Below, piece after piece: positions 1 to 63,611 of a stretch of DNA of 63,611 nt. The notes under the pieces were generated by a model. The model did not search any database, was not told where the DNA came from, and saw only the letters and a list, made by a program, of their open reading frames with translations. Source of the DNA: Lachnospiraceae bacterium (GTDB lineage: Bacteria; Bacillota; Clostridia; Lachnospirales; Lachnospiraceae). Numbering within the stretch: the first letter of the stretch is position 1; every line of letters starts with the position of its first letter. Position numbers and translations under genes: made by a program. The DNA lies in NCBI GenBank assembly GCA_017484135.1, contig JAFUTQ010000046.1, positions 1 through 63,611 of the forward strand, written 5' to 3'.

Positions 1-574
1 CAAAGATCATTTTCAATTCTTCTACGGTATAAAATTCCAGATGGTGCACCACACCGAAACGATCCCGCAGCGGGGCAGACAAAAGTCCCGCCCGGGTCGT
101 GGCACCTACCAGTGTGAAGCGGGGCAGATCCAGCCGGATTGATCTTGCCGCAGGTCCCTTCCCGACCATAATATCAATCACATAGTCTTCCATCGCCGGA
201 TACAAAACCTCCTCCACCTGTCGGTTCAGCCGATGTATTTCATCCACAAACAAAATATCTCCCTCCGAAAGATTGCTCAGAATGGCAGCCATCTCGCCGG
301 GCTTTCCGATCGCCGGACCGGAGGTGACCTTCATGTGAACCCCCATCTCATTGGCAATGATTCCCGCCAGCGTGGTCTTTCCCAAACCGGGCGGACCATA
401 AAACAAGACATGATCCAGAGATTCCTGTCTCTGCTTCGCCGCCTCCATATAAACGCGGAGATTGGTTTTCGCCTTCTCCTGCCCGATATACTGATCCAGC
501 GTCAGCGGTCGCAGGCTTTTTTCAATTTTTATGTCCTCTTCCTGTACCTGAGTGGAAATTACGCGTTTTTCCAT
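1..574 (-). CDS. ruvB: Holliday junction branch migration ATPase RuvB (3' end outside window)
   Basis: AAA+ motor that, with RuvA, drives branch migration of Holliday junctions during recombinational repair. The N-terminal 191 codons are visible. They show a Walker A motif GPPGLGKT (about residues 60-67), the Walker B stretch FVDEIHR with the RuvB-typical histidine, and the sensor segment GATTR followed by the family motif PLRDRFG. The chosen ATG gives the standard N-terminus that runs into the [12 protein letters not shown] motif; a GAGGAG lies about 13 bases upstream, slightly far. It follows ruvA by 30 bases on the same strand, the usual ruvAB order. The ATPase lid and the C-terminal DNA-binding winged helix lie beyond base 1, so nothing can be said about their integrity. 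Confidence 0.97.
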
Positions 575-604
575 GATACACGCTGTACTCCTCGTATTTT
601 TTCT

Positions 605-1222
605 CTATAAAAAAGCCATCTGCTTTAGCGCAAGCTTCAGAATTTCCTCCACCGTATCGTCCCCGGTAAGCTCCACGCCATTCACAGCCTTTGCCGCCTC
701 CGATGCCGAATAGCCCAATGCAACCAACGCCTCGATTGCCTCCTGCTTTCTGCCCATGCGCTCTTCCCTGCGGGGATTCTTTTCCACCGCCGCAAGCTTC
801 TGCTCAAAGGCATCCTCTAAGCTCAATTTATCCTTCAGCTCGATGATGACACGCTGCGCGGTTTTCGTACCCACACCCGGAGCCTTCGCGATTGCCTTTG
901 CATCGTCTCCCAAAACGGCAAAGCGCAGATCATCCGTAGACATCACAGAAAGAATGGCAAGCGCTCCCTTGGGACCGATTCCGCTGACCCCGATCAGAAG
1001 CCGGAATACATGTAAGTCATCTCTGGTCAAAAAACCGTAAAGCTCAATAGCATCCTCTCTGATATACTGATAAGTATAAATCTTTACCTGTTCCCCGATG
1101 TCGGGCAAAACCTCATGAATCTGCGTCGGCACATGTATATTGTAACCGATTCCTGCATTTTCCACAACAATATGATCTTCACTGATGATTTCTGTCAATT
1201 CTCCCTTGATATAAGCATACAT
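605..1222 (-). CDS. ruvA: Holliday junction DNA helicase RuvA
   Basis: Tetrameric Holliday-junction-binding protein that loads RuvB. Its 205 residues match the family length. The N-terminus MYAYIKGEL starts the OB-fold domain (about 1-63). Two helix-hairpin-helix motifs follow, seen as GVSGIGPKGAL and APGVGTKTAQR (about 75-125). After a charged linker, the C-terminal helical domain that contacts RuvB contains ALGYSASEAAKAV. The gene sits directly upstream of ruvB and 8 bases after a membrane-protein gene, so it is probably in a longer operon. No key element is missing. Confidence 0.97.
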   Translation of the reverse strand: MYAYIKGELTEIISEDHIVVENAGIGYNIHVPTQIHEVLPDIGEQVKIYTYQYIREDAIELYGFLTRDDLHVFRLLIGVSGIGPKGALAILSVMSTDDLRFAVLGDDAKAIAKAPGVGTKTAQRVIIELKDKLSLEDAFEQKLAAVEKNPRREERMGRKQEAIEALVALGYSASEAAKAVNGVELTGDDTVEEILKLALKQMAFL

Positions 1223-1230
1223 GTCCTTCT

Positions 1231-1752
1231 TTACTCCCTTTGATGATTGCTTCCCTGGTCTGACATCCGTATCATTTTTTGCAGCCTTGTCCCAATCTCA
1301 TGCGCCAACACCCCGATCACACAGCCGGTAAGCCCTCCGGCAATCAAAAGTACCGGCACGTAATACGCCACATAATAGGAATCGATCAGCAACGCCGCCA
1401 CCGCAAGCTGTCCCATGTTGTGCATGATTCCGCCGCAGATACTGACGGTCACCACATGAAATCGGTTGAGACGGTACAGCACAAACATACAAAAAAAGCT
1501 TACCATACTTCCTGCCAGACTGTACAGGATGCCAAACGGATTGCCGAACAAAAAACCGACCAGTACCGCACGCAGAACTGAGACGATAAGCGCCTCCTTC
1601 CATCCCAAAAGATACAGCAGAAGCACCACCATCAGATTGCACAGCCCCAGCTTTACACCGGGTATGCCGAGGGGAAACGGAATCATGGCTTCCACATAGC
1701 TTAAGATCAATGCCAATGTCAGAAATATTCCCAAATATGCTACCTTTTTCAT
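1231..1752 (-). CDS. Gx transporter family integral membrane protein (Hpre_diP_synt_I family)
   Basis: A 173-residue very hydrophobic protein with about five membrane segments. It resembles the family historically named heptaprenyl diphosphate synthase component I and now usually described as Gx transporters. The glycine-rich segments IPFPLGIPGVKLGLCN, FGNPFGILYSLAGS and CGGIMHNMGQL are characteristic of that family. It is likely an ECF-type S-component-like transporter, but the substrate cannot be read from sequence. It lies 5 bases downstream of a NusG-domain-II gene. This pair is common next to each other in Clostridia, often near redox or quinone-related genes; here the next gene is ruvA. 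Confidence 0.75.
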   Translation of the reverse strand: MKKVAYLGIFLTLALILSYVEAMIPFPLGIPGVKLGLCNLMVVLLLYLLGWKEALIVSVLRAVLVGFLFGNPFGILYSLAGSMVSFFCMFVLYRLNRFHVVTVSICGGIMHNMGQLAVAALLIDSYYVAYYVPVLLIAGGLTGCVIGVLAHEIGTRLQKMIRMSDQGSNHQRE

Positions 1753-1757
1753 TTCGT

Positions 1758-2135
1758 TTACCTTGCCAGCGCATCGTACTCGCTTTCCTTCGTTCCCAAC
1801 ACTGTGACTACCACCCGGTTAGGCAGACAGATAATGGATTCTCCGCTCCGCCCGATCGCTGCATGGTGCACGCAAAGCTGATCCGGGCAATCCGCCTCCG
1901 TCATTTGCGCCTGCCCGTCCCGGATCTGTATCACATTCAATATGATACCGTCCGTCTCGACGGAAATCGTCTGCTCCTCCCGCAGGTCATAGGTTCCGTA
2001 AAGCTCTCCGTCTATCATTACCTGAACAAGGCTCCCGGAGGTCATACTCCGATGTACCAGAACCATCCCACCGATACAAAGCCCCGCAAGAATCACAAGC
2101 AGCAGGACATCGTTTCTGCCAAATCTGCGCTCCAT
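1758..2135 (-). CDS. NusG domain II-containing membrane-anchored protein
   Basis: A 125-residue protein with an uncleaved-looking N-terminal membrane segment (about 10-27) followed by a small extracytoplasmic beta domain. The stretch around ADCPDQLCVHHAAIGRSGESIICLPNRVVV matches the NusG domain II family (DUF1312), with its conserved DCPD.xC, a glycine turn and CLPN. Despite the name, these are not transcription factors, and the role is unknown. It begins on the base after the miaB stop and is followed 5 bases later by the Gx transporter gene, so the three are probably co-transcribed. Confidence 0.8.
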   Translation of the reverse strand: MERRFGRNDVLLLVILAGLCIGGMVLVHRSMTSGSLVQVMIDGELYGTYDLREEQTISVETDGIILNVIQIRDGQAQMTEADCPDQLCVHHAAIGRSGESIICLPNRVVVTVLGTKESEYDALAR

Positions 2136-3584
2136 CTATCCCGCGACCTCACCCAGATAATAAAAGCCCTTGCACTCTGTAAGAGACACCCGCACCAGCT
2201 TTCCGATCATAGAGGCATCGCCCGGAAAATGAACCACGGAATTATTGCTCAGTCGTCCGGACACGAGAGACGCATCCTGCGCATTGATTTCCTCTACCAA
2301 AACCTCCTGCACGGTGCGTTCGATCTCCTTTGATTTTTCCGTGCCGATCTTCTGCACTCGCTCCAGCAGACGGTCAAACCGATCCTTGATCACATCCTCC
2401 GGTATCTGGTCTTCCATGTCGGCGGCCGGCGTGCCTGTCCGTTTGGAATAGATAAAGGTAAAGGCGCTGTCATAGCGCACCTTCTCCACCACATCCATCG
2501 TCTCCAGAAAATCCTCCTCCGTCTCTCCGGGGAAGCCCACGATAATGTCTGTGGTAATTGCGATATCGGGAACCGCTGCGCGAATCCGCTCCACCAGCGA
2601 GAGGTATTGCTCCTTGTCATAATGGCGGTTCATCTTTTTTAGGATTCTGCTGCTTCCGGACTGCAGCGGCAGATGCAGATGCCTGCAGATTTTTTTGGAC
2701 TTTGCCATGACGGCAATCAATTCGTCCGACAAATCCTTTGGATGGGAGGTCATGAAACGAATCCGCTCCAAGCCATCTATTTTCTCGACCTCCTCCAGAA
2801 GCCGGGCAAAGGTAACCGGCACATCCAGATTTTTTCCATAGGAGTTTACGTTCTGTCCCAGCAGCATGATTTCCACGACTCCGTCTGCCACCAGCGCCTC
2901 AATCTCCCTTAAAATATCCTGGGGCTTGCGGCTGCGCTCCCGCCCCCGCACATACGGCACGATACAATAACTGCAAAAATTGTTGCAGCCAAACATGATG
3001 TTGACCCCGGACTTGAATGCATATTTCCGGTCAATCGGCAGTTCCTCCACGATCTGATCCGTTTCCTCCCAGACATCTATCACCATCTGCTTCGATGCAA
3101 AGCATTGTGCCAGAAGCTCTGCAAATTTGAACAGATTGTGCGTCCCGAAAATCAGGTCTACATGCCGATAGCTCTGCTTGATTTTCGCAACCACTTCCGG
3201 CTCCTGCATCATACAGCCGCACAGTGCAATCATCATATCCGGATTTTTTTTCTTGATGCTCTGCAGCGTCCCCAAACGCCCATACACCTTGTTGTTGGCG
3301 TTTTCCCGCACTGTACAGGTATTGTAGATCACAAAATCCGTATCCTCCGAGTCCTGCAAGACAAAGCCGACGGTCTCTAAGATGCCCTTTAGCTTTTCCG
3401 AGTCCTTCGCGTTCATCTGACATCCCATATTGACCACACAGGCTCCCGGTAAGCGCCCTTTTTTCTGTTCAAACGCGTCTACCCACTGCCGACATTTTGC
3501 CATGAAATAATATTGTCTTGCCGGTTCTTCGGTGGGCGGTTTTTTATGTAAATCTATTTTTTCAAAATTAATTTCCTGATACAT
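2136..3584 (-). CDS. miaB: tRNA-2-methylthio-N6-dimethylallyladenosine synthase MiaB
   Basis: Radical-SAM methylthiotransferase that converts i6A37 to ms2i6A37 in tRNAs reading UNN codons, using two 4Fe-4S clusters. It shows the N-terminal UPF0004 domain (NMGCQMNAKDSEKL, with further cysteines at NTCTVRENA and ALCGCMMQ). It also shows the radical-SAM CxxxCxxC motif in MFGCNNFCSYCIVPYVRGRE and a C-terminal TRAM domain near VSGRLSNN. Length is 482 residues with the ATG chosen here. The next upstream ATG (3596) sits directly against the GGAGA and cannot use it, and a longer reading frame would need a TTG start. An AT-rich ORF of probable foreign origin lies just upstream. Confidence 0.95.
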   Translation of the reverse strand: MYQEINFEKIDLHKKPPTEEPARQYYFMAKCRQWVDAFEQKKGRLPGACVVNMGCQMNAKDSEKLKGILETVGFVLQDSEDTDFVIYNTCTVRENANNKVYGRLGTLQSIKKKNPDMMIALCGCMMQEPEVVAKIKQSYRHVDLIFGTHNLFKFAELLAQCFASKQMVIDVWEETDQIVEELPIDRKYAFKSGVNIMFGCNNFCSYCIVPYVRGRERSRKPQDILREIEALVADGVVEIMLLGQNVNSYGKNLDVPVTFARLLEEVEKIDGLERIRFMTSHPKDLSDELIAVMAKSKKICRHLHLPLQSGSSRILKKMNRHYDKEQYLSLVERIRAAVPDIAITTDIIVGFPGETEEDFLETMDVVEKVRYDSAFTFIYSKRTGTPAADMEDQIPEDVIKDRFDRLLERVQKIGTEKSKEIERTVQEVLVEEINAQDASLVSGRLSNNSVVHFPGDASMIGKLVRVSLTECKGFYYLGEVAG

Positions 3585-3651
3585 CCGTCTTGACATTCTC
3601 CTTTTTTTTTCATACAATAACACCAAGAAGCGAGTTTTTAACCGTACGGTC

Positions 3652-4176
3652 TTATGGCTCAAGCGGGGTACCCGTTTCTTTTTTTATGTTTATGATATCA
3701 TATAAATATAATTTTTCATCTTCCGAATGCCTAATAATAATTTCAGCTTGAAATATATTATAATGCAAAACTTTTCCCATCTCATCTAAAACAGGTATTG
3801 CAAATTTTGAATCATAACGATGCCAACCAAATTTTGCATTTTTATTATGTTTTTTTGCAAAATTTTTTTGAAATCTTCTGTTCTCAGCAATTTGAACAAT
3901 TTCTGGTAATCCCTGCGCAGCATTTGCCTTCGCTTTTGCAAGCGTACCCTTTAGTTTTGTTGTATAATTTGATCCCGCATATTCATCGGGTAAATCATTA
4001 CCAATATAAACAATTTCTTTACTCTCTGCTATTTCTACAAAATCTCCCACATATCTCTTTAAATATTGTTCAACCTCATCCCATGCAATATGCTGCCTTC
4101 CCTTAAATCGAATATCATTCACAATAACAATCTGATTACCATTCGCATCTTTAACAACCCTTATATTTCTCTCCAT
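3652..4176 (-). CDS. Small protein resembling phage/ICE polyvalent-protein nuclease-like (BECR-type) domain
   Basis: A 174-residue protein clearly more AT-rich than its neighbours. Visible features are a conserved-looking WDEVEQYLKRYVGDFVEIAE segment, a YAGSNYT-KLKGTLAKAKANAAQG stretch, a WHRYDSKFAIPV segment, and the ending EIIIRHSEDEKLYLYDIINIKKETG. I recognise this layout from C-terminal domains of large polyvalent proteins and MuF-type phage proteins that belong to the barnase/EndoU/ColicinE5/RelE-like toxin fold group. That is recollection of a pattern, not a search result. It starts 8 bases after proA without a clear Shine-Dalgarno and stands alone, with no phage genes or recognisable immunity gene beside it. 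It could be a decayed fragment or a solo toxin. Confidence 0.5.
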   Translation of the reverse strand: MERNIRVVKDANGNQIVIVNDIRFKGRQHIAWDEVEQYLKRYVGDFVEIAESKEIVYIGNDLPDEYAGSNYTTKLKGTLAKAKANAAQGLPEIVQIAENRRFQKNFAKKHNKNAKFGWHRYDSKFAIPVLDEMGKVLHYNIFQAEIIIRHSEDEKLYLYDIINIKKETGTPLEP

Positions 4177-4184
4177 AATTTATT

Positions 4185-5426
4185 TTACCGGATCTGCCCA
4201 TTCCCATAGATGATATATTTGGTGCTGGTAAGCGCTTCAAGCCCCATCGGTCCTCTGGCATGCAGCTTCTGGGTGCTGATTCCGATCTCTGCCCCAAACC
4301 CGAATTCAAAGCCGTCTGTGAAACGGGTCGATGCATTCACATATACCGCAGCGGCATCCACCTCATCCAGAAACTTCTGTGCATTGGCATAATCCTTCGT
4401 GATGATTGCCTCCGAATGTCCCGTATTGTACCGATTGATGTGGGCAATCGCCTCATCAATCCCGGAAACGGTCTTGACCGAAATAATATAATCCAGATAT
4501 TCTGTGCCCCAGTCCTCTTCCTTTGCAGCATTGATTCCGGATACTGCGTGCCTTGCAGCTTCATCCCCCCGGATCTCTACCTGCTTCTCGGCCAGACGCT
4601 CTTTTAAAAGCGGCATAAATGTGTCTATGATGTGCTCATGGACGACTAAAGACACACAGGCATTGCAGACCCCGATGCGCTGTGTCTTTGCATTAAAGAT
4701 AATGTCCAATGCCATATCAAAATCCGCACTCTCGTCCACAAAGATATGGCAGTTTCCGGTTCCCGTCTCGATGACCGGAACGGTGGCATTCGCCACCACT
4801 GCGCGAATTAAACCTGCGCCCCCTCTCGGAATCAGCACATCCACATACTCATTCAATTTCATAAACGCAGTTGCCGTCTCGCGACTGGTATCCTCAATCA
4901 GCTGAATTGCAGTCTTTGGCAGCTGCTTTTCCTCCAAGGCTGCCTGAATGCTCTTTACAATGGCGATGTTGGAGCAGATTGCATCACTTCCGCCCTTCAG
5001 GATGACCGCGTTTCCGGTCTTAAAACAGAGCGCAAATGCATCGGCCGTCACATTTGGTCTGGATTCATAAATGATTCCGATCACGCCCAACGGCACTCTT
5101 TTTTTTCCGATCATCAGACCATTCGGACGCTGCTTCATAGACAAAACCTCTCCGATCGGATCCTCCAGATCTGCTACCTGGCGGATTCCCTCTGCCATCT
5201 GTTCGATGCGCTCTCTTGTCAGCAGCAGGCGATCCAAAAGTCCCTGATGCATGCCATTCTCTTTGCCCCTTGCGATATCCTTTTCATTTGCCGTAAGCAG
5301 GCTGTCGCTATCCTTGATCAGCTGCTGTGCCACTGCAAAAAGCGCTTCATTTTTCTTCGCCGTCCCTAAGTTGCGCAGAACTGTCTCGGCTTCCTTTGCC
5401 AATGCACCGATTTCATTCAAGTCCAT
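4185..5426 (-). CDS. proA: Gamma-glutamyl phosphate reductase (glutamate-5-semialdehyde dehydrogenase)
   Basis: Second step of proline synthesis: NADPH reduction of gamma-glutamyl phosphate to glutamate-5-semialdehyde. Its 413 residues match the family. The catalytic cysteine lies in [12 protein letters not shown], and other signatures are [33 protein letters not shown] and the C-terminal [26 protein letters not shown]. It follows the 5-formyl-THF cyclo-ligase and proB genes on the same strand, with 20 bases to the former, giving a proB-ygfA-proA-like operon. A divergent AT-rich ORF has landed directly after its stop. Confidence 0.97.
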
Positions 5427-5446
5427 CTCTTATCCCTCCATTACTG

Positions 5447-6001
5447 TCATGCTATGCTCCAAATTCCCTCCGGCGTACATACATACTGCATATCCATATC
5501 ATATGCTTCGCTTGGAATCCGATCAAATATCTGATTGTCAAACGCCACCCCAGCCCGTATCAACCGGGGATATGACGCAAAATATCTGTCATAATATCCT
5601 TTTCCATGACCCATGCGGGCGCCGGAGCGATCAAACGCAAGTCCCGGTGTCAACGCAAGCCCTTCTTCCCATGTAACGATCGTGCCCCCGACAGGCTCCA
5701 TGATGTGAAATGCTCCTTCCCGGAACTGCTTTAGATCCGTTACCTGTACAAACACCATGTCCGCTCCCGCCACCTTGGGAAATGCGACCTGCTTTCCCTG
5801 TCTGAGCGCTTCCTCTGCCACACGAAGCACAGACGCCTCTTTGCCCAGCGGATAATAACACAAAATATGTACGTTCTTCTGAAATAACGCCGATTCTATG
5901 ATATAACCGACAATTCTTTCAGACCCCTCTGCCGCTTCCTGTGCCGTCATCTGCCGCCGTATTTGTTTCGCTTGTTCCCTGAACAGTTCCTTGTCCGACA
6001 T
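5447..6001 (-). CDS. 5-formyltetrahydrofolate cyclo-ligase
   Basis: ATP-dependent conversion of 5-formyl-THF to 5,10-methenyl-THF, salvaging a dead-end folate. Family motifs visible are the N-terminal K.IRRQM, CYYPLGKEASV, LALTPGLAFDRSGARMGHGKGYYDRYFA (the signature GxxG.G.GYYDR loop) and VAFDNQIFD. The ATG chosen overlaps the proB stop (TGATG) with a GGAG upstream; a GTG one codon earlier is less likely. It is 184 residues, the normal size. Its place between proB and proA is unusual for function and suggests simple operon packing. Confidence 0.92.
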   Translation of the reverse strand: MSDKELFREQAKQIRRQMTAQEAAEGSERIVGYIIESALFQKNVHILCYYPLGKEASVLRVAEEALRQGKQVAFPKVAGADMVFVQVTDLKQFREGAFHIMEPVGGTIVTWEEGLALTPGLAFDRSGARMGHGKGYYDRYFASYPRLIRAGVAFDNQIFDRIPSEAYDMDMQYVCTPEGIWSIA

Positions 6002-6855
6002 CACTCCATGCTTTCCTCAATAAAATCCGCCAGATAAAAATCTTCATCTTTATTGGCCGCAAAAAAGGTTCCGATCTCTTCCCCTTCTATGATCTGATGA
6101 AGAACTCCCACATCCTTACCGTTTGCGATGATCATATCAGCACCGGACAGCGTGGCGATCTTGGCGGCAATCAGCTTGGTTGCCATTCCTCCGGTTCCCA
6201 CATCGCTCCCGGTACTCTCCTTTGCCATATTTTCCAGACGCTCATCAATGTGATCCACATAGGTTACCAGCTTTGCATTCGGATTTTGCCTCGGATCGTC
6301 GGTAAACAGACCATCGATATCCGACAACAGGATCAGTAGATCTGCCTCTACCAGAGAGGTCACGATCGCGGACAGGGAATCATTGTCTCCGAAGCGCATC
6401 TCGTAAGTGGATACGGTATCATTTTCGTTTACGACGGGAATCACGCCCATCCGAAACAGCTCCTCCAGCGTGTTCTGCGCATTTTTCCGCGCCACGTTGT
6501 CAACCATTGTGTTTTTCGTCATGAGCACCTGTCCGGTGATCTGGTTATATTCGGAAAACATCCGCTGATAGGTCATCATCAGCCTTGCCTGTCCGACTGC
6601 CGCGCATGCCTGCTTGGTGGAGATATTGTCCGGTCGTTCCGTAAGCCCGATGGACTGTCTGCCCACCGCGATGGCTCCTGAGCTTACCAGACAGACATCC
6701 ATGCCCTGATTGTGAATGTCACACAGCTCCCGCACCAGCCGTTCCATCTTGGGATAATTGGTTTTCCCGGTTTCCTCATGATGCAGGGAGGAGGAGCCGA
6801 TCTTTACCACCACTCTCTTTTTTTTCTTTAAGTCTGCTCTCTTGTGGGTATTCAT
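6001..6855 (-). CDS. proB: Glutamate 5-kinase, short form without PUA domain
   Basis: First step of proline synthesis: ATP phosphorylation of glutamate to gamma-glutamyl phosphate. The amino-acid-kinase fold is seen in VVKIGSSSL, VSSGAIAVGRQSIG, VIPVVNENDTVS, FGDNDSLSAIVTSLVEADLLILLSDIDGLFT and GTGGMATKLIAAKIATLSGADMIIANG. At 284 residues it lacks the C-terminal PUA domain of the E. coli enzyme, as in many Firmicutes. A good promoter lies about 190 bases upstream, and between the two sits structured repeat copy A, so the repeat should be part of this gene's 5' leader. Confidence 0.95.
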   Translation of the reverse strand: MNTHKRADLKKKKRVVVKIGSSSLHHEETGKTNYPKMERLVRELCDIHNQGMDVCLVSSGAIAVGRQSIGLTERPDNISTKQACAAVGQARLMMTYQRMFSEYNQITGQVLMTKNTMVDNVARKNAQNTLEELFRMGVIPVVNENDTVSTYEMRFGDNDSLSAIVTSLVEADLLILLSDIDGLFTDDPRQNPNAKLVTYVDHIDERLENMAKESTGSDVGTGGMATKLIAAKIATLSGADMIIANGKDVGVLHQIIEGEEIGTFFAANKDEDFYLADFIEESME

Positions 6856-6894
6856 ATTACTGCCTTCTCTTTGTATCGTTTTGATTTAGGTGAG

Positions 6895-7027
6895 AGGGGG
6901 AAAAGGTCATGCCGACATAGTCGGCATAGACTCTTTGTGTAAGAAATCGTCTCGGAAAGCTCGCTTTCCGATCCGATTTTCTACACAAAGTGTTCACATC
7001 GTTTCACGATGTGAACACTTTTCCCCT
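6895..7027. repeat. Cloverleaf-like structured repeat, copy A
   Basis: An element with three internal hairpins closed by an outer stem. The outer stem pairs 6895-6906 with 7018-7027 (AGGGG/AAAAG against CTTTTCCCCT, one bulged G). Arm 1 (6909-6927) is ATGCCGAC, loop ATA, GTCGGCAT. Arm 2 (6933-6990) is a long imperfect stem with base CTTTGTGTA/TACACAAAG and apex GGAAAGC/GCTTTCC. Arm 3 (6991-7017) is TGTTCACATCG, 5-base loop, CGATGTGAACA. Arms 1 and 3 are the same in copies B and C; the other stems differ in sequence but still pair. It lies in the inferred 5' leader of proB. Confidence 0.88.
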
Positions 7028-7040
7028 GATATCATCCTAT

Positions 7041-7069
7041 ACTTTACCATATTTTTTATAGAGGGTCAA
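7041..7069 (-). promoter_or_regulatory. Probable sigma-A promoter for proB operon
   Basis: On the minus strand a TTGACC -35 box (7064-7069) stands 17 bases from a TAAAGT -10 box (7041-7046). It points toward proB across structured repeat copy A, so the transcript would begin with that repeat. Confidence 0.55.
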
Positions 7070-7235
7070 AAGTTTCCCGTTGTTTCATGAATTTTTTACG
7101 AAAATTTAAGAATTCCATCATGTTTTTTTCACTCATTGATTCCCATTCTCATGCTATACTCCGGGTATCCGGCTGGTCTGCATTTACCGGAGGTTCATCC
7201 GGTTTTCCGTGTGTCAAAGGTTCCTTGATTATTTC

Positions 7236-7593
7236 ATAAGGCTTTACACCCTGGGAGAATTATGATAGCATATAATCATCTAAGGGGTGTGATAAATATG
7301 ACAGATCATGAATTATTGTTAGCGATTTCCAACATTGTTCAATCACAAATTGAGCCATTAAAAACGGACATCCATGATACAAAATTACTGCTCGAAAATA
7401 ATCTGTTACCAAGATTGCAAAATATCGAATCGTGTTACACATCTACATATCGCAGATATTCCAGTGCTGTTGAACAAATTGACTCCATTCAATCCGATGT
7501 ACAAATATTAAAAAAAGTCGTAGCAGAACACAGCGAAAAGCTGCAAAAATTAGCATAATGTTTATCTGATTATCAAAAGGTGTAAAGTCTTAT
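7236..7593. repeat. Cassette bounded by 15-bp inverted repeats
   Basis: ATAAGGCTTTACACC at 7236-7250 is matched in inverted orientation by GGTGTAAAGTCTTAT at 7579-7593, with one mismatch. The enclosed stretch of about 330 bases holds one small ORF and nothing else. The layout resembles a miniature insertion placed just ahead of apbE. No convincing target-site duplication is visible, so mobility is only a suggestion. Confidence 0.5.
7298..7558 (+). CDS. Small predicted coiled-coil protein of unknown function
   Basis: An 86-residue protein starting at an ATG 10 bases after AAGGGG; an earlier in-frame ATG at 7262 has no ribosome binding site. It has no signal peptide or membrane segment. The sequence is heptad-like: a first helix up to LLPRLQNIE, a conserved-looking CYTSTYRRY turn, then a second helix ending KKVVAEHSEKLQKL. 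This resembles a short helical hairpin. I do not recognise a function. It lies inside the inverted-repeat cassette and ends 74 bases before apbE on the same strand. Confidence 0.6.
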   Translation: MTDHELLLAISNIVQSQIEPLKTDIHDTKLLLENNLLPRLQNIESCYTSTYRRYSSAVEQIDSIQSDVQILKKVVAEHSEKLQKLA

Positions 7594-7632
7594 CCCTGTG
7601 TAACCGGTAACCGCGATTTACAGGAGAATGCC

Positions 7633-8643
7633 ATGAAGTACCGCAGACCAATTATTTTGAATCTATGTATCCTTTCCCTCCTACTGCTGCTCTGCGGCTG
7701 CAGCCGCAAAAGCGAGCCAATCCGTAAAAGCGGATTTTATTTTGACACTGTCATTACCGTTACTCTGTATGAAAAAGAGCAGGAACCCTTACTGGAGAAA
7801 TGTCTTGCTCTGGCAGACCGCTATGAAAAGATGTTCAGCAATACCATCGCAGATAGTGATATCAGCAAAATCAACGCCGCGGCCGGCAATCCGGTAACGG
7901 TATCCGATGAGACCATTGAACTGCTAAAGCTTGGCATCCACTATGGGGAGCTCAGTGACGGCGCGTTTGATATTACGGTGGGACGCTTGTCCTCCCTTTG
8001 GGATTTTTCTGACAATACCGGGACGATTCCCGGAGCGGATGAGATACAGGAGGCTTTGACCTCCATAGATTATCATGCCATAGAAATTGACGACAATCAG
8101 GTAAAACTGAACAATCCGGACGCGCAGCTTGATCTTGGCGGGATCGCCAAGGGCTATATTGCAGACCGGATGAAGGATTTCCTTGTGGCGCACGGCGTGA
8201 CAAACGGGATCATAAATCTGGGGGGAAATGTTTTGGTTATCGGAAGCAAGTCAGACGGTTCAGGGTATACGATCGGCATTCAGAAGCCCTTTGAAGAAAC
8301 CGGAACCGCCATTGCCAGCGTCCGAATTTCCGACCGGACGGTCGTGAGCTCCGGCGTGTACGAACGCTATTCTTATTATGAGGATCAATTATATCACCAT
8401 ATTCTGGATACCGCAACCGGATATCCCTGTGAAAACGATCTGCTGGGCGTATCCATCATCTGCGGCAGCTCTGCGGACGGCGATGCCCTCAGCACCATTA
8501 CCTTTACAAAGGGTCTGGATGCGGGCATGCGCTTTATAGAAGGTCTGCCGGATACAGAGGCAATCTTTATCACTGTAGACTATGAAGTATATACGACCTC
8601 CGGCGTCGGAAAAAATATGGATTTTATGCTACGGGATTTTTGA
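7633..8643 (+). CDS. apbE: FAD:protein FMN transferase, lipoprotein (ApbE family)
   Basis: Attaches FMN covalently through a phosphoester bond to threonine in S/TGAT-type motifs, using FAD as donor. The N-terminal signal ends in a lipobox (LLLCGC, about residue 23), so the enzyme is tethered outside the membrane. ApbE signatures follow: FDTVITVTLY, GAFDITVGRLSSLWDF, DLGGIAKGYIADRM, NLGGNVLVIG, and the GLSTITF-like DALSTITFTKGLDAGM near the end. At 336 residues it is full length. The likely substrates are RnfD and RnfG encoded about 8 kb away, both of which carry flavinylation motifs. It ends 12 bases before a hairpin shared with the convergent surface-protein gene. Confidence 0.93.
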   Translation: MKYRRPIILNLCILSLLLLLCGCSRKSEPIRKSGFYFDTVITVTLYEKEQEPLLEKCLALADRYEKMFSNTIADSDISKINAAAGNPVTVSDETIELLKLGIHYGELSDGAFDITVGRLSSLWDFSDNTGTIPGADEIQEALTSIDYHAIEIDDNQVKLNNPDAQLDLGGIAKGYIADRMKDFLVAHGVTNGIINLGGNVLVIGSKSDGSGYTIGIQKPFEETGTAIASVRISDRTVVSSGVYERYSYYEDQLYHHILDTATGYPCENDLLGVSIICGSSADGDALSTITFTKGLDAGMRFIEGLPDTEAIFITVDYEVYTTSGVGKNMDFMLRDF

Positions 8644-8655
8644 GTAACAGGAAAA

Positions 8656-8677
8656 AAGCCACCCGATCGGGTGGCTT
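8656..8677 (-). terminator. Intrinsic terminator between convergent genes
   Basis: A perfect palindrome AAGCCACCCGA/TCGGGTGGCTT. On the minus strand it is followed by a run of T (8651-8655), ending transcription of the surface-protein gene. On the plus strand the A/T tail is shorter but may also serve apbE. Confidence 0.8.
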
Positions 8678-8686
8678 AAAAATCCG

Positions 8687-10729
8687 CTATCTGACCCACT
8701 CCCCATTACGATTCAAACGATAGGCTCCGATTCTGGTGTTCGCCGCCATCACGCCGGAAGCGTAGCTGTAATACCATTTTCCGCTTACGGTGTACCATCC
8801 GGTCTGCATTGCGCCGCTCTCACTCAGATGATACCATGCGCTCCCATCCTTGAGCCATCCGGTCTGCATCGCACCGCTTTCACTCATGTAATACCATTTG
8901 CCGCCATCGCTGACCCAGCCCGTCTCCATTGCGCCGCTCTCACTCATGTAATACCAGGCGCTTCCGTCACTGACCCAGCCCGTCTCCATTGCGCCGCTCT
9001 CACTCATGTAATACCAGGCGCTTCCGTCACTGACCCAGCCCGTCTCCATCGCGCCGCTTGCGCTCATGTAATACCAGGTGCCGCCGTCACTGACCCAGCC
9101 CGTCTCCATTGCACCGCTCTCACTCATGTAGTACCATGTGCCGCCGACATTTACCCAGCCGGTCTGTATCGTTCCGTTTTCGTCCGTGTAATACCATGTA
9201 CTCCCGTTTTTTACCCATCCGGTCTGCTTGGCTGCGCTCAGCTTTTTGGTGTTTTCTGTCTGAGAGCTTCCCGGCTTCTGCGTATTGTCCGTGCTTTCAG
9301 CATCCTCTGTCTCGTCTTCCTCCGCTTCCTTTTTGGGAATTCTGATGATCTTGGTAGCCTGATAGGTTGTTCCTTCCCTTTTGACACTCGCCGTATAAGT
9401 AATCAGTCCATCCGCTGCGTAGGTCGCTTCCTTTGTCGTGCTTGTGACAGTACATCTTACCACCTGCGTATCGTCCTTGTCCACACAGGTAAAGGCTGCC
9501 GTTACCGTATATCCGACATTTGTTTCCGTCCATGTAAAGGCCGGTTCGCCATAGGTATGAACATGAGGGTCTAATTTGTCAAAATCAAATCCATTGTCTT
9601 TTGCATAGGTTTCTGCCGCTGTGCCCGTATAGCCCGAAATCGTAAGCTGCTCTGATTTCGCATTGGGATTGCCATTTTCATCATCCAGAAATCCCAACCC
9701 GCAATCATCCATGTCGGTTACACTTTTGGGGATCGTAATATCGGTCAGACTGCTGCAGCCATAAAAGGTTTCCTTGCCGATTCCTTTCACACCATCCTCT
9801 ATCACAATGGTTTTGATGTCGCTTCGATAAGCGTCGTACGTCTTTTCACTGATTGTACCCGTTCCACTGATTGTCAGAGTGCCGCTGTCTGAATCAAACT
9901 TCCACGTTACATCCTCTCCACAGCTGCCGGAGGTTTCCACGATTCCCTCCACGTCCACGAGGATGTCTACCGGATAATCCAACCACTCATCCAGCGAAGA
10001 CTTGACCCGTATCGAATAGGTGCCATTGTCTGTCACATGGATCGTGTCTCCGGCTTCGGAATTCGAATAAAACTGATTCGATGCGATTTTGTCTACGGTT
10101 GCCTTGTCATTGACCCACGAGCAAATCGTGGAGCCGATGCTGGTGTGATAATTGATGTCTGCCGCGGTAGCGGTTTCGTTTAGCGTCACGTCTGCGGATA
10201 GGACGGAGGATGAGGGCAGCCAGTACATGTATGCGTGATGAGTGCAATTCATTGTTTCAATTTTCAAATAATAAATTCCCTTGTCCAGATAATATGTCTT
10301 TCCATTGTCTGGCCAATAATTGGGGGTAATTTCTTTCGATAATGAACTATTCGCATAAAGATCAGTATTTGCAAGACGATGCCACGACGCAGTTCCCTCA
10401 TTTGTTCTATAATTTTCAAAAAACAGCCATCCTCTCTCATTGACCGTAATCGCATACACTGTTTCTGCGGTCGTCCCCGAATCATTCGTTTTCACATACA
10501 CCAACCCTTCATCCGCCGCAACCAACTCCTCAATCTGCCCTGGAGCCGTAATCGTCATTGGCGTAATCGACTCTGCCGCACCTTTCGGAAGTATTTCCGC
10601 ATAGATTTCTCCTGCACCTCCCGCATCCCCCGCATAAGCGGTCACATCCACCACTCCAAAGAGCATCATACAGGCCATAGCCATCGATATCATACTTTTC
10701 CAAATTGTTTTCCCGGTTACCTGCTTCAT
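8687..10729 (-). CDS. Secreted surface protein with BspA-like segment and eight cell-wall-binding repeats
   Basis: A 680-residue exported protein. The ATG chosen has AAGGAGAG 7 bases upstream and is followed by a signal peptide (KTIWKSMISMAMACMMLFG... ending near AYA). Around residues 275-350 lies a leucine-rich-like BspA segment (GTLTISGTGTISE, IEDGVKGIGKETFYGCSSLTDITIPKSV). A beta-rich segment and a T/S/E linker come next. The C-terminus holds eight 20-residue choline/cell-wall-binding units of the form TGWVSDG..WYYMSESGAME. It is likely attached non-covalently to the envelope; the ligand is unknown. It is divergent from a Xre regulator gene across a compact promoter region. Confidence 0.88.
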   Translation of the reverse strand: MKQVTGKTIWKSMISMAMACMMLFGVVDVTAYAGDAGGAGEIYAEILPKGAAESITPMTITAPGQIEELVAADEGLVYVKTNDSGTTAETVYAITVNERGWLFFENYRTNEGTASWHRLANTDLYANSSLSKEITPNYWPDNGKTYYLDKGIYYLKIETMNCTHHAYMYWLPSSSVLSADVTLNETATAADINYHTSIGSTICSWVNDKATVDKIASNQFYSNSEAGDTIHVTDNGTYSIRVKSSLDEWLDYPVDILVDVEGIVETSGSCGEDVTWKFDSDSGTLTISGTGTISEKTYDAYRSDIKTIVIEDGVKGIGKETFYGCSSLTDITIPKSVTDMDDCGLGFLDDENGNPNAKSEQLTISGYTGTAAETYAKDNGFDFDKLDPHVHTYGEPAFTWTETNVGYTVTAAFTCVDKDDTQVVRCTVTSTTKEATYAADGLITYTASVKREGTTYQATKIIRIPKKEAEEDETEDAESTDNTQKPGSSQTENTKKLSAAKQTGWVKNGSTWYYTDENGTIQTGWVNVGGTWYYMSESGAMETGWVSDGGTWYYMSASGAMETGWVSDGSAWYYMSESGAMETGWVSDGSAWYYMSESGAMETGWVSDGGKWYYMSESGAMQTGWLKDGSAWYHLSESGAMQTGWYTVSGKWYYSYASGVMAANTRIGAYRLNRNGEWVR
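8744..9223 (-). repeat. Eight tandem 60-bp coding repeats (cell-wall-binding units)
   Basis: Eight 60-bp units encode the cell-wall-binding motifs of the surface protein. The central units (about 8880-9120) are nearly identical in DNA, including silent positions. That implies recent duplication or gene conversion and likely copy-number variation. Confidence 0.85.
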
Positions 10730-10772
10730 AATCTTCTCTCCTTTTCTTCGTGTAATCATTCTGCATATGCAA

Positions 10773-10816
10773 ATGATATCATTCGTTTTGTGTATTGTCA
10801 ACACATATTGTGTATA
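10773..10816 (-). promoter_or_regulatory. Promoter of the surface-protein gene with overlapping dyad (putative Xre operator)
   Basis: On the minus strand TTGACA (10796-10801) is 17 bases from TATCAT (10773-10778). The -35 box is embedded in a dyad-like stretch (about 10788-10816) with TGTG...CACA and a repeated TTGTGTAT. This is a plausible operator for the divergently encoded Xre protein. Confidence 0.6.
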
Positions 10817-10868
10817 TACCAAGAGTTTCATCCAATAATAATGTTATATTATGATTGAGGTGAACAAA

Positions 10869-11198
10869 ATGGATTTCGGAAACACATTACGAATTTTAAT
10901 CGAGGATCGTGACAAATCGCAAAAGGAGGTTGCAAACGACTTGAATATCGCGCCCACCACACTCGGTAACTATGTCAGAAATCTGCGTGAGCCCGACTTC
11001 GAAACGCTGGTAGCCATTGCAAATTATTTTGAAGTATCAACGGATTATCTGCTGAATCACAAAAACCGCAATGGTTTAAGCCCGCAGGAAGAACGATTAT
11101 TACATTTGTTTTCAAAATTACCGGAGGAACAAAAAGAAATTTTTTTTGAAATCGGAAAAATATTGAATAAAAAGAGAAAACTCCTCATCCGCGAATAA
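10869..11198 (+). CDS. Xre-family transcriptional regulator
   Basis: A 109-residue DNA-binding protein. The helix-turn-helix is at about 6-60 (RILIEDRDKSQKEVANDLNIAPTTLGNYVRNLREPDFETLVAIANYFEVSTDYLL), followed by a helical tail (SPQEERLLHLFSKLPEEQKEIFFEI) that may mediate dimerisation. The start is chosen at the ATG 7 bases after GAGGTG; an in-frame ATG 18 bases earlier lacks a ribosome binding site. It is divergent from the cell-wall-binding-repeat protein and probably controls that promoter and its own. It ends in a terminator hairpin that is duplicated 1.3 kb away. Confidence 0.85.
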   Translation: MDFGNTLRILIEDRDKSQKEVANDLNIAPTTLGNYVRNLREPDFETLVAIANYFEVSTDYLLNHKNRNGLSPQEERLLHLFSKLPEEQKEIFFEIGKILNKKRKLLIRE

Positions 11199-11216
11199 AC
11201 GGATGGGGAGTTTTTT
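11178..11216 (+). terminator. Terminator hairpin of the Xre gene (repeat copy 1)
   Basis: Stem AACTCCTCATCCG / CGGATGGGGAGTT with loop CGAATAAA followed by seven T. A nearly identical hairpin, in the same orientation, occurs at 12463-12497. Confidence 0.8.
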
Positions 11217-11275
11217 TCGTTATTTTACAGCAAAACAAAACCGACCTTGACTCTGTTTTTTCTTGAAACATTTTA

Positions 11276-12172
11276 TTAAAAATATCGTTTCACATCTTCC
11301 AGAGTGACGTCTGAGTAGTTCGGATTCTTCACAATCCTTGCCAGAATCTCCTCGGGAGTTGTCAGAAATTCCTTCAGTGAAGTGATCCATGCACCGAGAC
11401 TTTGGTTGCGTTCTTCGGTGCGACCCTGTAGTAGTCCTTCGTTGCGCCCTTTTTCCATCGCGTCCCGCTTGGTAAGCTCTAATCTCCGTTCAAATGTAAA
11501 ATCTAACGTCATAATCTTCGTCACCTCCGCTTTTCGTTTCCGGAAAAATTCTTCCAGAATATGATTCTGAATACAATATTGTATCGCCTGTTCGATTGAT
11601 TGTTTCAAGGGCACGTCGTTCTTGATATATTGCCGCACCTTGTCAATGAATATCATATAGCCTTTCAGTACAGGACTTTTTTCCAACAGATTTTTGTTGT
11701 GATTTGTATTGATGTTGTAAGTGGTACACTTTAATTCCAGCTCCGGTTCATCCGTCGGCTGCATAAACGCACTGGATAAGTACATGATTTCCACATCCGG
11801 TCGTGGCTCGATCCCGTTATAAAACACCACAAAGTGCGGAGTGGGTATTTTAACCAGTGTTCTTTCGAACCAGTCCATGTCTTTGATTAAATCCCGAATC
11901 AGGTCTGAGAAATAGACCAGATTCCGCAAGGGCATGTTGGGACAGTAGCTGGATTGATGCTCATATAAATTGAAATACGAATCAATAATAAACGAAGCAT
12001 CGTTTCGAATCGACAGTGAAAAACTGCTCTCGAGTTTCTTTACATAGATATCCTCGGGATTGTCATAATGAGTGTTGTTCAGCGCGTTATACACTTCCAG
12101 CGCATACTCCGGTGTCTGCATCAGCAGACTAAAGACATCGCTTTTGTACTCTCGATTTCCTGTTATTGACAT
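11276..12172 (-). CDS. Rpn-type PD-(D/E)XK nuclease / putative transposase-family protein
   Basis: A 298-residue member of the PD-(D/E)XK nuclease family transposase group (Rpn-like), very abundant in Lachnospiraceae. The start region (REYKSDVFSLLMQTPEYALEVYNALNNTHY) and the nuclease core are seen. In the core, an aspartate in SFIIDSYFNLYEHQSS is followed by the E-x-Q of the active site, and ELELKCTTYNINTNHN carries a further K. A helical tail (RLELTKRDAMEKGRNEGLLQGRTEERNQS) is typical of the family. It probably cleaves DNA and promotes RecA-independent recombination; whether it moves itself is unclear. It sits between two direct copies of one hairpin. Confidence 0.82.
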   Translation of the reverse strand: MSITGNREYKSDVFSLLMQTPEYALEVYNALNNTHYDNPEDIYVKKLESSFSLSIRNDASFIIDSYFNLYEHQSSYCPNMPLRNLVYFSDLIRDLIKDMDWFERTLVKIPTPHFVVFYNGIEPRPDVEIMYLSSAFMQPTDEPELELKCTTYNINTNHNKNLLEKSPVLKGYMIFIDKVRQYIKNDVPLKQSIEQAIQYCIQNHILEEFFRKRKAEVTKIMTLDFTFERRLELTKRDAMEKGRNEGLLQGRTEERNQSLGAWITSLKEFLTTPEEILARIVKNPNYSDVTLEDVKRYF

Positions 12173-12529
12173 ATAAATCCTCCTTTGATTCTTCGCAGGA
12201 GGTTCTCTGCCAGATCAGTTGCTTGTAGGTTCTGATTTTTATCCGGAAAACTCCTGCTTATTCTGTTAATAAATGGGTTGTAAAAGCAAGAATTTTCATA
12301 ATAATAAAGATATAAATAAAGGATGATTAAAAAACGTGCAAGCCCCGATGCCCACGCCTGGCAAGAAAATTTGCTTTGATATCAGTATAATTCGGAGAAA
12401 TAAAATTTGCAAGGAATAATTTTGGTTTTATGATGGAATCCCAATTTTGGAACCGAAAATAAGAACTCCCCATCCGCGAATAAACGGATGGGGAGTTCCC
12501 ATATTCAGATCAGTGCCAAAGCCCGATCA
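12173..12529. other. Intergenic region with duplicated hairpin, no gene
   Basis: A 357-base AT-rich stretch upstream of the nuclease gene and downstream of the truncated surface-protein gene. Apart from the hairpin at 12463-12497 and a ribosome binding site just before the nuclease start (AAGGAGG near 12178-12184), I see no ORF with a start signal and no RNA gene. Confidence 0.6.
12463..12497 (-). terminator. Hairpin copy 2, probable terminator of the truncated surface gene
   Basis: Stem AACTCCCCATCCG / CGGATGGGGAGTT with the same loop as the hairpin at 11178, differing at one or two bases. It lies 33 bases after the stop of the leftward surface gene; the downstream T tract on that strand is weak. 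Confidence 0.6.
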
Positions 12530-13906
12530 CTATTTTACCCATGCTCCCTTACTGTTTAATCGATACCCACCGATCACGGTATCATGAGCCATCGCACCGG
12601 ACTCATTCAGATAATACCATGTGCCGCCATCCTGCCAGCCGGTCTTCATCGCTCCGCTTGCAGTAAAGTAATACCAGTCTCCGTTTACCAGCTCCCATCC
12701 GGTTTCCATAGCTCCGGTCGTGTCGGTATAATACCAGTCCTGGCCATCATATACCCATCCGGTTTCCATAGCCCCATCCTCGCTGAGGTAGTACCATGTA
12801 TTTCCGCTCTCATACCATCCGGTTACCATATATCCGCTGGCATCAAACGCGTACCAGGTGTCTCCGATCTGCTGCCAGCCGCTTGACGTATAGCTGCCAT
12901 CGTTATTCTCATACCACCATTTTCCGTCTGCTCCCTGCTTCCACTCACCGGAAGACTCCTCCTGCTTGGGGGTTGTATTTTCCTGCCTTGTGGCTGTATT
13001 CTCCTGCTGAGGGGTTGTATTCTGTTCTGCCTGTTGTTCCGATTCTGTGGGCGCCTGATTGATGTTGTTACTTGCAAGCACCTGATCCTCCGCTACAAAA
13101 TACGTCGAGAAGGAGTTCGTGCTGCACTTGATCCTTCCACTGAAATCTGACTCAGAGGAAACAAACAGCTTTTCAATCGTGCCATCCTCTTTGATATGGA
13201 AAAGCGCCGGTTTTTGGTATCCGGACAGTTCATTGAGATACAAATTCACGTCCTTCTCCGGCTCTACCTCCGTCTCATTGTCCTCAATCAGGCTGATATC
13301 AATTGCTGTCAGCTTGGAGTCTTTATTTGTCAGAATCGTCTGTATTTTGCTCTGAACATCCTGCTTCGCTGTCCGCACGACCGGATAAGTTGCTGCTCCG
13401 AGCGCGTCCGCAGACACATCCACGATCAGCGGATCTCCGTTCACTGCCGCAGAGGTTCCTCTTACCTGCTCATTCTCAATCGTACGCTCCGTTCTGGTAC
13501 ATACATTCCCTTCATAGACCACGTGATTGATATATCCCTCAAGTTCATGGAAGTCCACAAGCAGCTCTCCGTTCTCCATGATCTTTCCGGCATTGGGAAT
13601 CGGCGCATAATTTTCCTCATAAGGCGGCTCATACGGGCTTTCGTGATCCTCTACGCCAACATCATCATAGCTTGCCGAGAAAACAACATCTCCATTGATC
13701 GTCACATCCCCCTGATAGCTCTTGTTCAGGCTTAAAAATCCGGTATTTCCGTTTACGGTAATCGAGGACTCTCTGCTATCAGCTGCAAACAGAATGTCTC
13801 CGTTGTCATCTCTTTTATAAATATAATCGCCCGTCTCATCATCATAGAAATACTGTGCTCCGGAGCTGCAGGAGCAATCCAGTGTCACATCTCCGTTGAC
13901 CGTCAC
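12530..13906 (-). pseudogene. 5'-truncated cell-wall-binding-repeat surface protein, in frame behind rnfB
   Basis: A 458-codon reading frame whose only plausible start is a GTG without ribosome binding site and without any signal peptide. Upstream, the frame runs back through eight codons to the rnfB stop TAG, which is in the same frame. The N-terminal part has bactofilin-like or beta-helix-like VNGDVTI repeats. The middle contains a Q/T-rich linker (about residues 285-320). The C-terminal part has six cell-wall-binding units (GW...WYY) ending IGGYRLNSKGAWVK, like the other surface protein here. Because all similar proteins need export, I infer a deletion that removed the 5' half and fused the rest to the end of the rnf operon. 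A functional short product cannot be excluded. Confidence 0.6.
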
Positions 13907-13930
13907 ATTTAAGATGTCCCATGGACATGC

Positions 13931-14722
13931 CTACACAATAATCTTCTTCGGGCACTTCTGCGCACACACCCCGCATTTCGTACATTTACTCTGATCAATG
14001 TAGGCGATATTGTCCACCACATGCACCGCGTCAAACGCACAGTTTTTCTCACAGAGCCGACAGCCGATACAGCCCGCGGTGCAGGCCTTCATCACATTTT
14101 TTCCCATATCCTTTGAGCTGCACTGCACGATATGTTCTGCATCGTAGGGCAAAAGCTCAATCAGCCCCTTCGGACAGGCAGCCACGCATTTGCCGCACGC
14201 CTTGCACGCCTCTTTGTCCACCCGGGCAATTCCGTCCACGATATGAATCGCATCAAAGGGACAGGACTTCACGCAATTTCCAAAGCCGAGACAGCCGTAG
14301 CTGCAGGACTTCGCACCGCCATTCGGCACAAACGAAAGCGCAGCACAGTCCTCCACTCCCGTGTATTGATAATCCTGTTTTGCCTTTTCACAGGTGCCGC
14401 CGCATTTCACAAAGGCGGCCTGTCTGACGCCTTCCTCCGCGGCGACTCCCATGATTTCTCCGACCTTATTTCCCACAGCAGCACCGCCTACCGGGCAGCC
14501 GTTTACCGGTGCTTCTCCTTTGACAATGGCAGCAGCCAGACCGGAACAGCCCGCATAGCCGCAGCCTCCGCAGTTATTTCCCGGAAGGATCTCTAAGATG
14601 GACTCCTCCCTCGGATCCACCTCTACCTTGAATTTTTCACTGGAAAATCCCAGAAAAAAACCAATGATAATACCAACACCGCCGACAATGGCGGCCGCAA
14701 TAATTACAGGCAGAATATTCAT
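13931..14722 (-). CDS. rnfB: Rnf complex iron-sulfur subunit RnfB
   Basis: Electron-input subunit of the ferredoxin:NAD oxidoreductase, cytoplasmic-facing with an N-terminal membrane anchor (about 5-25). After the anchor comes the 4Fe-4S motif CGGCGYAGCSGLAAAI...CPVGG, then polyferredoxin-type clusters: CSYGCLGFGNCVKSCPFDAI, CKACGKCVAACPKG, CIGCRLCEKNCAFDAV and CTKCGVCAQKCPKK. At 263 residues it is a normal clostridial size. Last gene of rnfCDGEAB, 12 bases after rnfA with AGGAGG. Its TAG stop is in frame with the truncated surface gene behind it. Confidence 0.96.
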   Translation of the reverse strand: MNILPVIIAAAIVGGVGIIIGFFLGFSSEKFKVEVDPREESILEILPGNNCGGCGYAGCSGLAAAIVKGEAPVNGCPVGGAAVGNKVGEIMGVAAEEGVRQAAFVKCGGTCEKAKQDYQYTGVEDCAALSFVPNGGAKSCSYGCLGFGNCVKSCPFDAIHIVDGIARVDKEACKACGKCVAACPKGLIELLPYDAEHIVQCSSKDMGKNVMKACTAGCIGCRLCEKNCAFDAVHVVDNIAYIDQSKCTKCGVCAQKCPKKIIV

Positions 14723-14734
14723 TCCAATCTCCTC

Positions 14735-15310
14735 CTAAATCATTCCCGAAAATCCCATAAAGGCAATCGACATCAGGCAGGCAACGATCAACACGATGGC
14801 CGTACCCTGAAACGGCTTTGGAATATCGTTGTATTCAATCTTTTCCCGAATGCCCGCCATGATGGTAATTGCCAGAAAGAACCCGCAGGCGGTTGCAAAT
14901 CCGTTTATCACGCTTTCTAAAAGATTGTACTCCTTGGTCACGTTGGTAAGCGCCACCCCGAGCACCGCACAGTTTGTGGTAATCAGCGGCAGATACACCC
15001 CAAGGCTCTGATACAGGGACGGCATGGATTTTTTCAAAAACATCTCCACAAACTGTACCAGCGCAGCAATGACCAGAATAAAGACGATCGTCTTTAAGTA
15101 CTGGGTATTCGTCGGTGTCAGAATAAATTTATAAATCAGCGCCGCCACAAAGGAAGAAACCGTAATAACAAAAATCACCGCGCCTCCCATGCCGGCAGCC
15201 GTTTCGGTCTTTTTTGAGACGCCCAGAAACGGACAGATGCCCAGAAACTGGCTTAAAACTACGTTATTGACAATTGCCGAGCCAATTGCAAGCAAAATCA
15301 GTGCTTTCAT
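14735..15310 (-). CDS. rnfA: Rnf complex membrane subunit RnfA
   Basis: A 191-residue integral membrane protein with six membrane segments, homologous to NqrE. It carries the family motifs SQFLGICPFLGVS and PLITTNCAVLGVAL, whose cysteines coordinate the intramembrane iron-sulfur cluster with RnfE. It begins on the base after the rnfE stop with AAGGAGG inside rnfE. It forms part of the ion-translocating core. Confidence 0.96.
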   Translation of the reverse strand: MKALILLAIGSAIVNNVVLSQFLGICPFLGVSKKTETAAGMGGAVIFVITVSSFVAALIYKFILTPTNTQYLKTIVFILVIAALVQFVEMFLKKSMPSLYQSLGVYLPLITTNCAVLGVALTNVTKEYNLLESVINGFATACGFFLAITIMAGIREKIEYNDIPKPFQGTAIVLIVACLMSIAFMGFSGMI

Positions 15311-16054
15311 CTATTTTCCCTCCTTATCCGCCTGCGGATCTGCTGCAGCTACCGTCTCCTGCACGCCGGACTTTCCGGTACATAAGTCCGCCTGCCCGCA
15401 TCCACTGCAGTCACCGGTCAGACACCCCGAAGGCTTTGCCAGCGGCTTTCCCTTTGCCTCCATCTTGCTGCGCACAATGTTCATAACGGCGACCAGAACC
15501 GCCAATACCAGAAACGCCCCCGGCGCCATAACAAAAATGGTAATCGGGGTAAACCAGCTTAAGGAAAGAATCTGATGCCCGAACAGCTGCCCTGCCCCCA
15601 GAATCTCCCGCACAATTCCGATGCAGGTCAGCCCCAGGGTAAAACCAAGTCCCATACCGATTCCGTCAAAGATTGACGGCAGCACCTCATTCTTTGAGGC
15701 ATAGCTCTCCGCCCGCCCCAGAATGATGCAGTTTACCACAATCAGAGGAATGTACACGCCCAGCTGTTCCGCCAGATCCTGGGTATAAGCTTTCATGATA
15801 AATTCCACGATCGTTACCAGAGAAGCGACAATCACAATGTAGGCGGGCATACGCACACCGTTTGGAATGACCTTTCGAAAGGCCGAAATCAACAGGTTGG
15901 CAAGCACCAGCACAACCGTCGTGGAAAGCCCCATTCCCAGACCATTCATGGCTCCGGTGGTAACCGCCAGCGTGGGACACATCCCCAGCATCAAAACAAA
16001 CGTCGGATTCTCCTTGATGATTCCGTTATACAATCGTTCCGTATATTTTTTCAT
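15311..16054 (-). CDS. rnfE: Rnf complex membrane subunit RnfE with cysteine-rich tail
   Basis: A 247-residue membrane subunit homologous to NqrD and RnfA. It shows NPTFVLMLGMCPTLAVTT and PLIVVNCIILGRAE, the paired cysteine motifs of the intramembrane cluster, and about six membrane segments up to residue 200. An extra hydrophilic tail follows with C-x4-C-x2-C-x5-C (GCLTGDCSGCGQADLC). This tail is not required in the textbook RnfE. The gene overlaps the rnfG stop (ATGA). The tail may bind metal or a cluster, or it may be a lineage-specific decoration. Confidence 0.95.
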   Translation of the reverse strand: MKKYTERLYNGIIKENPTFVLMLGMCPTLAVTTGAMNGLGMGLSTTVVLVLANLLISAFRKVIPNGVRMPAYIVIVASLVTIVEFIMKAYTQDLAEQLGVYIPLIVVNCIILGRAESYASKNEVLPSIFDGIGMGLGFTLGLTCIGIVREILGAGQLFGHQILSLSWFTPITIFVMAPGAFLVLAVLVAVMNIVRSKMEAKGKPLAKPSGCLTGDCSGCGQADLCTGKSGVQETVAAADPQADKEGK

Positions 16055-16665
16055 GCCTGCGTCCCTCCCTTCAGAACTGTTTTATAATAGGTCAGACAGG
16101 CATTGACTCCGTTTGCCATGGCCTTTGAGGTAATCGTGGCACCGGAGATCGCTTCAATCTCCTCCTCCGCAGCCGGCTGCTGCTTGACTACGGTAAAGCT
16201 GTCTACCTGTTTCTCTTCAAACTGACTGTAAAATTCCTCGTTCTTTGCCTTGTCACCCAGACCCGGGGTCTCCGCAATGTCAGTGATGGAATACCCGTTT
16301 ACCACTCCCTCCGCGGTAATGCCCACCGAAAAGGTAATATTTGCCTGACTTCCGTCCTTTGCAATGACCGTAATCACATAGCCCAAAACGTTTCCGGAGG
16401 CATCCAGCGCCTCCTCCACATCCGTAATCTCGTCCAGATAGCCCGCCTCCGACAAAAGCGCCGCCGCTTCCTCCTTGTCATATCCGTCGTACGGGCGGAA
16501 GCTGTCCGCGCTTTCAAAGACAGCCCGGTATGCCGCCTCTGTCTTTGCCTGCTCTGCCGCCTCTATGGGTTCCTTTGTAATATCGTGCACCAATCCCAGC
16601 ACCAGTCCCAGAACTAAGGTAAACGCAGTGAGGATCAACGCGTCATGTACAATTTTTTTATTCAT
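16051..16665 (-). CDS. rnfG: Rnf complex FMN-binding subunit RnfG
   Basis: A 204-residue protein with one N-terminal membrane helix and an extracytoplasmic FMN-binding domain. Near the C-terminus AISGATITSKAM is the S(T)GAT-type flavinylation site, where ApbE attaches FMN to the threonine. The chosen ATG has GGGAGG about 9 bases upstream and overlaps the end of rnfD by 8 bases; a longer reading frame upstream lacks signals. The flavin donates or accepts electrons within the Rnf chain. Confidence 0.95.
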   Translation of the reverse strand: MNKKIVHDALILTAFTLVLGLVLGLVHDITKEPIEAAEQAKTEAAYRAVFESADSFRPYDGYDKEEAAALLSEAGYLDEITDVEEALDASGNVLGYVITVIAKDGSQANITFSVGITAEGVVNGYSITDIAETPGLGDKAKNEEFYSQFEEKQVDSFTVVKQQPAAEEEIEAISGATITSKAMANGVNACLTYYKTVLKGGTQA

Positions 16666-17599
16666 GCTTTGTAACCTCCCTGATCTCGCCAAAGGCCCTT
16701 GGTATTGTGATTTTTTCAATAATGGGAACCAGCAGATTGCTCAGGATAATTGCGAAGGACACCCCTTCCGCATTGGCTCCGAATACGCGAAACAGCCCGG
16801 TCAAAACACCCAGACAGATTCCGTAGATGATCTGTCCTCCCGGTGTGATGGGCGATGTCACATAGTCCGTTGCCATGAAAAAGGCTCCCAGCATCAATCC
16901 GCCGCCGCACAGCTCTGCCACCAGATACTGCATATCCAGTCCATGCCCTCCGAAAATCAGCATAAACAGGGAAAATGTCACGAGATACGTCCCCGGAATC
17001 CGCAGCGTAATGACTCCCAGAAGAATCAAAATAATCGCTCCCAGCAAAATGCACAGGACAGAGGTCTCACCGATGGTTCCGCCGATTCTTCCGATCAGCA
17101 TATCCATCGTATTCACGCTCTCTCCTGCCCGAATCGCGGCAAGGGGCGTCGCCCCGGAATAGGAATCAATCGCAAAATTTGTCATATCCGCCGCAAAGGC
17201 AATCAGCAGAAAGCAGCGCGCCCCCAATGCCGGATTCATGAAATTCTGCCCCAGACCTCCAAACAGCATTTTTACCACAATAATGGCAAAGACTCCGCCG
17301 ATCAGCGCCTCCCACCACGGCAGTGTGGCGGGCAGATTCAGTGCCAAAAGCAGTCCTGTCACCACCGCACTGAGATCCTTGATCGTATTTTTCTTGTGCG
17401 TAATCCGGTTGTACACCCACTCCGAACAGACACAGGATGCAATCGTAACCAGAATCAAAACCAATGCCCGATAGCCGAAATTCACGATTCCAAAAATTGT
17501 GGCCGGCAGCAGCGCAATCAGAACATACAGCATAATTCTGCCCGTTGTATCCTTGGAACGTACATGCGGGGACGATGATACATGGTATAACTCACTCAC
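16658..17599 (-). CDS. rnfD: Rnf complex membrane subunit RnfD
   Basis: A 313-residue membrane protein, homologous to NqrB, with about nine to ten membrane segments. SYSGATPLAAI near the middle is the covalent FMN attachment site on threonine. Start codon is GTG, read from AGAGGTGG seven to eight bases upstream; the N-terminus HVSSSPHVRSKDTT is typical. It follows rnfC by about 49 bases. It works with RnfG and RnfE/A in ion translocation. Confidence 0.95.
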   Translation of the reverse strand: MSELYHVSSSPHVRSKDTTGRIMLYVLIALLPATIFGIVNFGYRALVLILVTIASCVCSEWVYNRITHKKNTIKDLSAVVTGLLLALNLPATLPWWEALIGGVFAIIVVKMLFGGLGQNFMNPALGARCFLLIAFAADMTNFAIDSYSGATPLAAIRAGESVNTMDMLIGRIGGTIGETSVLCILLGAIILILLGVITLRIPGTYLVTFSLFMLIFGGHGLDMQYLVAELCGGGLMLGAFFMATDYVTSPITPGGQIIYGICLGVLTGLFRVFGANAEGVSFAIILSNLLVPIIEKITIPRAFGEIREVTKHE

Positions 17600-17648
17600 A
17601 GTGTTTCCACCTCTCTTTTCTCAATCTCTGTTTTTATTTCTTCTCGTT

Positions 17649-18977
17649 CTATTTTTTCGCTCTTTTTGCAGCGAGCACCTGCTTTTTCATCGCCCGGATA
17701 TTCTGCGCCAGTGGTCTTTTCGCCGGACAGATGAAGCTGCAGCTTCCGCATTCCACACATTCCAGACCATTCCATTTTTCAAAGCTTGCCGTATCCTGTC
17801 TCGCCGCAAAGCTTGATAGTCTGGCGGGCACGATCTGCTCCGGACACGCTTCCACGCATCTGCCGCAATTGATACACGCGGTTGCCTGAAGCTCTGCTCC
17901 TGCCACCTCATCCTTGGTCAGACAAAGCAACGCCGATGTGGTCTTTGTCGTCGGCACATCCAGAGAAAACATGGCAAAGCCCATCATAGGCCCTCCGGCA
18001 ATCAGCTTTTCCGGCTGTGTCTGAAACCCTCCGGCTGCATCCAAAAGCTCCTGAAAGCTTGTGCCGATGGAAAAATAAAAGTTTCGCGGATCTGCCACCG
18101 CATCCCCGGTTACCGTAAACACGCGGTTCATGACGGGTCTTCCCAGCTTAACCGCATTGTACACCGCGATGATGGTCTCCACATTGTCCACAATACAGCC
18201 TGCGTCCGCCGGAAGCATTTTGGAATTGATCGCACGCTTTGTCACCGCGTAGATCAGCTGCCGCTCTCCGCCCTGCGGGTATTTGGTCATAAGTTCTGCC
18301 ACTTCCATGCGCGGCTCATCCTTCGTCAACTCCCGCAGCTTTGCGATGCACTCCGGTTTATTTGCCTCGATGCCAAACACTGCCTGCGCGTTTTCAAAGA
18401 GCTGCAGGATGATGCGCATCCCCTCCACTAATTTATCCGTATTCTCCAGCATTTCCCGGTAATCTGAGGTAAGATACGGCTCGCATTCCGCGCAGTTTGC
18501 GATGATATAGTCGATCTTTTCCGGCTGTTTCGGAGACAGCTTTACATGGGTGGGAAAACCTGCACCGCCCATTCCGACAACCCCGGCCTCTTTGATCCGG
18601 TTTATGATCTCGTCCCGGGTCAGTGCCGTAACATCCGCCACCTCTTCGTACTCCACCTCGGTAAACGCTCCGTCATTTTCTATGACAATCGACTGCACCA
18701 TATCCCCGGTTGCGGTTCTTCTGGGTTCCATGCTCTTGACCTTGCCCGAAACAGAGGAATAAATCGGAGACGATACAAATCCCCCGGCTTCTGCAATTTT
18801 CTGTCCCTTTAACACCGCATCTCCCACCGAAACAACCGGAACTGCCGGTGCTCCGATATGCTGCGACAAAGGATACACCATGTCCCCCCTTGGCAGGAGC
18901 TCTGTGGTGGGCTTATCCTTGGATAAATCCTTCCCTTCCTCCGGATGGACACCACCTTTAAATGTCAAAAACGCCAT
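17649..18977 (-). CDS. rnfC: Rnf complex NADH-binding subunit RnfC
   Basis: Peripheral subunit that binds NAD(H) and FMN and passes electrons through two 4Fe-4S clusters. Its 442 residues show the N-terminal RnfC domain (TFKGGVHPEEGKDLSKDKPT), a glycine-rich GMGGAGFPTHVKL nucleotide-binding loop, AECEPYLTSDYREM, and C-terminal clusters CINCGRCVEACP and CVECGSCSFICPAKRPL. It is the first gene of rnfCDGEAB. A probable promoter lies about 55 bases upstream of its start. Confidence 0.96.
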   Translation of the reverse strand: MAFLTFKGGVHPEEGKDLSKDKPTTELLPRGDMVYPLSQHIGAPAVPVVSVGDAVLKGQKIAEAGGFVSSPIYSSVSGKVKSMEPRRTATGDMVQSIVIENDGAFTEVEYEEVADVTALTRDEIINRIKEAGVVGMGGAGFPTHVKLSPKQPEKIDYIIANCAECEPYLTSDYREMLENTDKLVEGMRIILQLFENAQAVFGIEANKPECIAKLRELTKDEPRMEVAELMTKYPQGGERQLIYAVTKRAINSKMLPADAGCIVDNVETIIAVYNAVKLGRPVMNRVFTVTGDAVADPRNFYFSIGTSFQELLDAAGGFQTQPEKLIAGGPMMGFAMFSLDVPTTKTTSALLCLTKDEVAGAELQATACINCGRCVEACPEQIVPARLSSFAARQDTASFEKWNGLECVECGSCSFICPAKRPLAQNIRAMKKQVLAAKRAKK

Positions 18978-19028
18978 CTTAATGTGCCTCGCTTCCTTCT
19001 TGTTTTTGCTGTTACACGTTTATTACCA

Positions 19029-19034
19029 ATTATA
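19029..19034 (-). promoter_or_regulatory. Probable -10 element of the rnf operon
   Basis: A perfect TATAAT on the minus strand about 50 bases upstream of rnfC. The -35 region (CTTTCT or TTTCTT, 16-17 bases upstream) is weak, so promoter strength is uncertain. Confidence 0.5.
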
Positions 19035-19047
19035 ACACAACCATTTC

Positions 19048-20154
19048 TTAAAGAAAGTTTTTTTCAATAAGTTTTTTTAAAATATGCTTCGCATAAGCTT
19101 GCAGTAATTCCTCGGACTGAAGAAAATCCGTGGTGAGCTCAAAGTGGCTGACTTTTTCTTTATATTCTTTCCGGAAGGACGGTGTAATCAGGTCTTCAAA
19201 CTGCGGCACAAATACCCCCTCATGTCTGGTATAGCAGGTAGCAGCCTTCGCCGCAATGCGATATTCCTTGTCCACGTAAGAAGACACACTCTTGTGAATC
19301 GCCCGGTCTTCCTCAGGCAGATAATCATAATCCTTATAATTCGGGAAAAAATATTTTAATTCTCCGGTAAACAGGCGTATGGCGATACGGCACACCTTTT
19401 CATGTGCGGTGAGATAAATGCCGTTCTGGTTGTAGGAAAATCTTTGAGGAAGCAAGAACTCCGGCTCTAATTCCAAAATCAATTCCGTCTCCAGGGTATT
19501 GCGATAGGAGGTAAGCTCATTGACTGCGGGGGTAACGGAGAGAAAGCGCCCGTGGAACAGATGTACATAGGACAGGATAGGCAGCAGATCAATCATGCCC
19601 AGCACGTCCTCGAAATTGTGAAGCAGCAGTAAGTCCAGCAGATCCTCCTGTGGTTTTTGCACATAGGAGTGATATACATTGATCAGCTCACCTCCGGAGT
19701 AGGTGTCCGCTCTTTCAATTTTCAGAAAAGCTTCAATGGTCTTTTGCTTGTAATTGGGAAGGCTTAATATATGCCTGATCTGCCGGACAGATTTGAAAAT
19801 ATCCACATAGGTATAGTCGGAAAAATGCTCCTTTAGCTCGTAGGTGTCACATTTTGCTTTCAGATACGGGATATCAAAACCGATCCCGTTGAAGGTAATG
19901 ATGGTGTCATACGGCCGGAGCAGCTCCAAAAAAGCATTCAAAATGAGTTTTTCTTCCTTCTTATGCTCTGCAAAAAACTGATCAATACAAAGATAGCTGC
20001 CTGCCCGCCTGGCACAGCCGATCAGGTACAGGCTGGTATGCGCCGGTGAAAACCCGGTGGTTTCAATATCAAAAAAAATACTGTCTTCGGTAAACAGCTC
20101 GTTTGTCAATTCATCCGCTGCAGTATAGGGAAGCTCCTTGTGAATGGTTTTCAT
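19048..20154 (-). CDS. RNase H-like (YprB-type) 3'-5' exonuclease-fold protein
   Basis: A 368-residue protein of the RNase_H_2/YprB family. The DEDD-type core is visible: FFDIETTGFSPAHTSLYLIGC carries the D-x-E of motif I, TFNGIGFDIPYLKAK carries motif II, and HNFEDVLGMIDLLP carries the later aspartate. The start is the ATG preceded by AAGGAGAT nine bases upstream. The C-terminal half is helical and less conserved, and the TPR-like region of longer YprB proteins is not evident. It probably degrades or processes nucleic acid; the substrate is unknown. It follows a terminator after cheR, so it is a separate unit. Confidence 0.82.
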   Translation of the reverse strand: MKTIHKELPYTAADELTNELFTEDSIFFDIETTGFSPAHTSLYLIGCARRAGSYLCIDQFFAEHKKEEKLILNAFLELLRPYDTIITFNGIGFDIPYLKAKCDTYELKEHFSDYTYVDIFKSVRQIRHILSLPNYKQKTIEAFLKIERADTYSGGELINVYHSYVQKPQEDLLDLLLLHNFEDVLGMIDLLPILSYVHLFHGRFLSVTPAVNELTSYRNTLETELILELEPEFLLPQRFSYNQNGIYLTAHEKVCRIAIRLFTGELKYFFPNYKDYDYLPEEDRAIHKSVSSYVDKEYRIAAKAATCYTRHEGVFVPQFEDLITPSFRKEYKEKVSHFELTTDFLQSEELLQAYAKHILKKLIEKNFL

Positions 20155-20192
20155 TTGTGTGTTATCTCCTTTTGGATTCTTTGCTTTTACAA

Positions 20193-20250
20193 AAACAAAG
20201 ACTTCTATCCACTTACCCATGGGCAAAGCAAAATAGAAGTCTTTTTTGTT
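20193..20250 (-). terminator. Terminator after cheR
   Basis: Long stem with AAAGACTTCTAT paired to ATAGAAGTCTTT around an AT-rich loop containing a small CCCATGGG palindrome. A T-rich tract (TTTGTTTTTG) follows on the minus strand. Confidence 0.7.
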
Positions 20251-20251
20251 T

Positions 20252-21034
20252 TTATTTCACACCCTTCTGGAAAAAGAAGGACTGGTTTCTCCGAAATCCC
20301 AATTCCTTGTGATGCATGATCTGCTCGGTACTGCCGATAAAGAGCGTTCCGTCTTCCACAAGAGAATCACAGAACTTTTTATAAATCTCATCCTTCGCCT
20401 CATCGGTAAAATAAATCACGACATTCCTGCAGACAATCAGATGGCAATCCTTCGGATAGGGATCCTTGAGAAGATTGTGCTGCTTAAACTCCACTCTGCG
20501 CTTGATCTGATCATCAATCTTATAAGAGGAGCCTACCCTGGAAAAATACTTTTTCTTGAAATCCTCCGGCACCGAAGCAACACTCTTTTCATCGTAAAGT
20601 CCGACCTGTGCCTTTTCCAGCACCTGTTTATCAATGTCGGTGGCAATGATCTTAATCTGATTCAGCGGCAGATGTCTGGAAAGCGCCATGACCAGAGAAT
20701 ACGGTTCATCTCCGGTAGAGCAGGCCGCACTCCAGATCTTTAAGTTTTTTCCGAACTGCTCAATCAGCATCGGAAATACCTTCTCGTCCAGAAATTTCCA
20801 CTGATCCGGATTGCGGTAAAATTCCGACACGTTGATGGTCAAAAAGTTCACAAACTGGTCAAATTTTTCGGTGTCCGATTTCAGAAGAGCAATGTATTCA
20901 TCATACGATTTTGCCCGGTTTTTCACAACCAGACTGTCAATCCTGCGCCGCATCTGCTTTTCTTTATACGCATTCAGATCAATCGTGGTCAGCTTAAAAA
21001 CATCCTTCTTAAACTTCTCATACCCTTCAAACAT
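20252..21034 (-). CDS. cheR: CheR-type SAM-dependent protein-glutamate methyltransferase
   Basis: Methylates glutamate residues of chemotaxis receptors. Its 260 residues comprise an N-terminal helical domain (to about 75) and a SAM-binding Rossmann domain (WSAACSTGDEPYSLVMAL, IATDIDKQVLEKA, LIVCRNVVIYF, EDGTLFIGSTEQI). Start is the ATG preceded by AGGAGG. It stands 20 bases after the S1 gene and without other che genes, so the remaining chemotaxis genes must be elsewhere. The PilZ gene at 26.1 kb is also motility-compatible. Confidence 0.92.
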   Translation of the reverse strand: MFEGYEKFKKDVFKLTTIDLNAYKEKQMRRRIDSLVVKNRAKSYDEYIALLKSDTEKFDQFVNFLTINVSEFYRNPDQWKFLDEKVFPMLIEQFGKNLKIWSAACSTGDEPYSLVMALSRHLPLNQIKIIATDIDKQVLEKAQVGLYDEKSVASVPEDFKKKYFSRVGSSYKIDDQIKRRVEFKQHNLLKDPYPKDCHLIVCRNVVIYFTDEAKDEIYKKFCDSLVEDGTLFIGSTEQIMHHKELGFRRNQSFFFQKGVK

Positions 21035-21053
21035 CTCGATACAGCCTCCTGCC

Positions 21054-22187
21054 TTATTCGTTAGAGTCTTCTTCGGCTTCAGTAACAGCTTCCTTGGCTG
21101 TTTCTTCTGCAACTACATCCGCGGTTGTCTCCTCTTCCGGAAGCAGCGCCTTGATACTGAGGCTGATCTTCTTCTCATCCTCATTGCAGTCAACAACCTT
21201 CGCCTCAATCTGCTGTCCGACACTCAACACATCGGATGGCTTCTCGATATGCTCTCTTGCAATCTGGGATACATGCAGCAGTGCATCTACACCCGGTGCA
21301 AGCTCAATAAAGGCACCAAAATCCGTCATCCTTGCAACCGTACCGGTTACCGTGCTGCCGATCGGGAATTTCTCGGCTACTGCATTCCACGGATTCTGAT
21401 CCGGGAACTTCATGCTGAGTGCAATTTTGGTTCCGTTGATATCCTTGATAAAAACTCTGGCCATATCGCCAACCTTAAATACCTTCTTGGGATTCTCCAC
21501 ACGTCCCCATGACATCTCGGAAATATGAAGCAGACCGTCTGCCCCGCCAAGGTCAATAAACGCACCGAAATCTGTCACATTCTTGACGATTCCTTCCATA
21601 ATATCTCCAACTTGGATTCTGGAAAGCAATTCCTTCTGCATTTCTTCTCTTTCAGCAACCAAAAGCTGCTTTCTGTCGCCAATGACTCTCCGCTTTCTGG
21701 GATTGAATTCGGTAATTACGAACGAGATTTCCTGTCCTGCATACTTATTCAAATCTTTCTCATAGGTATCAGATACCAGACTGGCCGGAATGAATACTCT
21801 TGCCTCTTCCACTGCCACACTCAATCCTCCGGACAGAACCTGAACTACTTTTGCGGTAAGAACCTCTTTGTTTTCAAAAGCCTCCTCCAGCCGCTTATTT
21901 CCTCTCTCTGCTGCAAGGCGTTTGTAGGTCAGCTGAACCTGACCGTCCCCGTCATTTACCTTCAGCACCTTTGCCTCCAAGGTATCTCCGACGTTGACAA
22001 GTGTGGTCAAATCTGTATTTGCTTCATTCGTATATTCATTGCGAGTGATGATACCGTCCGCTTTATATCCGATATTCAGGATAATCTCATCCGGCTTCAC
22101 ATCGATAACGACGCCTTCCACTACCTCTCCGTTACTTATTGTTTTTACTGAATCCTCCAGCATTTGTTCAAAACTCATTTCTGACAT
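21054..22187 (-). CDS. rpsA: 30S ribosomal protein S1-like protein with four S1 domains
   Basis: RNA-binding protein with four S1/OB repeats (about 15-85, 100-170, 190-260, 275-345). Motifs include VKNVTDFGAFIDLGGADGLLHISEMSWG and MTDFGAFIELAPGVDALLHVSQIA, followed by an acidic tail EETTADVVAEE... of about 35 residues. At 377 residues it is the short Firmicute form. The chosen ATG has GAGGAGG eight bases upstream and lies inside the 3' end of ispH (20-base overlap). In several Clostridia these two proteins are fused; here they are separate but coupled. It likely binds mRNA for translation. Confidence 0.93.
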   Translation of the reverse strand: MSEMSFEQMLEDSVKTISNGEVVEGVVIDVKPDEIILNIGYKADGIITRNEYTNEANTDLTTLVNVGDTLEAKVLKVNDGDGQVQLTYKRLAAERGNKRLEEAFENKEVLTAKVVQVLSGGLSVAVEEARVFIPASLVSDTYEKDLNKYAGQEISFVITEFNPRKRRVIGDRKQLLVAEREEMQKELLSRIQVGDIMEGIVKNVTDFGAFIDLGGADGLLHISEMSWGRVENPKKVFKVGDMARVFIKDINGTKIALSMKFPDQNPWNAVAEKFPIGSTVTGTVARMTDFGAFIELAPGVDALLHVSQIAREHIEKPSDVLSVGQQIEAKVVDCNEDEKKISLSIKALLPEEETTADVVAEETAKEAVTEAEEDSNE

Positions 22188-23025
22188 AATTTTGAACCTC
22201 CTCAATGATATTATTTGGGGTAGAAGCACCTGCGGTAATACCTACGTGATCAATGGCCTCCAATTTTTGTAAATCCAAATCAGCTATCGTTTGTATATAG
22301 TAAGTATTTTCACATTCTTCCTTGCATATTTCAAATAACTTCTGTGTATTGGAACTGGTGCGTCCGCCGATCACGATCATGGCATCTGCTTCCCTTGCCA
22401 ATGCCCGTGATTGTGTCTGCCGCTCCTCAGTTGCATTACAGATCGTATTCAAAACAACTATATCATACCCTTTTTTTTGAATAATTTCAACTAAATCTTG
22501 AAATTTCTTGTAGTTAAATGTCGTTTGCGACAAAACACACAGCTTTTCATCCCTGGAAACTTTCAGATTTTCAGCGTCCTCACGGCTGCTTAGCACCGTA
22601 ATCTGCTCCGGGCTGCCCCATCCGCAGATCCCTTCTACCTCCGGATGGGCAGGATTTCCAATCACGACCACATGATACCCTTTTTCACAGTAATCCCGGA
22701 CATATTGATGAATTTTCAAAACGAAGGGGCAGGTGGCATCCACCACATCAAAGCCTGCCTCCTCCAGCATACGATAGGTATTCCGATCTACTCCGTGGGA
22801 ACGGATGATGACCGTTCCGCAGGGAAGCTCGTCGACCCGATCTGTCGATTCCATGATGCACACACCCTTTTTTTCAAAATCCGCAATTACCTGCTCATTA
22901 TGTATAATCGGTCCAAAGGTGTATATGGGCTGTTTCTTTTTCTCAAGCTGCTCATTGACGGTATCTACCGCACGCTTTACTCCGAAACAAAAGCCTGCCG
23001 AATCCGCTACTGTAATCTTTTTCAT
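22168..23025 (-). CDS. ispH: 4-hydroxy-3-methylbut-2-enyl diphosphate reductase IspH
   Basis: Last step of the MEP isoprenoid pathway, an iron-sulfur enzyme making IPP and DMAPP. The three cluster cysteines are in AGFCFGVKRAV, DATCPFV and NTICNATEERQ. Other signatures are GPIIHNEQV, SHGV, GNPAHPEVEGI and ITAGASTPNNIIEEV. At 285 residues it is full size. It overlaps cmk upstream (ATGA) and rpsA downstream, so the three form one operon. Confidence 0.96.
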   Translation of the reverse strand: MKKITVADSAGFCFGVKRAVDTVNEQLEKKKQPIYTFGPIIHNEQVIADFEKKGVCIMESTDRVDELPCGTVIIRSHGVDRNTYRMLEEAGFDVVDATCPFVLKIHQYVRDYCEKGYHVVVIGNPAHPEVEGICGWGSPEQITVLSSREDAENLKVSRDEKLCVLSQTTFNYKKFQDLVEIIQKKGYDIVVLNTICNATEERQTQSRALAREADAMIVIGGRTSSNTQKLFEICKEECENTYYIQTIADLDLQKLEAIDHVGITAGASTPNNIIEEVQNYVRNEF

Positions 23026-23693
23026 TTCTGTATTTTTTCCTCATATATATTGCGGATAACGGACACCACCTCTTCAATGGTCAGATCGGAGGTGTCAACC
23101 GTCACTGCATCCTCCGCCTGTCTCAGCGGCGATACCGGACGATTCATGTCACGCGCATCCCGCTCCCGGATATCCCTTGCGATCTTGGCAAGCTCACAGC
23201 TTTGCCCTTTGGCTGTAAGCTCCTCATATCTGCGTTTCGCTCTTGTCTCTACACTGGCAGTCAGATAGATCTTGATCTGCGCATTCGGAAGGACACAGGT
23301 GCCGATATCCCTTCCGTCCATAATCACATCGGTATCCTCTGCCAGTTTCTGCTGCAGTACAACAAGTTTTTCTCTTACCTTCGGGTACACGCTGATGGCA
23401 GAAGCCATATTTCCAACCTGTTCCGTGCGAAGCTTTCCGGTAACATTCTCTCCATTTAACAGCACCTGCTGTTCTCCCTTTTCATAGACAATCGTCACCG
23501 CGACATTCCCGCAGGCACTGCTGATGGCTGCCTCATCTTCCGCCGCGATCCCTGCCTCAAAGAAATACAATGCCATGGTGCGATACATTGCACCGGTATC
23601 TACATAAATAAAGGAAAGCTCCTTTGCCAGTATTCTGGCAATGGTACTTTTTCCGGCACCTGCCGGCCCGTCGATTGCGATATTGATACTCAT
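23022..23693 (-). CDS. cmk: Cytidylate kinase
   Basis: Phosphorylates CMP and dCMP. Its 223 residues show a Walker A motif GPAGAGKSTIARILA (about 9-22), DTGAMYRTMALY, MDGRDIGTCVLPNA, RAKRRYEEL and RDARDMNRPVSPL (LID). AGGAGG lies about 12 bases before the ATG. Just upstream is an AT-rich stretch with a twice-repeated TACAACATTATAA and then structured repeat copy B. Confidence 0.95.
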   Translation of the reverse strand: MSINIAIDGPAGAGKSTIARILAKELSFIYVDTGAMYRTMALYFFEAGIAAEDEAAISSACGNVAVTIVYEKGEQQVLLNGENVTGKLRTEQVGNMASAISVYPKVREKLVVLQQKLAEDTDVIMDGRDIGTCVLPNAQIKIYLTASVETRAKRRYEELTAKGQSCELAKIARDIRERDARDMNRPVSPLRQAEDAVTVDTSDLTIEEVVSVIRNIYEEKIQK

Positions 23694-23753
23694 GTTATCA
23701 GGCTTCCTCCTATTCAGATGTTATAATGTTGTAATATTATAATGTTGTACTGT

Positions 23754-23903
23754 CAGAATTTGAGGGGAAAAAGGTTCACATCGTGAAACGATGTGAACAC
23801 TTTGCACAAGAGCCCTTGCAGGAAAGCCAGCTTTCCTGCAAGGGTTTTGTGCAAAGAGTCTATGCCGACTACGTCGGCATGACCTTTTTCCTCTCAAATT
23901 CTG
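23754..23903. repeat. Cloverleaf-like structured repeat, copy B (inverted orientation)
   Basis: Same plan as copies A and C but on the opposite strand. The outer stem pairs 23754-23774 with 23883-23903 (about 20 bp, one G-U). GTTCACATCG/CGATGTGAAC (about 23774-23798) is the arm with a 5-base loop. The middle arm (23800-23856) has base CTTTGCACA, apex GGAAAGC/GCTTTCC and a different GC-rich mid-section. ATGCCGAC/GTCGGCAT (23862-23880) has a 3-base loop. It lies between the HI0933-type gene and cmk. Confidence 0.88.
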
Positions 23904-23934
23904 TCCCTCAAAGCATGCTATCATGAGCCTATGG

Positions 23935-25164
23935 CTATGATATAACGCTTCCTGCCAGATGCCCTGTAGACCAGGCGATCTGCAGATTAAAGCCGCCTGT
24001 CAACGCGTCCACGTCAAGCACCTCTCCGGCAAAATACAGTCCCTTGACCAGCTTTGATTCCATCGTGGACGGATCAATCTGCCGCACATCCACTCCACCC
24101 TTCGTGATAATCGCCTCCGCGTAGTCCCGCAGCCCGGTCAGTGTCACCGGGAACGCTTTGGTCAACGCAAGGAGCCGATGGCGTTCCTCCCTCGTCACGG
24201 TATTGACCTTTCTCTCACCGGAAATCCCGCACAGCTCAACCATGACGGGTATCATTCCCGATGGAAAAAGTTTTTTCAGACAATTGGCAAATTGCCGGTT
24301 TGCTCCCTCTTCAAAATCGCGGAGAATCCGTCGTTCCAGCTGTTCCTCCGTTAAAGCGGGTTTCAAATCGATTGTCAGAGAAAGGGGCGCTTTTCCGATT
24401 TCTTTGTTGACAATACTGCTGGCAGAAAGCATCAAGGGACCGCTGACGCCAAAATGTGTAAAAAGCAGCTCCCCGAAATCCTGAAACAAAATCTTTTTGC
24501 CATTCCGTATCGTCGCCTGTACATTTTTCAGAGCAAGCCCCTGCATTTGCTTTACGTACGGCTCCTGCGTTTCAAAGGGAACCAGCGACGGACTGCAGTC
24601 TGTGACCCGATGCCCTGTTTCTGACGCAAACCGATAGCCGTCCCCCGTAGAGCCCGTACTCGGATAGGACAGTCCTCCGGTCGCCACAATCACCGCATCC
24701 CCGTCAAGCTTTGTGCCGTCGGACAGACAGATGCCGCAGACAGCCCCATCCTCTACCAACAGCTTTTTTACCCGGGTGTGGAGTACAATTTGCACACCTG
24801 CCGCAAGAAGCGCCTCCCGCAGCGCACGAATCACATCCGATGCATGATCGGATACGGGAAACACCCGGTTTCCCCGCTCAGTTTTGACCTTTGTTCCGTG
24901 CTGCACGAAAAAATCCATCACCTGTCGATTGTCATACGCGTAGAACGCGCTGTACAGAAACTTCCGGTTTTGCACGACATTGGCAAGCAGGGTGTCGATA
25001 TCACAATCGTTGGTAAGGTTGCATCTGCCTTTCCCCGTGATATAAATTTTTTTCCCCAGCTTTTCATTTTTTTCAAGCAGCCGAACCTGATGCCCCGCTT
25101 CCGCCGCCGCAATGGCTGCCATGCATCCGGCAGCGCCTCCGCCGATCACAATTACCTTACTCAT
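23935..25164 (-). CDS. BaiN/HI0933-family NAD(P)/FAD-dependent oxidoreductase
   Basis: A flavoprotein of 409 residues. The N-terminal dinucleotide-binding motif IVIGGGAAGCMAAIAAAEAG comes first. LGKKIYITGKGRCNLTND is the hallmark of this family, and TGGLSYPSTGSTGDGYRFA and the C-terminal GLYFAGEVLDVDALTGGFNLQIAWSTG complete the FAD fold. Members include bile-acid BaiN and uncharacterised enzymes, so the substrate is not known. The ATG chosen (GGGAG upstream) overlaps the end of the RpiR-type regulator by 8 bases, suggesting co-transcription. Confidence 0.9.
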   Translation of the reverse strand: MSKVIVIGGGAAGCMAAIAAAEAGHQVRLLEKNEKLGKKIYITGKGRCNLTNDCDIDTLLANVVQNRKFLYSAFYAYDNRQVMDFFVQHGTKVKTERGNRVFPVSDHASDVIRALREALLAAGVQIVLHTRVKKLLVEDGAVCGICLSDGTKLDGDAVIVATGGLSYPSTGSTGDGYRFASETGHRVTDCSPSLVPFETQEPYVKQMQGLALKNVQATIRNGKKILFQDFGELLFTHFGVSGPLMLSASSIVNKEIGKAPLSLTIDLKPALTEEQLERRILRDFEEGANRQFANCLKKLFPSGMIPVMVELCGISGERKVNTVTREERHRLLALTKAFPVTLTGLRDYAEAIITKGGVDVRQIDPSTMESKLVKGLYFAGEVLDVDALTGGFNLQIAWSTGHLAGSVIS

Positions 25165-26086
25165 CTGTATCTCCCGTGCCGGCAAAATGCATCTTGATTT
25201 TATCGTCAATCAAATCAATCTCATCATTCTCATAAACCTGATACTCGCCCCATATTTCCTCCAGCGTCTCCAACGTTGCTGCCACCTCGCTCTGTTTTTT
25301 CATACACAATGCGACAATCAGCGCATTGATTACACTCAGCGGAGCTACCAGAGAATCAACAATGGACACCATATCGCTGCGGGCAATCAGATTGCAGGAG
25401 GAATACAGGTTCATGGGAGAATGCACACTGTCCGTCAGCGTAATTACCTTGGCGCTCCGGTTGTTTGCAAACTCCATGGCTTTGAGCGTGCGCATGGAAT
25501 ATCTCGGGAAACTGATTCCGATGATGACATCCTCCTCGCTGATCCGAACCATCTGCTCAAACAATTCACTGGAGCTGTTGGTCTGCAGCAGGGTGACATG
25601 CTCAAATAACAGATTAAAATAAAAGGCCATAAAAGCCGCTAATGGCGCACAGCTTCTGATTCCGACGATATAAATATGCTTCGCATGGAGGATGGTTTCC
25701 ACCGCCAGTTCAAAGGTCTGCTCATCCAGATGCTCACAGGTATCCTTGATCTTTTCCTGATCTGCCTGCAGCACGGATTCCAGAACCTTCGACTGACTGA
25801 TTCTGCCATAGGCCACCTCCATACGCTGTATGGAATTCAGCTTGTTTCGCACCATTTCCTCCAACGCTCTCTGGAACTCCGGATATCCCTTGTATCCCAG
25901 ATGCATCGCAAATCTCACAACGGTGGATTCGCTGACACCAACTACTTCCCCCAACCGGGCAGCCGTGAGGAAAACAGCTTTATCATAATTGTCTGTAATA
26001 TAGGCAGCCAAAAGCTTCTGCCCCTTGCTCAGACTGCCGTATATATCATTGATCCGACTGGTTAAATCGTTGGTATTTCCACTCAT
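25157..26086 (-). CDS. MurR/RpiR-family transcriptional regulator
   Basis: A 309-residue regulator with N-terminal HTH_6 (about 1-75: FLTAARLGEVVGVSESTVVRFAMHLGYKGYPEFQRAL) and C-terminal SIS sugar-phosphate-binding domain (about 125-250: IYIVGIRSCAPLAAFMAFYF, ISFPRYSMRTLKAMEFA, ITLTDSVHSPM). The start is the ATG after GGAAG; a GTG three codons earlier is possible. The regulated target and effector are unknown; the overlapping flavoprotein gene is the likely partner. Confidence 0.88.
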   Translation of the reverse strand: MSGNTNDLTSRINDIYGSLSKGQKLLAAYITDNYDKAVFLTAARLGEVVGVSESTVVRFAMHLGYKGYPEFQRALEEMVRNKLNSIQRMEVAYGRISQSKVLESVLQADQEKIKDTCEHLDEQTFELAVETILHAKHIYIVGIRSCAPLAAFMAFYFNLLFEHVTLLQTNSSSELFEQMVRISEEDVIIGISFPRYSMRTLKAMEFANNRSAKVITLTDSVHSPMNLYSSCNLIARSDMVSIVDSLVAPLSVINALIVALCMKKQSEVAATLETLEEIWGEYQVYENDEIDLIDDKIKMHFAGTGDTDE

Positions 26087-26119
26087 GCTCCGCACTTCCT
26101 GTTTCCTTGATCTGACAAT

Positions 26120-26767
26120 TTACTTATCGTTACCGTTCCGCTTTGCAATCTCCTTCTTCTGCTTCGCCGCAATATAGCTATTCAGCTCTACGTTTGCTCT
26201 TCTCAGCCTGCAGCCAAACACCTTCTTGCTTTCATCCACCAGTTCTTCCCGGATCACAAACCCAGACAGCTGTACGTTGATCTTGGAATCTGTATCCTCA
26301 TACACCAGCTGAAATTGTCCGACTTCCTCTTTCGTCAGCGCCGGAGATGCCACAAAAGATAACCCTCCGGTGCTGATATCTTTCACGGTAACCTCACACT
26401 TTTTATTGTCTTTTTCACAAATCAGCGTGCCGCGGCAGCCGATATACTGACGGTATGCCATTCTCCGGTTCAGACGTTTGCTCTCCTTTTTGGAATAAAT
26501 TGCATACAGCTTCTCGCCCTGGTACTCAAGCAGCTTGATCAGGCAATTTTCCCATATAATCGGCTTTTCTCCATTCTGGATATAGACCACATCGTTTTTC
26601 ACAACCTCACTCTCATAGTTGATCACGCTCCCCTCATGGTGAATCGGGTCCACCAGAACAATCTCATTCACAACATGACGAACCTCTGTATTATATTGCA
26701 TCGACATATCCTCGTTGGAAGATAATATCTGTATTGGCTCCCCTTCCGAAATTTCGTATAATCTCAT
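26120..26767 (-). CDS. PilZ-domain protein with YcgR-like N-terminal domain
   Basis: A 215-residue predicted cyclic-di-GMP receptor. An N-terminal flagellar-brake-type domain (about 1-90) is followed by a PilZ domain (about 95-205). Its ligand motif is RRMAYRQ and, later, VKDISTGGLSF (D/N-x-S-x-x-G). It may slow motility in response to c-di-GMP. It is a single gene between the RpiR unit and the decarboxylase operon, preceded by its own terminator region. Confidence 0.85.
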   Translation of the reverse strand: MRLYEISEGEPIQILSSNEDMSMQYNTEVRHVVNEIVLVDPIHHEGSVINYESEVVKNDVVYIQNGEKPIIWENCLIKLLEYQGEKLYAIYSKKESKRLNRRMAYRQYIGCRGTLICEKDNKKCEVTVKDISTGGLSFVASPALTKEEVGQFQLVYEDTDSKINVQLSGFVIREELVDESKKVFGCRLRRANVELNSYIAAKQKKEIAKRNGNDK

Positions 26768-26802
26768 AGTTTGTCCGCCTTCTGCTTTTTGTATATGGTT
26801 GA

Positions 26803-26848
26803 GGGGTAAAAAATCAAGCCTCTTTCAGGCTTGATTTTTATCCCCCTG
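26803..26848 (-). terminator. Terminator of the carboxyltransferase/Na+-pump operon
   Basis: Strong stem AAAATCAAGCCT/AGGCTTGATTTT with a 5-base loop, extended by flanking GGGG/CCCC pairs and an embedded T tract. It follows the OadA-like gene by about 70 bases. Confidence 0.82.
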
Positions 26849-26915
26849 TTACATCGTCCTATGGTTCACTGCATGATCGGTAACGGCAATTTGGGCATGA
26901 AAAACATCGTTCTTC

Positions 26916-28328
26916 CTACACCGGATAAGCTCCGTTTTTCGTATCTGCCACGGTTGCATCCACCTTCGTCTGCTGTGCCTGACGATACTTAAAGAAATCC
27001 GTCGCCACCTGCGGGAACAGCGCGTAAGTGAGAATATCCTCATCCTGCTGTTTCCACTGCTTCATCTCTGCCTCAAGCTTATCTAATTCGGGCTCAAGAA
27101 GATCTGCCGGCCGACAGGTAATTGCCTGATCCTTTTCCGCTCCCAATACTTTATCCACGATTTCCGGGTTAAACGGCTTTACGGTCTGACCATACTTGCC
27201 CAACAGAATATCCTTTGTTTCCTTTGTAGCTACCTTGTAACGCTCTCCCATCAGCACGTTAAACACTGCCTGTGTACCGACGATCTGAGAGGACGGCGTA
27301 ACCAATGGCGGTTCGCCCAGATCCTTGCGGACACGCGGAACCTCTGCCAGAACCTCCTCATATTTATCTTCCTTGCCCTGCTCCTTTAACTGGGAAATCA
27401 GGTTGGAAAGCATACCGCCCGGCACCTGATACAGCAGGGTCTTAATGTTGACACCCAGCACCTTCGGGTTCATCAGGCCGCTCTCCAATGCCTCTTCCCT
27501 CAGCGGACGGAAGTAATCGGCAATCTCTGCCAGCTTATTCTGATCCAGTCCGGTATCATACTCCGTTCCCTTAAACGCTTCCACCATTACCTCGGTTGCC
27601 GGCTGGCTGGTTCCCAGCGCAAACGGAGACATTGCTGTATCAATAATATCACAGCCTGCTTCTACCGCCTTCATGTATGTCATGGAAGCAACGCCGGAAG
27701 TATAATGGGTGTGAAGTTCGATCGGAAGCGAGGTGGCATCCTTGAGTGCCCCAATCAGCTCTGTGGCTTTCGTAGGAACCAACAGACCTGCCATATCCTT
27801 GATTCAGAGGGAATGTGCCCCCAGATCCTCTACCTTCTTTGCCATCTCGGTCCAGTAATCCAGCGTATACGCATCTCCCAGTGTGTAGGACAATGCCACC
27901 TGTGCGTGTCCTTTCTCCTTATTGCAGGCAGTAACCGCTGTCTGAAGATTTCGCACATCATTTAAGCAGTCAAAAATACGAATAATGTCAATTCCATTTG
28001 CGATAGATTTCTGCACGAAGTATTCTACTACATCATCCGCATACGGACGATACCCCAGAATATTCTGTCCGCGGAAAAGCATCTGCAGCTTCGTCTTCTT
28101 AAATCCGTCCTTTAATTTACGCAGTCTTTCCCATGGATCTTCCTTCAAAAACCGCAGACATGCGTCAAAGGTTGCTCCACCCCAGCATTCCACTGCGTGA
28201 AAACCAATTTCATCCATCTTTCCGATAATCGGAAGCATCTGCTCTGTAGTCATTCTGGTTGCGATCAGGGACTGGTGCGCATCCCGCAGAACCGTCTCTG
28301 TAATTTTTAATGGTTTCTTTTCAGCCAT
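26916..28328 (-). CDS. OadA/PycB-like carboxyltransferase with in-frame UGA (possible selenocysteine 175)
   Basis: Biotin-dependent carboxyltransferase of the oxaloacetate decarboxylase alpha / pyruvate carboxylase subunit B type, about 470 residues, without its own biotin domain. The N-terminal part shows ITETVLRDAHQSLIATRM and DIIRIFDCLNDV, then LGAHSL. A UGA at 27804-27806 stands where relatives have a cysteine (SLCIKDMAGLL). The frame continues as IKDMAGLLVPTKA, HTHYTSGVASMTYMKAVEAG and the rest of the domain with no other defect. The lysine two residues after the UGA is the predicted carboxylated metal ligand. Either UGA is read as selenocysteine or this is a nonsense mutation splitting the gene. 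Start is the ATG after AGGAGG. Confidence 0.6.
27774..27806 (-). promoter_or_regulatory. UGA codon with bacterial-SECIS-like hairpin downstream (hypothetical)
   Basis: The UGA occupies 27804-27806. The RNA from 27799 to 27774 can form AGGA/UCCU, a 2x2 internal loop, then UGGCA/UGUUG around a GGUC loop (27788-27785), about 15 bases after the UGA. The GGUC loop resembles that of fdhF SECIS. The same bases encode the conserved Ala-Gly-Leu, so the resemblance may be accidental. Confidence 0.4.
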
Positions 28329-28344
28329 GATTCTATCTTCCTCC

Positions 28345-29496
28345 TTAAATACCAAAGATTGCCATAAATACTCCGGCAGCTACTGCCGTACCGATTACTC
28401 CGGCAACATTCGGCCCCATTGCATGCATAAGTAAAAAGTTGGTCGGATCCTCCTCCGCGCCCACCTTCTGTGAGACACGGGCAGCCATCGGAACGGCCGA
28501 TACACCCGCGGAACCAATCAGCGGATTGATCTTACCCTTTGTAACCGAGCAGAGTACCTTTCCAAGCAATACACCCGCGGCTGTACCGAAAGCAAAGGCA
28601 ACCAGTCCCAGTGCAACAATCTTTAAAGTGCTGACATTTAAGAATGCCTCTGCACTGGTAGACGCGCCTACGGAGGTTCCCAGAAGAATAACGACAATGT
28701 ACATCATCGCGTTCGATGCGGTCTCCTGCAGCTGTCTTACCACGCCGGACTCCCGGAACAGATTTCCGAGCATCAGCATACCCACCAAAGGTGCCGTAGT
28801 CGGCAGCAACAGACATACGATGATCGTCACCACGATCGGGAATAAAATCTTTTCCAGCTTTGACACCGGACGCAGATTTTCCATTTTGATGGAGCGCTCT
28901 TTCTTAGTGGTCAAAAGCTTCATGATGGGCGGCTGAATAATGGGAACCAATGACATATAGGAATATGCCGCCACCGCGATCGGTCCCATCAGACTGGTCT
29001 GCCCCAGCTTTCCTGCAAGGAAGATGGATGTCGGGCCATCCGCTCCGCCGATGATGGATACCGCTGCAGCTGCCTTATCATTAAAGCCCATCAGTATGGC
29101 CAAAAGATACGCCGCAAAAATACCAAACTGTGCAGCCGCTCCCAAGAGGAAGCTGATCGGATTCGCAATCAGCGGACCAAAGTCTGTCATCGCACCCACT
29201 CCGAGGAAAATCAGAGAGGGAAGGATCGACCACTCGTCCAATGTATAGAAATAATACAACAACCCGCCCACACCATTACTGGTCTGCTCCGGACTTGCAA
29301 TGATGTCCGGATAGATGTTGACAAGCAGCATACCAAATGCAATCGGAACCAAAAGCAATGGTTCATAGCCCTTCTTGATCGCAAGAAACAAGAATATACA
29401 GGCCACCACGATCATCAGATAATTGCCCCAGGTCAACTGAAAGAATGCAGTCTGATGCAGGAGGTTTCCCAATGTTTCTGCAACATAACTTAACAT
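28345..29496 (-). CDS. Sodium-ion-translocating decarboxylase beta subunit (OadB/GcdB/MmdB family)
   Basis: Membrane subunit that decarboxylates carboxybiotin and pumps Na+ out. Its 383 residues carry many membrane segments and the family motifs [35 protein letters not shown] (with the Na+-binding aspartate) and [16 protein letters not shown]...[18 protein letters not shown]. It sits between the biotin carrier and the OadA-like gene, with AGGAGG before its ATG. Which acyl substrate it serves depends on the carboxyltransferase partner. Confidence 0.92.
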
Positions 29497-29511
29497 AATA
29501 AACCTCCTAGC

Positions 29512-29877
29512 TTACTCATTCATCGTCGCAAGAACTGCACCGGCCTCAACGCTGTCTCCCACAGCCACATCAATGCTTGCCACGGTTCCATCCTTGGGTG
29601 CTACCACCGGTGTCTCCATCTTCATGATCTCAAGTACCAGCACCGGATCGCCTGCTTTTACCGCTGTGCCCGGCTCCGCTTCAATCTTGAACACCTTGCC
29701 TGCCGCTCCGGCTTCGATTTTGATACTGCCTGCCCCGCTTGCTTTCGCCTTCGGTGCCGCAGCAGGTGCCGCTGCTTTTCTGGGTGCAGCTGCCGCTGAC
29801 GGTGCCGCTGTCTGTCCGTTCTCTTCCACTGTTACATCATAAACATTTCCATTCACTGTAATTGTATAGCTTTTCAT
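29512..29877 (-). CDS. Biotin carrier protein of the decarboxylase/transcarboxylase complex
   Basis: A 121-residue biotinyl-domain protein. After a short N-terminal domain and an alanine/proline-rich linker (about 22-48), the biotinyl domain carries EIMKMETP, with the lysine that is biotinylated, followed by DGTVASIDVAVGDSVEAG. It matches GcdC/MmdC/1.3S-type carriers. It is preceded by AGGAGGAG and lies directly upstream of the beta subunit gene. Confidence 0.92.
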   Translation of the reverse strand: MKSYTITVNGNVYDVTVEENGQTAAPSAAAAPRKAAAPAAAPKAKASGAGSIKIEAGAAGKVFKIEAEPGTAVKAGDPVLVLEIMKMETPVVAPKDGTVASIDVAVGDSVEAGAVLATMNE

Positions 29878-29901
29878 TGTTAGCTCCTCCTATTTTCCCT
29901 C

Positions 29902-30672
29902 TTATCTTCTTTTTATAGAACGAACGACAAAACCGTCCGCTGAACTTCCTGTTGCCGCTGCAATTGCGGCGCTGATCACTGCCACCAGCTCGAGATCATC
30001 TGTAAGATTCTCCGTCGGCTGCACAGCCGCCTGTGCCGCTCCTGTCGGTACCGCGATCACATCCTGCTGTGCCTGCTTTTTCCTATTTTCCAGATACGGC
30101 ACAAGACGGAAGCAATAAATCACGAGACTGATCGCGATCAGAATGATAAATACCAATCCCATTCCCATCAGCGTGTTCATACCGGCCTTCGCCATGGTAT
30201 CTCCAAGTGATGTCTCCCGGTTTACCGATGCCGCTTCTATAAGCAGCCCATCGTTATCGCGCAGTTCGGCATAATCACAAACCAACGTAAAAAACAGCGT
30301 GCTGTCCGGATATATCAGCTCCAGATCCAGCGTCATCACGTCCTTTTCGATCGTGACATTCATCTCGCCAAAGCCAATCCGTTTTCCCTGTCCCTCACGC
30401 GCCTCCTGAAAGGTGGTAATCAGTTCATAATTCAACGGATCATCTTCCTGTGAAATCTGACTCAACGCGATATCAAGCTCTTCATCTGTATAAAGGTCAA
30501 GATTCGAGATGATACCTTGCATATCATCCTTCAACTTATCATAGCTGTAATAGCTGCCGTAATCATAGGTTCTCGGATCGTCCTTTGCACCGATCGAATC
30601 ATTCTTGCCACAGGCTGTAAGACACAGCGCCAACAGACCGATACTTACAAGCATCCATATTTTTTTCTTCAT
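29902..30672 (-). CDS. OadG-like subunit with lipoprotein-type N-terminal extension
   Basis: A 256-residue protein beginning with a signal peptide and lipobox (LALCLTACGK). An extracytoplasmic domain of about 140 residues follows (DYGSYYSYDKLKDDM...DLELIYPDSTLFF). Next is a membrane helix GMGLVFIILIAISLVIYCFRLVP and a cytoplasmic tail ending VISAAIAAATGSS..FVVRSIKRR. The last part matches OadG gamma subunits, which are usually about 80 residues with only the helix and tail. The outer domain is therefore an extension. It sits between the carboxyltransferase and biotin-carrier genes. Confidence 0.78.
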   Translation of the reverse strand: MKKKIWMLVSIGLLALCLTACGKNDSIGAKDDPRTYDYGSYYSYDKLKDDMQGIISNLDLYTDEELDIALSQISQEDDPLNYELITTFQEAREGQGKRIGFGEMNVTIEKDVMTLDLELIYPDSTLFFTLVCDYAELRDNDGLLIEAASVNRETSLGDTMAKAGMNTLMGMGLVFIILIAISLVIYCFRLVPYLENRKKQAQQDVIAVPTGAAQAAVQPTENLTDDLELVAVISAAIAAATGSSADGFVVRSIKRR

Positions 30673-30685
30673 AGGTCTCACCTTT

Positions 30686-32122
30686 CTATTTTGTGCCATG
30701 CTTCTTGTACGGAGTATCTACGCGCTTTGTAAACAGCATCTCAAAGGCTGCGACCAGATATTTTCTGGTTCCTTCCGGCTCAATGATGAGGTCTACATAG
30801 CCTCTCCTTGCAGAGGTGACAATATTTGACTGCAGCGCTTCATAGATTTTCGCCTTCTCGTCCAGTTCCTCCGCCGATGCCTCCGGGTACATAATTCCCG
30901 CCGCCAGTCTTGCATCCATGGTTCCGGTCTTGACATCCGGCCACGCATATACCAGATCTGCCCCGATCGATTTGGAATTCATGATCACGCCGGCACTGCC
31001 GTATGCTTTATCCACCAGCAGATTCACCTTCGGAACGGTTGCATTTGCAAATGCATAGGTCAGCCTGCTTAATGCTCTGGCCAGTCTGCGCTCACTGCAT
31101 TTGGTTGCCTTATATCCGGTCACATTTGCAATAGAAAGAACCGGGATCTCAAAGGCATCGCAAAATGCCAGAAAATCCGTTGCTTTCTCACAGCCCTTTG
31201 CGGTAAGGACGGTATCAAATTGTTCCGTTTCCTTTCCGTCTTCATCATGAATCCGGGAATTATTTGCCACCACTCCGATTGTGAGACCGTTCAATTGAAT
31301 AAATCCGGTAACCATGTTCTTTTCGTAATTCCGCTTTGTTTCAAAGAACACATGATTGTCCGCAATTTCACTGAGAATAAAACGAGAATCTCCTCTCATG
31401 GTGTCTAAGTTTGCGCTGACACGATTCAGATCATCCCCGCAATCCTCACCATAGTCATGCGATGTATTGTCGGCCGGAAGCAGACCTACGAGACTGCGTA
31501 TGCTATCTATAATTTCCTCCTCCGTGCCGATCTGGTCAATTAAGCCGGTCTCCTCACTCTGAAAAACAGCGGAGGATGTGTCGCAGACCTCCACACGATT
31601 CCCCTCAATGGCATTGGGCGAATTGACAAACAGCTTCGCCTGATCCGCCTCCATAAATGCAAAATCGCAAAGTCCCGGAACAATGCTCAGACCACCGCCG
31701 CAATTTCCAAACACGGCGCAAATCTGCGGAATCACGCCGGATGCCGCAACCTGTTTTTCATAAATTACACCCAATGCATCCAAAGCGTCCACAGACTCCT
31801 GCAGACGAACACCGGCACAGTCTAAAAAACCAATAACCGGCGCGCCCATCTTTACCGCCTTGTCATACACTGCCGCAATTTTCTTTGCATGCATTTCGCC
31901 AATCGTTCCATTCAGCACAGATGAATCCTGACTGTACACAAATACCAGATTGCCATCAATAAGACCATGTCCTGTGATGACTCCATCGGAAGGGGTATCC
32001 GTCTGCGTCAGATCAAAATCCGTGTTTCTCGCTGTGACCAGAGAACCGATTTCCATAAAGCTGCCCTCATCCAGCAGCTTTTTCAGCCTCTGCTCTGCCA
32101 AGTTGTTGCTTCTGTCACTCAT
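30686..32122 (-). CDS. Acyl-CoA carboxyltransferase subunit (MmdA / 12S-like)
   Basis: A 478-residue protein of the acyl-CoA carboxylase beta/methylmalonyl-CoA decarboxylase alpha family. Visible are the N-terminal AEQRLKKLLDEGSFMEIGSLV, GDGVITGHGLIDGNLVFVYSQDSSVLNGTIGEMHAKKI, GAPVIGFLDCAGVRLQES, the oxyanion-type CGGGLSIVPGLCDF and KAYGSAGVIMNSKSIGADLVYAWP. It acts on an acyl-CoA substrate (for example methylmalonyl- or glutaconyl-CoA), which cannot be fixed from sequence. It is first in the operon after a good promoter. Confidence 0.88.
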   Translation of the reverse strand: MSDRSNNLAEQRLKKLLDEGSFMEIGSLVTARNTDFDLTQTDTPSDGVITGHGLIDGNLVFVYSQDSSVLNGTIGEMHAKKIAAVYDKAVKMGAPVIGFLDCAGVRLQESVDALDALGVIYEKQVAASGVIPQICAVFGNCGGGLSIVPGLCDFAFMEADQAKLFVNSPNAIEGNRVEVCDTSSAVFQSEETGLIDQIGTEEEIIDSIRSLVGLLPADNTSHDYGEDCGDDLNRVSANLDTMRGDSRFILSEIADNHVFFETKRNYEKNMVTGFIQLNGLTIGVVANNSRIHDEDGKETEQFDTVLTAKGCEKATDFLAFCDAFEIPVLSIANVTGYKATKCSERRLARALSRLTYAFANATVPKVNLLVDKAYGSAGVIMNSKSIGADLVYAWPDVKTGTMDARLAAGIMYPEASAEELDEKAKIYEALQSNIVTSARRGYVDLIIEPEGTRKYLVAAFEMLFTKRVDTPYKKHGTK

Positions 32123-32170
32123 TTCTTAATCCTCCATCTATATTTGAAAAATCAGTAACTGCTCATTACA

Positions 32171-32195
32171 GCTGCAAGCATCTGCTGCTTGCAGC
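32171..32195 (-). other. Leader hairpin upstream of the MmdA-like gene
   Basis: GCTGCAAGCA/TGCTTGCAGC forms a perfect 10-bp stem with a 5-base loop. It lies in the 5' leader between the promoter and the first gene, without a T tract, so it is probably structural rather than a terminator. Confidence 0.55.
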
Positions 32196-32242
32196 ATGCG
32201 CAGGAGTACACATACAAAAATCAAAAAATTCCGCTAGTCTAT

Positions 32243-32271
32243 ATTTTATTACTTTGATGTTTTTTTTTCAA
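32243..32271 (-). promoter_or_regulatory. Promoter of the carboxyltransferase operon
   Basis: On the minus strand TTGAAA (32266-32271) and TAAAAT (32243-32248) are separated by 17 bases, about 120 bases upstream of the first gene. Confidence 0.6.
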
Positions 32272-32301
32272 TAGATGCGCCCAAATTAAATTGATGTTTT
32301 C

Positions 32302-33516
32302 TTATAAAACAAAACGCGCTAAAATCTGTCTAAGGCGCCACATATAATCAATTTCATCAACATCTCTGCCAATTGTCAGATAATCCGTTCGAATGCACGT
32401 CTCGCCTGCCAGATAGGTAATCGTCCCGACAATCTGTCCCTTCTTTACCGGAGCCGTCAGCTCTGTCTCTTTTTCATACAGCACGGTAATCTGCTGATCG
32501 TTCCGCAGCAAAAGTGTCTCGGGCGCATCGGGATCCTCTGTTCGAAGAAGCTCCACCGCATCCGTTCCGTATAAACTTTCCGTTCTGGCGTTTTGTACTG
32601 TGATGGGTTCCATACATTCCTGCGGAACCGGTACCTCTCCTACTTCCCATCGGTCAAAATAATCCAGACCGTACTGCATGAGCTTTTTCGTATCAGCCCA
32701 CTTATAGGTCTTGTTATTTGGCCATCCGCAGCCTAAAAGTGCCACCACATAGGTTTTTCCTTCTCTGGTCAGCGCCCCTACATAACAGTATCCGGCGCTT
32801 CCCGTAAATCCGGTTTTTCCCGTGAGTGCCCCGTCCATCATTTTCAAAAACGCATTGTGATTCAGACAGCTGTAGGTTTTTGTTCCCGCAAGATTGGAAA
32901 ACGAATAGGACGGTGTCTGTGTAATGGTTAAAAACAACTCTTTCTGGGGCGATGCTGTAATACAATAGCTTAGTATTTTTGCCAGATCGATGGCCGTGGT
33001 GTGATGTGTTCCCTCTGCATCCGCTTTATCCAGACCATTCGGTGTGACAAAATGTGAGTTTTCGCACCCGATCGCGCGTGCTTTTTCGTTCATGAGCCCG
33101 GCAAAGGCTTCCACATTTCCCGCCACATGCTCCGCAATGGCCACTGCTGTGTCGTTGTGGGACTCCAGCATCATGGAATAGCAGAGATCCTCCAGACGAA
33201 ACTGCTCCCCGGAAGCCGCATTCAGCTGGACATCCGGCTGTTTTGCCGCATATTCGGAAAATGTGACAATCTCATCGAGGGGCGTACTCTCCAAAGTAAT
33301 AATCAGGGTCAGCACTTTGGTAGTGCTGGCATTTGCCCGCTCCTCCTGTCCTTCCTTTTCGTACAAAACACGCCCGGATTCCGCATCCATCAGACATGCG
33401 GACAATGCATAGAGTCCCGCAGGCTCCTCAATTTCCTCCGCCCGGATATTTACCGGCTGCTGCAGACATAAAACCACAAAAAAAAGACCTGCCATAATTC
33501 GTTTCACACGTTTCAT
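32302..33516 (-). CDS. D-alanyl-D-alanine carboxypeptidase (S11, DacF-like)
   Basis: Exported penicillin-binding protein trimming peptidoglycan pentapeptides. After a signal peptide (residues 1-26, ending about NIRA) come the three S11 motifs: SxxK as ASTTKVLTL, SxN as MLESHND, and KTG as LTGKTGFTG. A C-terminal beta domain follows, with a helical end (RLRQILARFVL) that could associate with the membrane. At 404 residues the protein is complete. A second S11 enzyme is encoded at 36.1 kb. It is transcribed after the scpAB pair and may be part of that unit. Confidence 0.93.
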   Translation of the reverse strand: MKRVKRIMAGLFFVVLCLQQPVNIRAEEIEEPAGLYALSACLMDAESGRVLYEKEGQEERANASTTKVLTLIITLESTPLDEIVTFSEYAAKQPDVQLNAASGEQFRLEDLCYSMMLESHNDTAVAIAEHVAGNVEAFAGLMNEKARAIGCENSHFVTPNGLDKADAEGTHHTTAIDLAKILSYCITASPQKELFLTITQTPSYSFSNLAGTKTYSCLNHNAFLKMMDGALTGKTGFTGSAGYCYVGALTREGKTYVVALLGCGWPNNKTYKWADTKKLMQYGLDYFDRWEVGEVPVPQECMEPITVQNARTESLYGTDAVELLRTEDPDAPETLLLRNDQQITVLYEKETELTAPVKKGQIVGTITYLAGETCIRTDYLTIGRDVDEIDYMWRLRQILARFVL

Positions 33517-33624
33517 GCATACCTCATAAAAAGGTTACGACTCCGGCCCAATCAGCCGCAACCGATCACCATAAAAATTTCGTCTATGCATTTTATGACA
33601 CGTCCTTTACAGATATGTATCTCT

Positions 33625-34194
33625 TTATACCCCAAGCTTTACCTGAGCTTCTTCCTCGGCCTGCTTCTTAAACTCCTCCATCTGATCGGGATCCAGCACC
33701 GGCAGTTCCTCAATCGACTGTACCCCGAAGCTTCGGAGAAAATCCTCGGTAGTGCCGAAAAGCATTGGCCGTCCCGGTGCATCCAGACGCCCAAGCTCCA
33801 TAACAAGATTATACTCTACCAGCTTATTGACTGCATGATCGGAGGACACCCCGCGGATCTTCTCGATCTCCGCCTTGGTAATCGGCTGTTTGTATGCAAT
33901 AATGGACAGGGTCTCCAGCAAAACATCGGTCAGCACACGTTTTTTCGGCTGCTTTGCAATGCGGATCAGATACTCATACATCTCATTTTTTGTACACATC
34001 TGATAGGCATCCTCCAGCTCAATAATCTGAATTCCCCGGTTCTCCTGCTCATATTTTTCCTGCAGCTTCCCGATCAGTTCTTTTGTCTGTTCCTTGTCCA
34101 GCTCGACTGCGTTGCTGATCTGTTCCAGATCCACCGAATCACCCATGGTAAACAGAATCGCCTCGATCACAGCCTCATAATTTATTGTATCCAT
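33625..34194 (-). CDS. scpB: Segregation and condensation protein B
   Basis: Winged-helix subunit of the SMC-ScpAB condensin. Its 189 residues show AVIEAILFTMGDSVDLEQI, then TLSIIAYKQPITKAEIEKIRGVSSDHAVNKLVEYNLVMELGRLDAPGRPMLFGTTEDFLRSFGV. These are the conserved paired winged helices, and a short acidic tail follows. It lies 19 bases after scpA with AGAGGTAAGAG before its ATG. Confidence 0.95.
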   Translation of the reverse strand: MDTINYEAVIEAILFTMGDSVDLEQISNAVELDKEQTKELIGKLQEKYEQENRGIQIIELEDAYQMCTKNEMYEYLIRIAKQPKKRVLTDVLLETLSIIAYKQPITKAEIEKIRGVSSDHAVNKLVEYNLVMELGRLDAPGRPMLFGTTEDFLRSFGVQSIEELPVLDPDQMEEFKKQAEEEAQVKLGV

Positions 34195-34213
34195 CTCTTA
34201 CCTCTGCCGCCCT

Positions 34214-34963
34214 TCAGGCTGCAATCTTTGAATCTATGCGAATATCATCAAAAATCTTATCCTGATAAATATAAATCTTTCCCACCTTCATCAGCTCCAG
34301 CACAGCCAGAAATGTAACGATGATATTCATCTTGCTGCACTGCGCTTCCAGCAGACTCCGAAAGCTGAAATGCGGGTGCTCAATTGCATACCGCTCCAGA
34401 TATTCCATCTTGTCGGACAGAGACACCTCTTCCTTTTCGATTCTCCCGAATTTCGAACGGATCGGGTCGATCTTATTCTCCTGCTTGCGCATGATGGATT
34501 TGAAAATGTCGTTCAGCTTTGACAATGTCAGGTCTGCCACCAGCTCGTCCAGGTTTACCGGCTCCTCATAGGTGGAAACCTCTTCCGGAATGGTTGGCTC
34601 CTTAAACATAACGCGCATAGCATCCATCTGGCGATCCTTCAATTCATAGGAAATGCATTTGTACATTTTATACTCCAGTAACTGCTCCACCAGCTCTGCT
34701 CTCGGATCCTCCTGCTCTTCCTCGTCGCTCTCCTCTACCGGAAGCAGCATTCTGGATTTGATATCAATCAGCGTCGCAGCCATGACCAGAAATTCACTGA
34801 CTACGTTCAGATCCTGGCGCTTCATCTCACGGATATACTCCAGATACTGATTCGTAATCTCAACGATCGGAATGTCATAGATATTTACTTTATTCTTATC
34901 CAGCAGGTGCAGCAGCAGATCCAGCGGTCCCTCAAACACCTGAAGCTTTACGGTCATATCCAT
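34214..34963 (-). CDS. scpA: Segregation and condensation protein A
   Basis: Kleisin subunit bridging the SMC heads. Its 249 residues include the N-terminal signature VFEGPLDLLLHLLDKNKVNIYDIPIVEITNQYLEYI, an acidic linker (EESDEEEQEDP) and the C-terminal winged helix (FLAVLELMKVGKIYIYQDKIFDDIRI). A good promoter lies about 35 bases upstream, followed on the other side by structured repeat copy C. Confidence 0.95.
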   Translation of the reverse strand: MDMTVKLQVFEGPLDLLLHLLDKNKVNIYDIPIVEITNQYLEYIREMKRQDLNVVSEFLVMAATLIDIKSRMLLPVEESDEEEQEDPRAELVEQLLEYKMYKCISYELKDRQMDAMRVMFKEPTIPEEVSTYEEPVNLDELVADLTLSKLNDIFKSIMRKQENKIDPIRSKFGRIEKEEVSLSDKMEYLERYAIEHPHFSFRSLLEAQCSKMNIIVTFLAVLELMKVGKIYIYQDKIFDDIRIDSKIAA

Positions 34964-34996
34964 TTTCTTTACCTCGCGTTTTGTCCTGCATGTTCT

Positions 34997-35025
34997 ATTT
35001 TAACTGTATCTTGTGGAAAACGCAA
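34997..35025 (-). promoter_or_regulatory. Promoter of scpA-scpB
   Basis: TTGCGT (35020-35025) and TAAAAT (34997-35002) on the minus strand, spaced 17 bases, about 34 bases upstream of scpA. Confidence 0.6.
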
Positions 35026-35060
35026 GTGTTTTTACAAAATATTGTGTTTTTATTGAAAGG

Positions 35061-35253
35061 ATGCCGGGAATGCCGAGACCGGGGCAGGATGGAAAGAAGC
35101 GGTCATGCCGACGTAGTCGGCATTGACTTTTTGCACAAGAAATCTCTGGAGAAAGCCAGCTTTCTCCAGAGATTTTTTGTGTAAAGTGTTCACATCGTTT
35201 CACGATGTGAACCGCTTCTTTCCATCCTGCCCCGGTCTCGACCTTCCCGGCAT
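35061..35253. repeat. Cloverleaf-like structured repeat, copy C (extended outer stem)
   Basis: The outer stem is 42 bp (35061-35102 paired with 35212-35253, two mismatches). Inside are ATGCCGAC/GTCGGCAT (about 35105-35123), a middle arm with base TTTTTGCACA..., apex GAGAAAGC/GCTTTCTC and its own mid-section (about 35127-35186), then GTTCACATCG/CGATGTGAAC (about 35187-35212). The two small arms match copies A and B. The right outer arm is also the last 17 codons of the metallophosphoesterase gene. Confidence 0.9.
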
Positions 35254-36105
35254 GCTTTCCGCCCCCCTCACATGCACCACCACCAGCTCGGCACGGTTAA
35301 AGATCCGGATATGAAAGGTATGTGTTCCCATCCCCCGGCTCACAATGATCTGTCTGCCGTCCACCGTAAACTGTCCGGCATCATATTTCGGGAACCACTC
35401 GAACTGCGGGGAAATAAGACTGCCCACGCCGGGAATGCGCACAAGACCTCCGTGATAATGCCCGCAGAGCGTCAGATCCGCCCCCCATGCCGCATAATCC
35501 TTTGCATAGTAAGGGTTATGCGCCAGCAGAATCTGAAAGCTCTCCTTTGGCACCTGCGGCATATTGTCCCGGATAAAGCCCTCGGGAAGCGGTACTGCTT
35601 TTCCTTTTTTGTAGCAGGAAATCGGAATTTCCAGACCGCTGATGCACAAGGAATCATCCCATGCCGCCATTTTCTGATTCAGAATATGGATGCCCATTTC
35701 CTCCACCTGTTTCTCATAGTCCCGAAAAAGCGCCCTGTTTTTCGGAGTGGACTGATGCATCCGGCTTTCATGGTTGCCATAGGAATAATATATCGGCGCA
35801 ATCTGTCGAAGCTGCGCCAAGGAGCGAAGCGATGCGCGATGGGATTTTTCCTTTTGTCCCACAATCATATCCCCCGGAATACAGATCAAATCGGGTTTCA
35901 CATCCGAAACAGCCTGTATCAGTCTCCGGTTGTTTTTTCCGTAGGTAAAGCCGTGCAGATCTGCAATCACTGCCACCGTATAGTCTTTTTTTACCTTCTC
36001 CGATGACACTGCATAATGGGTAATCGAAAATTTTTTCAGCTCCAGGTACTGCCAGATCAGATACAGCAGTAAAAAAATCAATAGTCCAAACAGGATTTGT
36101 TTCAT
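35200..36105 (-). CDS. Membrane-anchored metallophosphoesterase (3' end inside repeat copy C)
   Basis: A 301-residue calcineurin-like phosphoesterase with an N-terminal membrane anchor (about 4-20). Metal motifs are VIADLHG (D-x-H), CIPGDMI (GD), SYGNHESRM (GNH), LLAHNPY and LTLCGHYHGGLVRIP (GHxH). This resembles the YkuE/UDP-2,3-diacylglucosamine-type membrane phosphodiesterases. The substrate is not known. The last 17 residues, rich in R, G and K, come from the outer stem and third arm of repeat copy C, which also provides the stop codon. The original C-terminus was probably different. The ATG chosen has GAGGGG closely upstream. Confidence 0.85.
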   Translation of the reverse strand: MKQILFGLLIFLLLYLIWQYLELKKFSITHYAVSSEKVKKDYTVAVIADLHGFTYGKNNRRLIQAVSDVKPDLICIPGDMIVGQKEKSHRASLRSLAQLRQIAPIYYSYGNHESRMHQSTPKNRALFRDYEKQVEEMGIHILNQKMAAWDDSLCISGLEIPISCYKKGKAVPLPEGFIRDNMPQVPKESFQILLAHNPYYAKDYAAWGADLTLCGHYHGGLVRIPGVGSLISPQFEWFPKYDAGQFTVDGRQIIVSRGMGTHTFHIRIFNRAELVVVHVRGAESMPGRSRPGQDGKKRFTS

Positions 36106-36162
36106 ATTTCCCCTCGTTTTCTGCATATATCTATGTTAGAACCAACCGGAGGAACACAATCT

Positions 36163-37362
36163 ATGCAGCAAATACTCTCGCTCTTCGTGAGCAGTGCTTT
36201 ATTGATGTCGTCACTTTTTGGTGCCAGACTTCCGCTCCCCGAAGCGTCTGCTCTGTCCGCGGAAGAATCGGTTTTGCAGGAAGCAGACCTTTCCCTTCAG
36301 GCACCTCACGCAATATTGATGGAAGCCTCTACAGGCACCATTCTCTACGAAAAGGATTCCCATACCTCTCTGCACCCTGCCAGTATCACCAAAATCATGA
36401 CCCTGATCCTGATTTTTGACGCACTGGCAAACAACTCCATCTCTCTGGATGATGTTGTTTCCGTTTCGGAATATGCTGCCAGCATGGGGGGCTCTCAGGT
36501 ATTTCTGGAAGCCGGAGAAACCCAGACCGTAGATACAATGATCAAATGTATCAGCATCGCCAGTGCAAATGATGCCTGTGTCGCCATGGCAGAATACATC
36601 TCAGGCAGTGAGGAGGCATTTGTCGGTGCCATGAATCAGCGTGCCGCGGAACTCGGTATGCAGGATACACACTTCGTCAACTGCTGCGGGCTGGACACCG
36701 ACGGCCATATGACCAGCGCCTATGATGTGGCGCTGATGTCCCGGGAGCTGACCACCCGGTATCCCCAGATTCACGACTACTCCACAATCTGGATGGACAC
36801 CATTACACATGTCACCAAACGGGGAAGCAGCGAATTCGGTCTTACCAACACCAATAAGCTGATCCGTCAATATGAGTATGCCACCGGACTCAAAACCGGC
36901 TCTACCAATCTTGCCAAGTACTGCCTGTCCGCCACCGCCGTAAAGGATGACATTGAGCTGATCGCTGTTGTCATGGCCGCGCCGGATTTCAAAGTGCGTT
37001 TTCAGGATGCCGCCGCTCTGCTCAACTATGGTTTTGCCCATTGCAGCCTGTATACCGACGCCAATCCGCCCACGCTGCCTGAACTGGCAGTAACCGGAGG
37101 CACCAGAGATGCCGTTTCCCTGCACAGCGAAGGCACCTTTTCCTATCTGGATACGGCCGGACGAAATCTCGCTGAAATCCAGACCACCGTACAGCTCCCG
37201 GAATTTATTTCCGCGCCGGTCACAAAGGATCAGCAGGTTGGCCAGATTCTCTATCAATATAACGGAGAAACCCTGGGGGAAGTGCCGATCCTGTGCGATG
37301 AAGACATCGCAAAGGCAACCTATTCCGACTATCTGCTGAAGGTTGTGCTGAAATTTCTGTAA
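36163..37362 (+). CDS. D-alanyl-D-alanine carboxypeptidase (S11)
   Basis: A second exported S11 carboxypeptidase, 399 residues. The ATG chosen has CGGAGG eleven bases upstream and starts a signal peptide (about 1-30). The motifs are SxxK in HPASITKIMTL, SxN in IASANDACVAMAEYISG and KTG in GLKTGSTNL. The C-terminal domain ends with the helix DYLLKVVLKFL, likely peripheral to the membrane. It is divergent from the metallophosphoesterase gene and convergent with cls, 15 bases away. SxN-type context with sporulation genes would fit DacB/DacF-like roles, but this is only inference. Confidence 0.92.
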   Translation: MQQILSLFVSSALLMSSLFGARLPLPEASALSAEESVLQEADLSLQAPHAILMEASTGTILYEKDSHTSLHPASITKIMTLILIFDALANNSISLDDVVSVSEYAASMGGSQVFLEAGETQTVDTMIKCISIASANDACVAMAEYISGSEEAFVGAMNQRAAELGMQDTHFVNCCGLDTDGHMTSAYDVALMSRELTTRYPQIHDYSTIWMDTITHVTKRGSSEFGLTNTNKLIRQYEYATGLKTGSTNLAKYCLSATAVKDDIELIAVVMAAPDFKVRFQDAAALLNYGFAHCSLYTDANPPTLPELAVTGGTRDAVSLHSEGTFSYLDTAGRNLAEIQTTVQLPEFISAPVTKDQQVGQILYQYNGETLGEVPILCDEDIAKATYSDYLLKVVLKFL

Positions 37363-37376
37363 CGATTTGCGCTGGT

Positions 37377-38909
37377 TTACAACAGCGGGGCAAACAAACG
37401 CAGTACCGATTGCAGCAAGCGTACCGGAAGCTTTCTGTGCCTGCAGAATTCCAGATCCACCTCCCGGGATTCCCGGATTACCTGCAGTGCATCCTGTTTA
37501 CAAGCCTTTACCGCAGCGCTGTCATACAGAAAAACTCCGCATTCAAAATGAAGATACAGACTTCGGAAATCCAGATTTACGCTTCCTACTGTGGCAATCT
37601 TATCATCACACACGAAATTTTTTGCATGCATAAAGCCTTTGGAATAGTGATAGATTTTCACACCGCTTTCAATTAATACCGCATAATCAGCCTGTGTCAT
37701 CAGGTACACCAGCTTTTTGTCCGGGATTCCCGGTGTGACAATCCGCACATCCACCCCACTCTTTGCCGCATTGCACAGAGCTACCAGCAGCTCATTTCCG
37801 GTAATCAGATACGGCGTAAAGATATAGACATACTTTTCCGCTTTCTGAATGATATTCAGATACACATTTTCGGCAATTCTTTCGCGATCCAGCGGGGAAT
37901 CGCTATAGGGCTGCACGAAGCCGTCCGAAGGGAGCTCCTGCAGCGGCAAGGCGCTGCGGTACTGTTCGCAGTTTTCACTGCTCCTTTTGATATAATTCCA
38001 CATTTCCAGAAACATACAGGTAAAGCTCCATACCGCTTCCCCTTCCAGACGGATTCCGCTGTCCTTCCAATAACCGAACCGACTGATCCGGTTGATATAT
38101 TCATCTGCAAGGTTGACACCTCCGGTATATGCGATCCTGCCGTCTACCACCAGTATCTTCCGGTGATCCCGGTTGTTCATGATGACGGAAATCATCGGCC
38201 GCAGCCGATTAAACACCGCGCAGTCAATCCCCTTCTTCTGCAGAGCTTTGTCAAAATGGGACGGCAAAGTGCTGACACAGCCCATGTCGTCATAGATCAG
38301 ACGCACCTTTACGCCTTCCTGCACCTTTTTTTCCAGTGCATCAATTATGGTCTGCAGCATATATCCTTCATCCAGAATAAAATACTCCATAAAAATATAG
38401 GATTTCGCTTCCTGTATATCCTTTAAGAGGCTTTCAAACATCTCCTCTCCACTGCCATAATAGCGGGTCTGGGTATGTCTGTATAACGGCGCCCCTGCCC
38501 ATTTCGCAATATATTCCGACTGAAGATACGCATCCGTATCCGTCTGCTTTAATTCCTGTTCATACTCCGGATTCCGGCTTAAATGCGGGAGAATTTCCTG
38601 ATTCACCTGCTCCAGACGTTTTCTGGTCCGTTTGGTCAGCTCCGAGCGCCCCAGCAAAATATACAACAGTACACCAAGCAGGGGAAAGCCCAGTATAATA
38701 ACACACCAGGCCAGCTTTCCGTAGGGATTCATCCGCCGATTGATCACATGCAGCATCAGCACCAATGCCACAACGCTCAGCACAATATTGAGCGATGTAA
38801 ATACCCGGCTCAGTCGTAAAAACACATAAAGAAACCAGAAAAGCTGCATCAGGATTGCCAGCGCGATGATAAACAGGCGGCTGAAAAAAAGCTTTGCAAT
38901 TCTCTTCAT
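37377..38909 (-). CDS. cls: Cardiolipin synthase (PLD superfamily)
   Basis: Makes cardiolipin from two phosphatidylglycerol molecules. Its 510 residues show two or three N-terminal membrane helices (about 10-75) and two HxK(x)4D motifs: HRKILVVDGRIAYTGGVNLADEY and HAKNFVCDDKIATVGSVNLDFRS. The remainder (ESLLKDIQEAKSYIFMEYFILDEG, LQELPSDGFVQPYSDSPLD) follows the family. GGAGG lies 7 bases before the ATG. It is convergent with the S11 gene. Confidence 0.95.
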   Translation of the reverse strand: MKRIAKLFFSRLFIIALAILMQLFWFLYVFLRLSRVFTSLNIVLSVVALVLMLHVINRRMNPYGKLAWCVIILGFPLLGVLLYILLGRSELTKRTRKRLEQVNQEILPHLSRNPEYEQELKQTDTDAYLQSEYIAKWAGAPLYRHTQTRYYGSGEEMFESLLKDIQEAKSYIFMEYFILDEGYMLQTIIDALEKKVQEGVKVRLIYDDMGCVSTLPSHFDKALQKKGIDCAVFNRLRPMISVIMNNRDHRKILVVDGRIAYTGGVNLADEYINRISRFGYWKDSGIRLEGEAVWSFTCMFLEMWNYIKRSSENCEQYRSALPLQELPSDGFVQPYSDSPLDRERIAENVYLNIIQKAEKYVYIFTPYLITGNELLVALCNAAKSGVDVRIVTPGIPDKKLVYLMTQADYAVLIESGVKIYHYSKGFMHAKNFVCDDKIATVGSVNLDFRSLYLHFECGVFLYDSAAVKACKQDALQVIRESREVDLEFCRHRKLPVRLLQSVLRLFAPLL

Positions 38910-38937
38910 GTCTGTACCTCCAGACTATGATTTTAAC

Positions 38938-39831
38938 TCATTTTCTCCCTTTGTGCAATAAATTCACCAGATCCAGTCTCCCCCAGCCCTGTCTGTCCCC
39001 GTCGGTCTGAACCGAGCTTTCATACAGCCGGAGCTTTGCCTGTGCCGGAGACAAGCCGGGCTCTTTTTGCAGCAGCAGTGCCAATGCCCCTGACACCACC
39101 GGTGTCGCCATAGAAGTGCCGCTTTTGATCGTGTACCGATCCCGCTTGGTATCGCAGCTTACAATGGATGTCCCCGGCGCAACCACCTCCGGTTTTACCA
39201 CACAGGCCGGCGTCGGTCCTCTCCCGCTGTAGCCCCGGTGCAGCTCTGCTCCATAGGCAGCCGTGCCGTCGTCACTGCTTCCCACCGTAATGACAGCCTT
39301 GCTGAGTCCCGGCACCGTAATGCTGCTTTCCCTAGGGCCATTGTTTCCCGCAGCGGCCACTACGATAATGCCTGCATTCCAGACCTCCTCCACCTTTTGC
39401 AGCAGCTCATACTGCTCCTGTTCTCTTGCGGAGGGAAGCATCCCCACAGAGATATTCAAAATCCGTATCCGGTAGCGTACCCGGTTTGCAAGCACCCAGT
39501 CCAGCGCCTTGACAAAAAGCTTCGCATTGCCGTTTCCCCGTTGATCCAGCACCTTAATCATGAGCAGATTGCAGCCGGGCGCAATCCCTCTGTATTTTCC
39601 TCTTCCGGCAAAACCGCTTCCTCCGATAATCCCCGAAATATGTGTGCCATGTCCGTTGTCATCGTACGTCTTTTTTCTTCCGCTGATACAGTCCAGAAAG
39701 CCGATGATCCGATGATCAAAATCTATATGAGAGGCAATTCCGGTGTCCATCGCAGCCACCGTAATTCCTGTTCCGATATATCCTTCTCTGTGAACCTCAT
39801 CTGCCCGTACAATCTGCCGAACCCGTTCCAT
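38938..39831 (-). CDS. Subtilisin-family serine peptidase (S8), apparently cytoplasmic
   Basis: A 297-residue S8 peptidase without a signal peptide or obvious propeptide. The catalytic triad is seen as AAMDTGIASH (Asp), NGHGTHISGIIGG (His) and SGTSMATPVVSGALALL (Ser), with the oxyanion asparagine in AAAGNNGP. It resembles intracellular subtilisins. No substrate can be named. The ribosome binding site is weak (GCGAGA). It lies between cls and the pnp terminator. Confidence 0.9.
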   Translation of the reverse strand: MERVRQIVRADEVHREGYIGTGITVAAMDTGIASHIDFDHRIIGFLDCISGRKKTYDDNGHGTHISGIIGGSGFAGRGKYRGIAPGCNLLMIKVLDQRGNGNAKLFVKALDWVLANRVRYRIRILNISVGMLPSAREQEQYELLQKVEEVWNAGIIVVAAAGNNGPRESSITVPGLSKAVITVGSSDDGTAAYGAELHRGYSGRGPTPACVVKPEVVAPGTSIVSCDTKRDRYTIKSGTSMATPVVSGALALLLQKEPGLSPAQAKLRLYESSVQTDGDRQGWGRLDLVNLLHKGRK

Positions 39832-39931
39832 ACGTCTCGCACTATCTATTCACGTCCCATCCGTCCGCAAACAGGAACCTTTCCATCGTTTACTGTTATA
39901 GTATGATGTCTGCCCGAAAGGGTGCGTGCGC

Positions 39932-39969
39932 AAAAAAACACTCAGAAAAGTCTGAGACCTTCCTGAGTG
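39932..39969 (-). terminator. Terminator of pnp
   Basis: CACTCAG/CTGAGTG stem, with an additional internal CTCAG/CTGAG alternative, followed by seven T on the minus strand (39932-39938). Confidence 0.78.
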
Positions 39970-40000
39970 AACGATATCATGCCGTAAAATTGGTAACTTT

Positions 40001-42094
40001 TTAGCGATCTGCCGGCACATCCTTGATGGAAAAGCTGATTCTTCCCATTCTGTCCTTGCCCATGCAGACGCAGGTTACGGTATCTCCCAGCGTAAGGACA
40101 TCCTCTACATGTTCGATGCGGCGTTTTGCAATCTTTGAGATGTGCACCATGCCTTCTTTTCCGGGTGCAAATTCGATGAACGCCCCGAATTCCTTGATGC
40201 TGACTACCTTACCGGTAAAAATCTGTCCCTGTTCAAAATCTGTGGTAATAATGCGGATCATCTCTGCCGCCTTGTCAATCATTTCCTGATCAGTACCGCA
40301 GATATTGACTGCTCCGTCATCCGTAATGTCGATTTTTACCCCTGTGCGATCAATAATCTCATTGATGGTCTTTCCTCTCTGTCCGACCACATCTCCGATC
40401 TTGGCAGGATCAATGCTCATCTGACTGATCTTCGGAGCATATTCACCTATCTCTTTTCTCGGCTCTGCAATGGCCTTGGACATTACCTCGTCCATGATGT
40501 AAAGACGCGCCTCTCTGGTTCTTCGGATCGCTTCCTCCACGATCGGCCTGGTCAGACCATGGATCTTGATATCCATCTGGATTGCGGTGATTCCGTCATG
40601 GGTACCGGTCACCTTAAAGTCCATATCTCCGAAGAAATCTTCCAATCCCTGAATATCGGTCAAAACCAGATAATCATCATCGGTCTCACCTGTTACCAGA
40701 CCGCAGGAAATTCCTGCCACCATCTTCTTGATGGGCACACCGGCTGCCATCAGCGCCATACAGGATGCGCAGGTGGATGCCATGGAGGTGGAACCATTGG
40801 ACTCAAAGGTCTCGGATACCGCCCGGATTGCATAGGGAAACTCCTCCTCTGACGGAAGAACTGCCACAAGCGCCCGCTCTGCCAGGGCACCATGTCCGAT
40901 TTCCCGGCGTCCCGGTCCTCTGGACGGCTTTGTCTCGCCTACCGAATAAGACGGGAAATTGTAGTGATGCATATATCTCTTTGCTGTCACATTCGGATCC
41001 AGACCGTCAATTTTTTGTACCTCCGATAAAGGTGCCAGCGTGACAACATCACAGATCTGCGTCTGACCTCTCGTAAACATCGCGGAACCATGCACTCTCG
41101 GAATCAGATCTACCTCTGCCGCCAACGGACGGATTTCATTGATGGCACGTCCATCCGGACGCTTGTGATCCTTTAAGATCATCTTGCGTACCGTCTTCTT
41201 CTGATACTGATAAACCGCTTCTCCCAACATCTCCAGCCATTCTTCGTTGTCCGCGAATGCCTGCTCCAGTTTTTCCGTTACCTTGCGGATATTCTCCTCG
41301 CGTACCTGCTTCTCATCCGAGAAAACCGCTTCCTCCATCTCGGCCGGAGTAACAATCTCGCGTATTGCAGCAAACATTTCCTCCGGAATCGCACAACTGG
41401 TATACGCATGCTTTGGCTTGCCGACCTCTGCCACGATCTGATTGATAAATGCATTGATCGTCTGGTTGATATCATGCGCCTTGTAGATCGCCTCAATCAT
41501 CTTTTCCTCCGGGATCTCGTTGGCTCCGGCTTCAATCATGATGACCTTTTCCATGGTAGAAGCCACCGTCAGCTGAAGATCGCCGTTGTTCCAGATTTCC
41601 TGCGAGGGATTAAAGATAAACTCTCCATCCACCATTCCTACCTGTGTCATGGCACAGGGACCGTCGAACGGAATATCTGAAATGCAGGTCGAAATCGCTG
41701 CTCCAAGCATTGCCACAAGCTCGGGACGACACTCCGGATCCACGCTCATAACCATATTATTTAAGGTTACATCATTGCGATAATCCTTTGGAAACAGCGG
41801 ACGCATGGGACGATCAATGACACGCGAGGTAAGAATTGCATTTTCGGATGCTTTCCCCTCCCGTTTGTTAAATCCCCCCGGAATTTTCCCGACTGCATAG
41901 GATTTTTCTTCATATTCTACACTGAGCGGGAAAAAATCAATCCCTTCTCTCGGCTTCTCCGATGCAGTTGCCGTAGACAATACCGTCGTATCGCCGTAAT
42001 GCATAAATGCACAGCCATTCGCCTGCTTTCCTACCCGGTTGATATCAACGGTCAGTGTTCTGCCTGCCAGTTCCAATGAAAAACTCTGATACAT
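40001..42094 (-). CDS. pnp: Polyribonucleotide nucleotidyltransferase (PNPase)
   Basis: Phosphorolytic 3'-5' exoribonuclease. Its 697 residues have two RNase PH domains (FALSIATASEKPREGID... and PRVHGSAMFTRGQTQICDVVTL... with SYSVGETKPSRGPGRREIGHGALAERAL), a central helical domain, a KH domain (DVVGQRGKTINEIIDRTGV) and a C-terminal S1 domain (EFGAFIEFAPGKEGMVHISKIA). It lies just behind rpsO, separated by a terminator, as in many bacteria. A strong purine-rich ribosome binding site precedes the ATG. Confidence 0.97.
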   Translation of the reverse strand: MYQSFSLELAGRTLTVDINRVGKQANGCAFMHYGDTTVLSTATASEKPREGIDFFPLSVEYEEKSYAVGKIPGGFNKREGKASENAILTSRVIDRPMRPLFPKDYRNDVTLNNMVMSVDPECRPELVAMLGAAISTCISDIPFDGPCAMTQVGMVDGEFIFNPSQEIWNNGDLQLTVASTMEKVIMIEAGANEIPEEKMIEAIYKAHDINQTINAFINQIVAEVGKPKHAYTSCAIPEEMFAAIREIVTPAEMEEAVFSDEKQVREENIRKVTEKLEQAFADNEEWLEMLGEAVYQYQKKTVRKMILKDHKRPDGRAINEIRPLAAEVDLIPRVHGSAMFTRGQTQICDVVTLAPLSEVQKIDGLDPNVTAKRYMHHYNFPSYSVGETKPSRGPGRREIGHGALAERALVAVLPSEEEFPYAIRAVSETFESNGSTSMASTCASCMALMAAGVPIKKMVAGISCGLVTGETDDDYLVLTDIQGLEDFFGDMDFKVTGTHDGITAIQMDIKIHGLTRPIVEEAIRRTREARLYIMDEVMSKAIAEPRKEIGEYAPKISQMSIDPAKIGDVVGQRGKTINEIIDRTGVKIDITDDGAVNICGTDQEMIDKAAEMIRIITTDFEQGQIFTGKVVSIKEFGAFIEFAPGKEGMVHISKIAKRRIEHVEDVLTLGDTVTCVCMGKDRMGRISFSIKDVPADR

Positions 42095-42117
42095 ACTCTC
42101 CTTCTCCTTTTCCTCTC

Positions 42118-42146
42118 AAAAAATAGAGCGGAGATACTCCGCTCTA
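42118..42146 (-). terminator. Hairpin terminator between rpsO and pnp
   Basis: Perfect stem TAGAGCGGAG/CTCCGCTCTA with a 3-base loop and a six-T tract on the minus strand. It is positioned to reduce read-through into pnp, or to be cleaved as a processing site. Confidence 0.82.
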
Positions 42147-42164
42147 TGTTCTGATGCCCAAAAC

Positions 42165-42431
42165 TTATTTTCTCAAGCCAAGACGCTCGATCAGGGTACG
42201 ATATCTCTCAATATCAATCTGCTTCAAATAAGCTAACAGTCTGCGTCTTTGACCTACCATCTTCAAAAGACCTCTTCTGGAATGATGATCCTTCTGATTC
42301 ACCTTCAGATGCTCGGTCAGCTCGTTGATTCTCGCAGTCAAAAGAGCAATCTGTACCTCCGGCGAACCGGTGTCTCCCTCTGCTCTCCCATATTCGGCGA
42401 TAATCGCCTGCTTTCTTTCCTTTGTCAGCAT
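42165..42431 (-). CDS. rpsO: 30S ribosomal protein S15
   Basis: Binds the central domain of 16S rRNA early in 30S assembly. It has 88 residues with the conserved [14 protein letters not shown] and [30 protein letters not shown] lies before the ATG, and a good promoter lies about 90 bases upstream. Its leader can fold a hairpin (see the separate entry), the kind of feature used by S15 for autoregulation. Confidence 0.97.
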
Positions 42432-42469
42432 GTCTCTTCTCCTCCTTATTTCTTTACCGCCTAATACTC

Positions 42470-42498
42470 AGTAAAAGGTCGGAGTTTCCGTCTACCGA
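42470..42498 (-). other. Leader hairpin of rpsO (possible autoregulatory element)
   Basis: The leader RNA can pair GGU-CGGA with UCCG-ACC around a 3-base loop, with an AGA bulge on one side. S15 autoregulates through leader structures in several phyla, but I cannot confirm that this is such a site. Confidence 0.35.
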
Positions 42499-42522
42499 AT
42501 ATTGGCTAAACAACACTCAATT

Positions 42523-42551
42523 ACTATAACACATCCATTTTTGTTTGTAAA
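42523..42551 (-). promoter_or_regulatory. Promoter of rpsO
   Basis: TTTACA (42546-42551) and TATAGT (42523-42528) on the minus strand with 17-base spacing, just after the stop of the NlpC/P60 gene. Confidence 0.65.
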
Positions 42552-42557
42552 CTGTTT

Positions 42558-43631
42558 TTAATTATTAAGAACTCGCGTCGCACAAACCGGTGCCCGGTAA
42601 AAGGCATTGGATATCTTAATTCCTGTGGACGGTGAGCTGGCGTGAACAATCTGTCCGTTGCCGATATAAATTGCCACATGACCGATTCCGCTGCCGTTGC
42701 TGTAGAAAAGCAGATCTCCCGGCTGTACCTCGGACACGCTGATTCTCGTTCCGCAGTTTGCCTGTGCTTTGGATGAGTGCGGCAGGTAAACTCCATATTT
42801 TGCCATGATTGTCATGACAAAGCCGGAGCAATCTGCACCCTTGGTAAGGCTTGTCCCGCCCCATACATACGGATTTCCGACAAACTGGGTTGCATACGAT
42901 ACCAGATCCACTCTCACATCGGATACGCCTTCTCCGTATCTGATTTCCGTCATGGTCATAGCCTTTGGCAGCTGCTCGGAAATTTCTACATACTCTGCGC
43001 TGACATACCCGGTCTCTCCATCCAGATCAATGGCAATCCAATCGCCGTAATCTTCCAGCACGATCAGATCTTCGCCCTCCGGCATCAGTGCAAGCTTCGT
43101 ACACTCTGTATTCATCTCGGCACGCACGTTCAAGGTCTGCGTGGTAACCGTTGCCACCGTGGTCTTGACTTCCTCAGCTTTTGCAACGGCTTCCTCGCCG
43201 ACCACGATATACTCTCCGCTGACATATCCTTCTACTTTCCCGGATTTGATATGATACCAGCCGTCTTCCTCTCCCAGGATTTCACAGCCTGCATTTTTCG
43301 GCATTCTTCCAACCAGCTTGGCCTGAACCCCCGGCTCCTCTCTCACATTCAGATTTCCATCCGATACATTTGCAATGCCAAGATTGGTATAGCCGTAAAT
43401 CGTGCCGTCCGCTGCCTGCTCGACCTTTGTCTCTGTCACATTCGAAGCTTCCACATGAGAAGTTTCTGTTGCAGAAACTGTCTCTGTCACCTCCGGCTGT
43501 GTCATGTATGTTCCCAGAGCGGCAAATACGCCGGCATTCAGATTTGCCGCGTCCGCTGAAATTCTTCCTGTCAATACTGTAAAACCACAAGTCAAAATAA
43601 AAGTAAAGGCTTTTCCGATTCCTTTTCTCAT
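42558..43631 (-). CDS. Secreted NlpC/P60 peptidoglycan endopeptidase with SH3 domains
   Basis: A 357-residue exported cell-wall hydrolase. After a signal peptide (about 1-27) come two or three bacterial SH3 domains (GIANVSDGNLNVREEPGVQAKLVGRMPKNAGCEIL; TVTTQTLNVRAEMNTECTKLALMPEGEDLIVL). The C-terminal NlpC/P60 domain shows the nucleophile cysteine in KGADCSGFVMTIM, then PGDLLFYSNGSGIGHVAIYIGNGQIVHASSP (His). It cuts D-Glu to diamino-acid bonds. A textbook promoter lies upstream, with a leader of about 90 bases holding a hairpin (about 43668-43697). Confidence 0.92.
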   Translation of the reverse strand: MRKGIGKAFTFILTCGFTVLTGRISADAANLNAGVFAALGTYMTQPEVTETVSATETSHVEASNVTETKVEQAADGTIYGYTNLGIANVSDGNLNVREEPGVQAKLVGRMPKNAGCEILGEEDGWYHIKSGKVEGYVSGEYIVVGEEAVAKAEEVKTTVATVTTQTLNVRAEMNTECTKLALMPEGEDLIVLEDYGDWIAIDLDGETGYVSAEYVEISEQLPKAMTMTEIRYGEGVSDVRVDLVSYATQFVGNPYVWGGTSLTKGADCSGFVMTIMAKYGVYLPHSSKAQANCGTRISVSEVQPGDLLFYSNGSGIGHVAIYIGNGQIVHASSPSTGIKISNAFYRAPVCATRVLNN

Positions 43632-43667
43632 GTCAACCCTCCTGAATTACATATCTCATATTGTTTT

Positions 43668-43697
43668 GCGATACGAACCGTTTGTCATTCATATCGC
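43668..43697 (-). other. Leader hairpin of the NlpC/P60 gene
   Basis: The leader pairs GCGATATGAA with TTCGTATCGC (one U-G) around a 10-base loop between promoter and start codon. There is no T tract, so it is not a simple terminator. Confidence 0.5.
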
Positions 43698-43722
43698 TTC
43701 CACATTTTTACTGACAAGAGAG

Positions 43723-43751
43723 ATTATAGCAACCAAATATTACATTGTCAA
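43723..43751 (-). promoter_or_regulatory. Strong sigma-A promoter of the NlpC/P60 gene
   Basis: Perfect TTGACA (43746-43751) and TATAAT (43723-43728) boxes separated by 17 bases on the minus strand. Confidence 0.8.
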
Positions 43752-43833
43752 TATATTTTCGTAATATTTCTGTAACAAATCGCGCCGGCTGCTGTTTACT
43801 GGCAAAACGCAAAAGCGTAACCATTATGATTCA

Positions 43834-44757
43834 TCACAGCTGAAAATACGCTCTTCCGCAGGCGATATCCTGTTCCAGCTGATCTTTTAATGCTTCCAGC
43901 GAGTCGAATTTCTCCTCTCCCCTCGTGCACTCTTTCAGATAAATCCGTATTTCCTGTCCATACAGATCTTCTTCAAAATCAAAAATATGTGCCTCTACGG
44001 CAACAGGATTGTCTCCGTTCACCGTAGGCTTGTTCCCAAGATCCGCAATTCCCGGGTAAAGTCTTCCGTCCACCTCGATTTCACACACATAGACGCCAAA
44101 GGGCGGCAAAAGCTTTTCTTCCGGAGGCAGCACATTGACGGTCGGAATCCCAAACACAGTCTTTCCCATGTGCCTTCCGTGCCGGACAATCCCCTGAATA
44201 AAATAATCATAGCCCAGCAATGTGTGCGCCGTCTTCATATTCCCCTTCAAAACCTCTTCCCGGATATAGGTGCTGCTGATTTCCCGGTTTTTGTAGCAGA
44301 TTTTGTCCACCACTGTCGCCTCATAACCGTACCGACTCTGATACTCTCTCAGCATGTGATAATCTCCCCTGCGCTGGTAGCCGAAGTGAAAATCTTTTCC
44401 TGCCACGATAGCCTTTACCTGCAGCCGCTCCGAAAGCATCGCAAGAAACTCCTCTGCTTCCATGCAGCGTATCTCATCGACAAACGGACATTCCAAAAGA
44501 TAATCAATCCCAAGCCTTTCACAGATCCCCTGTTTTTCCCGGTTTGTTGTCAGAACCTTATTTGACGTGCGTCCCGGATTCGGCGGAACATCAAAGGTAA
44601 ACAGCACGGTTTTTAAACCCTGCGCACGCTTTTTCCACATCTGCTCCAGCAGCTGCTCATGTCCGCGATGTATCCCGTCAAATTTTCCGAGAGATACCAC
44701 GGTATCCTGTTCAATTTGAAACTTCGTAGTCTCCCTTATGTATTTCATCGTCGGCAT
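43834..44757 (-). CDS. ribF: Bifunctional riboflavin kinase / FAD synthetase
   Basis: Converts riboflavin to FMN and FAD. Its 307 residues have an N-terminal adenylyltransferase domain (SLGKFDGIHRGHEQLL, VAGKDFHFGYQRRGD, SSTYIREEVLKGNM) and a C-terminal riboflavin kinase domain (VRHGRHMGKTVFGIPTVNV, PFGVYVCEI, NKPTVNGDNPVAVEAHIFDFEEDLYGQEI). It follows truB by 11 bases, the usual Firmicute order. FAD made here is the donor that ApbE uses. Confidence 0.96.
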   Translation of the reverse strand: MPTMKYIRETTKFQIEQDTVVSLGKFDGIHRGHEQLLEQMWKKRAQGLKTVLFTFDVPPNPGRTSNKVLTTNREKQGICERLGIDYLLECPFVDEIRCMEAEEFLAMLSERLQVKAIVAGKDFHFGYQRRGDYHMLREYQSRYGYEATVVDKICYKNREISSTYIREEVLKGNMKTAHTLLGYDYFIQGIVRHGRHMGKTVFGIPTVNVLPPEEKLLPPFGVYVCEIEVDGRLYPGIADLGNKPTVNGDNPVAVEAHIFDFEEDLYGQEIRIYLKECTRGEEKFDSLEALKDQLEQDIACGRAYFQL

Positions 44758-44768
44758 AGATCCTCAAA

Positions 44769-45662
44769 TCATAAAAATATTTTTACCGGCTTCAACAGAG
44801 CCGTTTCTTCCTGATATTCATAAATTCCCACAAAAATACCATTGGAATCGTATACCCGAAGCTGCTCCTGCGGCTGCAAGCTTTCCGGGTCAAGAAGCAT
44901 TTCCATGGAAAGTTTGTTTCCGTTGTGCAAAAGCTTTTGATATCCGGGTGCAACACTTACGCTTTGTTTCTGCAAAAATACCTTGTCCACCGGAAGGATG
45001 TATTTTGCGATGCTGCCATCCGTCGCTGCCTGCTCCAACTCTGCCAATGTATGTGCATTCTCAATGAAAAAATCAGCCACTCTCGTCCGTACAAGCTGCT
45101 CCATGCAGGCCCCGCAGCCCAACCTGTTTCCGATGTCCTCGCAAAGGGTTCTGATATAGGTGCCCTTTGAGCAGTGTACGCGCATGGTAACCCTTGGCAA
45201 AGCAATGGCAAGGATTTCTATTTCATAAATGGTTACCGTCCTTTTTTTCCGCTCGACCTCAATGCCCCTTCGCGCCAGATCACACAGCTTCTGCCCGTTT
45301 ACCTTCAAGGCCGAATACATCGGCGGCAGCTGGTCATAAGCTCCCGCAAACGACGCAATGACCGACCGGAGTTCCTCCACGGTCACGTTCACCTCATGTT
45401 CGGACAGCACGCGACCTGTGATATCCTGGGTATCCGTTGTTTTTCCCAGAAGCATCACCGTCTCATAAACCTTGTCCTTGTCCGTCAAAAGGTCACAGAC
45501 TCTGGTTGCCTTTCCCAGACATACAGGAAGTACGCCTGTCGCATCCGGATCAAGCGTACCTGTATGACCGATTTTTTTCATTTTTAAGATTCCACGCAGT
45601 CTGGCGACTACATCAAAGGAGGTGTAGCCTCTCTCCTTTTTTACATTGATAATTCCGTTCAT
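44769..45662 (-). CDS. truB: tRNA pseudouridine(55) synthase
   Basis: Forms pseudouridine at position 55 of the T loop. Its 297 residues have the catalytic aspartate in GHTGTLDPDATGVLPVCLGKATR, YETVMLLGKTTDTQDITG, AYDQLPPMYSALKVNGQKLCDLARRGIEVER and CSKGTYIRTLCEDIGNRLG. A C-terminal PUA-like part follows. It begins within the stop of nrnA (ATGA) and is preceded by GAGGAG. Confidence 0.96.
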   Translation of the reverse strand: MNGIINVKKERGYTSFDVVARLRGILKMKKIGHTGTLDPDATGVLPVCLGKATRVCDLLTDKDKVYETVMLLGKTTDTQDITGRVLSEHEVNVTVEELRSVIASFAGAYDQLPPMYSALKVNGQKLCDLARRGIEVERKKRTVTIYEIEILAIALPRVTMRVHCSKGTYIRTLCEDIGNRLGCGACMEQLVRTRVADFFIENAHTLAELEQAATDGSIAKYILPVDKVFLQKQSVSVAPGYQKLLHNGNKLSMEMLLDPESLQPQEQLRVYDSNGIFVGIYEYQEETALLKPVKIFL

Positions 45663-46609
45663 CCCCGCAGCTGCTCCTCTACGTCCGCAACCAGCATGGG
45701 AATCAATTCCTCCGGCTGCTGCCTCATCGTGGCTCCGGCAGCCCTCACATGTCCGCCTCCGCCGTATTTCATCAGCAGAGCCGCCACATCGACCAGCTTC
45801 CCGGAACGCATGCTGACCTTGTAGGAGCCATCCCGGTTTTCATAGAGAAAAATTGACACCTCTACTCCCTTTGTGATGCGAAGCTGCTGCACAATCCCAT
45901 CCAGATGCTTGGGCTGTACCTGATATTCCTCCATATCACGCTGGGTGACCACCCCCACAATACATCTGCCATCCAGATATCGTTTGCTCTCTACCAGTGT
46001 CTTTCCCAGAATCCGGTTCTGCTCGTAGGTTTTTTCATAATAGGTTTTGTCTACGATTTCGCTGAACGCAATCCCCTTATCCATGAGATGTCCTGCAATA
46101 TTCATGGTTTTCGAGGTGGTAGAGGCATATTGAAAGACACCTGTATCATGCACGATTCCCACATACAGGCACTCTGCAATGTCCTTTGTGATTTTTTTCT
46201 CGTCCATCAGCTCATAAACCAGCTCACTGGCAGAGCTCACGTCCGGAAAAATATAATTTGCATCCGCAAAACTGGCATTGCTGACATGATGATCAATACA
46301 GAGCGTGCGCTTTGCCGACTCAAAATAAGCCGCTCCCTTGCCCAGACGACCGGTATCTCCGCAATCCAGCGCAATAAAAAGATCATACGGTCCGGGCTTG
46401 TCATAGCGGCTGTTAATTTCCCCGGAACGCTTCAAAAAGCGAAAGACATTGGGAATCTCCTCCAGGAAAAGATCCGCCTGTATCCCGGGATAATACTCTT
46501 TGATATAATTATACACCGCAAGGGTTGAGCCCACGCAGTCTCCATCGGGTCTGACATGTCCGGAAACCGCAACGCTCTTTGCCCCCTCCAACTGTTCCTC
46601 TAACGTCAT
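45659..46609 (-). CDS. nrnA: NrnA-type oligoribonuclease / PAP phosphatase (DHH family)
   Basis: Degrades 2-5-nucleotide RNAs and dephosphorylates 3'-phosphoadenosine 5'-phosphate. Its 316 residues show the DHH motifs (SGHVRPDGDCVGS, FIALDCGDTGRL, CIDHHVSNASFADAN, LYVGIVHDTGVFQ) and the DHHA1 domain with the GGGGHVRAAGA loop. The start chosen is the ATG after AGGTGAG; it overlaps the 5' gene's end by a few codons. The position between rbfA and truB is typical of Firmicutes. Confidence 0.93.
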   Translation of the reverse strand: MTLEEQLEGAKSVAVSGHVRPDGDCVGSTLAVYNYIKEYYPGIQADLFLEEIPNVFRFLKRSGEINSRYDKPGPYDLFIALDCGDTGRLGKGAAYFESAKRTLCIDHHVSNASFADANYIFPDVSSASELVYELMDEKKITKDIAECLYVGIVHDTGVFQYASTTSKTMNIAGHLMDKGIAFSEIVDKTYYEKTYEQNRILGKTLVESKRYLDGRCIVGVVTQRDMEEYQVQPKHLDGIVQQLRITKGVEVSIFLYENRDGSYKVSMRSGKLVDVAALLMKYGGGGHVRAAGATMRQQPEELIPMLVADVEEQLRG

Positions 46610-46613
46610 GCTC

Positions 46614-46982
46614 TCACCTGCTTTCCGCATCCTGTCTTGTCACCTCATCAATCCGGTGAGACATCTGAACACCATACTCAATGGACTGATCAATAATAAA
46701 CTGTATCTGGGGCGTGTTTCTTAAATTTACACTCTTTGCCAGTGCATGCCGGATATACCCTTCAGCACTTTTCAGTCCCTTTAAGGTGTCCTTTCGGGAC
46801 TGTTCATCCCCATACACGCTGATGTATGCCTTACATGTTTTCAGATCCGGCGCAACCTCCACTCTGACCACACTGGTCATGGGATTGATCCGGGGATCCT
46901 TCACTTCCGAGCGGATAATCGTGGACAGCTCCCGCAGAACCTCCTCATTGATCCGCATATTTTTTGTACTGTTTTTTTGCAT
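46614..46982 (-). CDS. rbfA: 30S ribosome-binding factor A
   Basis: KH-fold factor needed for 16S 5' maturation and cold adaptation. Its 122 residues include INEEVLRELSTIIRSEVKDPRI, TSVVRVEVAPDLKTCKAYISVYG and LRNTPQIQFIIDQSIEYGVQMSHRIDEV. It follows infB by 56 bases and has GTGAGG before its ATG. Confidence 0.94.
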   Translation of the reverse strand: MQKNSTKNMRINEEVLRELSTIIRSEVKDPRINPMTSVVRVEVAPDLKTCKAYISVYGDEQSRKDTLKGLKSAEGYIRHALAKSVNLRNTPQIQFIIDQSIEYGVQMSHRIDEVTRQDAESR

Positions 46983-47038
46983 AACCTCACATCTTTCCGG
47001 AGTCTGCCGGGGTTACGATTCACTCCGTGACCAGTAAC

Positions 47039-49849
47039 CTACCGGGCAACCTCCACCATCTTGTACGCTTCGATCTGATCCAGCTCTGCCAGATCATTAA
47101 AGTCCTCAAAAACAAGTCCGCATTCATATCCGGCCTTGACTTCCTTGACATCGTCCTTGAAGCGCTTTAAGGATGCCAGATTTCCTTCGAAAATCTGAGT
47201 TCCTTCCCTGCTGATCCGAACCTTGCAGCCCCGCTCAAGCATACCGTCCAAGACATAGGAGCCCGCAATATTTCCCACTCCGGAGGCCTTGAAAATCTGG
47301 CGCACCTCTGCGTGACCGATTACCTTTTCCTCGAAGACGGGATCTAACATTCCCTTCATGGCAGCCTCCACATCTTCGATGGCATTGTAGATGACCTTGT
47401 ACAGGCGCACATCTACATTTTCATTTTCTGCGGTGGCCTTTGCAGTCGGATCGGGCCGCACGTTAAATCCGATAATAATCGCATTGGATGCCGAGGCAAG
47501 AATTACGTCCGATTCGTTGATCGCGCCTACGCCGCCATGGATAATCTTTACCACTACCTGTTCGTTCGAAAGCTTGACAAGGCTTTGTTTTACGGCTTCC
47601 ACGGAGCCCTGGACATCTGCCTTTACAATAATATTGAGTTCCTTTACATCGCCGGACTGAATCTGGGAAAACAGATCATCCAAAGACATTCTGGAACGTG
47701 TTTCCTCCAATAGTTTTGCCTTTCCTTCGGAAATATATGTCTCGGCAAAGTTTCTCGCCTCTTTTTCGTTTTCGCAGACCACAAAGGTCTCTCCGGCATC
47801 CGGCACATTAGACAAACCGAGAATCTCTACCGGTGTAGACGGTCCGGCAGCCTTGACCCGTCTGCCCTTATCGTCAATCATCGCACGCACCTTACCGTAG
47901 GCGCTTCCGCACGCAATCGGCTGACCGACCTCAAGCGTTCCCTTCTGAACCAGTGCGGTGGCAACCGTACCACGTCCTTTATCCAGCTGCGCCTCGATGA
48001 TCACACCTCTCGCTTTGCGCTTCGGATTCGCTTTCAGTTCTAACACCTCTGCGGTGAGCAGGATCATTTCCAAAAGCAGGTCAATTCCCTCATGGGTGTG
48101 GGCAGAAACCGGAACAAAGATGGTGCTTCCGCCCCAATCCTCCGGAATCAGCTCGTATTCTGACAGTTCCTGCTTTACCCGGTCAATATTGGCGTTGGGT
48201 TTATCAATCTTATTGATTGCAACAATAATCTCAATTCCCGCTGCCTTGGCATGGTTGATGGCTTCAATGGTCTGGGGCATCACTCCGTCATCAGCTGCTA
48301 CAACCAGAATCGCGATATCGGTGGACTTTGCACCGCGCATACGCATTGCGGTAAATGCCTCGTGTCCCGGGGTGTCCAGAAATGTGATCTTTTTGCCGTT
48401 GCTCTTTACCACATACGCACCGATATGCTGGGTAATTCCACCAGCCTCCCGATCTGTCACGCGGGTATCCCGGATCGCATCCAGAAGCGAGGTTTTTCCA
48501 TGGTCTACATGCCCCATGACGCAGACCACCGGCGGACGTGCCACAAGCTTGCTCTCGTCCTCTTCTTCCTCCTTCAACAGTTCTGCAATCACATCAATTT
48601 TTTCTTCCGGTTCGGCAATGCAGTTAAACTCCAGTGCAAGCTCCTCCGCACTTTCATAATCAATTTCCTGATTGACCGTAACCATCTGTCCCTTTAAGAA
48701 TAATTTCTTGATGATCTCGGAAGCCTGCACCTTCATCTTGTCAGCAAGCTCCTTAATCGTCATGCGCTCAGGAAGCGAGATACTGCGGATAGTGTCCGTT
48801 TCCTTTGGCTTCGGAGCCGACTGCGTATGTTTCTTTCTGCCGCCGTTCTTTTCCAAATTGACATAACGTTCCTGCTTTTTGCCAAGCTTGTCGTAATCCT
48901 GCCCGCGGTTATTTTTACGTCCGCCATCGTAGGAGCGATTGTCCCGGCTTTCCTTCCTGAGTTCATCCGGTGCCGACTGTGCCGTATTCCGGTTAAATCG
49001 ATTGATCTCCTGATCCAGTCTTCCGCCGGGGCGTCCGCCTCCGCCGTTTCTGCCACGGTCGTTGCCGAAATTCCGGTTTCCATAGTTTCCGCCGTTCGCT
49101 CCGCGATCCCGCTCGCCCTGCGGACGATTCCCCTGCCATCCGCCGCCATTTCTGCCGCGGTCACCCTGCGGACGGTTGCCGGAGTTTCTCTTATCAGCAG
49201 GTTTGTCAAAGGATACTCTTCCTAAAACCTTCCCCAACTGTCTCTCTGCAGGCTTTGCGATCTCCTGCTCTGCTTTCTTTTCTACGGGTTTTTCCATCGG
49301 CTTCTGAGCCTCCGGCACAGCTGCCGGTTTCTCAGCCGGATGTTCTGCCGACTTTGCAGGTGCCGGTTTTCTGGCTGTTTCCTGCCGGGCTCTGACCAGT
49401 GTTTTGGCATCTGTATGGTAGGACTGTCTGCGATTTCCCGGAAAACTCTTGCTGTTTTGCGGATTAAAAACCGCCGAAATACTGGCTTTTTTCTTCGGAC
49501 GTTTTTTTTCTCCTTTTTCCGATTCGACTGCCGACTGCTCCTTTTTCGGTTTGACCTGCTCCTGTTTTTCAGCGTCAGGCTTTCTTTCCGGAGCTGACTT
49601 TTGCTCCGCAGCCTCCTGCTTCGGCGCGGCCTTTGGCTGCTCCTCAACCGACTGTGCTTTCTCAGCTTGTTCCTCCTTCGCCGGAGTAAAGTCCGCACCC
49701 AGCCTTTCACGCACAAAATTCTGTACCTCATCGGTAATACTGTTGGATGAGGTTTTTACCTCATACTCCGTACCCTTTAGGATATCCAGAATCTGCTGGG
49801 ATTTTATATTTAATTCCTTTGCGAGTTCATGCACTCTGAGTTTTGCCAT
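47039..49849 (-). CDS. infB: Translation initiation factor IF-2
   Basis: GTPase that brings initiator tRNA to the 30S subunit. Its 936 residues comprise an N-terminal IF2N module ([19 protein letters not shown]), then about 270 residues of low complexity: first A/K/E/P-rich, then R/G/N/Q-rich (about 215-320). A second IF2N-like module ([43 protein letters not shown]) follows. The GTPase domain has [31 protein letters not shown] and AINKIDKP, followed by the C-terminal domains. The RG-rich stretch is notable. It starts with GGAGG upstream, six bases after the ylxQ gene. Confidence 0.97.
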
Positions 49850-49855
49850 CTGCCA

Positions 49856-50182
49856 CTACCTCCATGATTCAGTTGCCACGCTGTCAAGCTGCTTTCGCAC
49901 CGATTTTGCCAGCCCTTCATTGGTTACAGCCAGCGATGCCCGAAATTCCTTTCCGATACTGTGTCCCAGCGACTCCTTATCCGCATAACAGACACACGGA
50001 ACCTGATAATACCGACACATATCCGAAAAGTTTTTCTTTGTATTGTCCGAGGAATCCCCGGCAACCACAACCAGACACGCTTTTCCTTCCTTGATCGCTT
50101 TTTCTGTAGAAAACTCCCCGCTCATTACACTGCCTGCCTTTGCGGCGATTCCAAGCAGTGATAATACTTTATCCGGTCTCAA
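49856..50182 (-). CDS. ylxQ: L7Ae/L30e-family ribosome-associated protein (YlxQ)
   Basis: A 108-residue RNA-binding protein of the L7Ae/YbxF family. Motifs include LSLLGIAAKAGSVMSGEFSTEKAI and KACLVVVAGDSSDNTKKNF. It begins with TTG inside the 3' end of ylxR, the ribosome binding site AAGGAG lying about 10 bases ahead. It belongs to the rimP-nusA-ylxR-ylxQ-infB operon. Its role is probably in ribosome or RNA quality control, but this is not established. Confidence 0.85.
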   Translation of the reverse strand: MRPDKVLSLLGIAAKAGSVMSGEFSTEKAIKEGKACLVVVAGDSSDNTKKNFSDMCRYYQVPCVCYADKESLGHSIGKEFRASLAVTNEGLAKSVRKQLDSVATESWR

Positions 50183-50447
50183 TCCTTTGCATCTCCTTTT
50201 TCAACTGCTCGTAAATCGAAGCGGGTATGTTTGTTTTCAGAGAACGTTCGATTCCTTTTGTTTTTTCTGCACGTTCCAGACACTCCTGTCCGGGACAAAT
50301 GTACGCGCCCCTGCCGTTTTTCTTTCCGGTGTGATCGAGCACCAGTGTGTCCTCCGGTGTGTGAATGATCCGGATCAACGATTTTTTTTCTTTCATTTCC
50401 CCGCAGCCAACGCATTTCCGCATCGGAACCTTTTTATTCATTGTCAT
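50169..50447 (-). CDS. ylxR: YlxR-family RNA-binding/regulatory protein (DUF448)
   Basis: A 92-residue protein with the conserved KVPMRKCVGCGEMKEKKSLIRI start (zinc-like CxxC), GKKNGRGAYICP and ECLERAEKTKGIERSLK. It is the third gene of the nusA operon. It overlaps nusA by 14 bases, and the ylxQ gene then starts inside it. In Bacillus, YlxR acts as a transcriptional regulator and a partner of RNase P. Confidence 0.9.
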   Translation of the reverse strand: MTMNKKVPMRKCVGCGEMKEKKSLIRIIHTPEDTLVLDHTGKKNGRGAYICPGQECLERAEKTKGIERSLKTNIPASIYEQLKKEMQRIETG

Positions 50448-51603
50448 CTAAAAACTCACCATCTTCTACATATTCTTCGTCGTAATCTTCCTCGTATCCT
50501 TCCTCATAATCTTCCTCATACTCATAATCGTCCTCATAATCATTCTCATAATCCATAAATTCTCCGGACTCCCTTGCCTGTGTTTCACTCTTGATATCTA
50601 TCTTAAAGCCCGTCAGCCTGGCTGCAAGCCTTGCGTTCTGCCCTTCCCTTCCGATGGCAAGCGACAACTGATAATCCGGCACAACCACCTTGGCGGTCTT
50701 TTCCTCGCCGTCTGCAATCACGGAAATCACTTTTGCAGGACTTAATGCATTTTCAATCAGCATTGCAGGATTTTCATTCCATGTCACAATGTCAATCTTT
50801 TCACCGCGAAGCTCATTGACAATCGCGTTGACTCTGGCCCCGTTCATTCCGACGCAGGCCCCTACCGGGTCTACATACGGATCACTCGACCAGACTGCAA
50901 TTTTGGTTCTGCTGCCCGCCTCTCTTGCAATGCTTTTGATTTCTACAATTCCCTCCCGGACCTCAGCCACCTCGGCTTCAAAGAGACGCTTTACCAGCTC
51001 GGGGTGTGTTCTGGAAACCAGTATTTTCGGTCCTCTCGGTGTAGCCTTTACTTCCAGAATATATACCTTGATCCGCTCGGTAGGCTGGAATACCTCTCCC
51101 TTTACCTGTTCATTTTCCGCAAGAATGGCATCTGCCTTTCCCAGATTTACGGAAATATTTCTTCCGATATAGCGCTGTACGATTCCGGTCATCACATCCT
51201 TTTCCATCTCATAGTACTGGCTGTAAATGACCTTCCGCTCTTCCTCCCGGATCTTTTGCAGAATTACATTTTTTGCATTCTGTGTTGCAATACGCCCGAA
51301 CTCCTTGGATTTCACCTCTATATTTACCGTATCGCCCAACTCGTAGGAGGAATCCAGCATTCTTGCTTCTGCCAGGCTGATTTCCAGGACATCATCCTCC
51401 ACCTGCTCCACGACAGTTTTTTCTGCCCACACATGATATTCACAGGTTTCGGGATCCATGTTTACTTTTATATTGTCCGCCCTGCCAAAATGATTCTTAC
51501 ATGCTGTCACAAGAGAATTTTCAATGGCCTCCAGCAGGGTATCCTTGCTGATGTTTTTTTCCCTTTCCAGTATTGTTAATGCTTCTAACAACTCGTTATT
51601 CAT
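50434..51603 (-). CDS. nusA: Transcription termination/antitermination factor NusA
   Basis: Modulates pausing, termination and antitermination. Its 389 residues have an N-terminal RNA-polymerase-binding domain, an S1 domain (VTGIVQRYIGRNISVNLGKADAIL) and KH domains (DPVGACVGMNGARVNAIVNELRGEKIDIV; GREGQNARLAARLTGFKIDI). A strongly acidic, tyrosine-rich tail of about 35 residues follows (EDDYEYEEDYEEGYEEDY). The tail is of variable length in clostridia. It is followed by ylxR in overlap. Confidence 0.95.
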   Translation of the reverse strand: MNNELLEALTILEREKNISKDTLLEAIENSLVTACKNHFGRADNIKVNMDPETCEYHVWAEKTVVEQVEDDVLEISLAEARMLDSSYELGDTVNIEVKSKEFGRIATQNAKNVILQKIREEERKVIYSQYYEMEKDVMTGIVQRYIGRNISVNLGKADAILAENEQVKGEVFQPTERIKVYILEVKATPRGPKILVSRTHPELVKRLFEAEVAEVREGIVEIKSIAREAGSRTKIAVWSSDPYVDPVGACVGMNGARVNAIVNELRGEKIDIVTWNENPAMLIENALSPAKVISVIADGEEKTAKVVVPDYQLSLAIGREGQNARLAARLTGFKIDIKSETQARESGEFMDYENDYEDDYEYEEDYEEGYEEDYDEEYVEDGEFLDDNE

Positions 51604-51623
51604 TTTTTATCCTCCTGATAATC

Positions 51624-52091
51624 CTAAAAGTCATAGGCGAGACGAATCAATGCGAGAGCTTTCTTTTCAAAGGTCAGCTCCTCATTCTCCTCCGTGAGGA
51701 TCGTCACCGTATCGTCGTCATATGCTTCCAATATGCCGTAAAATTCCTTTTGGTGCTCAATTGCCTGATAAGTGTGAAGCTCCAATCCCTTCCCCAGAGC
51801 CCGCACATAATCTTTTTCTTTTTTCAAAGGTCTTCCAAGTCCGGGGGAACTGACCTCAAAGATATAGGACTGATCGATATAATCTTCCCGGTCCAGAATT
51901 TCATTCATCTCCCGGGCAACCAGCTCACAATCGTTGACCGTAATCCCACCTTCCTTGTCTATATAGGCTCTCAGATACCAGTTGGTTCCTTCTTTTACAT
52001 ATTCCACGTCAACCAGTTCAAACTGATTTCTCTCCAGAATCGGGAGAATCAACTGTTCCGTGCGCTGTTCATACTGTTCCCTTTTCGTCAT
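51624..52091 (-). CDS. rimP: Ribosome maturation factor RimP
   Basis: Required for 30S assembly. Its 155 residues show ERNQFELVDVEYVKEGTNWYLRAYIDKEGGITVNDCELVAREMNEILD and YIFEVSSPGLGRPLKKEKDY, followed by an SH3-like C-terminal domain. AAGGTGG lies before the ATG. It is the first gene of the rimP-nusA-ylxR-ylxQ-infB-rbfA-nrnA-truB-ribF run, with a good promoter upstream and two hairpins in its leader. Confidence 0.95.
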   Translation of the reverse strand: MTKREQYEQRTEQLILPILERNQFELVDVEYVKEGTNWYLRAYIDKEGGITVNDCELVAREMNEILDREDYIDQSYIFEVSSPGLGRPLKKEKDYVRALGKGLELHTYQAIEHQKEFYGILEAYDDDTVTILTEENEELTFEKKALALIRLAYDF

Positions 52092-52130
52092 ACAGCCACC
52101 TTCCCGGTTTTTGGCGTTTTATGCTATGTC

Positions 52131-52187
52131 CTGCACAGTCCTGTGCATAAAACGTGAATTGAGAGTGGAACGAACGTCCACTCTCAA
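52131..52187 (-). other. Leader hairpins of the rimP operon
   Basis: TTGAGAGTGGA/TCCACTCTCAA (52159-52187) and TGCACAG/CTGTGCA (52131-52147) form two stems in the leader of the rimP-nusA-infB operon. Neither has a T tract. They may stabilise the mRNA or couple it to a translation or RNA factor; this is not shown. Confidence 0.5.
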
Positions 52188-52214
52188 TCTCATCATCAAC
52201 CTGTTGTCTCAAAT

Positions 52215-52242
52215 ATTATAACACATTTTTTTGAAATTGCAA
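52215..52242 (-). promoter_or_regulatory. Promoter of the rimP-nusA-infB operon
   Basis: TTGCAA (52237-52242) and TATAAT (52215-52220) on the minus strand with 16-base spacing. It lies between the tRNA gene and rimP. Confidence 0.68.
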
Positions 52243-52253
52243 GTATTTTTTAA

Positions 52254-52325
52254 CAGTTCATAGGGGAATCGAACCCCTGTTTCCGCCGTGAGAGGGCGGC
52301 GTCTTAACCGCTTGACCAATGAACC
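52254..52325 (-). tRNA. tRNA-Glu (anticodon CUC)
   Basis: A complete 72-nt cloverleaf. The acceptor stem pairs GGTTCAT with ATGAACT. The D loop GTCAAGCGGTTAAGAC is followed by the anticodon stem CCGCC/GGCGG around CTCTCAC, which presents anticodon CUC. The T arm is GGGG-TTCGATT-CCCC. CCA is not encoded. A promoter stands just upstream, and rimP follows on the same strand. Confidence 0.96.
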
Positions 52326-52340
52326 GTACCAACAAAAAAC

Positions 52341-52369
52341 ACTATAGCATACCAAAAAACATAATGCAA
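52341..52369 (-). promoter_or_regulatory. Promoter of the tRNA-Glu gene
   Basis: TTGCAT (52364-52369) and TATAGT (52341-52346) on the minus strand with 17-base spacing, about 16 bases ahead of the tRNA 5' end. Confidence 0.65.
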
Positions 52370-52376
52370 GCTTTTT

Positions 52377-53408
52377 TTATTTTTTTACAATATTTTTTTC
52401 ATATCCGTTAGGGTTGTTTTTCTGCCAGTTCCAAGAATCCGCACACATCTCGCGGATTCCGTACTGTGCCTTCCAGCCCAATTCCCGCTCCGCCTTGGAA
52501 GGATCACAATAACAGGTTGCAATGTCTCCTGCCCGCCTGGGCTTGATCACATACGGAATCGAAATCCCGTTGACTTCCTCAAAATTTTTTATGATATCCA
52601 ACACGCTGTATCCATGTCCGGTTCCCAGATTATAAATACATAATCCGGCCTTCTCTTCTATTTTCTTCAAAGCCTTTCCGTGTCCCTTCGCCAGATCTAC
52701 AACATGAATATAATCCCTCACGCCGGTTCCATCCGGCGTGTCATAATCATTTCCGAATACTCCGAGCTCCTTTCGTCTGCCCGCGGCAACCTGCGTGATA
52801 TACGGCATCAGATTGTTGGGAATTCCGTTCGGATTTTCTCCCATGGTACCGCTGGGATGCGCTCCGATGGGATTAAAATAGCGCAAAAGTACCACATTCC
52901 ACTCCGGATCCGCCTTTTGGATATCCATCAGCATCTGCTCCAGCATGGATTTCGTCCAGCCATATGGATTCGTACACTGTCCCTTCGGGCATTCCTCTGT
53001 GATGGGAATCTGCGCCGGTTCTCCGTATACCGTTGCCGAGGAGGAAAAGATGATATTTTTGCATCCGTGCTGGCGCAGTGCATCCACCAGAGTCAGCGTT
53101 CCGGTAATATTGTTGTCATAATATTCCCACGGCTTCTGCACGGATTCCCCCACCGCTTTGAGCCCTGCAAAATGAATGCAGCAGTCCATATATTTTTTTT
53201 CTAAGATCAGATCCAGAACATGCCGATCCCGGATATCACCCTGATAGAACGTGATTTTTTTTCCGGTCAGTGCCTCTACCCGCTCCAGAGATTTTTCGCT
53301 GGAATTTGACAGGTTGTCCAAAACCACAACCTCATGCCCTGCCTCCAGCAATTCCACGCAGGTATGGCTGCCGATATATCCCGTTCCCCCTGTAACTAAA
53401 ATTGTCAT
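52377..53408 (-). CDS. galE: UDP-glucose 4-epimerase
   Basis: Interconverts UDP-glucose and UDP-galactose. Its 343 residues show the NAD-binding [34 protein letters not shown], the catalytic YxxxK in [13 protein letters not shown], and the substrate loop [37 protein letters not shown]. The ATG is the one preceded by GGAGAAG. The 3' end is coded by a T-rich stretch just before the tRNA promoter. It is probably a single gene after the ABC-transporter unit. Confidence 0.96.
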
Positions 53409-53429
53409 ATGAGCTTCTCCTTCCATGCC

Positions 53430-54239
53430 TTAAGTAATATTCAGCTTTTTATCACAGAGATACAGACCTGCCACATACAATGCGACGGACATAATCAGCA
53501 TCAGAACAAACGATATCGTCATCATGGGCCCGTAAATGCCGGTCATGATCACCTCTCCGTCATAGCTTCCCATCGCACGCACGGTAAGCACCGTAACCGT
53601 AACCGTGGAGATTACCTGTTCCAGCAGATACAAAACGACATAGGTTCCGACGGCCCCAAGAATCTTGTGCTTTTCAAAGAGCTGACCGATTGCCATACTG
53701 GTAAAGATCATCAAATAGCCCGAAAAGCATCCCACCAGAAGCACCAGCATACTCCAGAAAAACAGCTGCGGGATACGGATATCCGTCAGTTGTTCAACAG
53801 TAACCGCTGCCGGATCAATCACCTCCTCCAAACGGATCTCGCCTATCAGCGCGCGGCCCAAGAAAAAGCCTATACCAAAGACAGACCCGAAAAACAGTAT
53901 CTCTGCGATGAAATTCCAAATCGCCGCGGTAAGCAGCTTTCCGTTAAAGACCACCTTGTTGGACACCGGAAGCGCATGCGTCAGGTAGCTCTCTGAGCCA
54001 AACATGCTCTTATAAAAACGGACAGACAGATACACCATCTCTGTGATCATAATCGCAAAGCAGGACAATCCATACAAAAGAAACACTGCAATCAGAATCA
54101 ACGCATCCGTGACCTCCCGGTAATCCAGCAGGCTGCAGACCAGCATTCCAAGTCCCCCGCAGCCCAAAAGCGCCAGGTTCATCGGCCAGAGCAATCTGCC
54201 GGTATCGATAAATTCGTGTTTCATCACCTTTCCTAGCAT
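53430..54239 (-). CDS. ABC-2 type transporter permease
   Basis: A 269-residue membrane protein with about six segments. It starts four bases inside the stop of the ATP-binding gene, with GGAGGTG before its ATG. It pairs with the ATPase and the GntR regulator in the arrangement of YtrA-type export systems, which respond to envelope stress or antibiotics. The exported substrate is unknown. Confidence 0.85.
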   Translation of the reverse strand: MLGKVMKHEFIDTGRLLWPMNLALLGCGGLGMLVCSLLDYREVTDALILIAVFLLYGLSCFAIMITEMVYLSVRFYKSMFGSESYLTHALPVSNKVVFNGKLLTAAIWNFIAEILFFGSVFGIGFFLGRALIGEIRLEEVIDPAAVTVEQLTDIRIPQLFFWSMLVLLVGCFSGYLMIFTSMAIGQLFEKHKILGAVGTYVVLYLLEQVISTVTVTVLTVRAMGSYDGEVIMTGIYGPMMTISFVLMLIMSVALYVAGLYLCDKKLNIT

Positions 54240-54931
54240 CGGAACACCTCCCGAAATAACGTATCTACGGATTTCCCTTCCCGCTGCCGAATCTCATCCA
54301 CTGTGGCATGGAGCCGGATCTGTCCGTGTTGTAAAAAAATAACCTCGTCTAAAATATTTTCAATATCCGTAATCAAATGCGTGGAGATCAAAATGGTTGC
54401 CTGCTCATTATATCCCGTCAGAATTGTATTCAAAATATAATCCCTCGCTGCCGGGTCAACCCCGGCAATGGGCTCGTCCAAAACATAAAGCTCCGCACGC
54501 CGGCTCATCGCAAGAATCAGGTGCACCTTTTCCTTGGTTCCTTTCGACAGGGTGCGCAATTTTGCTTCCGAATCAATGCCAAGCCTGCCCAGCATCTCAT
54601 AGGCCTTTGCCGAATCGAAATCCTCAAAGAAATCGGAAAAATAAGACAGAATATATTTGATTTTCCGATTGTCATTGAGAAACATATGATCCGGCAAATA
54701 AGAAACGACCCGTTTGCTCTCAACGCCTATTTCATGGCCCTTGACACGGACGCTTCCCTCTGTCGGGTACAAAAGCCCGTTGATGAGCTTGATCAGCGTG
54801 GTTTTTCCGCTTCCGTTCGGTCCCAAAAGTCCGACAATGTGGCCGGCAGTCAGATCCAGATTGATATCGCTGAGTGCCGTCTTGTTCTCATAACGTTTCG
54901 TTAGATTCCTGCATTCCAGTAAACTGGTCAT
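54233..54931 (-). CDS. ABC transporter ATP-binding protein
   Basis: A 232-residue ATPase. Walker A is LLGPNGSGKTTLIKLINGLL (about 34-53). The signature motif is degenerate: LSKG appears as TLSKGTKEKVHLIL. Walker B is LYVLDEPIAGVDPAARDYIL, and the switch histidine is in LISTHLI. It overlaps the GntR gene (ATGA) and the permease. This order matches the GntR-ABC operons of Firmicutes. Confidence 0.92.
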   Translation of the reverse strand: MTSLLECRNLTKRYENKTALSDINLDLTAGHIVGLLGPNGSGKTTLIKLINGLLYPTEGSVRVKGHEIGVESKRVVSYLPDHMFLNDNRKIKYILSYFSDFFEDFDSAKAYEMLGRLGIDSEAKLRTLSKGTKEKVHLILAMSRRAELYVLDEPIAGVDPAARDYILNTILTGYNEQATILISTHLITDIENILDEVIFLQHGQIRLHATVDEIRQREGKSVDTLFREVFRC

Positions 54932-55293
54932 TGAGTTTCCTCCCTTTCCGTAATCATCGGGACGATTTCGTCCGGCTGATAGTTTAACCGCTTCATGCTT
55001 TCCAGAAATTCGGTCACCTTTTCCCTTGCCAGCTTTTCCCTCAGCCCCGCAATCATCGCCTCATCCTCTGTAATATATCTGCCACTGGTTCTCTGTGTAT
55101 ACACCAGTCCGGTACGCTCCAGCTCACTCAACGCCTTTTGCATCGTATTAGGATTTACCGCCGCCTCTGCAGCAAGCTCCCGCACAGACGGCAGTTTCTC
55201 TCCTGCATTGTATTTCCCAGACACAATATCCATCTGAATGCGCTCGATAATTTGTATAAAGATCGGTCGATCCGAGCTCAGATCCCATGCCAT
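54928..55293 (-). CDS. GntR-family transcriptional regulator (YtrA type)
   Basis: A 121-residue regulator with an N-terminal winged helix (PIFIQIIERIQMDIVSGKYNAGEKLPSVRELAAEAAVNPNTMQKALSELERTGLVYTQRTSGRYIT) and only a short C-terminal helix, as in the YtrA subfamily. It is first in the ABC operon and overlaps the ATPase gene. A dyad in its promoter is the likely operator, so it is probably autorepressed. Confidence 0.93.
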   Translation of the reverse strand: MAWDLSSDRPIFIQIIERIQMDIVSGKYNAGEKLPSVRELAAEAAVNPNTMQKALSELERTGLVYTQRTSGRYITEDEAMIAGLREKLAREKVTEFLESMKRLNYQPDEIVPMITEREETQ

Positions 55294-55346
55294 GCAATCG
55301 CCTCCCTCAGCTCAGTTACTGCTCGTTTCCTGATCAGCAACATTTT

Positions 55347-55364
55347 GTACTATATAAGTAATAC
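55347..55364 (-). promoter_or_regulatory. Putative GntR/YtrA operator
   Basis: The sequence reads GTATTA-CTTATA-TAGTAC on the minus strand, a near-perfect dyad (5 of 6 half-site bases). It overlaps the -10 region of the GntR-ABC promoter. Confidence 0.6.
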
Positions 55365-55391
55365 AATAAGGCGAATCACGGCAAATGTCAA
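55363..55391 (-). promoter_or_regulatory. Promoter of the GntR-ABC operon
   Basis: TTGACA (55386-55391) and TATTGT (55363-55368) on the minus strand with 17-base spacing, immediately adjoining the operator-like dyad. Confidence 0.68.
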
Positions 55392-55398
55392 GTCCTTT

Positions 55399-56886
55399 TT
55401 AGATAATAATGCAGACCAGTCCTCCATTGCTGTCGTTTACGATTTTCTGCATCGTATCCTGCAGCTTCATCTGACTCTCATCATCCATCATGGTAAGCTT
55501 ATTCCGGATTCCATCCTCCATCAATTCACCGATGGACTTCCCGAAAATATTGGTATTCCAGACACCGTTTTCGGTATCCTGCCCGTCTTTGATATAGTTG
55601 ATCAGGTCATTTGCCTGCTCTTCGCTTCCCACAATCGGTGCGATCTCCGTCTCGATATTGGCGCGGATTAGATGAATCGAGGGTGCTGTAGCCTTCATTT
55701 TTACCCCGTATTTGTTTCCGTGCTTGATCAGCGTCGGATCCTCCATTTGAATGTCAGACAGCTTGGGGCATACCACTCCATAGCCCTTGGCATCCACGGA
55801 GTTGAGGGCATCTGCCACCTTCTCGTACTCTCTCCGCATATCTGCAAGTTCCTTTACCAGATGAATCAGCTGGTATTCTCCGTTTACCTCCACGCCCGCA
55901 AGCTCGCTGATATTCGCATAATAGTAAGAATCCGCCACATCCATCTGGATATCTGCCGTTCCGTTTTCCAGCGAAAGATTTTTCAGCCGTATGGCCTCAA
56001 CACACGAATCCTCCGTCTGAAACTCATGCCCGATCAGATCCTTGGTATAGGTAATTTCATTCAGAATATTTTTCGCCTGTGCAATCAGATCCTGCTTGAT
56101 CTGATTTTCATCCGGAAGCATCTCCGTCCATTTCGGAACATAAAAGTTGAGGGTGGTAATCGGAAATTCATACAGGATTCCCTCCAGAATTTTATGTACA
56201 TCCTCCTTGCGCAGCTGTTCGCAGTTTACCGGAAAGACACTGACTCCGTACGTTTCTTCCAATTCCTCTGCCAGCCGAAGGGTTTCCTCGCTATAGGGCT
56301 TCACCGTATTCAGCACCATGACGAACGGCTTTCCGATCTTTCGCAGCTCCTTTACCGTCTCCTCCTCTCCTGCCGCATAGCTCTCTCTGGGAATATCCGT
56401 AAAGCTCCCGTCTGCGGTAACCACGATACCGATGGTGGCATGGTCATTGATTACTTTTTTCGTCCCCACCTCTGCGGCCTTGGTAAAGGGAATTTCGTAG
56501 TCGTACCACGGTGTTTTTACCATGCGCTCTGCACCGTTTTCCATATGGCCGGAAGCCCCTTCCACCATGTATCCCACACAGTCAATCAGACGTACTTTAA
56601 CCCTCACGTCGTCATCCACCAGAATTTCCGCCGCATCCTTTGGGATAAATTTGGGCTCGGTGGTCATAACCGTATTTCCCTGAGCCGCCTGGGGCATCTC
56701 ATCTACCGCCCGCTGGCGATTGTTTTCGTCCGTCATATACGGCAGCACCATAAGCTCCATAAACCGTTTGATAAACGACGATTTTCCTGTGCGCACCGCA
56801 CCGATGACTCCTATGTAGATCTCTCCGTTGGTTCTTGCACTGATATCCTTATACATATCATAAGTGCCTGTATTAAAATTCTCCAT
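55399..56886 (-). CDS. spoIVA: Stage IV sporulation protein A (spore coat basement ATPase)
   Basis: Forms the basement layer of the spore coat on the forespore surface by ATP-driven polymerisation. Its 495 residues start with NFNTGTYDMYKDISARTNGEIYIGVIGAVRTGKSSFIKRFM (Walker A GAVRTGKS). DEMPQAAQGNTVMTTEPKFIPKDAAE, RLIDCVGYMVEGASG and VMVLNTVKP follow, and it ends MQKIVNDSNGGLVCIII. The ATG has AGGAGG eight bases upstream; that Shine-Dalgarno sits inside the terminator hairpin behind malQ. Its presence shows the organism can sporulate, or descends from sporulating stock. Confidence 0.96.
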   Translation of the reverse strand: MENFNTGTYDMYKDISARTNGEIYIGVIGAVRTGKSSFIKRFMELMVLPYMTDENNRQRAVDEMPQAAQGNTVMTTEPKFIPKDAAEILVDDDVRVKVRLIDCVGYMVEGASGHMENGAERMVKTPWYDYEIPFTKAAEVGTKKVINDHATIGIVVTADGSFTDIPRESYAAGEEETVKELRKIGKPFVMVLNTVKPYSEETLRLAEELEETYGVSVFPVNCEQLRKEDVHKILEGILYEFPITTLNFYVPKWTEMLPDENQIKQDLIAQAKNILNEITYTKDLIGHEFQTEDSCVEAIRLKNLSLENGTADIQMDVADSYYYANISELAGVEVNGEYQLIHLVKELADMRREYEKVADALNSVDAKGYGVVCPKLSDIQMEDPTLIKHGNKYGVKMKATAPSIHLIRANIETEIAPIVGSEEQANDLINYIKDGQDTENGVWNTNIFGKSIGELMEDGIRNKLTMMDDESQMKLQDTMQKIVNDSNGGLVCIII

Positions 56887-56887
56887 C

Positions 56888-56930
56888 AAAAAATCCTCCT
56901 GCATATACTGTTATAATATATGCAGGAGGA
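56888..56930 (-). terminator. malQ terminator whose 3' arm contains the spoIVA ribosome binding site
   Basis: On the minus strand TCCTCCTGCATATA (56930-56917) pairs perfectly, 14 bp, with TATATGCAGGAGGA (56907-56894) around a 9-base loop, followed by six T. The AGGAGGA of the 3' arm is the spoIVA Shine-Dalgarno. Confidence 0.8.
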
Positions 56931-56960
56931 GTATGTTTTTATTCCACTGTTTCTTCTTCC

Positions 56961-58451
56961 TCATTCTTCGTTCTGAGGTTGTCTGCCATACAGCTTCATG
57001 TATTTTGCCAGAGTGTTGGCAAGCTTTGCGGTAGTCTGTCCCGGAAGCGTGCGCCACTTCCAGTTGGTACCCAGCGTGGACGGAACATTCATTCTGCCCT
57101 CACTGCCAATTCCCAGAATATCCTGAATCGGAATGATACATGTCTCGCCTACGCTCGACCATGCGGTTCTTAAAGCACCCCAGTTGTAGCCTTCTTCCTT
57201 CGTCAGATGCATGTACTCCTTTGCGAACCTGACACTCTCCTTCGGCGCGGTTTTTAACCAGCCGAGCACGGTATCATTGTCATGCGTTCCGGTATACACA
57301 ACGCAGTTTTTCGGATAGTTATACGGAAGATAATCACTGCTGTCATCTCCGTCAAATGCAAACTGTATCAGCTTCATGCCCGGGAATCCCGTGTCTTTTA
57401 ACAGCTTTCTTACCGAATCCGTCAGATAGCCAAGATCCTCTGCAATAATATCCAGCTTTCCAAGCTTTTTCTCCAGGGTGCGGAACAGGTCAATACCGGG
57501 ACCGACACGCCATTCGCCGTTTCTTGCGGTCTTATCCTTACCCGGAATCGCATAGTAGGAATCAAAGCCCCGGAAATGATCGATACGAACCACATCGTAA
57601 AGATGCGACATAAAGTCAATGCGCTTTGTCCACCATGTATATCCGTCTGCCTTCATCGCATCCCACCGGAACAGCGGATTGCCCCAGAGCTGTCCATCCT
57701 CGGTAAAGGCATCCGGCGGACACCCTGCCACATCGATGGGCTCCAACTCATTATTTAAGTAAAACTGCCCCGGATTAGCCCATACATCGGCACTGTCATA
57801 TGCGACATAAATCGGCACATCTCCGATAATCTTAATCCCCTTCTCATTGGCATAGCCCTTCAGCTCATTCCACTGCCGGAAGAACAGATACTGCAGCATT
57901 TTCCAAAATTCAATTTTCTCTGCGTATTCTTCCTTTGCCCTCTCCAGAGCAGCCGGCTCACGCTTTTTCAATTCCGGTTCCCATTCCGCCCATGCGTTTC
58001 CGTCATGCGCATCTTTAAGAGCCATAAACAACGCATAATCCTCAAGCCAGCTCTCCTGTTCCTTGCAGAATGCCGCGAAATCTTCCGGCTCATTTTCCTT
58101 AAATCTCGCATATGCCTTTTTCAACAGAGGAAATCTGTTCTCATAGAGGATTCCGTATTCAATAAACTCAGGATTATCCCCCCACTCCAGACTGTCGCAC
58201 TCCCTTTTTGTCAACAGCTTATCCTTGATCAGATACTCCAAATCGATGAAATAAGGATTTCCCGCAAAGCTCGAAAATGACTGGTAGGGCGAATCGCCAT
58301 AGCTGGTCGGGCAAACCGGCAAAATCTGCCAGTACGTCTGTTTTGCTTTCTCAAGGAAATCTACAAATTTTATCGCTTCTTTTCCCATCGTACCGATTCC
58401 ATATTTGGACGGTAGCGAGGATATGTGCATCAATATGCCGCCTGTTCTCAT
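56961..58451 (-). CDS. malQ: 4-alpha-glucanotransferase
   Basis: GH77 enzyme that disproportionates maltodextrins. Its 496 residues show RTGGILMHISSLPSKYGIGTMG, WQILPVCPTSYGDSPYQSFSSFAGNPYFI, FLRHF-like VRIDHFRGFDSYYAIP and IIAEDLGYLTDSV (acid/base), and THDNDTVLGW. The chosen ATG has AGGAGG about nine bases upstream; longer reading would skip this. It follows the sugar ABC permeases on the same strand, so it belongs with maltodextrin use. Confidence 0.95.
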   Translation of the reverse strand: MRTGGILMHISSLPSKYGIGTMGKEAIKFVDFLEKAKQTYWQILPVCPTSYGDSPYQSFSSFAGNPYFIDLEYLIKDKLLTKRECDSLEWGDNPEFIEYGILYENRFPLLKKAYARFKENEPEDFAAFCKEQESWLEDYALFMALKDAHDGNAWAEWEPELKKREPAALERAKEEYAEKIEFWKMLQYLFFRQWNELKGYANEKGIKIIGDVPIYVAYDSADVWANPGQFYLNNELEPIDVAGCPPDAFTEDGQLWGNPLFRWDAMKADGYTWWTKRIDFMSHLYDVVRIDHFRGFDSYYAIPGKDKTARNGEWRVGPGIDLFRTLEKKLGKLDIIAEDLGYLTDSVRKLLKDTGFPGMKLIQFAFDGDDSSDYLPYNYPKNCVVYTGTHDNDTVLGWLKTAPKESVRFAKEYMHLTKEEGYNWGALRTAWSSVGETCIIPIQDILGIGSEGRMNVPSTLGTNWKWRTLPGQTTAKLANTLAKYMKLYGRQPQNEE

Positions 58452-58495
58452 ATATTCTGTCCTCCTGCATGATTCAATATCCGACATTGCTCCAA

Positions 58496-59377
58496 TCAGC
58501 CCTTTACAGCTCCTGCAACAACACCCTCAATGATGTATTTCTGGCATACAATATAAAATACAACGATCGGAATGATAGCCAATACCAGCATTGCCATCAT
58601 CATACCCCAGTCAACGGCTCCATATCCGCCCTTCAGGTACTGAATCACAATCGGAATGGTCTTATATTTGTTGATGTCCAGAACCAGATACGGCAGCAGA
58701 TAGTCGTTCCAGATCCACATCGTCTCAAGAATTGCAACCGTAATGGCCGTAGGCTTCATAATCGGAAATACTACCTGAAAATACGTCTGAATCGGGGTAC
58801 ATCCGTCAATCATTGCCGCTTCCTCAATTTCCAACGGAATACTCTTTACAAATCCGCAGAACATAAAGACCGCCAGTCCCGCTCCAAAGCCGAGGTAAAC
58901 CACGATGATACCCACCGGATTGTTCAGCTTTAAGATATTCGCAATCTTTGAAAGCGTAAACATTACCATCTGGAACGGTACAACCATGGAAAACAGACAC
59001 AGCATATAGATCCCCGTCGTGAATTTATTTTTCACTCTGGTAATATACCATGCACACATGGAGGTACACAGAATGATCACGCCCACGGAAAACAGCGTAA
59101 TAAATGCGGAATATCCTGCAGCCTGAAAAATCTTTGTCTTCTGCGCGCCCTTGATAAAATTCTGCAGTCCGAAAAAGGATCGGGAATTCGGCAACGCAAA
59201 GGCATTTTCCGTAATAAAGCCTTTTTTCTTAAATGCGTTGATCGTAACCATAAAAATCGGGTACAGATAAAATACGGTAAGAATTGTAAAGCAAAGCGTA
59301 ATAATCCAGCCATGCTTTGCGCGGCGAACGGCACTTACCTGCTCGTCAGCCCCTTTTGCTTTTCCTTCTTTTGCCAT
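58496..59377 (-). CDS. Sugar ABC transporter permease (MalG-like)
   Basis: A 293-residue inner membrane permease with six segments. The EAA-type loop is EEAAMIDGCTPIQTYFQVVFPIMKPTAITVAIL. The start shares one base with the stop of the preceding permease (TAATG). Partners are the MalF-like permease and the substrate-binding lipoprotein. The ATPase is missing from the window and is presumably a shared MsmK-type protein encoded elsewhere. Confidence 0.93.
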   Translation of the reverse strand: MAKEGKAKGADEQVSAVRRAKHGWIITLCFTILTVFYLYPIFMVTINAFKKKGFITENAFALPNSRSFFGLQNFIKGAQKTKIFQAAGYSAFITLFSVGVIILCTSMCAWYITRVKNKFTTGIYMLCLFSMVVPFQMVMFTLSKIANILKLNNPVGIIVVYLGFGAGLAVFMFCGFVKSIPLEIEEAAMIDGCTPIQTYFQVVFPIMKPTAITVAILETMWIWNDYLLPYLVLDINKYKTIPIVIQYLKGGYGAVDWGMMMAMLVLAIIPIVVFYIVCQKYIIEGVVAGAVKG

Positions 59378-60219
59378 TACTGCTGCACCTCCTTCTCTCT
59401 GGTCAGCGTATTCTGCGTAACCGCAATAATCGCTACTAAAATAAAGAATATCACTGCCTTCGCCTGTCCGACGCCCTCCCAGCCGTTACGTCCGTAGAAG
59501 GTATCAAAAATGTTTAACGCCAGCATCTGCGAAGAATTCGAAGGCTCACCACCGGTCAATGCCATGTTCTGGTCAAACAGCTTGAACGAGTTGGTCAGTG
59601 TAAGGAAGGTACAGATGGTAATGGACGGCATAACCATCGGAAGCGTCACATTGGCCAAAAGCTGCGGTCCATTCGCGCCGTCGATTTTTGCTGCTTCAAT
59701 CAATTCACCCGGGATATTCTGAATACCCGCGATATAAATTACCATCATGTAACCGACCTGTTGCCAGTTCATCAGAATGATCAATCCCCAAAACCCATAA
59801 GAAGAGGAAAACGTCAGTGTTTTTCCGAAATTAGCGAGAATCCCGTTCAAGAGAATCTGCCATATGTATCCCAATACAATACCGCCAATCAGATTCGGCA
59901 TAAAAAATACGGTACGGAAAAAATTTGTCCCCTTAATTCCCTTTGTTAAAAGCATCGCTATGATAAACGCAAATACGTTGATCGTAATCACCGACACTAT
60001 GGTAAACAGTGCCGTATACCATAATGCATGTATAAATGTGGGATCTGTAAATACTCTGGTATAATTTTTGATTCCTACAAAAGTTGCATCTGTTACTGTA
60101 GTAAATTCACAAAATGATAAATAGATACCCATAAGAAAAGGAACTATAAAACCTAATGTAAACGCCAGTAAAGTTGGGAGTGCAAAAATAGGAAAATATC
60201 TCTTTATGGCTTTCTCCAT
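59377..60219 (-). CDS. Sugar ABC transporter permease (MalF-like)
   Basis: A 280-residue permease with six membrane segments and the EAA loop ELIEAAKIDGANGPQLLANVTLPMVMPSITIC. AGGAGAGG lies before the ATG. It follows the substrate-binding protein across a hairpin terminator, so its expression may be lower than that of the binding protein. The N-terminal long periplasmic loop of enteric MalF is absent, as usual for Firmicutes. Confidence 0.93.
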   Translation of the reverse strand: MEKAIKRYFPIFALPTLLAFTLGFIVPFLMGIYLSFCEFTTVTDATFVGIKNYTRVFTDPTFIHALWYTALFTIVSVITINVFAFIIAMLLTKGIKGTNFFRTVFFMPNLIGGIVLGYIWQILLNGILANFGKTLTFSSSYGFWGLIILMNWQQVGYMMVIYIAGIQNIPGELIEAAKIDGANGPQLLANVTLPMVMPSITICTFLTLTNSFKLFDQNMALTGGEPSNSSQMLALNIFDTFYGRNGWEGVGQAKAVIFFILVAIIAVTQNTLTREKEVQQ

Positions 60220-60318
60220 TTCTTCTAACCTCTCCTGATCTTTCTTTCTAAATTACGAAATACCCGTTCGCTTGCCGCATCCGGCAGGCTGAATTTCTAT
60301 ATGCAGTCCTGCGCAAAA

Positions 60319-60352
60319 AATGGAGATAGGCAGTAACGCCTACCTCCACATT
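60319..60352 (-). terminator. Partial terminator between the sugar-binding protein and permease genes
   Basis: TGGAGGTAGGC / GCCTATCTCCA stem with a short loop, followed by six T on the minus strand. It can attenuate transcription after the binding-protein gene. Confidence 0.75.
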
Positions 60353-60387
60353 CTTTGTGTATGCAATTTCAATCTGCCCACAGATTA

Positions 60388-61773
60388 TTAATTTGCTGCA
60401 GCGTACTCTGTTGCCCATCCGTCAACGAATGCAGATACAACGCCGTCCCAGTCGCCTGTTCCCTGAGCGTACTCAAGAAGTGCAGAACCTACACCGTCTT
60501 TCCAATTCTCAGAAGGCATTGTGGTAAAGCACCAGGTTACCGGTGTCTTTCCTGCTGCTGTGTAAGACTGGTCAGCCTTAATCAGGCAGTTGTCAGCTAC
60601 ATATCCGTCTGCAAAAGAATCAAACGGTGTTGTGAATCCCATTACATTTGCAAGAGAGTCACGACCTGTGTCAGAGGTGATTACCCAGTTCAGGAAATCA
60701 AGTGTTGCCTGCTGATCATCCTCAGAAGCCTGAGAGTTTACACACCAGTAGTTCTCAGAACCTGTACAAAGTCCCTGATTCTCCTCGCCGTCAACACCGA
60801 TGTAGATCGGCATCATGCTGAAGTCATCTGCTGTTACCTCGTAACCGTTCTCGTCGTTGGTCAGATTGCCATACTCCCATGTACCATTCTGATAGAATAC
60901 GGCTTGCTGCATACCGAACTCAGACTCAGCTTCATCACCTGTCTTGCTGGAAAGAAGCCCCGGCTCACAGGTAGCGTCTGTAATGTACAGATCCCAAACC
61001 TTCTTGTAGTTGTCCAGATAGGTTCCCTTGATCGCATCGGTAGAGCCGATTCCGTCTGCCTTGTACTCATAGTAGATCGGAAGGTTTGCCAGGTGAGTCT
61101 TGAATCTCCAGTCAGAAGAAGAATCCATACCTGCGGAAGTAAATGCACCCTTCAGATTGTAGCCAAACTGATCGTTGATCTCACTTAATCTTGACTGAAT
61201 GTCATCTGCTACTGCCTTTAAGGTGTCAAAGTTGTTGATCTCATCAATAGAAGAAACCACTGCATTGTCCATTGAGATGTAATCATTCAGAATGGTCTTG
61301 TTGTAAATGATACCATAGGTCTCAATAACATATGCAACGCCCAATACAGAGCTGCCGTCCTTCAATGCATAATCCTCGCTGGTCAGATGAGAATAAACAT
61401 CACTGCCGGACAGATCTGCACAGTAATCCTTCCATGTAGCAAGACCTACCGGTCCGTTTACCTGGAATAAGGTCGGCTTCACATCCTTTGCCATCTCAGA
61501 CTTCAATGTGGACTCATACGTACCGTCTGCTGCTGTCAGCACAGTAACCTCTACACCGGTCTCATCGGTGTAAGCCTTTGCAAGATCCTGCCATGCCTCA
61601 TCCTGCTCCGGCTTGAAGTTCAGATAATAAACCTTTCCGGAACCATCATCGGAATCGCCGGATTCTGAGCTGTCGTTGCTGTTTGAGCCGGAATCGCTAT
61701 TGCTTCCGCAGCCTGCTACCACGCCGGCTGTCATTGCAGCAACCAACATCAATGATACTAGTTTTCTTTTCAT
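60388..61773 (-). CDS. Sugar ABC transporter substrate-binding lipoprotein (maltodextrin type)
   Basis: A 461-residue extracytoplasmic solute-binding protein of family 1. The signal peptide ends in the lipobox VVAGCGS (cysteine near residue 22), followed by a Ser/Asp/Gly-rich linker of about 25 residues. The fold is seen in YLNFKPEQDEAWQDLAKAYTDETGVEVTVLTAADGTYESTLKSE and FYQNGTWEYGNL. AGGAGG lies before the ATG. With the two permeases and MalQ downstream, maltose/maltodextrin is the best-supported ligand. A promoter and a LacI-like operator lie upstream. Confidence 0.9.
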   Translation of the reverse strand: MKRKLVSLMLVAAMTAGVVAGCGSNSDSGSNSNDSSESGDSDDGSGKVYYLNFKPEQDEAWQDLAKAYTDETGVEVTVLTAADGTYESTLKSEMAKDVKPTLFQVNGPVGLATWKDYCADLSGSDVYSHLTSEDYALKDGSSVLGVAYVIETYGIIYNKTILNDYISMDNAVVSSIDEINNFDTLKAVADDIQSRLSEINDQFGYNLKGAFTSAGMDSSSDWRFKTHLANLPIYYEYKADGIGSTDAIKGTYLDNYKKVWDLYITDATCEPGLLSSKTGDEAESEFGMQQAVFYQNGTWEYGNLTNDENGYEVTADDFSMMPIYIGVDGEENQGLCTGSENYWCVNSQASEDDQQATLDFLNWVITSDTGRDSLANVMGFTTPFDSFADGYVADNCLIKADQSYTAAGKTPVTWCFTTMPSENWKDGVGSALLEYAQGTGDWDGVVSAFVDGWATEYAAAN

Positions 61774-61830
61774 CGTACATCCTCCTAAAAACTATAAAAT
61801 AAGTGCATCCCTTCTGAAAACACTCCCTAA

Positions 61831-61844
61831 TGGAAACGTATTCA
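61831..61844 (-). promoter_or_regulatory. LacI-family (MalR or CcpA-like) operator
   Basis: TGAATACGTTTCCA on the minus strand is a LacI-type dyad, two bases off the cre consensus. It lies just downstream of the sugar-transport promoter, which suits repression. Confidence 0.6.
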
Positions 61845-61856
61845 ACGGATAAAGAT

Positions 61857-61885
61857 AATATAACTCTAACTATGCAAAATAGCAA
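61857..61885 (-). promoter_or_regulatory. Promoter of the sugar transport operon
   Basis: TTGCTA (61880-61885) and TATATT (61857-61862) on the minus strand with 17-base spacing, about 85 bases ahead of the binding-protein gene. Confidence 0.6.
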
Positions 61886-61967
61886 TAGGTGGTTTTGTAT
61901 TTTGTATATTTTTTTACTTTTCTTCTCTTTTTTTTATGCATTTTTACTATTTTCGCATGTTTTTTTA

Positions 61968-61996
61968 TTGCACATGCCCAAATCTAATGATACGAT
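61968..61996 (+). promoter_or_regulatory. Promoter of the ClC transporter gene
   Basis: TTGCAC (61968-61973) and TACGAT (61991-61996) on the plus strand with 17-base spacing, 65 bases before the chosen start. Confidence 0.5.
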
Positions 61997-62060
61997 TTGA
62001 TAATCGGATATTTTTCGTTTCATAATGACCGGAACGAAGAAGAACAGGAGAATGGATTTC

Positions 62061-63377
62061 ATGAAAACAAATTTTTTTTCTGACGACCGCGGTGCGACCC
62101 GGCATACAAATTCAATCAATCCCGAGCTTTTGATGCACAAGCTGAAGCATAATCTGCATCGACTGCTCACAACAATAAAATGGGTGATTTTTTCCCTGCT
62201 GTCGGGGCTTGTGGTGGGTATGGTCGGGATCGCCTTTTCCGTCAGCCTGACCTATGTTACCGGTCTGCGTCTTGCACACCCCCGGATTATCGCTTTTCTG
62301 CCGGTCGGTGGTGTCGTCATTGTGGCTTTATACCGGATTTTGCACGACGAAAAGGACACCGGCACAAATCTGGTCTTATCCGCCATTCACTCCGGAAACG
62401 AAATTCCTGTGCGTATGGCTCCGTTAATCTTTATCTCCACATTAATTACCCATCTGTGCGGCGGCTCCGCCGGACGTGAGGGCGCCGCCCTGCAGCTGGG
62501 CGGCAGCATCGGAAATGCGCTGGGAAGACTGTTCCGCTTCGACCAGAAGGATCAGCATATCATGATCATGTGCGGGATGAGCGCTGCCTTTTCCGCACTG
62601 TTTGGCACGCCCATGGCTGCCGCCATATTCTCCATGGAGGTAGTGAGCGTGGGAATCATGCACTACTCTGCGCTGGTTCCCTGTGTCATCGCCTCTCTGA
62701 CCGCTCACCAGCTGGCATTACATTTCGGGCTTCAGCCGCCCGTTTATGTCATTGAAGAGTTACCCGTTTTCGGTGCGAAATCCGCCGTCGTGATTTCCCT
62801 GCTTTCCATCCTGTGCGCACTGGTAAGCATCTTGTTTTGTGTCTGTCTGCATTACTCCGAATACCTGTACAAAAAATGGTTCCAAAATCCGTTTGTACGA
62901 GCCATTGTGGGTGGCAGCATCATCGTTCTTCTGACGTTTCTGGTCGGAAATCAGGACTATAACGGCACCGGTGTGGACGTGATTCATCACTGCTTCGACG
63001 GCACGGTAGCCTCTTATGCCTTTCTGCTGAAAATTCTTTTTACCGCGCTCACGCTTGCAGCCGGATTTAAGGGCGGCGAGATTGTTCCTTCCTTCTTTAT
63101 CGGCGCGAGCTTCGGCTGTCTGTTCGGATCACTGATCGGCTTTTCGCCGTCCCTGTGTGCTGCGTCGGGTATGATTTCCGTATTTTGCGGTGTCACAAAC
63201 AGCCCCATCACCGCCCTGCTGATCGGTTTTGAACTGTTTGGCTTTGACGGAATGCCTTATTTCCTGCTGTCGATCGCATTCAGCTATATGCTGTCCGGCT
63301 ACTTCGGGCTATACAAAAGTCAAAAAATTGTCTATTCCAAATTTAAGACAAACTACATCAATAAGCAGACGCACTGA
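62061..63377 (+). CDS. ClC-family anion channel/transporter
   Basis: A 438-residue membrane protein with about ten to eleven hydrophobic segments. The gating-glutamate motif is GSAGREGAALQLGG (corresponding to GREGP). A region GVTNSPITALLIGFELFG matches the later ClC helices. In place of the usual GSGIP filter it shows DTGTNLVLSAI, as in some F-/H+ or divergent ClC branches. The ATG chosen is 10 bases after AGGAG; earlier in-frame ATGs fit the ribosome binding site worse. It is divergent from the sugar-binding protein gene and ends at the tandem repeat. Confidence 0.9.
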   Translation: MKTNFFSDDRGATRHTNSINPELLMHKLKHNLHRLLTTIKWVIFSLLSGLVVGMVGIAFSVSLTYVTGLRLAHPRIIAFLPVGGVVIVALYRILHDEKDTGTNLVLSAIHSGNEIPVRMAPLIFISTLITHLCGGSAGREGAALQLGGSIGNALGRLFRFDQKDQHIMIMCGMSAAFSALFGTPMAAAIFSMEVVSVGIMHYSALVPCVIASLTAHQLALHFGLQPPVYVIEELPVFGAKSAVVISLLSILCALVSILFCVCLHYSEYLYKKWFQNPFVRAIVGGSIIVLLTFLVGNQDYNGTGVDVIHHCFDGTVASYAFLLKILFTALTLAAGFKGGEIVPSFFIGASFGCLFGSLIGFSPSLCAASGMISVFCGVTNSPITALLIGFELFGFDGMPYFLLSIAFSYMLSGYFGLYKSQKIVYSKFKTNYINKQTH

Positions 63378-63380
63378 TCA

Positions 63381-63611
63381 CTGCGTGATCAGTGCTGCGA
63401 TTCGGACATGAAAATCTGCTCCGCAGATGGTCCGAATCGCCGAAACGCATATGTATTGGCTCGTAACCGCGCAGCAAGTGCGCGGTTCGAGGGCAAAGAT
63501 CGGTTTACTGCGTGATCAGTGCTGCGATTCGGACATGAAAATCTGCTCCGCAGATGGTCCGAATCGCCGAAACGCATATGTATTGGCTCGTAACCGCGCA
63601 GCAAGTGCGCG
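63381..63611. repeat. Two copies of a 127-bp tandem repeat reaching the window end
   Basis: Unit 1 is 63381-63507. Unit 2 begins at 63508, and all 104 visible bases repeat unit 1 without a difference. Each unit contains three potential hairpins: TGATCA arms (the first pairing back to the ClC stop region), a nested GCGATTCGGAC/GTCCGAATCGC stem enclosing ATCTGC/GCAGAT, and AACCGCGC/GCGCGGTT. No gene is evident in it. Confidence 0.9.

Follow-up and report, generated by a model that had tools for sequence, protein, structure and literature searches.

Genomic organization of the cloverleaf copies

The window, which is the whole analysed stretch of 63,611 nucleotides from a gut bacterium of the Lachnospiraceae, hosts three copies (A, B and C) of a cloverleaf repeat, and all of them are present with the arms claimed by the initial annotation. 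Each copy folds on its own into a closing stem and three hairpins, with DNA folding z-scores of -12.9 (A), -15.3 (B) and -20.5 (C) and none of 200 shuffles as good for any copy. The features are listed below, with the 5' and 3' arms given in element orientation.

6897..7026, plus strand: copy A, whole cloverleaf with closing stem and three hairpins (sequence, stem pairing, fold)
6897..6906, plus strand: copy A, 5' closing arm (10 pairs, 1 mismatch, with 7017-7026)
6906..6931, plus strand: copy A, arm 1 (sequence and fold)
6932..6990, plus strand: copy A, middle arm, with a TCT/ATC internal loop (sequence and fold)
6992..7016, plus strand: copy A, arm 3 (exact pattern match)
7017..7026, plus strand: copy A, 3' closing arm (stem pairing)
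23754..23903, minus strand: copy B, whole cloverleaf, with a one-mismatch form of the GATTTGAG ends in its 5' arm
23884..23903, minus strand: copy B, 5' closing arm (20 pairs, 1 mismatch)
23858..23883, minus strand: copy B, arm 1 (sequence and fold)
23800..23856, minus strand: copy B, middle arm (sequence and fold)
23774..23798, minus strand: copy B, arm 3 (exact pattern match)
23754..23773, minus strand: copy B, 3' closing arm (stem pairing)
35055..35259, plus strand: copy C, whole cloverleaf (sequence, stem pairing, fold)
35055..35101, plus strand: copy C, 5' closing arm (47 pairs, 3 mismatches; GGGGCAGGATGG is common to L112)
35102..35127, plus strand: copy C, arm 1 (sequence and fold)
35128..35186, plus strand: copy C, middle arm (sequence and fold)
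35188..35212, plus strand: copy C, arm 3 (exact pattern match; the minus-strand frame 35200-36126 ends here, its stop codon being 35200-35202)
35213..35259, plus strand: copy C, 3' closing arm (traversed by the same minus-strand frame)

Copy C has lengthened the 3' end of the coding frame 35200-36126.

Copy number and distribution in Lachnospiraceae

Together with other copies, the three cloverleafs of the window form one family, which occupies 86 places in the source genome (G000) and has relatives in other Lachnospiraceae genera. The unit consists of a core of about 110 bp, made of three hairpins, inside the loop of a closing stem. This stem has a median length of 24.5 bp, reaches up to 72 bp inside contigs, and is nearly perfect while differing from copy to copy. 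The arm 3 pattern, GTTCACATCG-N-CGATGTGAAC, has 58 exact matches in the source genome.

The initial annotation had proposed a covariance model and a genome search as a check, and these returned the 86 placed copies, with covariation holding in the larger set. The model, built on 42 copies, gave at least 137 raw matches in the source genome, counting both strands and with 150 of 1,763 first-look candidates scored. By keeping the better strand at each place, we reduced 192 cmsearch matches to the 86 places in G000, two of which overlap in L069 and have arm 1 in common, and to seven copies in one congener, G056. Several matches were left out as partial (L042:2501, L046, L047, L051, L060:2421, both halves of L075 and a few weak overlapping ones), as was the arm-only site L058. 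The six other congeners had no model match. Across the bacterial family, at least 8 of 396 genomes had one when 8 candidates per genome were scored under stricter filters; one of these is the source genome itself, G085 is doubtful, G404 is uncertain and G176 duplicates G305.

The exact arm 3 sequence occurred in none of 298 other genomes of the family and nowhere in genome_contigs, from which the source genome itself may be absent; it is not found elsewhere because the arms change between species. A candidate in Acetatifactor muris (L154) was dropped, as its pattern matched and its fold did not, and a pattern scan of L223, L225 and L226 found no copy. We rejected phage or plasmid cargo, given that viral_contigs had no pattern match; copy B had no match among phages, and one G305 element had none among plasmids.

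Covariation of the stems

According to the initial annotation, the middle and closing stems vary and still remain complementary, so that what is preserved is the folding and not the sequence. This is correct. In the alignment of 42 copies, 19 of 44 pairs underwent at least one two-sided change, and between species 28 of 45 pairs changed on both sides, which none of 500 shuffles reached. The between-species comparison yielded 167 two-sided cells (against 43 in shuffles), 20 one-sided and 45 unpaired. Even arms 1 and 3, which are constant across A, B and C, covary between species. As a sign of selection on the fold this covariation is less convincing, because copying of one arm from the other produces an identical pattern.

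Terminal repeats, target duplications and empty sites

Ends that recur among the copies, GATTTGAG...CTCAAATC, make up terminal inverted repeats. With up to two mismatches, GATTTGAGGGNCAAAAGG occurs 44 times forward and 45 times reverse in the source genome, compared with 0 and 1 for a control pattern. Thirty-three of these 89 matches lie more than 70 bp away from any kept copy. We fetched 21 of these solitary ends, in 20 stretches, and at least 14 of the 20 contain fragments of arm 1 or arm 3 on inspection by eye; these are therefore deleted remnants. The shared terminal inverted repeats of a miniature inverted-repeat transposable element (MITE) are thus found, though 36 of the 68 stems of at least 15 bp have no recognizable GATTTGAG.

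Target-site duplications are detectable for a minority of source-genome copies. Among the 33 with both ends, five are flanked by an exact direct repeat of at least 5 bp (measuring 6-8 bp), against 0.4% of 1,056 mismatched flank pairs (P about 2e-7), and 28 have no exact duplication of that length. For 70 copies, repeats were also measured from the edges of the stem; five of these copies reached at least 7 bp, again compared with 0.4%. In G305, repeats of 7-13 bp flank all five end-resolved copies out of eight loci tried, the other three having given no end pair. The family is also short, intergenic, multi-copy and without a transposase gene: no open reading frame of at least 150 amino acids spans any of the 74 copies checked. 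At sites B and C, the cloverleaf is absent from all seven congeners, and a model search matched only a different copy carried by G056, located elsewhere in L096.

A candidate transposase partner

An autonomous insertion sequence with matching ends is present in G305, and none was found in G000 or G056. It is about 1.57 kb long, has perfect 14 bp ends (CTTGAGTTTCCGCA/TGCGGAAACTCAAG) and is flanked by a direct repeat of 10 bp in which one position is mismatched. The MITEs of G305 have CTTGAGTTTCCGCA or TTTGAGTTTCCGCA as left ends; at their right ends, 12 of 14 letters agree with the insertion sequence. The encoded protein matches Pfam DDE_Tnp_1 (3.6e-14; 53.4 bits, cut-off 23); its best score with NCBIfam IS4 models is 52.1 bits, under the cut-off of 115, and we therefore call the partner only IS4-like. 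This transposase has no match in G000 (83% complete) or G056, and the lone DDE_Tnp_1 protein of G000 has no matching ends. Inspection by eye around the ends of the 20 solitary-end stretches revealed no gene-bearing copy with GATTTGAG ends, and six loci where half-elements might be the ends of such a copy contained no open reading frame recognizable by eye as a transposase. Since the IS4-like partner was found in G305 and not in G000, it is an analogy for the latter.

These data suggest that the family is probably a non-autonomous DNA transposon, a MITE with an unusual four-way-junction core, that is moved in trans and whose arms are rewritten by template switching. The structured mobile element put forward initially gains support from the recurrent ends, some target duplications, an even orientation and the insertion sequence of a relative with the same ends. 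The closing stem would carry the terminal inverted repeats, with the three hairpins filling the interior, and a DDE transposase made elsewhere would most likely move the element in trans. By analogy, the IS4-like insertion sequence of G305, with its shared ends and target duplications there, is the candidate mover.

Proposed rewriting of the arms

After insertion, the palindromes may often be rewritten by replication template switching, in which one arm is copied off the other. Such rewriting would keep the stems complementary while their sequence drifts, add or duplicate blocks in both arms together, flip loops and sometimes extend the palindrome into the host flank. In the outer stems, 107 mismatches were counted in 2,353 pairs (L108 and L119 included), with 29 G-T and 30 A-C. 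By eye, blocks were gained or duplicated in both arms at L113, L064, L057, L117 and L123:4048. In 3 of 33 copies the flank outside the ends is a palindrome (null 0.1%), the middle arm is inverted in 2 rows versus 13 rows in the opposite orientation, and the loop of arm 3 reads TTTCA in 42 copies, TGAAA in three and TAAAA in one. In 21 disjoint pairs of nearest copies, single-sided changes (44) outnumber clean double ones (33), and therefore not all changes were simultaneous. The asymmetric TCT/ATC internal loop persists in 13 rows; unlimited arm correction should have erased it, and its persistence counts against correction of that extent.

Judging from the sequences, pairing seems to be kept mainly at the DNA level, in a pattern that would fit template switching between arms. 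Passages of PMC8604942 report that template switching gives arm homogenization and spacer inversion, and passages of PMC8794818 that it creates and maintains hairpins. The cloverleafs resemble the quasipalindrome mutations in these passages in arm homogenization, multi-base compensatory change and spacer inversion; unlike there, the putative process is read here from a large number of loci of a single mobile family, and it extends to added blocks and host flank. Of the earlier idea of a DNA cruciform target, the part that gains support is that pairing behaves like a property of the DNA.

Arm copying could also be part of propagation itself. A single-stranded or cruciform intermediate would then prime itself, new copies would receive fresh matching ends, possibly with local sequence, and the folded core rather than the private ends would be recognized. 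We regard this as rather unlikely; if true, it would make a mobile element that is defined by its shape and not by its end sequence.

Alternative origins of the cloverleafs

It is similarly unlikely that the family is a structured RNA, either cis-regulatory or small, whose fold is selected on the transcript and which spread as a repeat. Such an RNA would account for the strong covariation between species, and copies adjoin gene 3' ends, as could be the case for a terminator or an mRNA protector: a position from -10 to +12 nt relative to the stem edge is seen for 31 of 66 gene 3' ends and for 2 of 77 gene 5' ends. Departures from pairing in the middle arm are also more often G-U than A-C (20 versus 9), which leaves room for RNA-level selection. 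However, the 86 copies are evenly oriented relative to their flanking genes (26 ++, 26 --, 14 -+, 13 +- and 7 undecided), the outer stems have no G-U preference (29 versus 30) and, at gathering score, Rfam returned one tRNA in the window with no match over the three copies, and tRNA and GA-cis only at 28 further loci. The regulatory RNA suggested by the initial annotation thus finds no support, with some room left by the middle arm. The GA-cis matches sit inside hairpin loops of three copies. Apart from these, no match lies over the element in the window or at the 28 further loci, and a known Rfam family was rejected.

We consider it very unlikely that the core inserts into the loops of existing host palindromes, such as terminators, with the closing stems being host sequence. 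The stems do differ between copies and frequently adjoin stop codons, and two of seven congeners have unrelated inverted repeats of 11-12 bp in the spacer of site C. However, the closing stem of neither site B nor site C is found in any of the seven congeners, whose longest inverted repeats score 4-7 (B) and 6-12 (C), whereas those of the window score 19 and 40. Moreover, G exceeds C in the 5' arm of all 68 stems (837 versus 214), and 23 of the 36 stems lacking the common end have a 9-mer or longer in common with another stem, compared with 21% in shuffles. Absent stems at the congener sites and G-rich 5' arms led us to reject host palindromes as the stem source.

It is extremely improbable that the family is of the REP/REPIN type and depends for its movement on an IS200-like tyrosine transposase recognizing single-stranded hairpins. 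The high copy number, intergenic position and palindromic structure agree with it, but Y1_Tnp (PF01797) is unmatched in the carriers G000 and G056 (99% complete) and present in four of six non-carrier congeners, while the target duplications and the G305 DDE insertion sequence with shared ends point elsewhere. With no Y1 tyrosine transposase in either carrier, REP/RAYT was rejected. REPs are also described, in passages of PMC3733652, as 20-40 bp long with a GTAG or CGTC tag.

We give hardly any credence to long private stems as fold-back artefacts of short-read assembly: two of the longest (L108 and L119) do reach a contig end, and were excluded from the stem composition, stem-edge, shared 9-mer and gene-end counts, but further long stems are internal to contigs and have different flanks on each side, and copy-specific stems recur in another genus that was assembled separately (L215, L222, L224).

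Comparison with known elements

Among known systems, MITEs derived from bacterial insertion sequences are close. In the available passages of PMC10969869, QMITE2 of Coxiella has direct repeats of 7-9 bp, terminal repeats of 23-29 bp and a core of 113-145 bp, and the cloverleafs resemble such elements in size, lack of genes, intergenic position, terminal inverted repeats, short direct repeats, a stable stem-loop and, putatively, movement in trans. Unlike them, the cloverleafs have a conserved core of three hairpins at a four-way junction, terminal repeats that vary by copy and reach tens of bp, and covarying arms. CIR elements of Caulobacter and Brucella, composed of two arms and a linker in passages of PMC2229807, share a multi-arm fold conserved between species, whereas the cloverleaf has three arms plus a closing stem. 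Like the REP elements with RAYT transposases covered in passages of PMC3733652, the cloverleafs are abundant, intergenic and palindromic; unlike these, they are larger, have target duplications and occur in two carriers where no Y1 transposase was found.

No published description of the family was found in a searched literature that has few subscription journals and includes passages of PMC10969869, PMC2229807, PMC3733652 and PMC2267715. The earlier statement that no named family is recognizable accordingly holds for Rfam and for that literature; the kind of element is probably a known one, the MITE, and the REP assignment fails.

Implications

Covariation is the usual proof of a functional structured RNA. 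Here, dozens of copies of a probable mobile element covary strongly and their outer stems bear no sign of RNA-level selection, and this family would therefore serve RNA-discovery pipelines as a natural control. Its many copies would also be a record of apparent template switching in bacterial palindromes, in which separate loci gained blocks, inverted their loops or extended their palindromes. Lachnospiraceae would gain a MITE family in which a four-way junction is conserved.

Cloverleaf architecture and conservation of the fold

All three copies described in the initial annotation are present, and each of them, when folded in isolation as DNA, forms a cloverleaf (z-scores of -12.9, -15.3 and -20.5 for A, B and C, respectively). 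The elements follow one order in a single orientation, namely 5' closing arm, arm 1, middle arm, arm 3 and 3' closing arm.

6897-7026, plus strand: copy A
23754-23903, minus strand: copy B
35055-35259, plus strand: copy C
Arm 1 in copies A, B and C: GTC-ATGCCGAC-NNN-GTCGGCAT-N-GAC
Middle arm in copies A, B and C: base and apex near-constant, apex GAAAGC/GCTTTC
Arm 3 in copies A, B and C: GTTCACATCG-TTTCA-CGATGTGAAC

We built a covariance model from an alignment of 42 copies and ran it against the genus, scoring 150 candidates per genome. This returned at least 137 raw matches in the genome of the window (G000), at least 12 in the congener G056, and none among the 150 candidates scored in each of six other congeners. 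Picking one strand per place left 86 distinct places in G000 and 7 in G056, a family far beyond three copies; exact arm 3 occurs 58 times in G000.

The claim that folding is preserved through covariation holds on this larger sample, with two-sided changes in 19 of 44 pairs among the 42 copies and in 28 of 45 pairs across species (six genomes, 33 sequences of which 32 are distinct). In the cross-species set 96.9% of the cells are paired, compared to 84.4% after shuffling and 37-47% after sliding the partner. Arms 1 and 3, originally called constant, are so in copies A-C but not between species, where letters change and pairing is kept.

A gapped pattern matched 16 loci in genome_contigs, 15 of which, including the truncated L158, come from five Lachnospiraceae assemblies (JAIEAP, that is G056; CAJTCY, that is the relative G305; JAAWBG; CANOHX; CANOFO). 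The sixteenth, in Acetatifactor muris, was rejected because the fold is absent. A second covariance model matched at least 8 of 396 family genomes, G000 and G056 among them. Three genomes (G316, G240 and G364) have the same fold with quite different arm letters, and the closing stems of three G316 copies differ around a common core, GAGGTCAAA or GAGGTCAAAA.

Closing stems and mobility

Across the 86 aligned copies of G000, the closing stem has a median length of 24.5 bp, reaching at least 15 bp in 70 and at least 30 bp in 33. Long stems lie inside contigs at L080 (72 pairs, 2 mismatches), L062 (49 pairs, 0 mismatches) and L065 (46 pairs, 0 mismatches). Those of L108 and L119, which extend to contig ends, may be assembly artefacts and were omitted, leaving 68 stems of at least 15 bp. 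GATTTGAG occurs with at most one mismatch in 32 of them, 23 of the 36 others have a 9-mer or longer in common with another such stem (21% in shuffles), and G exceeds C in the 5' closing arm of all 68. Although they differ between copies, most closing stems thus look related to each other and brought by the element.

That the family is a mobile element, one of the roles first proposed, is well supported and very probable. GATTTGAGGGNCAAAAGG recurs at closing-stem ends in many copies. Of its 89 matches, 33 are separated by over 70 bp from any kept copy; 21 of these were inspected by eye in 20 stretches, and fragments of arm 1 or arm 3 were recognised in at least 14 of the stretches. Target duplications, such as ATACATAT and ATTTTAT, flank 5 of the 33 copies with both ends recognisable. 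In seven congeners, sites B and C have neither a model match to the cloverleaf nor an inverted repeat comparable to the closing stem: the lone hit, in L096, is a separate G056 copy past the neighbouring gene, and the inverted repeats at site C in G303 and G304 (11 and 12 bp) are unrelated.

At copy C, the minus-strand frame 35200-36126, which we take to be metallophosphoesterase-like, continues via the closing stem to a stop in arm 3. Its relatives in the seven congeners stop 7-12 codons past F(N/D)RAEL; over 35200-35259, copy C makes the 3' end of the frame longer than theirs. Among gene ends, 31 of 66 3' ends lie -10 to +12 nt from a copy, compared to 2 of 77 5' ends. Read from the sequence, a GATTTGAG end preceded by T yields TGA in two frames, which may be why insertion at gene 3' ends is tolerated.

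A candidate partner in G305

In G305 the cloverleaf lies inside a unit of approximately 210 bp with ends (C/T)TTGAGTTTCCG and CGGAAACTCAA(G/A), and direct repeats of 7-13 bp flank all five end-resolved copies (eight tried). Through one match to these ends we reached an insertion sequence of approximately 1.57 kb with perfect 14 bp ends, flanked by GATTGTCCTT/GATTGTACTT and encoding a protein of 417 aa that carries a DDE_Tnp_1 domain. This transposase is IS4-like, yet under the NCBIfam IS4 cut-offs. A 76% identical protein is present in the congener G300, and no match was found in G000 or G056; only by analogy would a DDE insertion-sequence partner carry over to G000.

In L195:1500-1742, at a contig end, a putative further insertion sequence interrupts the middle arm of a G305 cloverleaf. 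Other G305 copies (L147 and L150, identical to L192 and L189, and L149, identical to L190) adjoin core-less or right-end remnants with a direct repeat common to both, as if elements had repeatedly inserted side by side.

Composite loci were also seen. The outer closing stem of a nested palindrome at L121:2420-2690 continues into arm 1, reaching its first half, and encloses a full second cloverleaf. L069:2200-2545, in G000, comprises two cloverleafs with arm 1 in common, extra end sequences and a GA-cis RNA (RF02987) insert. GA-cis lies in a hairpin loop in four of nine copies checked (a raw count), a hint that GA-cis, too, is mobile and prefers loops.

L069:2253-2343: GA-cis in the loop of arm 3
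L073:5102-5192: GA-cis in the middle-arm apex
L075:2384-2474: GA-cis in the middle-arm apex
L043:3364-3455: GA-cis in the loop of a different, imperfect hairpin

Maintenance of pairing

Selection on an RNA strand should tolerate G-U above A-C. Outer-stem mismatches comprise 29 G-U-type and 30 A-C among 107. The cross-species counts are 1 versus 2 in the outer stem, 8 versus 6 in arm 1 and 1 versus 3 in arm 3, with the middle arm as an exception (20 versus 9). Cloverleaf orientation is even relative to neighbouring genes.

Several features point to copying between arms. By eye, a block was added or duplicated in both arms of L113, L064, L057, L117 and L123:4048, and the flank outside GATTTGAG is palindromic in L073, L056 and L123:2501 (3 of 33, 0.1% under the null). 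An inverted middle arm occurs in 2 copies, compared to 13 with the other orientation, and the arm-3 loop reads TTTCA in 42, TGAAA in 3 and TAAAA in 1, the exact arm being absent in 36. Published work reports template switching as a cause of arm homogenisation and spacer inversion (PMC8604942), and of hairpin creation and maintenance (PMC8794818).

Two observations speak against pure arm copying: 21 disjoint nearest pairs of copies show 44 single-sided changes versus 33 clean double ones, and an asymmetric internal loop persists. Together with the signs of copying, they suggest that a single mutation would first arise in one arm and then often, not always, be overwritten from the opposite arm. 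Arm-to-arm copying is the better-supported reading and probably the main keeper of pairing in this family.
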